This document shows, piece after piece, positions 1 to 31,629 of a stretch of DNA of 31,629 nt. Location: positions 1-31,629 of the forward strand of contig JAILZY010000038.1 in NCBI GenBank assembly GCA_023512255.1, given 5' to 3'. Made by a program: the position numbers and the translations under genes. Position 1 is the stretch's first letter. Each line of letters begins with the position of its first letter. The notes beneath the pieces are model-generated. The model was not told the origin of the DNA, searched no databases, and was given only the letters and a program-made list of their open reading frames with translations. Source of the DNA: a bacterium. Lineage in GTDB: Bacteria > SZUA-182 > DTGQ01.

Positions 1-93
1 TAACTTTCTTCTCTCTTTATTTTCTCTCCTCCCCTTTATATTTTCAACATTATTTTTTCAACATGGGGAACATCTGAGAAAAAACCGTGTGGG

Positions 94-122
94 TTGCCTG
101 ATCGGTAATTTAATGGTATGAT
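94..122 (+). promoter_or_regulatory. sigma-70-like promoter upstream of the radical SAM pair
   Basis: A TTGCCT box at 94-99 and a TATGAT box at 117-122 are separated by 17 nt, the preferred sigma-70 spacing. The element lies about 75 nt upstream of the start codon at 197 and is the only good promoter match in the leader. The gene's ribosome binding site is GGGGAA at 185-190, 6 nt before ATG. The remaining leader (1-93) is pyrimidine-rich and AT-rich, and I see no gene in it. Confidence 0.5.
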
Positions 123-196
123 AAAGAACCTAGAGCTCAAGAAGGTTAACGATAAAGCATCGCCAAGATTATTTACCTTGAATTGGGGAAATTACA

Positions 197-1264
197 ATGT
201 TGAATCAAAAGATTGACAGTAGTCTGCGGCTAATTGCCTGGGAATTTACCCAAAGATGTAATCTAAACTGCCTCCACTGCCGGGGCTCGGCTACTCAGGA
301 GAGCTCACCTGAAGAATTAAGTCTTGAGGAAAGTCGCTCCTTTATCGATAGCCTGGGAGATTTTCAACAGGCACCGATTATAATCTTCAGTGGAGGGGAG
401 CCGCTCAGCCGGGAGGATTCCTTTGAGGTCATGGAATATGCATCTTACCGGAAGTTGCGAGTGGTTTTGGCTACTAACGCTACCTTGGTTGATCATGACC
501 GGGCCAAGACCTTGAAAAAAATTGGTGTTCAGAGGGTCAGTATTAGTCTTGACGGGGCTTGCGAAGACAGCCACGACAGTTTTCGGGGGTTGCCAGGAGC
601 CTATCGAAGGGCTCTGGATGGGATCGAGGAGATGAAGAGGGTGGAGCTGCCTTTTCAGATCAACACTACCATCACCCGCAGAAACCTTGACGAGATTGAG
701 GCCATTGCCAATCTGGCCATAAAATTAAAGGCTCAGGCCTTGCATATCTTCCTGCTGGTGCCAACAGGCCGAGGTAAAAGCCTTGAAGGGGATGAGATCT
801 CAGCCATTGAGTATGAGAAGGTGCTGCGCTGGTTTTATGAGTTCGGCCAGCAATACCCTATTCAGGTCAAAGCAACCTGTGCTCCTCACTACTACCGGAT
901 TGTTCATCAGATGTCGGGCAAGCTGCCAACCTCTTATTCGGCTCGGGGGGGGCTGTCTGCCTACAGCCGGGGATGTCTTGGAGGAGTGGGATTTTGTTTT
1001 GTTTCGTATCGTGGGGAGGTTTGCCCCTGCGGTTATCTGCCTCTGGTGGCTGGAAATATTCGTGAGCAGCGTTTGAGCCAAATCTGGGCTGAGTCGCCTC
1101 TGTTTTTGGATCTGCGTGATCCGGACAAACTCCGGGGGAAATGCGGCCGCTGTCAATATCGCTGGATCTGCGGTGGATGCCGGGCACGGGCCTATCAAGC
1201 CACGGGTGATTATCTGGCCGAAGAGCCGATGTGCGCCTATCAGCCACGGGAAGAGAAGTTATAA
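197..1264 (+). CDS. radical SAM/SPASM protein, AhbC/AhbD (NirJ-like) heme biosynthesis family
   Basis: 355 aa, the usual length for this family. The radical SAM cluster motif CxxxCxxC is C21, C25 and C28, within QRCNLNCLHCRGSA. The C-terminal region carries a SPASM-type set of cysteines (CPCG, then CGRCQYRWICGGCRARAY, then EEPMC), which I recognise as typical of the AhbC/AhbD/NirJ enzymes that act on siroheme-derived tetrapyrroles in the alternative heme (or heme d1) pathway. In that family AhbC removes acetate side chains and AhbD oxidatively decarboxylates propionates; the sequence alone does not decide which applies, and a peptide-modifying SPASM enzyme remains possible. It acts in the cytoplasm and needs Fe-S clusters, fitting an anaerobe. 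The ATG at 197 is supported by GGGGAA six bases upstream. The next gene starts 3 nt after the stop, so the two are probably co-transcribed from the 94-122 promoter. No other heme gene is in the window. Confidence 0.8.
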   Translation: MLNQKIDSSLRLIAWEFTQRCNLNCLHCRGSATQESSPEELSLEESRSFIDSLGDFQQAPIIIFSGGEPLSREDSFEVMEYASYRKLRVVLATNATLVDHDRAKTLKKIGVQRVSISLDGACEDSHDSFRGLPGAYRRALDGIEEMKRVELPFQINTTITRRNLDEIEAIANLAIKLKAQALHIFLLVPTGRGKSLEGDEISAIEYEKVLRWFYEFGQQYPIQVKATCAPHYYRIVHQMSGKLPTSYSARGGLSAYSRGCLGGVGFCFVSYRGEVCPCGYLPLVAGNIREQRLSQIWAESPLFLDLRDPDKLRGKCGRCQYRWICGGCRARAYQATGDYLAEEPMCAYQPREEKL

Positions 1265-1267
1265 TTC

Positions 1268-4024
1268 ATGGATTTTTCTAATTTTTTACTCCAAGTTGTA
1301 AAGCCTGCCCGCTATCTTGGGAGAGAGATCAACGCTATTTGCAAAGACTGGGATACAGCTCGGCTCCGCTTAGCCTTGGCCTATCCCGATCTCTACGAGG
1401 TCGGGATGTCCAACCTAGCCATTAAGATTCTGTATGGAATTCTAAATAATCGGCAGGATACGCTGGCCGAGCGGGTATTTAATCCCTGGCCAGATGCCGA
1501 GTGCAAGATGCGAGACAATGGCATTGCCCTTTTTACCCTTGAATCGGGAAGGCCGGTGCGGCAGTTTGATGTGCTTGGCTTTACCCTCCCCTATGAGCTT
1601 TGCTACACCAATATCCTGAACATGCTCAGCCTGGCAGGAATTCCTTTCCTGGCTATCGAGCGTGATGAGTCCTTTCCTCTGATTATCGGCGGGGGCCCGG
1701 GGGCTTTTAACCCTGAGCCGCTGGCAGATTTTTTTGATCTTTTCGTTTTAGGGGATGGTGAAGAGGTGATCTCGGAGATCGCTGACTTGGCCATCCTAGC
1801 CAAAGAGGAGAGATGGCCGCGATCGGTGCTGCTTGACCAGATGGCTGAGCTTGCTGGTGTATATGTTCCATCGCATTTTCAGATTGACTACTACCCTGAC
1901 GGAACTATTCGAAGGATTTCATACCGGCAAAAGCCGCAAGAGGCGCGACGGATTGAAAGAAGGGTAGTTGCTGATCTTGACCGGGCATTTTACCCTGTCC
2001 GGCCACCGGTTCCGTTTATTGAGGTGGTGCATGACCGCTTGGCTTTGGAAATTGCTCGAGGATGCAGTCGCGGCTGCCGCTTTTGCCAGGCCGGCTATAT
2101 CTACCGTCCGGTTCGCCAGCGTTCGCCGGAAAATTTGCTTTCCCTGGCTCGAGAAGCCATCCGCTCAACCGGATATGAAGAGCTCTCTTTAGTGTCGCTA
2201 AGCTCAAGTGACTATAGCCATCTTGAATCATTGCTGGAGCTTTTGCGGCCAGATTGCCAGGCCCACATGGTGGCTTTATCTCTGCCTTCGCTGCGGCCTG
2301 GAACAATCAATCCGGCTCTGATCTCTTCGATCAGGGAGGTCCGAAAGACTGGATTTACCATAGCTCCAGAGGCTGGCACTCAGAGGCTGCGCGATGTAAT
2401 TAATAAGGGCATCACCGACCAAGATATCTTTTCGACAGCTCAGTTGATCTTTGAGCAGGGCTGGGATCTTCTGAAGCTTTATTTTATGATCGGCCTGCCG
2501 ACCGAGCAACCTGAGGATATTTATGGGATCATCAATATCTGCCGTGAGATTCTGAAACTTGGTCGGCAATGCGATCACAAGCGTCGCCTCAACATCAATC
2601 TGACCATCTCCCCCTTTGTGCCCAAACCCCATACGCCGTTTCAGCGAATGCCACAGGAGCCGATCGAACTGTTGCGGGAGAAAGAGAAAATTATTACCCA
2701 GCAGCTAAACAGCCGCGCCTTCAAGGTGAAGTGCCGCAACCCACAGGTGAGCTGCCTTGAAGGTGCTCTTTCTCGGGGCGATCGGCGATTGAGTCGGGTC
2801 CTGATCCGAGCCTTTGAGCTTGGTTCCCGTTTTGACCAGTGGACCGAGCAGTTTAATTTCTCGCTTTGGGAGCAGGCCTTTGCTGAAAATAATCTTGATC
2901 TGGCCTTTTATGCTCAACGGCCTAGAGGGGAGGCAGAGCTTCTGCCCTGGGAACATCTTGGTTCAGAGGTATTCTGGCGCTTTTTGGCTCAAGAGGCAGA
3001 AAAAGCAAGGTGCGGGGAGCCAACTGTCGACTGCCGGTCGGGCCGCTGTCATGGTTGTGGGGCTTGCCGCCAGGGCGACGGTGGAGTGAGTACCCTTCCG
3101 CCCCTGCCTGACAGGGTGGCGGCCTTAGCCAGTCAGAAAAATTCGGCTTCTCAAGCCCAAGACCTATCCATAGCAACCTCTGGGAAAGAACAAAAAGAAC
3201 AGACACTATCCCGCCCAAGTTCTGGCCGAGAGACGAGAGGGCAGAAGATTTGCCAGATTCGCGGGAAATTTAGCAAGATAGGCCCAGCCGTTTATATCTC
3301 ACATCTTGATCTGATGCGGGTATTTTTTCGAGCTCTCCGTCGGGCAGATCTTCCCATAAGCTTCAGTCAGGGGTTTCATCCTCATCCGCAGGTTTCCTTT
3401 GGCCTTCCCCTGTCAGTAGGGGTAGAGGGATTGGGTGAGTATGCTGATTTTACTTTTCATAAGTCTGTAGAACCGCAGGAGTTTCTCATTCGATTAAATG
3501 AGCAGCTCCCTGAAGGGATAAAGATGCTCTGTGCCCGACGAATTCCATTGTCAGCCCGATCCCTTTCGGTCCTGATCAACCGGGCCATCTGGCGGGTCAA
3601 TGTTCCTGCATCGGCTTTGAAGGAGGCCGCAGGAGGCAAGAGAGATGTTTATCAGCGGATTGCCAGCTTGTTATCCAAAGATGAAATCTGGGTCCAAAAG
3701 GGGAGAAAGAATTTTGATCGGGAGGAAACTCAACTCCCCCCAAAATTAGTAAATATCCGGCCTCTTATTTTTGAGCTGGCCGCTTTGGAGCCTAAATCCG
3801 AGTTGGCCGCTATTGAGTCTCCTTCATCCGACAAAGATGGCCTAGAGGGGTACAGCTTCAGAATGATACTGTCTGCTGGACAGGAGAATGTAGACCCCAC
3901 TCAGGTAGTTGAGGCTCTCTTTGAAGGAGAAATCCCCTTGTCAAGGGGAGTGGTAAGAATTGTTCGTGAGGGTGTTTTTGCCTTTTCGTCTAATCAGCTC
4001 TGGGACCCTATTGATCTTATTTGA
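1268..4024 (+). CDS. B12-binding-like radical SAM protein fused to DUF2344 (TIGR03960/TIGR03936 type)
   Basis: 918 aa. The N-terminal ~200 residues match the cobalamin-binding-like domain seen in this family (MSNLAIKILYGILN; GGGPGAFNPEPLADFFD). The radical SAM core follows, with CxxxCxxC at C266, C270 and C273 (RGCSRGCRFCQAGY). A short cysteine cluster (CRSGRCHGCGACRQ, about residues 593-606) joins it to a C-terminal DUF2344 domain from about residue 660 (KFSKIGPAVYISHLDLMRVF; SQGFHPHPQVSFGLPL). The two halves are separate proteins in some bacteria and fused in many anaerobes. Function is not established; a role in RNA or cofactor modification is only a guess. The start is the first ATG after the upstream stop, 3 nt downstream, with a purine-rich GGGAAGAGAAG about 10 nt before it. 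It converges on the response regulator gene, with only 53 nt between the two stops. Confidence 0.85.
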   Translation: MDFSNFLLQVVKPARYLGREINAICKDWDTARLRLALAYPDLYEVGMSNLAIKILYGILNNRQDTLAERVFNPWPDAECKMRDNGIALFTLESGRPVRQFDVLGFTLPYELCYTNILNMLSLAGIPFLAIERDESFPLIIGGGPGAFNPEPLADFFDLFVLGDGEEVISEIADLAILAKEERWPRSVLLDQMAELAGVYVPSHFQIDYYPDGTIRRISYRQKPQEARRIERRVVADLDRAFYPVRPPVPFIEVVHDRLALEIARGCSRGCRFCQAGYIYRPVRQRSPENLLSLAREAIRSTGYEELSLVSLSSSDYSHLESLLELLRPDCQAHMVALSLPSLRPGTINPALISSIREVRKTGFTIAPEAGTQRLRDVINKGITDQDIFSTAQLIFEQGWDLLKLYFMIGLPTEQPEDIYGIINICREILKLGRQCDHKRRLNINLTISPFVPKPHTPFQRMPQEPIELLREKEKIITQQLNSRAFKVKCRNPQVSCLEGALSRGDRRLSRVLIRAFELGSRFDQWTEQFNFSLWEQAFAENNLDLAFYAQRPRGEAELLPWEHLGSEVFWRFLAQEAEKARCGEPTVDCRSGRCHGCGACRQGDGGVSTLPPLPDRVAALASQKNSASQAQDLSIATSGKEQKEQTLSRPSSGRETRGQKICQIRGKFSKIGPAVYISHLDLMRVFFRALRRADLPISFSQGFHPHPQVSFGLPLSVGVEGLGEYADFTFHKSVEPQEFLIRLNEQLPEGIKMLCARRIPLSARSLSVLINRAIWRVNVPASALKEAAGGKRDVYQRIASLLSKDEIWVQKGRKNFDREETQLPPKLVNIRPLIFELAALEPKSELAAIESPSSDKDGLEGYSFRMILSAGQENVDPTQVVEALFEGEIPLSRGVVRIVREGVFAFSSNQLWDPIDLI

Positions 4025-4077
4025 TGAGTTCAGCTGGTGGGTCGAGAGCTGATAAGGCGAAGCGAAGATAGCGAAGA

Positions 4078-5571
4078 TTAATTTTGAAGATGTTCATCTT
4101 TAAGGTTTTCCCATCTTTTTGTTTCTTCCCTCTCACTCACTGCGTCGGCAATTCCGTAGCGCTCCATCTTGTTTCGTAGGGTATTGCGGTTGATGCCTAA
4201 GAGGGATGCGGCCTGGACCTTGTTGCCAGAGGTTTTCCGAATAGCTCGCTCGATCATCTCCTTCTCAAGCAAAGATATGGCATCAAGACTATCAGGTCCT
4301 TCTTTCACCGTGGCAGTGATCAGATCGAATACTTTATCGAGCAGCAGATCAAGGCTTTGGGCCAGCTCCGCTCTGAGCTTAAAACTGTTTTCTCGAGCGG
4401 CTTTAATGTGGTCGGGCAAATCCTCGATCATAATCTCATTTCCTCTACAGATCACGATTGCCCTTTTCAAAACATTTTCTAGCTCCCGAACATTTCCAGG
4501 CCAGTGGTAGGCCAGCAACAATTCCATACATTCAGGCCTGATGCCGACAATATCCTTTTGCAGCTCTTTAGTAAAACGGGAGAGAAAATACTGAGCCAAA
4601 AGATGGATATCCTCTTTTCTCTCCCGCAGGGGAGGGAGGTAAATGGTAACCACATTCAGTCGCCAGTATAGGTCTTGGCGAAACCACCCCTCCCTGATGC
4701 CCTCTTCGATGGGCTTATTCGTAGCTGCGATCAACCTGACATCTACGGGAATGGTTTCAGAGCCACCCAGCCGCTGGATTTCCCCTTCCTGAATGACCCG
4801 AAGAATCTTGGCTTGGATATGGATAGGCATATCGCCGATTTCATCGAGGAAAATCGTTCCTCGGTGTGCCTGCTCAAACCGGCCAATCCTTTTGTATTCT
4901 GCGCCGGTGAATGCTCCCCGTTCATGGCCGAAGAGCTCGCTCTCAAGGAGGTTTTCCGGAATAGCGGCGCAGTTGATAGCGATAAAGGGATAATTACTCC
5001 GGCGACCATGATGATAGATAGCCCTGGCTACCAGCTCCTTTCCCGTTCCGCTCTCGCCGATCAGCAGGACATTAACATCCCGTTCAGCGATCTGGCCAAT
5101 GGTCTTATAGACATCCTGCATCCTGGGAGAGTCTCCGATAATGCTTTCTCCAGCCCAGTTTTGGTCATTGAAGGGGGGATAGGAAACCGGATTTTTGGCA
5201 GATCTGGCCACCTCAAGGGCTTTTTGAATTGTGGTCCACATCTTGGTCAGATCGAATGGCTTTTGAATATAATCGTATGCTCCCAGTTTCATAGCCCGGA
5301 TGGCTCGCTCGGTAGTGCCGTGAGCAGTAACCATAATGGCCAGAAACTTTGGGTTCTTCTGTTTGATCGCTTCTAGGAGGTCAAGGCCTGAGAGGCCAGG
5401 CATGACAATGTCAATCAGGGTAAGATCAGGTACAAGCCCCTGATCCAGGAGGTCTAAAGCCTCACGGCCATTTCGGGCAGCTACAGCTTTAAACCCCTTC
5501 TCTTCGAACATCCTTTTCAGGGAATAACGTATTCCCCGATCATCGTCTACAATGAGTATGGTCTCAGACAT
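4078..5571 (-). CDS. NtrC-family sigma-54-dependent response regulator
   Basis: 497 aa with the full three-domain plan. The receiver domain (about 1-120) has the acidic pocket IVDDD, phospho-acceptor Asp54 (LIDIVMPG) and the conserved Lys in YIQKPFD. The AAA+ domain (about 145-385) has Walker A GESGTGKE, the sigma-54 contact loop GAFTGA and Walker B FLDEIGD. A Fis-type helix-turn-helix lies near the C-terminus ([20 protein letters not shown]). Intact GAFTGA means it should activate sigma-54 RNA polymerase when phosphorylated. It follows the Amt-histidine kinase gene on the same strand with an 86-nt gap, so that kinase is its likely partner. The start ATG at 5571 has AGGGA about 9 nt upstream. 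Targets are unknown: I found no convincing -24/-12 (TGGC/TTGC) element in the intergenic regions of this window. Confidence 0.93.
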
Positions 5572-5657
5572 GGCAGTGTGTCCCTATATAGTGATGGTTA
5601 CGAGGTGATGTTTACGACCCCTTGGCTGCCCAGAGAGCATCTTATGAGTATGGGTCA

Positions 5658-8363
5658 TTATGAGTAATACTCTAAGGCTACAGGCAGAATAACAGCAAAA
5701 GTAGCTCCTTCCCCTTCGCTACTGTCAACCTCAATTCTCCCTTGGTGATCCTCAACAATTCTCTTGGTAATTGATAGCCCGAGGCCGATTCCCTCCTCTT
5801 TAGTAGTGAAAAAGGGTTCAAAGAGCTTTTCCTTAATAGATTCTGGGATCCCTCTGCCTTCATCTTGGAAACAGATTCGAACGTGGCTGCCCTCGACCGC
5901 GGTGGAAACTTTAAGTCTTCCTCCGCCTGGCATGGCCTGCATAGCATTGAGAATCAAATTTATAAAAATCTGCCGCATCTGCTCCCGGTCCGCCAGAATG
6001 TAGGGCAGAGGCATAAGGTCTTGCTCTACCTCCACCTCCTGCTCCACAAGCTCATGAGAGAGCAGCAGGAGTGTGTCAGCGATGAGGCGGTTAATATCGA
6101 CTCTTTCCATTTTCGGTTTGCTTGGTCGGGCAAAGTCGAGAAACTGTTTGATAATTTGGTTAATGCGTTCAATTTCATTTTCAATGACCTCGATATCCTC
6201 TCGCCGGATATCTTCCGGTGAAAGTCTATCCAGCAGGGAATGGATAAGGATCCTGATGCTAGTTAGGGGATTTCTGATCTCGTGAGCCACACCTGCTGAA
6301 AGCTGGCCTAAGGCAGAGAGTCTGCTTGATTGAATTAGCTGCTCTTGGGTTTTCTTAAGATCTTCAGTAGCCTTTCTAACCCGCTCCTCCAGCTCTTCAT
6401 TAAACAGCCGCAATTCCTGGTAAAGCTTGGCATTCTCGATAGCCAGACCTGCCTGATTGGCAAAGGTTATCAGAGAGTCAACCTTATCCTTAGTGATTCT
6501 CTTATCGCTCAGAATATAATCAGCAGTAATGGCTCCCATGACCCGATTTCGCCCCTGGAGGGGAGCGGCCACAAAGGAGCGCAGGTTAAACAGAGCCTTG
6601 AGTTTGGGGTTAACTCTGGGATCATTCCGGGCATCCTGAATGATGTAAGCTTTTCTTTCCGAAACCACCTTGGACAGAACGCTTTCCTCACTGTCCAGGG
6701 GCAGGGCTACAGTTTTGATTTTCTCCTGTTCAATGCCTACGGCCATTTTGCATTCAAGAATCCTTTCCTTCTCGTTAATAAGATAGAGACGGGCCCGGTC
6801 AAAGCCGATACTGTGTGTTACTCCCTGAAGGATGAGATGCAAAATTTCATCAAGATTTAGGCTGTGCATAGACTGGCTGATTTCATGAAGAGCAGACAGC
6901 TCCCGCACTCTTTTTAATTCGGCAAAGATAACCTCTTGCCTCTTTTGGAACTCATCGCACAGGGGATAAGAGCAGATCTGATATGAGCTGGCATCTAGCC
7001 CTCTAGTTTCCTCTTCAGCCAAAGCCCTAAGGCCAAAAGCTTTATCAATCACCCGAAACACGAGCAAAGATACCCCAAATCCCCAGACAAAAATCGCTCC
7101 TGCTCCGATAGTCTGGGTAGCCAACAGCTTCCAGCCTCCTCCGAAGAAGAGTCCGTTGAGGGAGATGCCCAGGCTGTTTCTACTAAATTTTTCCTGGGCA
7201 AAGAGGCCGACAGCCGCAGTACCCCAAAGACCATTGATTCCATATATGGGCAGAGCTCCAATCGGATCATCCAACCGAAATCTTTCAAAAAGCCTGCCCA
7301 ATGGCCTAAGACTCAGACCTCCTATGGCTCCAACCAAAAGCGCTACCTGAGGGCTGACTATAGCCGCGGTAGCTGTGCTGGTTACCAGCCCGGCCAAGAG
7401 GCCGCGCAGGGATAGCCTCGGATCTGTCCTGCCCGTGAGCAGCCAGCTAGCCATAAGGCTAGCGATTGTTCCTCCCATAGCGGCAAGGATAGTATTGATG
7501 GCGATCAGGCCAAGAGCTGGCTGGCCATTTTGAGGGAGGCTGCCGCCTATAAGCCCGAACCAGCCGAGCCAGATGATGAACACACCAAGAGCCAGCAGGG
7601 GGAAATTATGTCCTGCTATGGAGATCGGGGCGCCATTTCGATCATATCTTCCGATTCTTGGCCCGACTACTATGAGCCCAGCCAGAGAGACCCATCCAGT
7701 CAGAGAGTGAATAAGCGCCGAGCCAGCAAAATCGATCATGCCAAGCCGTGAAAGCCATCCCTCCCCGCTTCGGACCCAATGACCAGCCACCGGATAAATA
7801 AGGCCGCCGATCAGTAGGCTGTAGATGAGAGAGCCACTGAATTTAGTTCGCTCAGCCATTGCTCCCGAGGCAATGGTTGCAGCCACTCCGGCTAGGGTCA
7901 TCTGAAAGATGAGGCTGGCAAAAAGTGAATTATTGATTCCCCCCCCTGGGGTTTGGCCGCCACTTAGAAAAAAACCGGAGGTTCCCACTAGGCCAAACCA
8001 GCTTCTTCCAAACATCAGACCGTAGCCGATCAGCAAAAATATGATCGAGCCAGCGGTAAAGCCTGCTAGATTCTTAATCACAGTATGGACGGCGTTTTTG
8101 GCCCGGCTAGAGCCAAGCTCAACCAGGGTTATGCCAGCCTGAATGAAAAAAACAAGATAGGCCGCAAACAGGATTAAAAATATATTCAGAAGCTGCTGGC
8201 CGCTGTTCAAGATGATCTTGCTGCTTTGCTCACTAGCCTGAGCATAAAGTGGGGACAGAAGCATAAGGGCAAGGGAAATTATAACTTGGCTCGTGCGCTT
8301 TATGGTGGTGTAACTTTGGCTTTGAGTCATTGGGATAACACAATGGGCTTTCGGCCTTTGCAA
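5658..8363 (-). CDS. ammonium transporter (Amt)-GAF-histidine kinase fusion, ammonium sensor kinase
   Basis: 901 aa, combining domains normally found in separate proteins. A signal-like hydrophobic segment (about 28-44) precedes an Amt/MEP membrane domain (about 55-450) with recognisable motifs (DFAGSALIHSLTGW; DDPIGALPIYGINGLWG). A GAF domain (about 490-640), a coiled coil (EELEERVRKATEDLKKTQEQ) and a HisKA/HATPase_c kinase follow, with phospho-acceptor His694 (GVAHEIRNPL), N box (NLILNAMQAM), G1 (DEGRGIPE) and G2 (GIGLGLSIT). Amt-kinase fusions are known (for example Ks-Amt5 of Kuenenia) and sense ammonium. The first pore histidine is kept (His219), but the second position, normally HG, is Tyr374-Gly. 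This suggests sensing rather than ordinary transport. The sigma-54 regulator lies next downstream. The start given is TTG at 8363 with GAAGGG 8 nt upstream; ATG at 8330 is an alternative that gives a shorter leader before the signal segment. Confidence 0.9.
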   Translation of the reverse strand: MQRPKAHCVIPMTQSQSYTTIKRTSQVIISLALMLLSPLYAQASEQSSKIILNSGQQLLNIFLILFAAYLVFFIQAGITLVELGSSRAKNAVHTVIKNLAGFTAGSIIFLLIGYGLMFGRSWFGLVGTSGFFLSGGQTPGGGINNSLFASLIFQMTLAGVAATIASGAMAERTKFSGSLIYSLLIGGLIYPVAGHWVRSGEGWLSRLGMIDFAGSALIHSLTGWVSLAGLIVVGPRIGRYDRNGAPISIAGHNFPLLALGVFIIWLGWFGLIGGSLPQNGQPALGLIAINTILAAMGGTIASLMASWLLTGRTDPRLSLRGLLAGLVTSTATAAIVSPQVALLVGAIGGLSLRPLGRLFERFRLDDPIGALPIYGINGLWGTAAVGLFAQEKFSRNSLGISLNGLFFGGGWKLLATQTIGAGAIFVWGFGVSLLVFRVIDKAFGLRALAEEETRGLDASSYQICSYPLCDEFQKRQEVIFAELKRVRELSALHEISQSMHSLNLDEILHLILQGVTHSIGFDRARLYLINEKERILECKMAVGIEQEKIKTVALPLDSEESVLSKVVSERKAYIIQDARNDPRVNPKLKALFNLRSFVAAPLQGRNRVMGAITADYILSDKRITKDKVDSLITFANQAGLAIENAKLYQELRLFNEELEERVRKATEDLKKTQEQLIQSSRLSALGQLSAGVAHEIRNPLTSIRILIHSLLDRLSPEDIRREDIEVIENEIERINQIIKQFLDFARPSKPKMERVDINRLIADTLLLLSHELVEQEVEVEQDLMPLPYILADREQMRQIFINLILNAMQAMPGGGRLKVSTAVEGSHVRICFQDEGRGIPESIKEKLFEPFFTTKEEGIGLGLSITKRIVEDHQGRIEVDSSEGEGATFAVILPVALEYYS

Positions 8364-8546
8364 GGGAGAAGCCCTTCAAAGATCTCTCCTAAGGCTGCCG
8401 GATGAAAAATAGGCAAAAATTTTTATTGTTACTTGATAATATTGCTGAACTCAAGGCATCTTGTGGGTTATTATAGCTTGCTTTATGGAGAAATCTCAAG
8501 AAATATTATATCTTGAATACTATATTTGGATATCATATCTTGCCAG

Positions 8547-8589
8547 GCCGTGAATACCCATTTTATAAGGTAAAATAGGTATTCACGGC
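8547..8589. terminator. long near-perfect hairpin between the LamG-like gene and the Amt-kinase gene
   Basis: The arms GCCGTGAATACC (8547-8558) and GGTATTCACGGC (8578-8589) are perfectly complementary over 12 bp. Inside them ATTTTA (8560-8565) pairs with TAAAAT (8571-8576) after a single C/A mismatch, leaving a 5-nt loop, so about 18 bp can form. On the plus strand it is followed by GATTCTTTTTTGGGG, a T-rich tail; on the minus strand, where the flanking genes run, no T run follows. It may act as a terminator or mRNA 3'-end stabiliser for the gene at 8649-9368, or be a mobile hairpin repeat. Confidence 0.45.
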
Positions 8590-8605
8590 AGATTCTTTTT
8601 TGGGG

Positions 8606-8621
8606 TTTGGGCTTGCCCAAA
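8606..8621. other. short inverted repeat near the 3' end of the LamG-like gene
   Basis: TTTGGGC (8606-8612) and GCCCAAA (8615-8621) are perfectly complementary with only TT between them. It lies between the stop of the LamG-like gene (8649) and the longer hairpin at 8547-8589. A minus-strand transcript would meet this stem first and then the long one. A 2-nt loop is tight, so the outer base pairs would carry the stem. Outside these two hairpins I see no gene in 8364-8648. Confidence 0.25.
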
Positions 8622-8648
8622 ATATTTAAAGCGGGGGAAACAACAGAA

Positions 8649-9368
8649 TCAGCGAGATACGGTAAGCCTGATATTGTCGAAGTCAACAATAGGCTTGCTG
8701 CCTTGTGCTTCCATCTGCTCATCAACGGCGAATACTCCGACCATGCCGGATAGATAAGGAGAGTTATCCTTGATGGTTTTCAGCGAGGTTCCATTGACCA
8801 AAAATTCTATAGTTGGCCCGCTGCAAATCACTTTCAGGCTATTCCATGCCTTGAGACCTTGCTTGACCGCAGAAGTGGGTGTCCAGGGGATTAGCTCATA
8901 CCCGTTGCGGGAGTCGAATTTAAAGGCACCGTAGTAGCCGCTGCTTGTTATGGCAAAGACATAAAAATTACCGGTAGGGCTCAGCCGGAAAATCATACCC
9001 TGTGAGGCATCGGGGTTGCCTTGTGTTCGCCGAACGTCGATCTGATAGGTAAAGTTATCAAAAGGCGCATTATAGCAGCTGGCTCGCAAGGCACCTACTC
9101 CGGTGCCGGTCATTCGGTAGACGCCGTCGGTGGCAGACCATACGCCTGACTCATCGTCGATCCAGTTATCAGCCCGGCCGCGATTGAAGTCCTCAAAAAA
9201 ACCATTTCCAGCCAGTACTTCTTCGGCGGATTCAATGGTATTTAGATTACCCTTGGCTTCAGCAGCAGTGAGCTGAGCCCAGGCGTTTATAGCCATGAAT
9301 GTCCAAAAAGGGAAAACTGTAAACATCAGGCAAAGTCTTTGAATAGCTGTATTTTTGAAATACTTCAT
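8649..9368 (-). CDS. exported LamG/DUF1080-like (concanavalin A-like fold) protein
   Basis: 239 aa. The N-terminus has a signal peptide: KYFKNTAIQR is basic, followed by a hydrophobic stretch (LCLMFTVFPFWTFMAINAW) and a cleavage site near AQLTAAEA. The rest looks like a single jelly-roll domain of the LamG/DUF1080 type: it begins with FFEDFNRGRADNW, continues with ASCYNAPFDNFTYQIDVRR, GMIFRLSPTGNFYVFAI and WNSLKVICSGPTIEFLVNG, and ends in VDFDNIRLTV, the usual last strand. Such domains bind or hydrolyse glycans, but I see no clear catalytic residues, so a binding or adhesive role outside the cytoplasm is more likely. The start is well supported by AGGAGG at 9378-9383, 9 nt before ATG. It lies downstream of the beta-propeller gene on the same strand, but repeats and its own upstream region separate the two. 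Confidence 0.7.
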   Translation of the reverse strand: MKYFKNTAIQRLCLMFTVFPFWTFMAINAWAQLTAAEAKGNLNTIESAEEVLAGNGFFEDFNRGRADNWIDDESGVWSATDGVYRMTGTGVGALRASCYNAPFDNFTYQIDVRRTQGNPDASQGMIFRLSPTGNFYVFAITSSGYYGAFKFDSRNGYELIPWTPTSAVKQGLKAWNSLKVICSGPTIEFLVNGTSLKTIKDNSPYLSGMVGVFAVDEQMEAQGSKPIVDFDNIRLTVSR

Positions 9369-9560
9369 ATTTTTATTCCTCCTTGGCCCATTTTGAAAGT
9401 ACTAGGTTGCCGAAGATGGCGAAATACATAATAAATTACGTAAAATAAATACGTAAAGTAAGTCGGAACTAAAATGGGAAAGTATTTACTTTAAGCTGGC
9501 GGACAGGCAGAGGGGAAGGAAAGATAATGGTGAAATTTTTAAAGTTTTAGGAGGATGGTT
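9369..9560 (-). promoter_or_regulatory. AT-rich upstream region of the LamG-like gene with inverted repeats
   Basis: This stretch holds the AGGAGG ribosome binding site (9378-9383), two TACGTA palindromes at 9437-9442 and 9450-9455 (the first extended to TTACGTAA), and an inverted repeat AAAGTA/TACTTT at 9479-9492. A minus-strand TTTACG to TATTAT pair about 18 nt apart overlaps the TACGTA elements and could be a promoter. The palindromes may be operator sites, but no regulator can be named. Confidence 0.25.
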
Positions 9561-9634
9561 TGGAAGGAACCCTTATTGAATAAGGGTTCCTTCCATCAAA
9601 AGGGTTCCTTCCAAGATCAATCAGTTCCTTCCAA
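9561..9634. repeat. 35-bp palindrome plus two further copies of a GGTTCCTTCCA repeat, likely 3'-end structure
   Basis: A palindrome covers 9561-9595: TGGAAGGAACCCTTATT on the left and its exact complement AATAAGGGTTCCTTCCA on the right, about one base apart, so a 5-nt loop with a stem of about 15 bp is realistic. The right-arm sequence recurs as AGGGTTCCTTCCA at 9601-9613 and AGTTCCTTCCA at 9623-9633. The set begins one base beyond the stop of the propeller gene at 9636. Its position fits a terminator or 3' stabiliser for that gene; the extra direct copies suggest local duplication. Confidence 0.55.
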
Positions 9635-9635
9635 A

Positions 9636-11885
9636 TTATGGCTCTAGTGGATCTGTGAGTACAAATGGCGTATAATTGATCGCGCTTTTGGATCGTGAGC
9701 GGCTAGAAGTAGAGAAGCGAAGTTGAAGCCTGATTTTTTCTCTAGGCAATATTCCTTCCTGGCCAGGTGAAATCATCAGATAAGGACTGCCATTTTCAGC
9801 GGTTCCTGACTGGTTCAGGAGTGAGGTGCCCTCAGAGAGCCCCTCGAGAATATAATATAGGGGAGAAGATTGGGTTAGCCCGGTTTGGTTGATCAGGGTG
9901 ATAACTTGCGTCCATTGACCTGGTTGGCGCTCAGGACGGGGATTTTGGGCAAAGATCTTCAGCCCCTCACCAGGCATTCTGCACAGAGCCAGGTTCGAGC
10001 GGCTGCTAAGCTCTCCTGATTCGGTTTCAGCTCTCACCTGGTAGATATAGGTTGTTCCCATCTCCACATTGGGATCGAGATAGTATTGCTCCCTGGTTAC
10101 TGCAATCTCTTCAAAACCTAATGGTCCGGCCTCTTCATCTTTCAGCAGTCCGATATCCATTCCCAGGAGCTGTTTGCGATAGATATGGCTAGCTATAGAT
10201 CCGGCAGGGGCTGTCCATCGAAGTTTAATGGCTTGTCCATCAGGTTCGGCCTGGAGGTTTCGGGCAAATGGGAAACGGTCATCCCCTAACCAGACCTGAG
10301 CGCCGTAGTAGGGATTAGCCGTGCCCACGAATAGTCCCACGGGAGTTGAGACCATGGTTCTGGCTCCGATATTGAATTTATCCCCAAACCCGTTCATGGT
10401 AACTGGATACCACTGGACGCCATTGCGGGTTTTCCACAGATCGAAGCCGGAAATAAGATCGGTAACTTTCTCCCCAACGAGGCCGGAAAGGTTTGGGCCA
10501 GCATTATCACCTAATGCTACCCCTCCCCTGCTTTTGACGAGATCAAGAAGAGTCGAGATATCGGAATTTCCCCTGTTTAAAAGGTCCATTATGTCGGGGT
10601 TACGCAGGGCGATGCTGCTGTCCATAGTGGCCACATAGAGCCAGTCTCGGTGGACAGCCATCCTCCAGATATACCCTGAAAAGGGATTACCCATGCCGGC
10701 GGGCAGACGGCTGATTGGGGCCTTCAGTCCGTCTGGGGTTCGGCGGCTGCGGCCACAAACTAACTGCCAGGTGTCATCGGGATTGATGCGGATGATCTCT
10801 GCGGGCGCTGGGCCCACTTTGGTTACAAAATCGAATCCTCCAAGCCCGCATCCTGTGCCGATATAGAGCCGATTTTTAAAGGTGCACATGCTGATTACAT
10901 ATTCATTCAGATTGTAGGCCGCCTTGCCAAAGCGATCGAGGCGCCAGGCCCCATGAGTTACGACTGGGATAAAGTTATAGTATCCGTTTTCATCCTTAGT
11001 GGTGGCGTCGGTTTTAAGAACCGAAAAGCCATTTTCAGGATCTACTGTGCCGGTATAGAGGTAGCCGTTGAAAACCTCGACCTCAAAGGGCTGGACCTGC
11101 GGCGGGTTGACCTGGGTGATATCCGCTCTGATGTGGTCGCCTTCATCTCTGAGAGTGGCCAGATCAATCTCCATAAGTCTTGGGCGCTCTGGAGGATTCA
11201 TATTGGCGGTCATATACAGCTTGCCCTTATATTGAGCGAATGATCGCAAACCAAAGGTATCGATGTTTCCCAAAACCTGGGGGACCCTGCTTTTGACCTC
11301 TTTGAAATTTCGGCCATCGGTGGTGCGCAAAAGTCTGGCTGGGTAGTTAGCCAAAAGCTCTTTGCTGAGATATCCGCCAATATACAAGGCCTCGGTGCCA
11401 TCCGGCTCAATAGCCACGATCATGCCTCGATACCCTTGATCGCGAGCCACCCCCGGCGATATTTCTGGAGATTGATAGACCCGCTCCCACGAGCTTGTCT
11501 GCGGATCAAAGGCCCAAATTTCTGCCCGATAGTCTGGATTTGTACAGTCCACATCAGGTATTTCGGGAGGGTAGTCGGTTCCGAAAACAAGGGCTAGATA
11601 GCAGAGCATATCCCTGTTTGTACCCACATACAGTTTTCCTTTAAACCAGGCCATTGACCAGGCATAGCTGTTGTGCCGGGAACCAAACCCGCTCTCGCTT
11701 ATTTTTTCAAATCCCCTTTGGTTAGTCCTTGTCCAGATAGACTGCTGGATATCCTCGGCAGCAGTGGCCTGGGCAGGGCCGCTGATAACCCTAAGGTGGC
11801 CGAAAACAATAACTAAAATAGCAAAGAGTACTGCATTCACAAGACCAATTACTCTTTTTCTCACCAACACGGCATCATTTCTCAT
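9636..11885 (-). CDS. exported beta-propeller protein with Fn3-like and Ig-like C-terminal domains
   Basis: 749 aa, function not recognised. A basic N-terminus and a hydrophobic segment (GLVNAVLFAILVIVFG, about 14-29) followed by an Ala-rich stretch indicate export. Seven repeats of the form K-x-LY-x-GT can be seen (KGKLYVGTNRD, ALYIGGYLS, KGKLYMTANMN, NGYLYTGTVD, KNRLYIGTGCG, RDWLYVATMD, VGLFVGTANPYYGAQVW), as expected for a seven-bladed propeller over about residues 50-540. A fibronectin III-like domain follows (about 545-640; IKLRWTAPAGS, TYIYQVRAETESGE), then an Ig-like domain (about 645-735; GQWTQVITLINQTG, PLYYILEGL, GSPYLMI) of a kind common in bacterial secreted proteins. The start ATG at 11885 has GGGGGGAA about 9 nt upstream. 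It may bind surface or extracellular partners; no enzyme motif is evident. The 390-nt gap before it suggests its own promoter. Confidence 0.65.
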   Translation of the reverse strand: MRNDAVLVRKRVIGLVNAVLFAILVIVFGHLRVISGPAQATAAEDIQQSIWTRTNQRGFEKISESGFGSRHNSYAWSMAWFKGKLYVGTNRDMLCYLALVFGTDYPPEIPDVDCTNPDYRAEIWAFDPQTSSWERVYQSPEISPGVARDQGYRGMIVAIEPDGTEALYIGGYLSKELLANYPARLLRTTDGRNFKEVKSRVPQVLGNIDTFGLRSFAQYKGKLYMTANMNPPERPRLMEIDLATLRDEGDHIRADITQVNPPQVQPFEVEVFNGYLYTGTVDPENGFSVLKTDATTKDENGYYNFIPVVTHGAWRLDRFGKAAYNLNEYVISMCTFKNRLYIGTGCGLGGFDFVTKVGPAPAEIIRINPDDTWQLVCGRSRRTPDGLKAPISRLPAGMGNPFSGYIWRMAVHRDWLYVATMDSSIALRNPDIMDLLNRGNSDISTLLDLVKSRGGVALGDNAGPNLSGLVGEKVTDLISGFDLWKTRNGVQWYPVTMNGFGDKFNIGARTMVSTPVGLFVGTANPYYGAQVWLGDDRFPFARNLQAEPDGQAIKLRWTAPAGSIASHIYRKQLLGMDIGLLKDEEAGPLGFEEIAVTREQYYLDPNVEMGTTYIYQVRAETESGELSSRSNLALCRMPGEGLKIFAQNPRPERQPGQWTQVITLINQTGLTQSSPLYYILEGLSEGTSLLNQSGTAENGSPYLMISPGQEGILPREKIRLQLRFSTSSRSRSKSAINYTPFVLTDPLEP

Positions 11886-12275
11886 GGCCTTTATTCCCCC
11901 CTTAGCTAATTCAAGGAATTAACCGTACTGCGTACACAGGACATACTGCCTATATTACCTACATATAAATAAGCAAATAAGACTCAATAAGGGTATTGTG
12001 CTCAACCTACTTTGGTGAGCTCTGATAACTTTAAGTGCGCCAAGCCTTCTTGGCTTGCCTCAAACTATGGAGCGAAGTAAGAAATGATTATCTTTTCATA
12101 GATATTCCCTCCTCTCTCATCACTCCTTAGCTTTAAGTGGACTGTCCGAATCCTGGAGATAAGGGAGCGCACAAGGTTGATCGTTTTTTTCTCTATCATT
12201 ATCAAAATCTACTCTGGCTGCCCTTTAGTTCTCCTTAAAAGGTATAAGATCTTCCAGAGTTTTTATCAGTTTCAG
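11886..12275. other. intergenic region between the megasynthase operon and the propeller gene
   Basis: No gene is supported in these 390 bases. On the minus strand, just past the hydrolase stop, ACTCTGG/CCAGAGT arms at 12211-12217 and 12254-12260 could close a large-loop hairpin, a weak terminator candidate for the operon. A second stem, CAAGCC/GGCTTG at 12041-12057, can also form in the register GCCAAG/CTTGGC (12039-12054). The part nearest the propeller start is AT-rich and should hold its promoter, but no box pair is clearly better than others. A 9-nt direct repeat CTTTAAGTG occurs near 12030 and 12131. Confidence 0.35.
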
Positions 12276-13139
12276 TTAGTTGAGATCAACTTTGGGCAAG
12301 AATTTATCCAGCAGCTCAAGGAGCACCTCGGGTGCTTGCATTGGATAAAAATGCCCCTGGCCAGGAACAAGTACAAATTCACAATTTGGCATAATCTCTC
12401 TTAGCCTCTCCCCAATGGCCCGATATGGGGATGAGGCGCCGTAGATGCAAAAAGTAGGACAGTAAATGTGGGAAATTTTCTCCTCAGTTAAGGTTTTTAC
12501 CGACCGAAATTCTTTAAGGACCGTGGTCTCCTCGATCAGCTGCATAAGGCGATCCGATTTTCTGGCTCCTCCGAGGCGAAGGCCATGCTGGATAGGGACA
12601 TAAAGACTTTTCCGCACTACATTTTCAACATCGATCAGCTCTTCCTCGGTGTGGATGCCTAACCGATCTAGTTCGTCTTGCCAGATCTGCCATCCTGGCC
12701 AGTTATCCAGCCGCCTAAGATGCAGCAATGCAGGGATGCCCGCATCCAGGATTACTACCCCGGCCGCTTGCCGAGGATAGGCAGCTGCAAAATGGAGAGC
12801 TATAGCTCCACCAAAACTATGGCCGATCAGCAGAGTGCGGCTAATGTTTAAATGGTCCAAGAGGGCCTTAAGATCCTCAACCATCTCATCCGAGGTATAT
12901 CCGCTAAAGGGGCGGTCGCTGTAGCCATGTCCTCTGAGATCATAGGCAGTAACCCGATACTTCTTGGCCAGGGCCGGTAATATGTGCATAAACCAGATCG
13001 AGAGATTTCCAGTGATTCCGTGAATTAGGACAATGTCAGCCCCTTGTCCGTGTTGCTGATAATGGATAGCTAATCGACTAGCCTTAGATTGAGTTTCCTG
13101 GTGAGTGGGATTTGTGGTGTTTAAGAGAACTTTCGGCAT
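12276..13139 (-). CDS. alpha/beta hydrolase, last gene of the megasynthase operon
   Basis: 287 aa, usual length. Strand and loop motifs are clear: oxyanion loop LIHGITGN, then YDLRGHGYSD, nucleophile elbow GHSFGG with Ser108, and the catalytic histidine His263 in PGQGHFYP. The acid usually found after strand beta-7 (G-x-x-D) is not seen: the segment reads CIYGASSPYR, with Ser at the expected place; Asp132 after beta-6 could replace it. The family includes esterases, thioesterases and lactonases. Since neither megasynthase carries a thioesterase domain, releasing or moving the acyl product is a reasonable inference. The gene begins 21 nt after the phosphodiesterase stop, on the same strand, with AAGGA about 9 nt before ATG. 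There is no signal peptide, so it should act in the cytoplasm. Confidence 0.85.
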   Translation of the reverse strand: MPKVLLNTTNPTHQETQSKASRLAIHYQQHGQGADIVLIHGITGNLSIWFMHILPALAKKYRVTAYDLRGHGYSDRPFSGYTSDEMVEDLKALLDHLNISRTLLIGHSFGGAIALHFAAAYPRQAAGVVILDAGIPALLHLRRLDNWPGWQIWQDELDRLGIHTEEELIDVENVVRKSLYVPIQHGLRLGGARKSDRLMQLIEETTVLKEFRSVKTLTEEKISHIYCPTFCIYGASSPYRAIGERLREIMPNCEFVLVPGQGHFYPMQAPEVLLELLDKFLPKVDLN

Positions 13140-13160
13140 TATTTTTCATCCTTATGGCTA

Positions 13161-14795
13161 TTAAACATACCCTAGACTCTTCAGGCGAAGCATGATCTGC
13201 TCCTGCCCTTCTACATCCTCTCTTTGGGGAGAAGCATCTTGATTTCGTTCAGGGGGCACAGTAGGCGCCCCAGTTTCTACCGGATGAGTTCGTAAAAATG
13301 CAGGATCAAAGATTTGGGTAATTACCTGGCCTTCCATATCCGAGGGTATGGGAATACCCAGGGTATGGAGCAATGTCGGAGCGACATTAATAATAGATGT
13401 TGGGGGAATAACCTCACCCTTTCGGATCGCCGGACCTACGGCGGCAAAAACCCCCTCAGGCCGATGAGTGCCCATGATCTGCGATCGGGGTCGGCAGTAG
13501 ACCTCCGAAGGATAAATGGAGATAAATCCGCTATCTCGCAGGCTTAGGGTCAAATCAGGGGCACAATCAATGAAGTTTCCGGCAAAGGCCTCTTCCCGAG
13601 TCCAGATTTCCTTGATCAGCGGCTCTCCGCTCTGGGGATCGAGGCAGCTATTCCGCAGCTTGTCTATCAACTCTTCGCGGAATGAAAAGTATTCTTTCGC
13701 CGGGATCCCCTCTTCGCCTCTTTTCCCAGCCACCTGAATGATGATTCCGTTGCTGCTAGCAGTGGCTGCATAGGCTTTGGTCTTTTTCCAGTCAAGATGT
13801 AAAAGGCTCCGGTAGGGGGATTCAACTCCCAGACTTTCGATATCTTCTGACTGCCCAGCCACTGATTTTGTGCCTATAGCCGTACTATCCTTCCACTTTA
13901 GATACCCTTGTTGGCAGAGCCACTGATTGAGGTAGAGAATTTCCCTGGTAGGGCCAAAACCATGATCCGAAGCAATGAAAATGTTAGCCTGCGCCCCAGC
14001 CAGATCAACGATCTGCTCTAGAAATTCATCCAGGTTGCGAAAATACTGCAGGCACAGCCGCCGCACCTTTTCCTCCCAGGCCGCGTGAGGCTTCAGGGCA
14101 TAGGCCGGATCAAGAAACCGCCAGCAGACATGCTGAATACGATCAAGGCCATCAAAGATCATGGCTGTCAGGTGGCATGGATCGTGCTTCATTAGATAGC
14201 GCACCACCTCAAACCACTGCCGCTCCCGGCGAATGTGCAGCCAGATCCAGTCCTCATACTCTTCCCTCTGGCATCCTTTGACCGCCTTTTCTTCTTCCCT
14301 AAAGTTTAGGGCCATCTCCTTGACATCAAAGCCGTCTATTCCCCGCAGACGATCAAAGAGATCTTCTGGATAGCTGTTTTTGCGTAGCCATCGCCAGCTA
14401 ACGAAGCCAGGAATGATATAGCCCCGAATCGCCGGTGGGGGATTCATGCCGATAAAATTTAAACTTCCAGCCCGCATCCCATGTCGGTTCACTATTGACC
14501 AAATGGTCTCTCGCTGGATATCGCGGAAGGAAAGCCACTTGATGTACCGACTCTTGGGTGATTCGAATTGCAGAAAATTAAATACCCCATGAGTTCCCGG
14601 TCGGACCCCGGTTATTAGAGAGATCCAGGCCGGAGGTGTGAGGGGAGGGATAACGGAGGTCAATTCTCCCCGGCATCCTAAGGAGATTAACTTCTTGAGA
14701 AAGGACATGGTTCCCTCTTCCATAAGATGGTCCAGAATGGTAAACGATGCCCCATCAAGTCCGATTAAAACTGTTTGCCTATCGAGACAGCTCAT
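13161..14795 (-). CDS. alkaline-phosphatase-superfamily phosphodiesterase (type I phosphodiesterase/nucleotide pyrophosphatase-like)
   Basis: 544 aa. The metal-site aspartate Asp14 is in LIGLDGAS, and the nucleophile is probably Thr53 in PPLTPPAW, followed by TGVRPGTHGVFNF, the typical start of PF01663-like enzymes. Further metal ligands are visible in DGLDRIQH, IASDHGFG and GTHRPEG. The family cleaves phosphodiester or phosphomonoester bonds and includes enzymes acting on lipid head groups and glycan anchors; the substrate here is unknown. There is no signal peptide, so a cytoplasmic role is more likely. The start ATG is a single base after the ACP stop, with GGAGA 6 nt upstream inside the ACP gene, so it is translationally coupled to it. 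A role in processing phosphopantetheine- or phospholipid-linked product would fit the operon but is inference. Confidence 0.82.
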   Translation of the reverse strand: MSCLDRQTVLIGLDGASFTILDHLMEEGTMSFLKKLISLGCRGELTSVIPPLTPPAWISLITGVRPGTHGVFNFLQFESPKSRYIKWLSFRDIQRETIWSIVNRHGMRAGSLNFIGMNPPPAIRGYIIPGFVSWRWLRKNSYPEDLFDRLRGIDGFDVKEMALNFREEEKAVKGCQREEYEDWIWLHIRRERQWFEVVRYLMKHDPCHLTAMIFDGLDRIQHVCWRFLDPAYALKPHAAWEEKVRRLCLQYFRNLDEFLEQIVDLAGAQANIFIASDHGFGPTREILYLNQWLCQQGYLKWKDSTAIGTKSVAGQSEDIESLGVESPYRSLLHLDWKKTKAYAATASSNGIIIQVAGKRGEEGIPAKEYFSFREELIDKLRNSCLDPQSGEPLIKEIWTREEAFAGNFIDCAPDLTLSLRDSGFISIYPSEVYCRPRSQIMGTHRPEGVFAAVGPAIRKGEVIPPTSIINVAPTLLHTLGIPIPSDMEGQVITQIFDPAFLRTHPVETGAPTVPPERNQDASPQREDVEGQEQIMLRLKSLGYV

Positions 14796-14796
14796 T

Positions 14797-15120
14797 CTAA
14801 TTCTCCAGGGTTTGATTTTCTAGATTTTGATGAATAAAATTAACTAGATCCTTGACCTTGATATCTCGAACCTCTTTTTCTCCAACACTCGCCAAATATT
14901 CAGCAAAGGGGAAAGAACGATTGAAGTGCTCTTCAATCATCGATCCTAAAACCACAGCATCGATAGACTCAAAATCCAGATCAGTAAAGAGTGAGGTTTC
15001 CGGCGTGATTTCACCAGAATACTCCCATTCATCTTTTAAGCTGCTGATTATTTTTGATACCGAATGGAAAATGCTCTCTTGTCTTGGCACTAAATCTTTT
15101 TCCTGATTTCTTTCATCCAT
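14797..15120 (-). CDS. stand-alone acyl carrier protein
   Basis: 107 aa. A helical carrier domain covers about residues 15-100, with the phosphopantetheine-attachment serine in LDFESIDAVVLGSMIEEHF; the central Asp of the common DSL motif is Glu (ESI). The predicted role is to carry acyl chains or extender units on a 4'-phosphopantetheine arm for the neighbouring synthases, hydrolase or phosphodiesterase. It is divergent from the LGIDSIKR carriers inside the two megasynthases, which suggests a different partner, for example loading or off-loading. The frame is open further upstream, but ATG at 15120 is chosen because GGAGGT at 15129-15134 lies 8 nt before it and because it overlaps the preceding gene by 8 nt (ATGGATGA), the same arrangement as between the two megasynthases. 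Confidence 0.85.
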   Translation of the reverse strand: MDERNQEKDLVPRQESIFHSVSKIISSLKDEWEYSGEITPETSLFTDLDFESIDAVVLGSMIEEHFNRSFPFAEYLASVGEKEVRDIKVKDLVNFIHQNLENQTLEN

Positions 15121-18100
15121 TATGAGATACCTCCATAGAGCCCTTATCACCCACTTTCGAAATCGCCACAGCCATGATATATTCTCTCTCCTGCACCACC
15201 GTATATACCCTGTATACTCGGATGGAATCGCCTTTTCCAAGGCAGGGGAATTTTCTCTCAAATTCTCCTCCCCCCAAAGATACTTTCACCTCCCCGCCGG
15301 AGAGATCGAATTCACCGATGGTGATTTCTTTCCATAAGGGGTCGGGGAGAGGGGGGCTTTGCCTACCTTGGCCAGATTGCCCCTTGGGTGGGGATAGGCC
15401 AAGGGCCTTGGCCACTGCCTCTTTAGCACATCGAAGCCGCAAGAATCCCTCAATCTGCCTTTTGCTGTCTAATTGAAGCAGGAGGGCTTTCTCTTTCGAG
15501 TTGCAAAACATATCTAAAGATTCTAATAGCTCCTTACTGCTTTCTCCCATTTTCATCTGTCCGCTGCTTCCAGAAACCTTCGGATACGGGCTCAGGCTGA
15601 TCCCCACAGACATTCCTTCTTCGGCGACTACGGCTATGGCTGTATTGTCGGTCTGAGCCAGGCAGAGGGAGGCTGATACCCCTATCTGCCTCATCCACTC
15701 TTCCTCTGGCTTCGGCTGCCCGTGGGCATCATCGGTTAGGCTAATATCAGCCGGATAGAAATCTCCGTATCCGAAGGAGCGCAAAAAACCTCGGATCGCA
15801 TCCTTGGCCGCCATTCTGCCGATCAGCCACCTTCCCTGCTCTGCGGCATCAGGCAATTGATGGTAGCTGTGCCGCTCCTTGCGGCTTAAGACCATATAGG
15901 CCATGACCTGTTTAAACATATCCGCATCCCCTCGCCAAAACTGCTGGACCAGGGAGTAAACCGCACAGACCTTCTGCTTTTTGCCGCCTCCCTGGGACTG
16001 AGGGGCAGAGATAATGGATTTATAGGGAGCCCACTGGCCAGTGTCGGAAGTTGTAGCCACAAGCTGGCCAATAAAACCTAGATGCGGAAATCTCCAAAAG
16101 TCATATAGCTCCCTTGACCACCAGAAACGCCAATCCTCCCAACCAATGAGCTGCATCAGTATCTGCCCGCCGTCGGGAGACAAGAGGTCAAGATCAGCTC
16201 GAATCCGGCTGCTAGTTATCTCCCGCAGTCGCATTCGGGTTGGCAGGTGGTTGAATGGAGCAGGAGGCGGCCCATACAGCCGCAGAGACTCAAGAGCAAT
16301 GGGGAAAATGACAAAGCCGCTGTTCAGATACTCGACCGGCCAGTATCCGACTAGTTGTCCGGCTGCATCCAGCAAAAAGGGATCGGTCAGAAATTGCGGC
16401 TTTGGATTAGATCGAAAAAGATTATCTGTCGGCAAGACCCTGAGCTGAGCGGACAATCCATTTTCTCCAACAGCCTCCAGGGAGGCGATCCCCTGAAAAC
16501 GCGGGCCATGAAACATACGGTGTTGGCTGTAAATTTGCTCCGCGGAATGAGAGGGGCGCCGCTCATTCTGAAGGGTAAAATCTGCCATTTGGGGTGGTGC
16601 GGGATATTGATCGGCAAAAAACAGCCGGGCGCTGATTAGTGGTTTTTGGCCCTTATCCAGTAAGGCTAGCTCTTGGCCGCTGGTTTTGCTTGTCTCCTCA
16701 TCATCTCTTTGCCCCTGGGAAGAGAGGTTAGCAGAATAAGAGCCTTCCCTCAGTTTGTAAATCAGAGCTGTTGCCTCTTGTTGGGCTGTCAGCTCTGCCT
16801 TGACCAAGAGAGTAGCCGCTTTTTCATTCTCCAGGCAGATCCATTGGCTAGCCGCTACTTGGTCAACCCGAATCAGTTTTTGGCCGGGAAAGAGAAGCGA
16901 GGCGACCTCAGCCATGATCTCGATGCTCACGGTCATGGGAACTACCGGCAGAGCACCTAAGGAGGCATCGAGTGTGGAAATCTTTTGCCCGAATCGGTGG
17001 TCATCAATGAAGAGATCTTCTGATAGGTCTATGGATATTATGACCGTAATGCTTTTGCCGGGCTTAAAATCAATTGTCCTGCCCACAAAGGGAAGTTTCC
17101 CGGCATTTGGCCCCGCACCTATTCTTTCTTTAAGAAAATTAATAACCTGACGTATGGTTTTGAGCCCTGAGATGATTTCAGTATCTTCTTCTCTCAACTG
17201 AGCATACTTAGTGCGGAATGAGCCGATAATTTCAACTCGCTTGATCGAGTCGATCCCAAGATCGCCTTCCATATCAAGATCAAGGTCGATCATCTCTTTT
17301 GGATAGCCTGTTTTCTCACTGACTAGATCAAGCATGATCCGGGTGAGCTCTTCCTCGCTCATTCGGGAGGGGACCTCAGGGCAGACCGCCAGGGCCGAAG
17401 AAGGCCGCTGCTCTTGGCTTTCCCTAGATAGGGCCTCTGGCTTGAGATCAGGCATCTGGCTTTTAGCTTCTCTCTTCTTGCTCTGCTGCTCTTTTGCGCT
17501 CTCAGTGCTATTATTTTCAGACCTATTATTTGTGCCTTTATTTGTTGTGCTTTTGATCCTCTCCCACTCTTTTGCGCTCTTGATCTTCCCACCGCCAAGA
17601 GCAGGCAGATCGCTGCGGCCACTTTTGTGCTCCAGGTAAGTCTCCATCATCTCCTTCTGCAGAGTGAGAAAATCAGTCATGGTTTGAAAGTAGCGCTCCA
17701 TCACCGAGGATGGGCCTGCCTGGGCAAGTGGAGGGGCCTGATTCAGAAATTCAGGCCGTGCGAAGCCGTCGGCTCCAACAACTGAGGAGAGACAAACAGA
17801 GCCTGAAGAAGGTGCATAATCGGCACCTGATAGAGCGTAATCAGCGCCTAATGGTGCGTAATCGGTGCCTGATGGTGCATAATCGGCAGCCGCGGCTGTA
17901 GCCGTAGTATCTGGGAGAGAAGGCAAGGGAGGCGGAGTAGGGGAGTGGGGAAGAGATGAGGGGAGAGATGATGAGGAAGATAGCTCGCTTTCAAGGGATT
18001 TGCTCGTGGAAATAGGGGCCTGAGGGTGAGCTTTGCGCGCCTTGCGCTTTTTTACAGAAAGAGAGTATAGGCCAAGCGGAATCTTAATTTCCACTCTTCC

Positions 18101-21091
18101 TTTGGGCTTTTCCTTAGGCTGCTGATCAGTCCAGAGAATGGTTTGCGGGCAGCGGTATTGATATAGATATTGGAAGTTTAGGGGGATGCCCTGAGCACTT
18201 AGAAGGCCGACCAGATGATTGAGCTGAGTAATTCCTGATCGCCTCATGACATTAGAGGCGATAGCCAGATGAGGTTTCCCCCGCAGGATATCTTCAACAA
18301 AGGCGGTGAGGTTTCCTCTTGGGCCTACTTCAATAAAAATTCTGGTGCCAGAATTGTACATATTTTCAATTGTTTGTCTAAAAGCCACCGGCATGATCCA
18401 GGTTTTTACCGCAAGCTCCAAAATCTCCCCTGGCTCTTTTGGATATGGAGACATGGTCGTGCAGGAGTAGATTTCCGTCCTGGGAGCAGAAATCGAGAAA
18501 GAGGAGAAATACTCCCGCAGATGGGAGCAGATCGGAGCAAAGAGCGGCGTGTGGTAGCCTCGATCAAAGGGCAGTTTCTCAAAAGGTATGGCCTTGGCCC
18601 GCAGACAGACCATAGCTTCCTGAGCAATTCCTTCCTCTCCGGCGATTATCACCTGATGAGGGCAGTTATCATCGGCCACATACATGATTGATCTTTCGCT
18701 GCTTTGTTTTTTCATGCCCTCTTTGTCTTTCTGCCTTTCGTTGATTTGATCGAGAATCGGCTTGACCTGGTCCAGACCTGCCCCCACTGCAATCAGTGTG
18801 GCTTTGGGGATAGTAGGATCGAGCGATAGTTTGCGGTAGATCTGATTTAGTCTGCCCGTATTGCGTAAGAATTCCTCTGGATCGATTATGCCGGAGAAAA
18901 CCATAGCCGACCATTCTCCAGCGCTATGGCCGACCATCTGATCGGGCTTGATATCGAGACAGCTTAGCAGGGTGTGCATGGCCAAGTTACTGGTCAAAAC
19001 AGCCTCTGTGGCCCGATCCATTCTCCAAAGCCGCCTCTCGGCCAAGGCGCGCTCTTGTTCGGAAAAGAATGGTGGTGGGAAGATGTTGTAACTTGGCAGA
19101 TCCTTCTGTCCCTGCTCAAGGAGGATCTGATCGCCTCGATCGAAGCATGAGCGGACCTGCGGAAAATACATACAGAGATCGGCTAGCATATTTACATATT
19201 GAGCCCCTTCGCCAGGAAAGAGAAAGGCAAGCTTCCCTTTGCCCCGGCGGGGATTAGATGCAATCAGAGGGGTTTCAAAAAAGTAAATTCCTTTCAGATC
19301 CTTGATCTGGTGGCATTCTAAATCAGCGAGCCGCTGCCGGGCATAGGCTATCTTTTGGATAAGATCATCGACTGAGGAGGCAACCGTAGCCAGACGATAC
19401 GGCTCAAAGCCAAGCCTTGTGTTCAGGCTGTAGGCTAGATCAAGGAGTTGGGTTCTTGGGTTTTGGCCTAGGAACCGCTGAATGCTCTCGATCTGCTGAA
19501 TGAGCTCTTGGCGGCTTTGCCCAGAGAAAACGAAGACCTCTGTTTCCCAAAAACGGGGCGTGCTGGGCATTGACAGGCGGATGCCTTCTGTCCCTTTCTC
19601 TATCTTTTCTGTTGTTTCCTGATTGCTGCTAACATATTCTTCCAGGATCAGGTGAGCATTGATGCCCCCAAAACCGAAGGCATTCACCGCGGCCCGGCGG
19701 GGAAAGTCTTTTTCTCCATGAATCCAGGGCCTGGTTTCGGTGTTTAGATAGAATGGGGTCTTTTCAATTTCTAGTTTAGGATTGACCGTCTGGCAGTTAA
19801 TTGTTGGCGGCAGAATTTTATGGTAGAGGGCTAGGGCCGCTTTGATTAGCCCAGCCACTCCAGCCGCGGGCATGGCATGGCCAATCATTGATTTGACCGT
19901 TCCAAGAGCGCAGCGAGGTCCAGACCCATCCCTCTCTCCAAAGACCCGCCTCATGGCCTGAACCTCAATCACATCGCCTACGGGAGTTCCAACCCCATGG
20001 GCTTCGATAAGCCGGATCGTACGGGGTGAAATTCCAGCATATTCATAAGCTCGGCGCAAAGCAAGCTCTTCCCCCTCCAGCCTGGGAGCCACCACGCTGA
20101 CCGCCCGGCCATCGCTGGAAACACCAATTCCCTTGATGATCGCGTAAATTCGATCTCCATCTCTTTGGGCATCACTTAGCCGTTTTAATACCACTACCCC
20201 GGCCCCCTCGCCGGGCAAGGTTCCATCTGCATCTTTATCAAAGGGACGAATACATGAGCTCAATGACATAGCCTGGAAGGCACAAAAGATGAGTAAAAAG
20301 GGAACGTTGGCGAAAATGTGGACACCGCCGGTAATGGCCAGATCGCATCTTCTGTTGATCAGGTCTTGCACACCAATGTCAGTGGCGATCAGGGAGGAGG
20401 CGCAGGCCGCATCAACGGTAAAGTTTGGCCCCATGAAATCCAAACGATTGGCTACCCGGCCAGTGGTCAGATTGGGAATAAAGGCTGGAGCTGAATCGGC
20501 ACTGAACCTGGGAAGACTTGCAAGGAGCTCCCGGCGGATTTCAGCCAGCTCTTCTTTGGTCAAATCTGGCTGAATATCCTTTAGGATATTCAGGGTTTGT
20601 TCGGTAACAATGCTTCTTTGGATGAGATTTGAGGCCCCTACTCCCAGATAGTTACCTCGCCCCAGGATAAACTCGGTGCGGTGGTTGTTGACCGGCCGAT
20701 CAAGGTAGCCGGCATCTTTCAAAGCCTCATGAACCACCTGTAGGATCAAGAACTGATCAGGCTCTCCTCCCTCTACGCCTCGGGGCATGACTCCGTATTG
20801 AGCCGGATCAAAGGTCATAAATTCGTCAAGATATCCCCCGCGCTTGCAATAGACCTTATTAAGGTCATCGGCCTGTTCCGAAAAATAGAGCTCAGCATCC
20901 CACCGCCCAGGGGGAACGTCGATGATCGAATCTTTCTTGGCGAGAATATTATGCCAATAGGTTTGAAGGTCAGCCGCACCCGGGTAGACGCAAGCCATGC
21001 CGATAATGGCCACATCTTCCCGCCTGCTTGATTTCTCACCGCTTGATGTTTGATCTGTGCCTGTAGTCAATGTTGTCTTCACCTTATTCAT
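15113..21091 (-). CDS. type I PUFA-synthase-like megasynthase: KS-AT-ACP-DH-PPTase-like
   Basis: 1992 aa. The ketosynthase (about 26-485) has Cys230 (VDAACASS) and both histidines (EAHGVGT; KSMIGHAMPAAG). The acyltransferase (about 620-935) has Ser723 in GHSAGEW and the later histidine in RGYHTPLF. A low-complexity linker holds a 7-residue tandem repeat. The ACP (about 1240-1320) has Ser1282 in LGIDSIKR, the Pfa-type motif. The double-hotdog dehydratase (about 1345-1640) has His1365 (DDHRFGQK) and Asp1575 (LLDAAG). The last 300 residues resemble a phosphopantetheinyl transferase (WLIGRMAAKDA; HGQPKP; CAKEAVAK), but the usual GxDxE metal site reads GISLS. No KR, ER or TE is seen, so reduction must come from the partner protein. 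The start overlaps the upstream gene's stop by 8 nt (ATGAATAA). Relation to omega-3/secondary lipid synthases is from motif style; the product is unknown. Confidence 0.88.
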   Translation of the reverse strand: MNKVKTTLTTGTDQTSSGEKSSRREDVAIIGMACVYPGAADLQTYWHNILAKKDSIIDVPPGRWDAELYFSEQADDLNKVYCKRGGYLDEFMTFDPAQYGVMPRGVEGGEPDQFLILQVVHEALKDAGYLDRPVNNHRTEFILGRGNYLGVGASNLIQRSIVTEQTLNILKDIQPDLTKEELAEIRRELLASLPRFSADSAPAFIPNLTTGRVANRLDFMGPNFTVDAACASSLIATDIGVQDLINRRCDLAITGGVHIFANVPFLLIFCAFQAMSLSSCIRPFDKDADGTLPGEGAGVVVLKRLSDAQRDGDRIYAIIKGIGVSSDGRAVSVVAPRLEGEELALRRAYEYAGISPRTIRLIEAHGVGTPVGDVIEVQAMRRVFGERDGSGPRCALGTVKSMIGHAMPAAGVAGLIKAALALYHKILPPTINCQTVNPKLEIEKTPFYLNTETRPWIHGEKDFPRRAAVNAFGFGGINAHLILEEYVSSNQETTEKIEKGTEGIRLSMPSTPRFWETEVFVFSGQSRQELIQQIESIQRFLGQNPRTQLLDLAYSLNTRLGFEPYRLATVASSVDDLIQKIAYARQRLADLECHQIKDLKGIYFFETPLIASNPRRGKGKLAFLFPGEGAQYVNMLADLCMYFPQVRSCFDRGDQILLEQGQKDLPSYNIFPPPFFSEQERALAERRLWRMDRATEAVLTSNLAMHTLLSCLDIKPDQMVGHSAGEWSAMVFSGIIDPEEFLRNTGRLNQIYRKLSLDPTIPKATLIAVGAGLDQVKPILDQINERQKDKEGMKKQSSERSIMYVADDNCPHQVIIAGEEGIAQEAMVCLRAKAIPFEKLPFDRGYHTPLFAPICSHLREYFSSFSISAPRTEIYSCTTMSPYPKEPGEILELAVKTWIMPVAFRQTIENMYNSGTRIFIEVGPRGNLTAFVEDILRGKPHLAIASNVMRRSGITQLNHLVGLLSAQGIPLNFQYLYQYRCPQTILWTDQQPKEKPKGRVEIKIPLGLYSLSVKKRKARKAHPQAPISTSKSLESELSSSSSLPSSLPHSPTPPPLPSLPDTTATAAAADYAPSGTDYAPLGADYALSGADYAPSSGSVCLSSVVGADGFARPEFLNQAPPLAQAGPSSVMERYFQTMTDFLTLQKEMMETYLEHKSGRSDLPALGGGKIKSAKEWERIKSTTNKGTNNRSENNSTESAKEQQSKKREAKSQMPDLKPEALSRESQEQRPSSALAVCPEVPSRMSEEELTRIMLDLVSEKTGYPKEMIDLDLDMEGDLGIDSIKRVEIIGSFRTKYAQLREEDTEIISGLKTIRQVINFLKERIGAGPNAGKLPFVGRTIDFKPGKSITVIISIDLSEDLFIDDHRFGQKISTLDASLGALPVVPMTVSIEIMAEVASLLFPGQKLIRVDQVAASQWICLENEKAATLLVKAELTAQQEATALIYKLREGSYSANLSSQGQRDDEETSKTSGQELALLDKGQKPLISARLFFADQYPAPPQMADFTLQNERRPSHSAEQIYSQHRMFHGPRFQGIASLEAVGENGLSAQLRVLPTDNLFRSNPKPQFLTDPFLLDAAGQLVGYWPVEYLNSGFVIFPIALESLRLYGPPPAPFNHLPTRMRLREITSSRIRADLDLLSPDGGQILMQLIGWEDWRFWWSRELYDFWRFPHLGFIGQLVATTSDTGQWAPYKSIISAPQSQGGGKKQKVCAVYSLVQQFWRGDADMFKQVMAYMVLSRKERHSYHQLPDAAEQGRWLIGRMAAKDAIRGFLRSFGYGDFYPADISLTDDAHGQPKPEEEWMRQIGVSASLCLAQTDNTAIAVVAEEGMSVGISLSPYPKVSGSSGQMKMGESSKELLESLDMFCNSKEKALLLQLDSKRQIEGFLRLRCAKEAVAKALGLSPPKGQSGQGRQSPPLPDPLWKEITIGEFDLSGGEVKVSLGGGEFERKFPCLGKGDSIRVYRVYTVVQEREYIMAVAISKVGDKGSMEVSHNG
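15129..15134 (-). promoter_or_regulatory. strong ribosome binding site that sets the ACP start
   Basis: GGAGGT on the minus strand, 8 nt upstream of ATG at 15120 and inside the end of the 1992-aa synthase gene. It supports the short, 107-residue ACP rather than a version reading further upstream inside the synthase gene, and suggests re-initiation at high rate so that free ACP is made in excess. Confidence 0.7.
17811..17894 (-). repeat. 21-bp tandem repeat encoding ADYAPSG-like units in the AT-ACP linker
   Basis: Four in-frame 21-bp units (17811-17831, 17832-17852, 17853-17873, 17874-17894, the last diverging at its end) encode heptads such as TDYAPLG, ADYALSG and ADYAPSS in the 1992-aa protein. 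Units share the plus-strand core GGTGCATAATCGG with few changes. The region is a flexible linker between AT and ACP, so copy number probably varies without harming the domains. Confidence 0.8.
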
Positions 21092-24000
21092 AACCTCTTG
21101 TTTGTCCTGTTTTTTCAGCTAATCGATTCAAAGACTTGCTGCACGCAGCTTCCATATCTTCTAGCAGGGCGATAAGTTTCCCCTCCTCGGTAAAAAAACC
21201 AAGATCCGCATGGAGTATCCCAGGCGTAGATTGAGGCAGTATCCTACCCTCAAACCGGATTCTGGAGCCAGACAGCGGAGCCAGAATCCGAAAGAGCCTA
21301 AACCGCGAAGGCAGAGGCATCATATCCCAATAGGTTCTTGACCATAGGATAATCATCTGTAGCCCACAGTCCATGATGACCGGATCAATCAGCCAGCTTC
21401 CCAATGGATTCCCAGCCAGAAGCTTTTGAGGATCAGAAGGGGTTAATAACCCCTGAATGCCGTTGACTCCGATATCCTCAATGGTTGAAATTCCCTGAAA
21501 CAGAGGACCGTGAAACAGCATCTGCTGATAAGCCTCCCTAGTGCTCAAGGGGAAGGGCCTGGCTTCTAGCAGAGCAGGCGGCTGCCAGTCAAGGTGATTA
21601 GTACTCCCTTTGGCCATTTCGATAATAAGGCTGTAGTGGCGCCGCGGGGGCTTGTCTACGCTCTGTATTTCCACCTGTACAACCAGATTGCTGCTGATTG
21701 ATGGACTGGCAGCAGGTGGTGAGGAGATAACGGCTTGGCTGTCGGTCGGCAGGGGAGTAGCTATGTCAGTTTGCAGGGGAGTGGCCACGATCCTAACCTT
21801 GGTTGGTTTGCTAACGATAATCCCCTGCAGGACGCGAAGGTCTCGGGCTTGGCTAATCTGCCACTTTGGCCATCCCAGGGCCGCCACTTCGGCCATAAGC
21901 TCAAGGGCCATAGTCATTGGCAGAACAGGCTTTCCGTCCAGGCGATGATCCTTAAGATACAGATCTCTTTCTACGTCCAGCTCACGAACGATTTCAATCC
22001 CTCCCTCTTCATTAGGAGGAAAATCGATTCCAGGTGCAAAGAGGGGAAAGACTGCCTGTCCTCTCGCTTTAGCCCCACCGCTTTCGGCTCTTTTGGCCAG
22101 AGCCGCCTCCCATCCCCCTCCGCCTAGGATAACCTCGACCTCTCCTTTCGGGCCGTAGCAGATTTCCCGATCCAGCATCTTCGGCCCGTCAGCGCGGGAG
22201 ATGAGCTGTATTCCATGCTTTAAGAATTCCGCCTGGAGGGGGGGAGGAACCATATTGGAATTCTCCCAGGGGCCCCAGTTGATCGAGACAATTTTCCCTG
22301 GCCAGCGGTCATTCAGATAAATAGCCAGCTTGTTGAGAACCTCATTGGCCGCAGCATAATCTCCCTGCCCCCGGTTGCCGAAGCGCCCGGCTACTGAGGA
22401 GAAAAAGACCATGAATTTCAGGGACTCAAAACGAATCTTGCGGCTTAGGATAAAGGCACTGTCAGCCTTAGTGTCAAAGACTCGGTCAAATGAGTCGACA
22501 GTTTTATCCTTGATGAATTTATCCTCGATAATTCCCGCGCCGTGGATTAGACCATCAATTCGCCCAAAGGTTTGGTATATTTCGTCAATCAGTCTGCTCA
22601 TCGACGCCTCATCCCGCACATCCACCGCATAGTAGTATACCTTGGCTCCGAGGGTCTGAATGGCTTTTATGTTGCTGCGGATTTCCTCGGCTTTCAACAT
22701 CTTCTGGTATCTGGCCTCGACTCGGGCCGGGCTAATCTGCTCCCCGTTGCGCTTCATTTGCTCGATGAGGCGTGCTTTTACCTCCTGGAGAGGGCCGGTG
22801 AGATCAGGCCGCGGCTCCTGGTCATGCTCAGGCAGGGGGGATCTGCCCAGCAAGATCAAGGTGGGCTGATAGCGTCTAGCCAGCTCTTTGGCTACATCGG
22901 CGGTAATGCCCCGCGCTCCTCCGCTGATGAGTATGACCCAAGAAGAGTCGATCTGCACTCTAGCCCCTGAATGCTCGTCCTCCCGTATCGGTGCGGGGAT
23001 CAGCTTTAGGGTAAAGCGGCTTCCGTGGCAGTAGCCTACCTCTACCTCATCTCTCTGGCAGCCTATCTCATTGAGCAGATGTTGAACCAAGCAGGATGCA
23101 TCCTCCTGCGGGTTAAGGTCTATGGCCTTGAGCCGCACTTTTGGCCACTCATACTGCAAGCTCTTGATCAGCCCGATGCAGCCTCCCTGAGAGGGAGAAA
23201 AGTCTCTGCGATCTCCATTGAAGGGAATGCTGCCAAATAATCCTCCCATGGAAGTTACCGCCATGAACAAAGTTTTATCCTGAGCTTGCCGAAAATCAGG
23301 CTCAACTGCCCTGGCGAAGTAGAAGAGGCTTTTAACCTCAAGCCGAAGCTGCCTTTTCCATTGATCTAGATCTAGATCATAAATTCCCCGATCGGTCTGA
23401 TCATTTCGGAAGGGATAAAGGTGGATCAGCGCCCCGATCGAGCCCTGATGCTGGCGGATACAATTCAGCAGGGAGTCTACACTCTCCGGGCGGCCAAAAT
23501 CAGCCTGGTAGTATCCTGGCTGGAGTTCACTGACTGTGTCTGCCATCCGCACCAGGGCGACTTTTTGTCCCTGCTCTGAAAGCGTCGTGGCCAGAAGCCG
23601 AGCCAGCCCTGCTCCATCCTCGGTAATAACCACTACCTTGCTCTTATCAAGGGCGGAAGCTGCCCCATGCTGCTGCTGCCGTGGGGTGCAGGGTGTTTCC
23701 ACCCCCTCTAGGATAAATCTAGGGATAGTCGGCCCTGGTTCAGGGTGGTGGAACACTTGGGGCTGTTTACGGCTCTCTTGCTTGCTTTCAGCGCCTCCTT
23801 TTTTTTGTTCACTGACTTTAGCTATCCAGTCGATGATCTCTTTTAGAGTCTTTGCCCCAGTCAAATTTTCCATCTCTTTCTCTATACTCTGCCCAAGGGA
23901 AGAGCTGAATTCTCGCTGAAAACTGCCCAAGATCTCTACCCGCTTAATAGAGTCGATGCCAAGGTCTGCCTCCATGTTCAGGTTCAAATCTAGTATTTCA

Positions 24001-27000
24001 ATGGGATAGCCTGTCCGCTCACTGACAATCTTTAGCAAAAGTTGCTGAATTTGTTCTTGGCTTGCGGCAATTTCGTCTTGGCTTGTGGCGCTTTGCTCTT
24101 GGCTTGCGGCTGACCCTGAAGAGGTAGCCTCTTGTGGCCCTGAAGGAGTGGTAGTCTCTTGGCTTCTGTCCCTGTCAGCTGCCTTGGGAGCAGGGAGAGC
24201 AGCCTCTTGCTCTGATGGGGAAAGAGCGGCTTTGCGCTCTGCTTTGGTGAGAAATTCTCCCTCCCCTAGGGCCTCTTCCTCAAGCTTTCTACTTGCCTGC
24301 TGCGGGATGCCCTGCTTCTGCCTGGGCGGCGCAGGTGCATTAGAGGCCGTATGATAGCCTCTGCCATTGACAGTTGTTGTCTGCTGCTGCTTGTGGGGGA
24401 GCGTGGCAGGCTCCTGTGCCCCCAGCTCAGATGGCCATGTTGTAGTTGCTTGGCCATCCGGCCTTGTGGCCGCTGGGAGGCCTCTTCCTGATTGGAGGTA
24501 GCGCAGCATGACCGCTTTTTGAGTATCTAAAAATCGACTCATCATTTCCTGAAACTGAAGCATGACCTGATCTTCAGCTCTCGGTATGGATAGTGCTGTT
24601 ACCACATCCTGTTGATCTTCAATATACTGCTGCTGTAAGGGGTGCTTTCCGGTGCTATTTTCTTCCTGTCCCATGCCCTGATCCTCTCTATATGGCTGAT
24701 CAACTTGACGAGAGATAGTAGAGATTACATCTTGAGCTGACTCCTGCTTCTGGCTGGAAATCCGCGGCCAGGAAAGACTTATTTCTCCTGCCCTCTTTTC
24801 TGCCCTCTCTTCACTTACTGCTGAAGTTGATGTCCACTGCCCACTTTCGACAAGCTCTTGCCTTGTGGCTTGTGTCGGCGATGAATTTGCAGCCTCTGAT
24901 GGCTCTCTCTTGCCCCTTTTGGCCTCATGCCAGGGCCGAATACGGTCTCCTCGAACCATCCAGATGGTTGAAGAAGGTAAGCGGCCGGCCGAGCGCGCCT
25001 CTTTGCCTAGCCAATCTTCCTCATAGCAGGTGCGGTCTGAGTAGAAAGGATCAAGATTCATCGACTCTCCCTGAACAAATATCTGGCCAAGGCAATGTTG
25101 TAGGTGTAGCAGCCCTGACCGCCCCGGTTGGTCCAAAGCTACGCTTAAGGCAGGACGATCCTTTAAAATCTGGCTGACCAGACGGCTCAAGACATTTTTT
25201 GGTCCAACCTCGATGAAAATCCTTGCTCCGGCCTCATACATAGCTTCGATTTCCTGCCTGAAGAGGACCGCCTCTGCCAGGTGCCTGACCATCTGATCAG
25301 CTATCTTGGCTGGATCGCTAGAGTGAGGGCCAGCCGTGGTATTGGAATAAACTGGAATTTTCGGCTCACTCATCGGCACCTCTCTCAGGAATTTTGCAAA
25401 CCGCTCCCTGGCAGGATGGATGAGTGGAGAGTGAAAAGCACAGGCAACCTCCAATATCTTGGCCTCCACTCCGCAGGCTTTACAGTGGTCAACCACCTGC
25501 TGCACGGCTTTTGGTGTTCCAGAGATTACGGTCTGCTCAGGAGAGTTGTAATTGGCGATCCACACCTGCGTCGAAAGTCCGCTGATCAGCTCGGCGGTCT
25601 GCTCTCCGGAGGCTTTGATTGCGGCCATAATCCCAGGGCAAGAGTCTGCTGATTCCTCGATGATTCGGCCTCGAGCCTCTGACAAGAGCATCAGGGATTG
25701 TTCGCTGAGGACGCCTGCGGCCCACAGGGCTACGTACTCACCGAAGCTGTGGCCGGCGACCATGTCAGGATAAATCTCCAATTGGCTGAGGAGACGGCTC
25801 AAGGCCACACTGGCTGCTCCGATTGCAGGCTGAGCAATCCTGGTGCGGGTGAGCTCCTTTTGCTGTCTGGCTTTGTCCTCGGAACTGAACACTGGCAAGG
25901 GGAAGATGTAGTCGCTAAGTCTTCTGGGTAGTTTCGGTTTCAGAATCTGGTCCATCTGCTCGAAACAGGATCGGACAGAGGGAAAGTGAAGGGCTAGATC
26001 GCGAGCCATGTTAGGATATTGTGATCCTTGGCCGGGAAAGAGAAACGCAATTTTCCCGCAAGCTTTTGACGAAGGCCCGCTGAGGAAAATGCCATGAGGG
26101 TCATGATAGTCGACTGCTTCATGGCCCGATTGTGTAACCTTTATGCTTTGGTTAAGTTTTTGGACCAGATCCTCAACTGAGGTGGCTACGATGGCCAGCC
26201 GAAACACTGCTGAGGATGAAGAGCTGTTTTTTGCTCCTCCCACCCCGGCAGCCGCAGCGGTCCGCCGCTTCTCTCTGGCTGGGCAGGCCGCGGCTTCCTT
26301 AAGCTTCTCCCAGCGGCAGCAAGCTGCCTGATGAAGGGGCAGCCCCTGCTGCTCCTTTGCCAGATTATTTAGCTCATGTTTTATCTGCTCTTCAAGCTCC
26401 TGCTTTGATTGCGCTTCCCACAAAAAGAGCTCAGCCGGCCATCGCTGATAGAGCAGCGGCGGGGTTGTCTTTTGGCAGTAGTTTTGGGTATATTCTTCTA
26501 GCACGGCATGGAAATTGGTTCCTCCGAAGCCAAAAGCACTTACCCCTGCCCGACGGGGATAATCGCCATCACTCTTTAGCCAGGGCCGAGGCTCGGTATT
26601 GACATAGAAGGGGCTGTGCTCAAAATCTGCTCTCTTGTTAGGCTGGCTGACCCCAATGGTTGGCGGCAAAATCTTGCTGTGCAGAGCCATGGCCACCTTG
26701 ATCAAGCTGGCTACTCCAGCAGTGCATTTGGTATGACCGATCATGGACTTGACTGATCCGATAGCGCAACTTTGGGGCCTGGCCTGAGCCTCAGCAAAAA
26801 CCCGGCTAAGTGCCTGGACTTCAGCTCGATCACCAGCCACTGTCCCTGTGCTGTGAGCCTCGATCAGTTCGATGGTCGCAGGACTTATGCCAGCCTGGGC
26901 ATAGGCCCGCTTGAGAGCCAGAATCTGCCCTTCGGGGCGTGGTGCAGTCAGGGATTTATCCCGACCATCGCTGGAGCTCCCTACAGCCTTGATGACCGCA

Positions 27001-30000
27001 TAAATCTTGTCCCCATCACGTTCAGCGTCAGCCAGTCTTTTCAGGATGACCACTGCTACCCCCTCGCCCAGCACAATCCCATCGGCACTATCATCAAGGG
27101 GCCTTGAGCGGCCGGTTGGAGACAGAGCCTGGGTTTTGGAAAAGCACAAGTAAGTGAAGGGATTTTGCATGGTATCGCTTCCGCCGGCCACCACCATATC
27201 ACTGCTGTAGGACTGAAGCTCTCGAACCGCTAGATACACGGCAGCCATTGAAGAGGCGCAGGCAGCATCCACAGTGAAATTTATCCCTCCAAGATCAAAG
27301 CGGTTAGCTACCCGGCCAGCCGCTACATTCATCAGGATGCCGGGGAAGGAATCCTCGGTCCATTCTGGGAAAAATCCATTCATTTGGGAAATAAGCCGAT
27401 CCGCCTTGAGCAAGCCGTTGCTCATATGCTCCATGAGGGGGATAAAGGAGCGGATGCTGTAGGCAATTCCCAGATCAGCTACCCCGCCGCCGGCTCCTAA
27501 GATGACCGAGGTGCGCTCCCGGTTAAAGGAGCGGGTTAGGTAGCCGGCATCTTTCATCGCCTCCCGGACCACCTGAAGGGTCAAAAGATGAAGAGGTTCG
27601 ATAGAGCGCAGGCTATTGGGCGGCATTCCATACTCCATAGGGTCAAAGGGGACCTCATCAATGAAGCAACCCCATTTAGAGTAAATTTTATCCTGGGCTT
27701 TCCGATCCTGGTGGTAGTAAAGTCGCCAGTCCCACCGATCTGGGGGAATCTCCTCAATGGCCTCAACCTTGTCGATAATGTTGGCCCAATAGGTGTGCGC
27801 ATCCGGGGCCTTGGGCAGAATGCAAGCTAGGCCAATGATGGCAATGTCGGGAACCTTGGGGGAGCAGACCTTAGCCCCTGCTGATGCGGGCAAGGGCTCT
27901 CTCTGCTGGAGCCCCAGTGGCTCTTTCCTCTCTCCCCAAGTGAGAGGGAAAAGTGGAGAGAGCTCAGATTCTTTGGCGATCACCTCACCAAGCTTTTCTG
28001 CTCCCTTGCAGCTCAGATCCTGATGCAGTGCTTCAATGGTAGAGGCCCGATCCCGCAAAGCCGCAATCTGGCCAATCATGTAAAGCCCTCGCTCCCGCTG
28101 CTCTTCTGGGCTTAGCTGAACGTACTGAGGCTGTGCTTTGCTGTCGGCTGAGGGTTTTCGGTCAATTCCCTTGGCGGCAATTCTAAGACGGCCAAGATTT
28201 AAGGCCTCTAGTGCATTTCTGATCTCTTCAAGAGGGCGGCCCTCGGAGAGCATTTTTTGTTTTTCCTCGATGAAAAGCCGGCTAAAAGGGGTAGCCAGAC
28301 ACCGGGTTACATAGCCTGGTGCAGCCTCAAGCCTAACAGTGCCTTTGGCCGCCAAGGCAGCTTGTTGAAATTCCGAAACGATGGCCCCGCAGCTGACCGC
28401 CTCTTCAGTGAATAGGTAGGCAGAGCCTACCTGCATGCCAACCTGAACGCCAAGCTCAACCAGAGGGGCAACCGGCATAGCAGCCATTAGAGAAGAGAGG
28501 GCATCGTGAATCCCACCAGCAAGCAGTATCTGATAGGAAGAAGCATCTGTGCGGCCAGAGAGAAACTCGGCAAGGACCTCAAGACAACTCTCCCATAAGA
28601 CAAAGCTGCTTCGCGGCCCAAGGTGTCCGCCGCACTCAAGGCCCTCAAAAATAAACCTTTTCAATCCCTCTCTCAAGAAAAGTTTTAGCATACCCGGCGA
28701 AGGACAGTGAAGGTAGGTAGCAATCTGCTGCTGCTCGAAAGCCTTAGCCTGCTCTGGTTTTCCACCGGCGATTAGGGCAAACCGTGGCCGGTGGGTCAAA
28801 ACGGTCTCCATCTGTTCTTTGAATAGATCTGCCGGAATAAACCCAAGCATTCCAACTCCCCAAGGGAGCCCGGCCAGCTCGGTTTCACATCTAGCCAGCA
28901 GTTTGTCGACCTGATCAGCCCTCATCATGGCCAGCTCGATAAAGGGGAGAGCTCCTCCCTTAGCTACCTGCCTGGCAAACTCAGGTACATCGGAAATTCT
29001 GGCCATCGGTCCCTGAACGATCGGATAGCGGCTGCCGTGGCTTTTGGCTAAGCTGCTCCCCTCCCGGAAGGGAAATCCCTGCTTAGCCACACAGCAGAGA
29101 TGATCGCTAATTGAGCGGCGAATCCCTTGGAGTATGCCGCCTACGGTTCCAAATTTTTTGGCCAGAGAGGAAGCAAAGGCAATATCCTGCCCCAAAATTA
29201 AAAGCTCCTTTTCAAGGGACTGCCAACCTGTCCGCTGGCTAATAAGCTCTCGCCAGGCGAGCAGATGCTCGGATGAGTCCTGCTGCTTGGCAAGCTCTCT
29301 CTCCTTAGCCTGAAGCTCTTTTATAACCGGCAGATTGGGCCTTGCATAGACCCGATAGAGAGAGCCAAGCGTCTCTCCCAGACAGATGGTTTCACTTCCA
29401 TCGAGTGCGGTCAGGCGCATCTTTACCTCCTTAGGCAGGGGAGACTCCTGAGCCAGGAGAAGCTGAGAATCCAAAACAATACCCTCTGCTCCAGCCGCAT
29501 AACAGCTTGTTGCCGTGTGCAATCCAACCCCTCCGTGCACCCAGACCGGTAGGTTGAGGTGAGCGAGTATTTTTTGAAGCAAAACAAAAGCGGTCTCTTC
29601 ACCGATCCGACCTCCTGCCTCATGCCCTTTGGCCACAATGCCATCAGCCCCAAGCTCTTTCCCAATCTGTGCCTGCCGAAGACAAATGCTTTCGTAAAAA
29701 ATGGTAAGACCCAACTCATGAAAGGTGCGGATGATTTTCCGCAAATTATGAATCTGACCACAGGTCAAAATTACATAGCGAAGCCGCTCCGGCCTAGTGT
29801 GAGCAAGATAGGAGCTGATCTCAAAGAGGAAATCGCTAGCCTGTCCATCTAGTTTGATTCCAAATTCTCCTCTCCCATATCTGCTCAGCCGCTCGATGCC
29901 CTCTTGAGCCATCTGCAGGTTGCGGGAATACTCAAGATTCAGGATACCTAATTCTCCGGCCCGGCTTGCCGCTATAGCCATAGATGCATCTGGCTTCCCA

Positions 30001-30035
30001 GCCGGAGTCAGAACGATTATGCTAAATTTGCGCAT
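21084..30035 (-). CDS. type I PUFA-synthase-like megasynthase: NPD-NPD-KS-AT-ACP-KR-DH
   Basis: 2983 aa. The N-terminus is unusual: two tandem nitronate-monooxygenase/PfaD-like flavin domains (about 1-250 and 330-640). The first has HEAGGRIG with Arg143 where the family has His; the second keeps ECGGHLG with His471. KS (about 728-1180): Cys926 (VDAACASS), EAHSTGT, GHTKCTAG. AT (about 1325-1640): Ser1430 in GHSFGEY and CAFHSPL, malonyl-like. A long Ala/Gln/Ser-rich linker follows. ACP (about 1993-2070): Ser2029 in LGIDSIKR. KR with its structural half (about 2130-2660): SGGARGIT cofactor loop and Tyr2560 in GDYAAAN. DH (about 2680-2960): His2697 (KDHRLDGK) and Asp2889 (IMDCGLQ). NPD domains act as enoyl reductases in Pfa systems, so all steps of a reducing chain extension are present. 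It is the first gene of the operon; ATG at 30035 has GAGGG about 11 nt upstream. Confidence 0.88.
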   Translation of the reverse strand: MRKFSIIVLTPAGKPDASMAIAASRAGELGILNLEYSRNLQMAQEGIERLSRYGRGEFGIKLDGQASDFLFEISSYLAHTRPERLRYVILTCGQIHNLRKIIRTFHELGLTIFYESICLRQAQIGKELGADGIVAKGHEAGGRIGEETAFVLLQKILAHLNLPVWVHGGVGLHTATSCYAAGAEGIVLDSQLLLAQESPLPKEVKMRLTALDGSETICLGETLGSLYRVYARPNLPVIKELQAKERELAKQQDSSEHLLAWRELISQRTGWQSLEKELLILGQDIAFASSLAKKFGTVGGILQGIRRSISDHLCCVAKQGFPFREGSSLAKSHGSRYPIVQGPMARISDVPEFARQVAKGGALPFIELAMMRADQVDKLLARCETELAGLPWGVGMLGFIPADLFKEQMETVLTHRPRFALIAGGKPEQAKAFEQQQIATYLHCPSPGMLKLFLREGLKRFIFEGLECGGHLGPRSSFVLWESCLEVLAEFLSGRTDASSYQILLAGGIHDALSSLMAAMPVAPLVELGVQVGMQVGSAYLFTEEAVSCGAIVSEFQQAALAAKGTVRLEAAPGYVTRCLATPFSRLFIEEKQKMLSEGRPLEEIRNALEALNLGRLRIAAKGIDRKPSADSKAQPQYVQLSPEEQRERGLYMIGQIAALRDRASTIEALHQDLSCKGAEKLGEVIAKESELSPLFPLTWGERKEPLGLQQREPLPASAGAKVCSPKVPDIAIIGLACILPKAPDAHTYWANIIDKVEAIEEIPPDRWDWRLYYHQDRKAQDKIYSKWGCFIDEVPFDPMEYGMPPNSLRSIEPLHLLTLQVVREAMKDAGYLTRSFNRERTSVILGAGGGVADLGIAYSIRSFIPLMEHMSNGLLKADRLISQMNGFFPEWTEDSFPGILMNVAAGRVANRFDLGGINFTVDAACASSMAAVYLAVRELQSYSSDMVVAGGSDTMQNPFTYLCFSKTQALSPTGRSRPLDDSADGIVLGEGVAVVILKRLADAERDGDKIYAVIKAVGSSSDGRDKSLTAPRPEGQILALKRAYAQAGISPATIELIEAHSTGTVAGDRAEVQALSRVFAEAQARPQSCAIGSVKSMIGHTKCTAGVASLIKVAMALHSKILPPTIGVSQPNKRADFEHSPFYVNTEPRPWLKSDGDYPRRAGVSAFGFGGTNFHAVLEEYTQNYCQKTTPPLLYQRWPAELFLWEAQSKQELEEQIKHELNNLAKEQQGLPLHQAACCRWEKLKEAAACPAREKRRTAAAAGVGGAKNSSSSSAVFRLAIVATSVEDLVQKLNQSIKVTQSGHEAVDYHDPHGIFLSGPSSKACGKIAFLFPGQGSQYPNMARDLALHFPSVRSCFEQMDQILKPKLPRRLSDYIFPLPVFSSEDKARQQKELTRTRIAQPAIGAASVALSRLLSQLEIYPDMVAGHSFGEYVALWAAGVLSEQSLMLLSEARGRIIEESADSCPGIMAAIKASGEQTAELISGLSTQVWIANYNSPEQTVISGTPKAVQQVVDHCKACGVEAKILEVACAFHSPLIHPARERFAKFLREVPMSEPKIPVYSNTTAGPHSSDPAKIADQMVRHLAEAVLFRQEIEAMYEAGARIFIEVGPKNVLSRLVSQILKDRPALSVALDQPGRSGLLHLQHCLGQIFVQGESMNLDPFYSDRTCYEEDWLGKEARSAGRLPSSTIWMVRGDRIRPWHEAKRGKREPSEAANSSPTQATRQELVESGQWTSTSAVSEERAEKRAGEISLSWPRISSQKQESAQDVISTISRQVDQPYREDQGMGQEENSTGKHPLQQQYIEDQQDVVTALSIPRAEDQVMLQFQEMMSRFLDTQKAVMLRYLQSGRGLPAATRPDGQATTTWPSELGAQEPATLPHKQQQTTTVNGRGYHTASNAPAPPRQKQGIPQQASRKLEEEALGEGEFLTKAERKAALSPSEQEAALPAPKAADRDRSQETTTPSGPQEATSSGSAASQEQSATSQDEIAASQEQIQQLLLKIVSERTGYPIEILDLNLNMEADLGIDSIKRVEILGSFQREFSSSLGQSIEKEMENLTGAKTLKEIIDWIAKVSEQKKGGAESKQESRKQPQVFHHPEPGPTIPRFILEGVETPCTPRQQQHGAASALDKSKVVVITEDGAGLARLLATTLSEQGQKVALVRMADTVSELQPGYYQADFGRPESVDSLLNCIRQHQGSIGALIHLYPFRNDQTDRGIYDLDLDQWKRQLRLEVKSLFYFARAVEPDFRQAQDKTLFMAVTSMGGLFGSIPFNGDRRDFSPSQGGCIGLIKSLQYEWPKVRLKAIDLNPQEDASCLVQHLLNEIGCQRDEVEVGYCHGSRFTLKLIPAPIREDEHSGARVQIDSSWVILISGGARGITADVAKELARRYQPTLILLGRSPLPEHDQEPRPDLTGPLQEVKARLIEQMKRNGEQISPARVEARYQKMLKAEEIRSNIKAIQTLGAKVYYYAVDVRDEASMSRLIDEIYQTFGRIDGLIHGAGIIEDKFIKDKTVDSFDRVFDTKADSAFILSRKIRFESLKFMVFFSSVAGRFGNRGQGDYAAANEVLNKLAIYLNDRWPGKIVSINWGPWENSNMVPPPLQAEFLKHGIQLISRADGPKMLDREICYGPKGEVEVILGGGGWEAALAKRAESGGAKARGQAVFPLFAPGIDFPPNEEGGIEIVRELDVERDLYLKDHRLDGKPVLPMTMALELMAEVAALGWPKWQISQARDLRVLQGIIVSKPTKVRIVATPLQTDIATPLPTDSQAVISSPPAASPSISSNLVVQVEIQSVDKPPRRHYSLIIEMAKGSTNHLDWQPPALLEARPFPLSTREAYQQMLFHGPLFQGISTIEDIGVNGIQGLLTPSDPQKLLAGNPLGSWLIDPVIMDCGLQMIILWSRTYWDMMPLPSRFRLFRILAPLSGSRIRFEGRILPQSTPGILHADLGFFTEEGKLIALLEDMEAACSKSLNRLAEKTGQTRGYE
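24048..24110 (-). repeat. 21-bp tandem repeat encoding AASQEQ-like units before the ACP
   Basis: Three in-frame 21-bp units encode AASQEQS, ATSQDEI and AASQEQI immediately before the ACP domain of the 2983-aa protein. The plus-strand landmark TCTTGG recurs at 24055, 24076 and 24097, exactly 21 bases apart. The unit length equals that of the repeat in the partner synthase although the sequences differ. Confidence 0.75.
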
Positions 30036-30108
30036 AAGATTGCTTTCCCTCGATAATCTGGCGTTGTAAATATATCTTTAATATAATACAATAATAATAT
30101 TAAAGTTA

Positions 30109-30136
30109 ATATTAAATTTAATTTAAAATAATACAA
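30109..30136 (-). promoter_or_regulatory. possible promoter of the megasynthase operon
   Basis: On the minus strand TTGTAT (30136-30131) and TAATAT (30114-30109) are 16 nt apart, about 75 nt upstream of the start codon at 30035. The whole stretch 30060-30150 is almost pure A/T, so other box pairs also fit; the AT-richness itself suggests easy melting or binding by an H-NS-like silencer. Confidence 0.3.
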
Positions 30137-30276
30137 TTTAAAATCTTGCGCCTCATATCCATATTTTGATTTTTATTTATACGCGGCGAATAATGCAGGC
30201 TGATGCGTTGTAGATGTGCGGCCCTCAACTTTTAATTCAACCTTATTTCCACCAAGAGAGATCTGACCTTCTCCCT

Positions 30277-30305
30277 TGAGGAGAAAACACCTCTCTTTCT
30301 CCTCA
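30277..30305. other. 10-bp perfect hairpin in the operon upstream region
   Basis: TGAGGAGAAA (30277-30286) pairs perfectly with TTTCTCCTCA (30296-30305) around a 9-nt loop. It lies about 240 nt upstream of the megasynthase start and has no following T run. It may be an operator or a leader RNA structure if transcription begins further upstream. Confidence 0.35.
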
Positions 30306-30749
30306 TCCTTACCTCCGAATCATCGCCAACTTTCAACATTAAGCGGGGTTTCTGATTCAGCCTGATAAAAATATTTATTATTTAATTATTTTAAATTTAA
30401 TAACTTAAAATTTAATATAAAATTTTTATTTAATTTTGCCCAAAATTGCCAAATCAAAATAAGACAGCCATAATTACTTCACTCGGTTAAATAAATAAAA
30501 GCAATTTTAACTTTGACAATACATAATCGACGTTTTTTGTTTTTTTATTGCATCGGAAAAGAAGAAAAATTACCTAATCATCGAAGGTGAATTTAAAAGC
30601 AGATTTAAGAGCAAGTTTTTAGGGGCCAGGATCTATCCTTGGGTTTGATTCTCAAAAGGCGGGAGAAGAGAGGCAGAAAAGAAAAAGAAGGGAAGGGATG
30701 AGGGTATAGATCTTGGAATCTGGAAGGCCAGTTTAACTTCAAGATCCCT

Positions 30750-30788
30750 CATCAAGGGCTCTCTAGCAAAAGAAGAGAGCCCTTGATG
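30750..30788. terminator. 15-bp perfect hairpin, terminator-like
   Basis: CATCAAGGGCTCTCT (30750-30764) pairs perfectly with AGAGAGCCCTTGATG (30774-30788) around a 9-nt A-rich loop. It sits about 150 nt downstream of the stop of the orphan minus-strand gene at 30938. The plus-strand side continues GGTTTTAATC, a short T run. It could end transcription of the orphan gene or stop plus-strand readthrough. Confidence 0.55.
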
Positions 30789-30937
30789 GGTTTTAATCAT
30801 AATTAAAAATAGAGATTGCCGGCGGTAAAGTCTTTTAGCTTAGCAGGGGTTTTGGCTTTACCTCGGTATCTGGCGCTTTATCTTCAAATAAAAGCGTACC
30901 TTTGGCTATCTTTGCAATATACTTTATGCAATCTACT

Positions 30938-31552
30938 TTATATAATGGCCGTAGGAGTCAAAAGGACAGGAGCAGGCAGCAGCAGCGAAGTAAGAGACGG
31001 AGGCAGAGTAGTGGGAAGCGTAGGAAGAGTAGAAGGTATTGGGAAGGTTACGCCCGTCGGAACAGTGAAGGTCGGAGTAGTAGTCGGTAGCAGTCCGAAG
31101 AATGGATAAACAGATGAATAGAATTGATTGGCCAGAGGTACATAGGTCTGAATCCAGGTAGGATCAGTTGGAGCAAGGGCACTGTAGCCTGCTGGCAAGG
31201 TTAAGGGAATAGGAGCCTTTGTTGCCGGATCAATGAATCCAGCTGGTGGCCATAAGCCTACGCCAAGGAGGGGATCATAGTAGGCAAGACCCAATGGGGT
31301 ATTATAAAGAAGCCAGGGGTTAGCCTTGGCTGGGTCCCAGGTTAATCCAGGCTGAACCGGAAGCACGGTGGTTCTTGCCAGATTGGAGACTACAGGAGTA
31401 GGCAAACCAGTAGCTGGATTGACCGGCGAAAGAGCAGGAGACCATAAGGGCCACAGGGTATTGTAAGGCGGCAGAGCAGCCCAGTTTTGACATTCTCCTA
31501 CGGAGGCATAAATCAGACTGCAAAATAGGGCAATAGCTAAAATTAATATGAA
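30938..31552 (-). CDS. orphan exported Pro/Thr/Leu-rich protein with no standard start codon
   Basis: The frame is open from just after a TAG at 31555-31553 down to the TAA at 30938-30940, about 204 codons. The first conceptual residues form a good signal-peptide core (ILILAIALFCSLIYASVGE, cleavage near YAS), followed by WAALPPYNTLWPLWSPALSP and a body rich in Pro, Thr, Leu and Tyr with no repeats or domain I recognise. The C-terminus is strongly Pro/Thr-rich (TTTPTFTVPTG; TLPTLPTTLPPS). No ATG or GTG occurs in frame near the signal core; ATA (31549), ATT (31543) or CTG (31516) would have to serve, or a frameshift has separated the true start from the body. A TTG at 31405 would make a 155-aa protein lacking the signal. 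No function can be given. The coordinates show the whole open frame, not a proven start. Confidence 0.45.
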   Translation of the reverse strand, partial: FILILAIALFCSLIYASVGECQNWAALPPYNTLWPLWSPALSPVNPATGLPTPVVSNLARTTVLPVQPGLTWDPAKANPWLLYNTPLGLAYYDPLLGVGLWPPAGFIDPATKAPIPLTLPAGYSALAPTDPTWIQTYVPLANQFYSSVYPFFGLLPTTTPTFTVPTGVTFPIPSTLPTLPTTLPPSLTSLLLPAPVLLTPTAII

Positions 31553-31629
31553 CTATACTTTTGCACTTTTGAGCGACTAATTGCCTGTTTTGAGTAAAAG
31601 CATAGGATGGGTAAGGTGTGTCCAATAAA

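Follow-up and report, generated by a model that had tools for sequence, protein, structure and literature searches.

What kind of lipid synthase is encoded by a tight run of five genes, two of them for very large multidomain proteins, and is it one of the kinds already described? The DNA analysed here (the window, 31,629 nucleotides) raises this question with five ORFs, all on the minus strand at 12276–30035. The window is the entire contig C18 of a 172-contig MAG (3.8 Mb, 97% complete), so that sequence upstream of the operon is cut off at nucleotide 31629. All five coding frames are intact, and the gaps between neighbouring genes are -8, -8, +1 and +21 nt, exactly as in the preliminary description, which had reported five genes on a single strand and which our ORFs match to the base. 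Pfam searches revealed NMO, KS, AT, PP-binding, KR and PKS_DH/PS-DH families in synthase 1 (P0001); KS, AT, PP-binding, PS-DH and ACPS in synthase 2 (P0002); and PP-binding, then Phosphodiest, then Abhydrolase in the three downstream genes. This agrees with the domain make-up previously given for both synthases and their three partners, including the claim that each synthase has its own KS and AT. Catalytic residues were checked and are present in KS1, KS2, AT1, AT2, KR, DH1, DH2, the phosphodiesterase and the hydrolase; within the operon, only the PPTase domain that terminates synthase 2 seems to be damaged. Terminators and promoters between the operon genes were not found above chance, and a search of the window gave no structured RNAs or tRNAs. 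An ordinary type II system, with FabF-like and FabD-like proteins, is encoded separately in the host genome.

The operon is part of a real, conserved, multi-phylum secondary-lipid cluster which is related to the ars synthase. We propose, with a probability of roughly 60%, that it specifies an assembly line for a secondary lipid, belonging to the ArsA/ArsD lineage but with the type III PKS step replaced by a second KS-AT-ACP unit. To our knowledge, few products of secondary-lipid synthases have been established.

Synthase 1 (2983 amino acids; 21084–30035, minus strand, as are all features described below) has the order NPD-NPD-KS-AT-ACP-KR-DH and, from Pfam, NCBIfam and its alignment with a Beijerinckia homolog, is an ArsA-like protein with a C-terminal DH. 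Two NMO stretches were found, in accordance with the two NPD-type barrels noted earlier. NPD1 (29046–30035), a flavin enoyl-reductase-like barrel with the motif GHEAGG, and NPD2 (27936–29045), a PfaD-like barrel with the motif ECGGHLG and the proposed catalytic His, are highly dissimilar; the His motif is evident in the former's partner NPD2 (GGHLG) but not in NPD1 itself (GGRI). Motif III of such enoyl reductases is xEAGGH, and the ER domains of thraustochytrids form a heterodimer (PMC13311796), which makes an intramolecular pair of unlike NPD barrels a reasonable arrangement. These are followed by KS1 (26346–27848; Pfam, motif alignment and KS tree), with Cys/His/His intact; a malonyl-type AT1 (25152–26045; motifs GQG, AQP, RG and AFH); a single ACP1 (23823–24041; Pfam); a KR with intact Ser/Tyr/Asn (22263–22934; Pfam and motif alignment); and DH1 (21144–21989; Pfam, with DHRLDGKPVLP and IDPVIMDCGLQ).

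The protein possesses the KS, ACP and KR, at least one of each, that define a secondary-lipid (Pfa-like type I FAS/PKS) synthase. It also passes the curated PfaA model of NCBIfam (TIGR02813) with 1248.9 bits against a cut-off of 1010.1, a threshold under which P0002 falls (687). Tandem ACPs are typical of secondary-lipid synthases, though not a requirement (PMC3098273), and are absent here. The presence of one ACP per synthase, which had been given as a distinguishing feature, holds for the window but not for the group: in relatives, synthase 1 has anything from one ACP to five, and synthase 2 mostly has none.

The best named match in a plasmid search was pBIND02 of Beijerinckia indica ATCC 9039, a carrier of the Type P (ars type) synthase (PMC3098273). 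Its locus has the order NPD-NPD-KS-AT-ACP-KR, two type III PKS, and DH-PPT. P0001 shows 42% identity to the Beijerinckia ArsA-like protein over residues 5–1721 (NPD-NPD-KS-AT), with two aligned stretches spanning residues 5–2637, and a 570-residue part of P0002 (residues 1329–1898) matches the ArsD-like protein with E = 2e-62. The kinship with ArsA/ArsD, the specialised AT2 and the degenerate PPTase domain described below had all been missed by the earlier reader. The ars system makes the cyst lipids of Azotobacter. The Type P loci of Azotobacter vinelandii and Beijerinckia indica share with the window an ArsA-like NPD-NPD-KS-AT-ACP-KR protein, first in the operon, and a DH-PPTase which is homologous to the C-terminal half of P0002, where it is present as a fusion. 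The window differs in having KS-AT-ACP fused ahead of the ArsD-like part, an extra DH on synthase 1, a PPTase domain that has lost its Asp, and a downstream set of free ACP, NPP-type phosphodiesterase, hydrolase and propeller. It also differs in the type III PKS: no ArsB/ArsC counterpart was found in the window or the host genome using PF00195, an ArsB-like protein query and PF02797, the last of which has matches in 3 of 14 control genomes. PF00195 by itself would be a weak probe, since ArsB-like proteins are recognised by PF02797 and fail to match PF00195. The simplest reading of these alignments is that KS2-AT2-ACP2 occupies the place of ArsB/ArsC in the ars locus.

Synthase 2 (1992 amino acids; 15113–21091) consists of KS-AT-ACP fused to the ArsD-like DH-PPTase, as judged from Pfam and the Beijerinckia alignment. 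Its domains, located by Pfam and motif alignment, include KS2 (19415–21019), ACP2 (17132–17332) and DH2 (15992–17059). KS2 was considered as a chain-length factor (CLF) and rejected, since its Cys is present along with both His residues. These residues are kept almost everywhere across the relatives. KS2 therefore appears to be a normal ketosynthase, and likely performs a terminal extension.

AT2 (18278–19225) retains Ser and His (GHSAGE, GYHTP) and has lost the malonyl-selecting Gln and Arg. This dichotomy extends through the group. All aligned synthase-1 ATs retain GQG, AQP/TQP and RG, with the exception of one pair of rows having GQA; in all aligned synthase-2 ATs the Gln and Arg are absent, the latter in a column whose alignment is uncertain by about one residue, GQG has mostly become GEG, and Ser and His are retained. 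The same pair is missing from PfaB, an acyltransferase for long chains in which binding of malonyl-CoA is absent (PMC12895367). By that criterion AT2 is PfaB-like, and from the residue loss and this precedent we infer that it transfers the grown long chain.

The PPTase-like domain which completes synthase 2 (15116–15994) has the metal-binding Asp of VGxDxE replaced (VGISLS). The corresponding sites in the four host-family genomes are VGISLS, AGISID, RGINLE and KGITLQ, so that the Asp is lost in 4/4, and the metal site is intact in about 38 of 43 rows outside the family. The KEA motif is kept in G000, G001 and G003 and is KGA in G002. Judged by these residues, the fused domain does not have the signature of an active Sfp/PfaE-type PPTase (VGxDxE Asp/Glu plus KEA) and looks inactive in the host family, for which reason the ACPs of this lineage are probably primed by a separately encoded PPTase. 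An intact one, with VGIDVEE, is located at G000:C151. An unrelated Sfp-type PPTase is able to serve a Pfa system (PMC4882568), which makes priming from elsewhere in the genome plausible.

The first of the downstream genes encodes a free ACP of 107 amino acids (14797–15120; Pfam PP-binding). The mechanical ORF begins at TTG 15261; the ATG at 15120 is preceded by GGAGG, and the carrier Ser is conserved in 27/27 sequences. It is followed by P0004 (544 amino acids; 13161–14795; PF01663), an alkaline-phosphatase-superfamily phosphodiesterase of the NPP type with no evident signal peptide. It has the NPP fold, two metal sites and a Thr nucleophile, and D14, T53, D218, H222, D277, H278 and H444 are invariant among 24 sequences. 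The closest fold to its model, together with other NPPs, is ENPP7 sphingomyelinase (Z 27.3), though the Z scores against ENPP7 and the PafA monoesterase differ by less than 1, mono- and diesterases being alike in this comparison. The last gene of the operon encodes an alpha/beta hydrolase (287 amino acids; 12276–13139; Pfam) with Ser108 (GHSFGG), Asp132 and His263; Ser and His are kept, and the acid lies at the alternative position after strand 6.

The conserved cluster continues past 12276 with P0006 (9636–11885) and P0007 (8649–9368), which occur in the same order in relatives. P0006, a sixth conserved gene absent from the earlier list, encodes a secreted protein with a predicted beta-propeller (pLDDT 74) behind a signal-anchor-like helix. 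It matched no Pfam or NCBIfam family, and a fold search returned only generic propellers with low TM-scores, from which we draw no function. P0007 is a secreted 3-keto-disaccharide-hydrolase/LamG-like protein (PF06439) which adjoins the cluster in the host genus; we are unsure whether it belongs to the system.

Within the host family, all four genomes sampled carry the cluster; outside it, the five relatives sampled (one from the same order, four from the same class) lack it. The preliminary description had suggested checking whether the five genes stay together across genomes. They do: the set is complete in G001 and G002 and lies across two contigs in G003. Scanning the genomes of named species with the four host-family proteins as queries brought up 79 related loci, spread over roughly a dozen phyla. 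The cultured carriers include Rubrivivax gelatinosus, Hydrocarboniphaga effusa and relatives of Nitrosomonas and Fischerella. Where the loci are long enough, most have NPD-NPD-KS-AT-ACP(1–5)-KR(-DH) followed by KS-AT-(ACP)-DH-PPTase. Synthase 1 is split ahead of the KR in Cyanobacteria. In Paraburkholderia, Methyloversatilis and a Methylococcales bin there is only one KS, accompanied by a chalcone-synthase-like gene and a DH-PPTase.

In the 41 loci that have 11 kb or more of downstream sequence, a PPTase domain is present in 39, a second KS (second synthase) in 33, the free ACP in 25, the phosphodiesterase and the hydrolase in 23 each, and the secreted propeller protein in 19. The gene distances co-vary (Mantel r 0.82 for KS1-KS2 and 0.60–0.93 for other pairs, with 0/999 permutations reaching the observed value), a result which denotes co-inheritance and which shared ancestry alone would also give. 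From the scan, the partner counts and this strong co-variation, the domain order is common, contrary to the earlier view that it is rare, and the downstream genes belong to the cluster, as had been claimed for the phosphodiesterase and hydrolase. In some relatives, sulfotransferase or glycosyltransferase genes take the place of the ACP, phosphodiesterase and hydrolase, which indicates that the finishing steps are not universal.

In the KS tree, Beijerinckia, Methylosinus and Paraburkholderia form an 8-row group (97) from which the window is excluded, so that its KS does not fall in the ArsA clade; the window lies in a 67-row group (94). The ArsA, Melainabacteria and window groups emerge from one unresolved region, together with a branch in which PfaA/HglE are joined by every KS2 sequence. 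This is a quick tree with long branches, which does not fix the order of the deep groups.

Among other known systems, the PfaABCDE omega-3 PUFA synthases (Types A and B) share with the window the iterative KS-MAT-ACP-KR core, a flavin TIM-barrel reductase and a second AT lacking the Gln/Arg pair that selects malonyl. The window differs from them in its fused and doubled reductase, a DH on both proteins, single ACPs and a KS in another clade. The PfaABCD layout (PfaC as KS-CLF-DH-DH, with separate PfaD and PfaB) is not present, for there is no CLF, reductase and AT are fused and the Cys of KS2 is intact. The preliminary description was correct in setting this secondary-lipid synthase, with its fused reductase, apart from classical PfaABCD. 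Could the product nevertheless be an EPA- or DHA-like polyunsaturated fatty acid, with DH2 as an isomerising dehydratase and KS2 as a late-stage ketosynthase replacing PfaC? The score of P0001 with the PfaA model, two DHs and a second KS that recall the two-KS logic of PfaA/PfaC, and the PfaB-like residue losses of AT2 are in keeping with this. We consider it unlikely, given an intact KS2 in a system without a CLF, a KS1 outside the PfaA/HglE group, and a best homolog of known type that is ArsA-like, with chains of C22–C26, e.g. behenic acid (PMC3098273).

The HglE/HglC heterocyst glycolipid synthases (Type F) are also Pfa-like and, as in the window, have a second KS/AT protein; HglC is KS-CLF-AT, with no DH (PMC3098273). 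The Type O synthases of Shulse and Allen (Dinoroseobacter, Parvularcula, Gloeobacter) occur in taxa that overlap the carriers of the window type (Rhodobacteraceae, cyanobacteria), and the two may be the same class. No experimental structure of any close relative was found; in the PDB, the best hits by sequence are modular PKS, e.g. 7zma. No product for a two-synthase cluster of the window type, or for its carriers, was found in the searchable literature. The locus had been put forward as an undescribed system; this stands as regards a product and fails as regards the kind of synthase, which is known.

In the assembly line that we propose, AT1 would load malonyl units which KS1 condenses iteratively, with KR, DH1/DH2 and the two flavin ER-like domains reducing them to a long, mostly saturated chain, perhaps about C22–C26 by analogy with ArsA. 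AT2, having lost the residues by which the malonyl carboxylate is held, would pass the completed chain on, either to the free ACP or to KS2/ACP2. KS2 may append one or a few final units, and DH2 may leave these unsaturated. The free ACP would offer the chain to the finishing enzymes, of which the hydrolase may act in chain release or acyl transfer and the phosphodiesterase in removing or swapping a phosphodiester-linked group on head or carrier; the secreted propeller may help in placement at the cell surface.

Alternatively, both proteins might form one complex in which KS2/AT2 serve only as scaffold or for loading, the product being a saturated very-long-chain acid released by the hydrolase, with the phosphodiesterase acting on ordinary phospholipids to let the chain in. 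ArsA/ArsD show that a single KS, AT, KR and DH suffice for C22–C26, the hydrolase has its Ser-Asp-His, and the phosphodiesterase fold is nearest to ENPP7 and other NPPs. The near-universal retention of the KS2 catalytic residues argues for catalytic use, and makes this improbable in our view. That the phosphodiesterase, hydrolase and propeller serve other functions and only happen to lie next to the synthases, as their absence beside the synthase in Rhodobacteraceae, Melainabacteria and ars-type loci might suggest, is very doubtful given the tight junctions, strong co-variation and matching order and strand in the host family, Acidobacteriota, Tectomicrobia, Cyanobacteriota and several Pseudomonadota.

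Returning to the ArsA/ArsD-derived assembly line, we tentatively suggest, at somewhat less than even odds, that these clusters make long-chain lipids of a widespread class whose chemistry is undescribed, built by paired synthases in which KS-AT takes over the head-forming step of the type III PKS, and finished on the free ACP by an NPP-type phosphodiesterase, which possibly cuts a phosphodiester bond in the head or in the carrier arm. The group would also show how alkylresorcinol-type and all-type-I systems descend from one core by a swap of the terminal condensing enzyme. Since it is common, occurs in cultured bacteria and keeps a conserved set of finishing enzymes whose catalytic residues are clear, the product can be sought directly. 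The carriers range over anammox planctomycetes, Nitrosomonas, cyanobacteria, Acidobacteria and Tectomicrobia, and one Fischerella genome has TIGR02813-scoring Pfa/Hgl-like synthases, of another clade, beside the window-type one.

The secreted beta-propeller protein encoded at nucleotides 9636–11885 (P0006) belongs to a family that accompanies the cluster in several phyla, being present at 19 of the 41 loci which have at least 11 kb of downstream sequence. Pfam and NCBIfam models gave no match to this propeller family. Among the genes near related clusters are also Sulfotransfer_3-like genes and, in the case of the cyanobacterial clusters, APS-kinase-like genes; genes of these two kinds were located at L050, L055, L070, L075, L095, L100, L101, L104 and L111. 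Perhaps these related clusters make the lipid in sulfated form. The synthase type is also carried by the anammox bacteria Loosdrechtia and Brocadia (L033, L084), where lipid biosynthesis is of interest in its own right.

Upstream of the operon, the region 30036–31629 is rich in A+T and contains a proline-rich ORF on the minus strand (30938–31405). In two other genomes of the host family, G002 and G003, a divergent ECF-type sigma factor and zinc-finger anti-sigma-like gene lie upstream of the cluster (L028, 3679–5258, and L029, 3901–5343, respectively); the window contig stops short of the corresponding region.

Tandem repeats of 21 nt were found inside the flexible linkers of synthase 1 (24048–24110) and synthase 2 (17811–17888). 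In the synthases of another family member, G001 (L025, 6063–19899), in-frame peptides, e.g. SGQWSVVS, GSQESGV and PDSCLLTPDSC, recur in the linkers, a pattern that would fit insertion of a short dispersed DNA repeat into these coding segments.

Elsewhere in the window, P0008 (5658–8363, minus strand) combines an ammonium transporter with GAF, HisKA and HATPase domains in a single protein, and the next gene specifies an NtrC-type response regulator (P0009; 4078–5571). Together these two proteins make up a predicted Amt-histidine kinase sensor pair.
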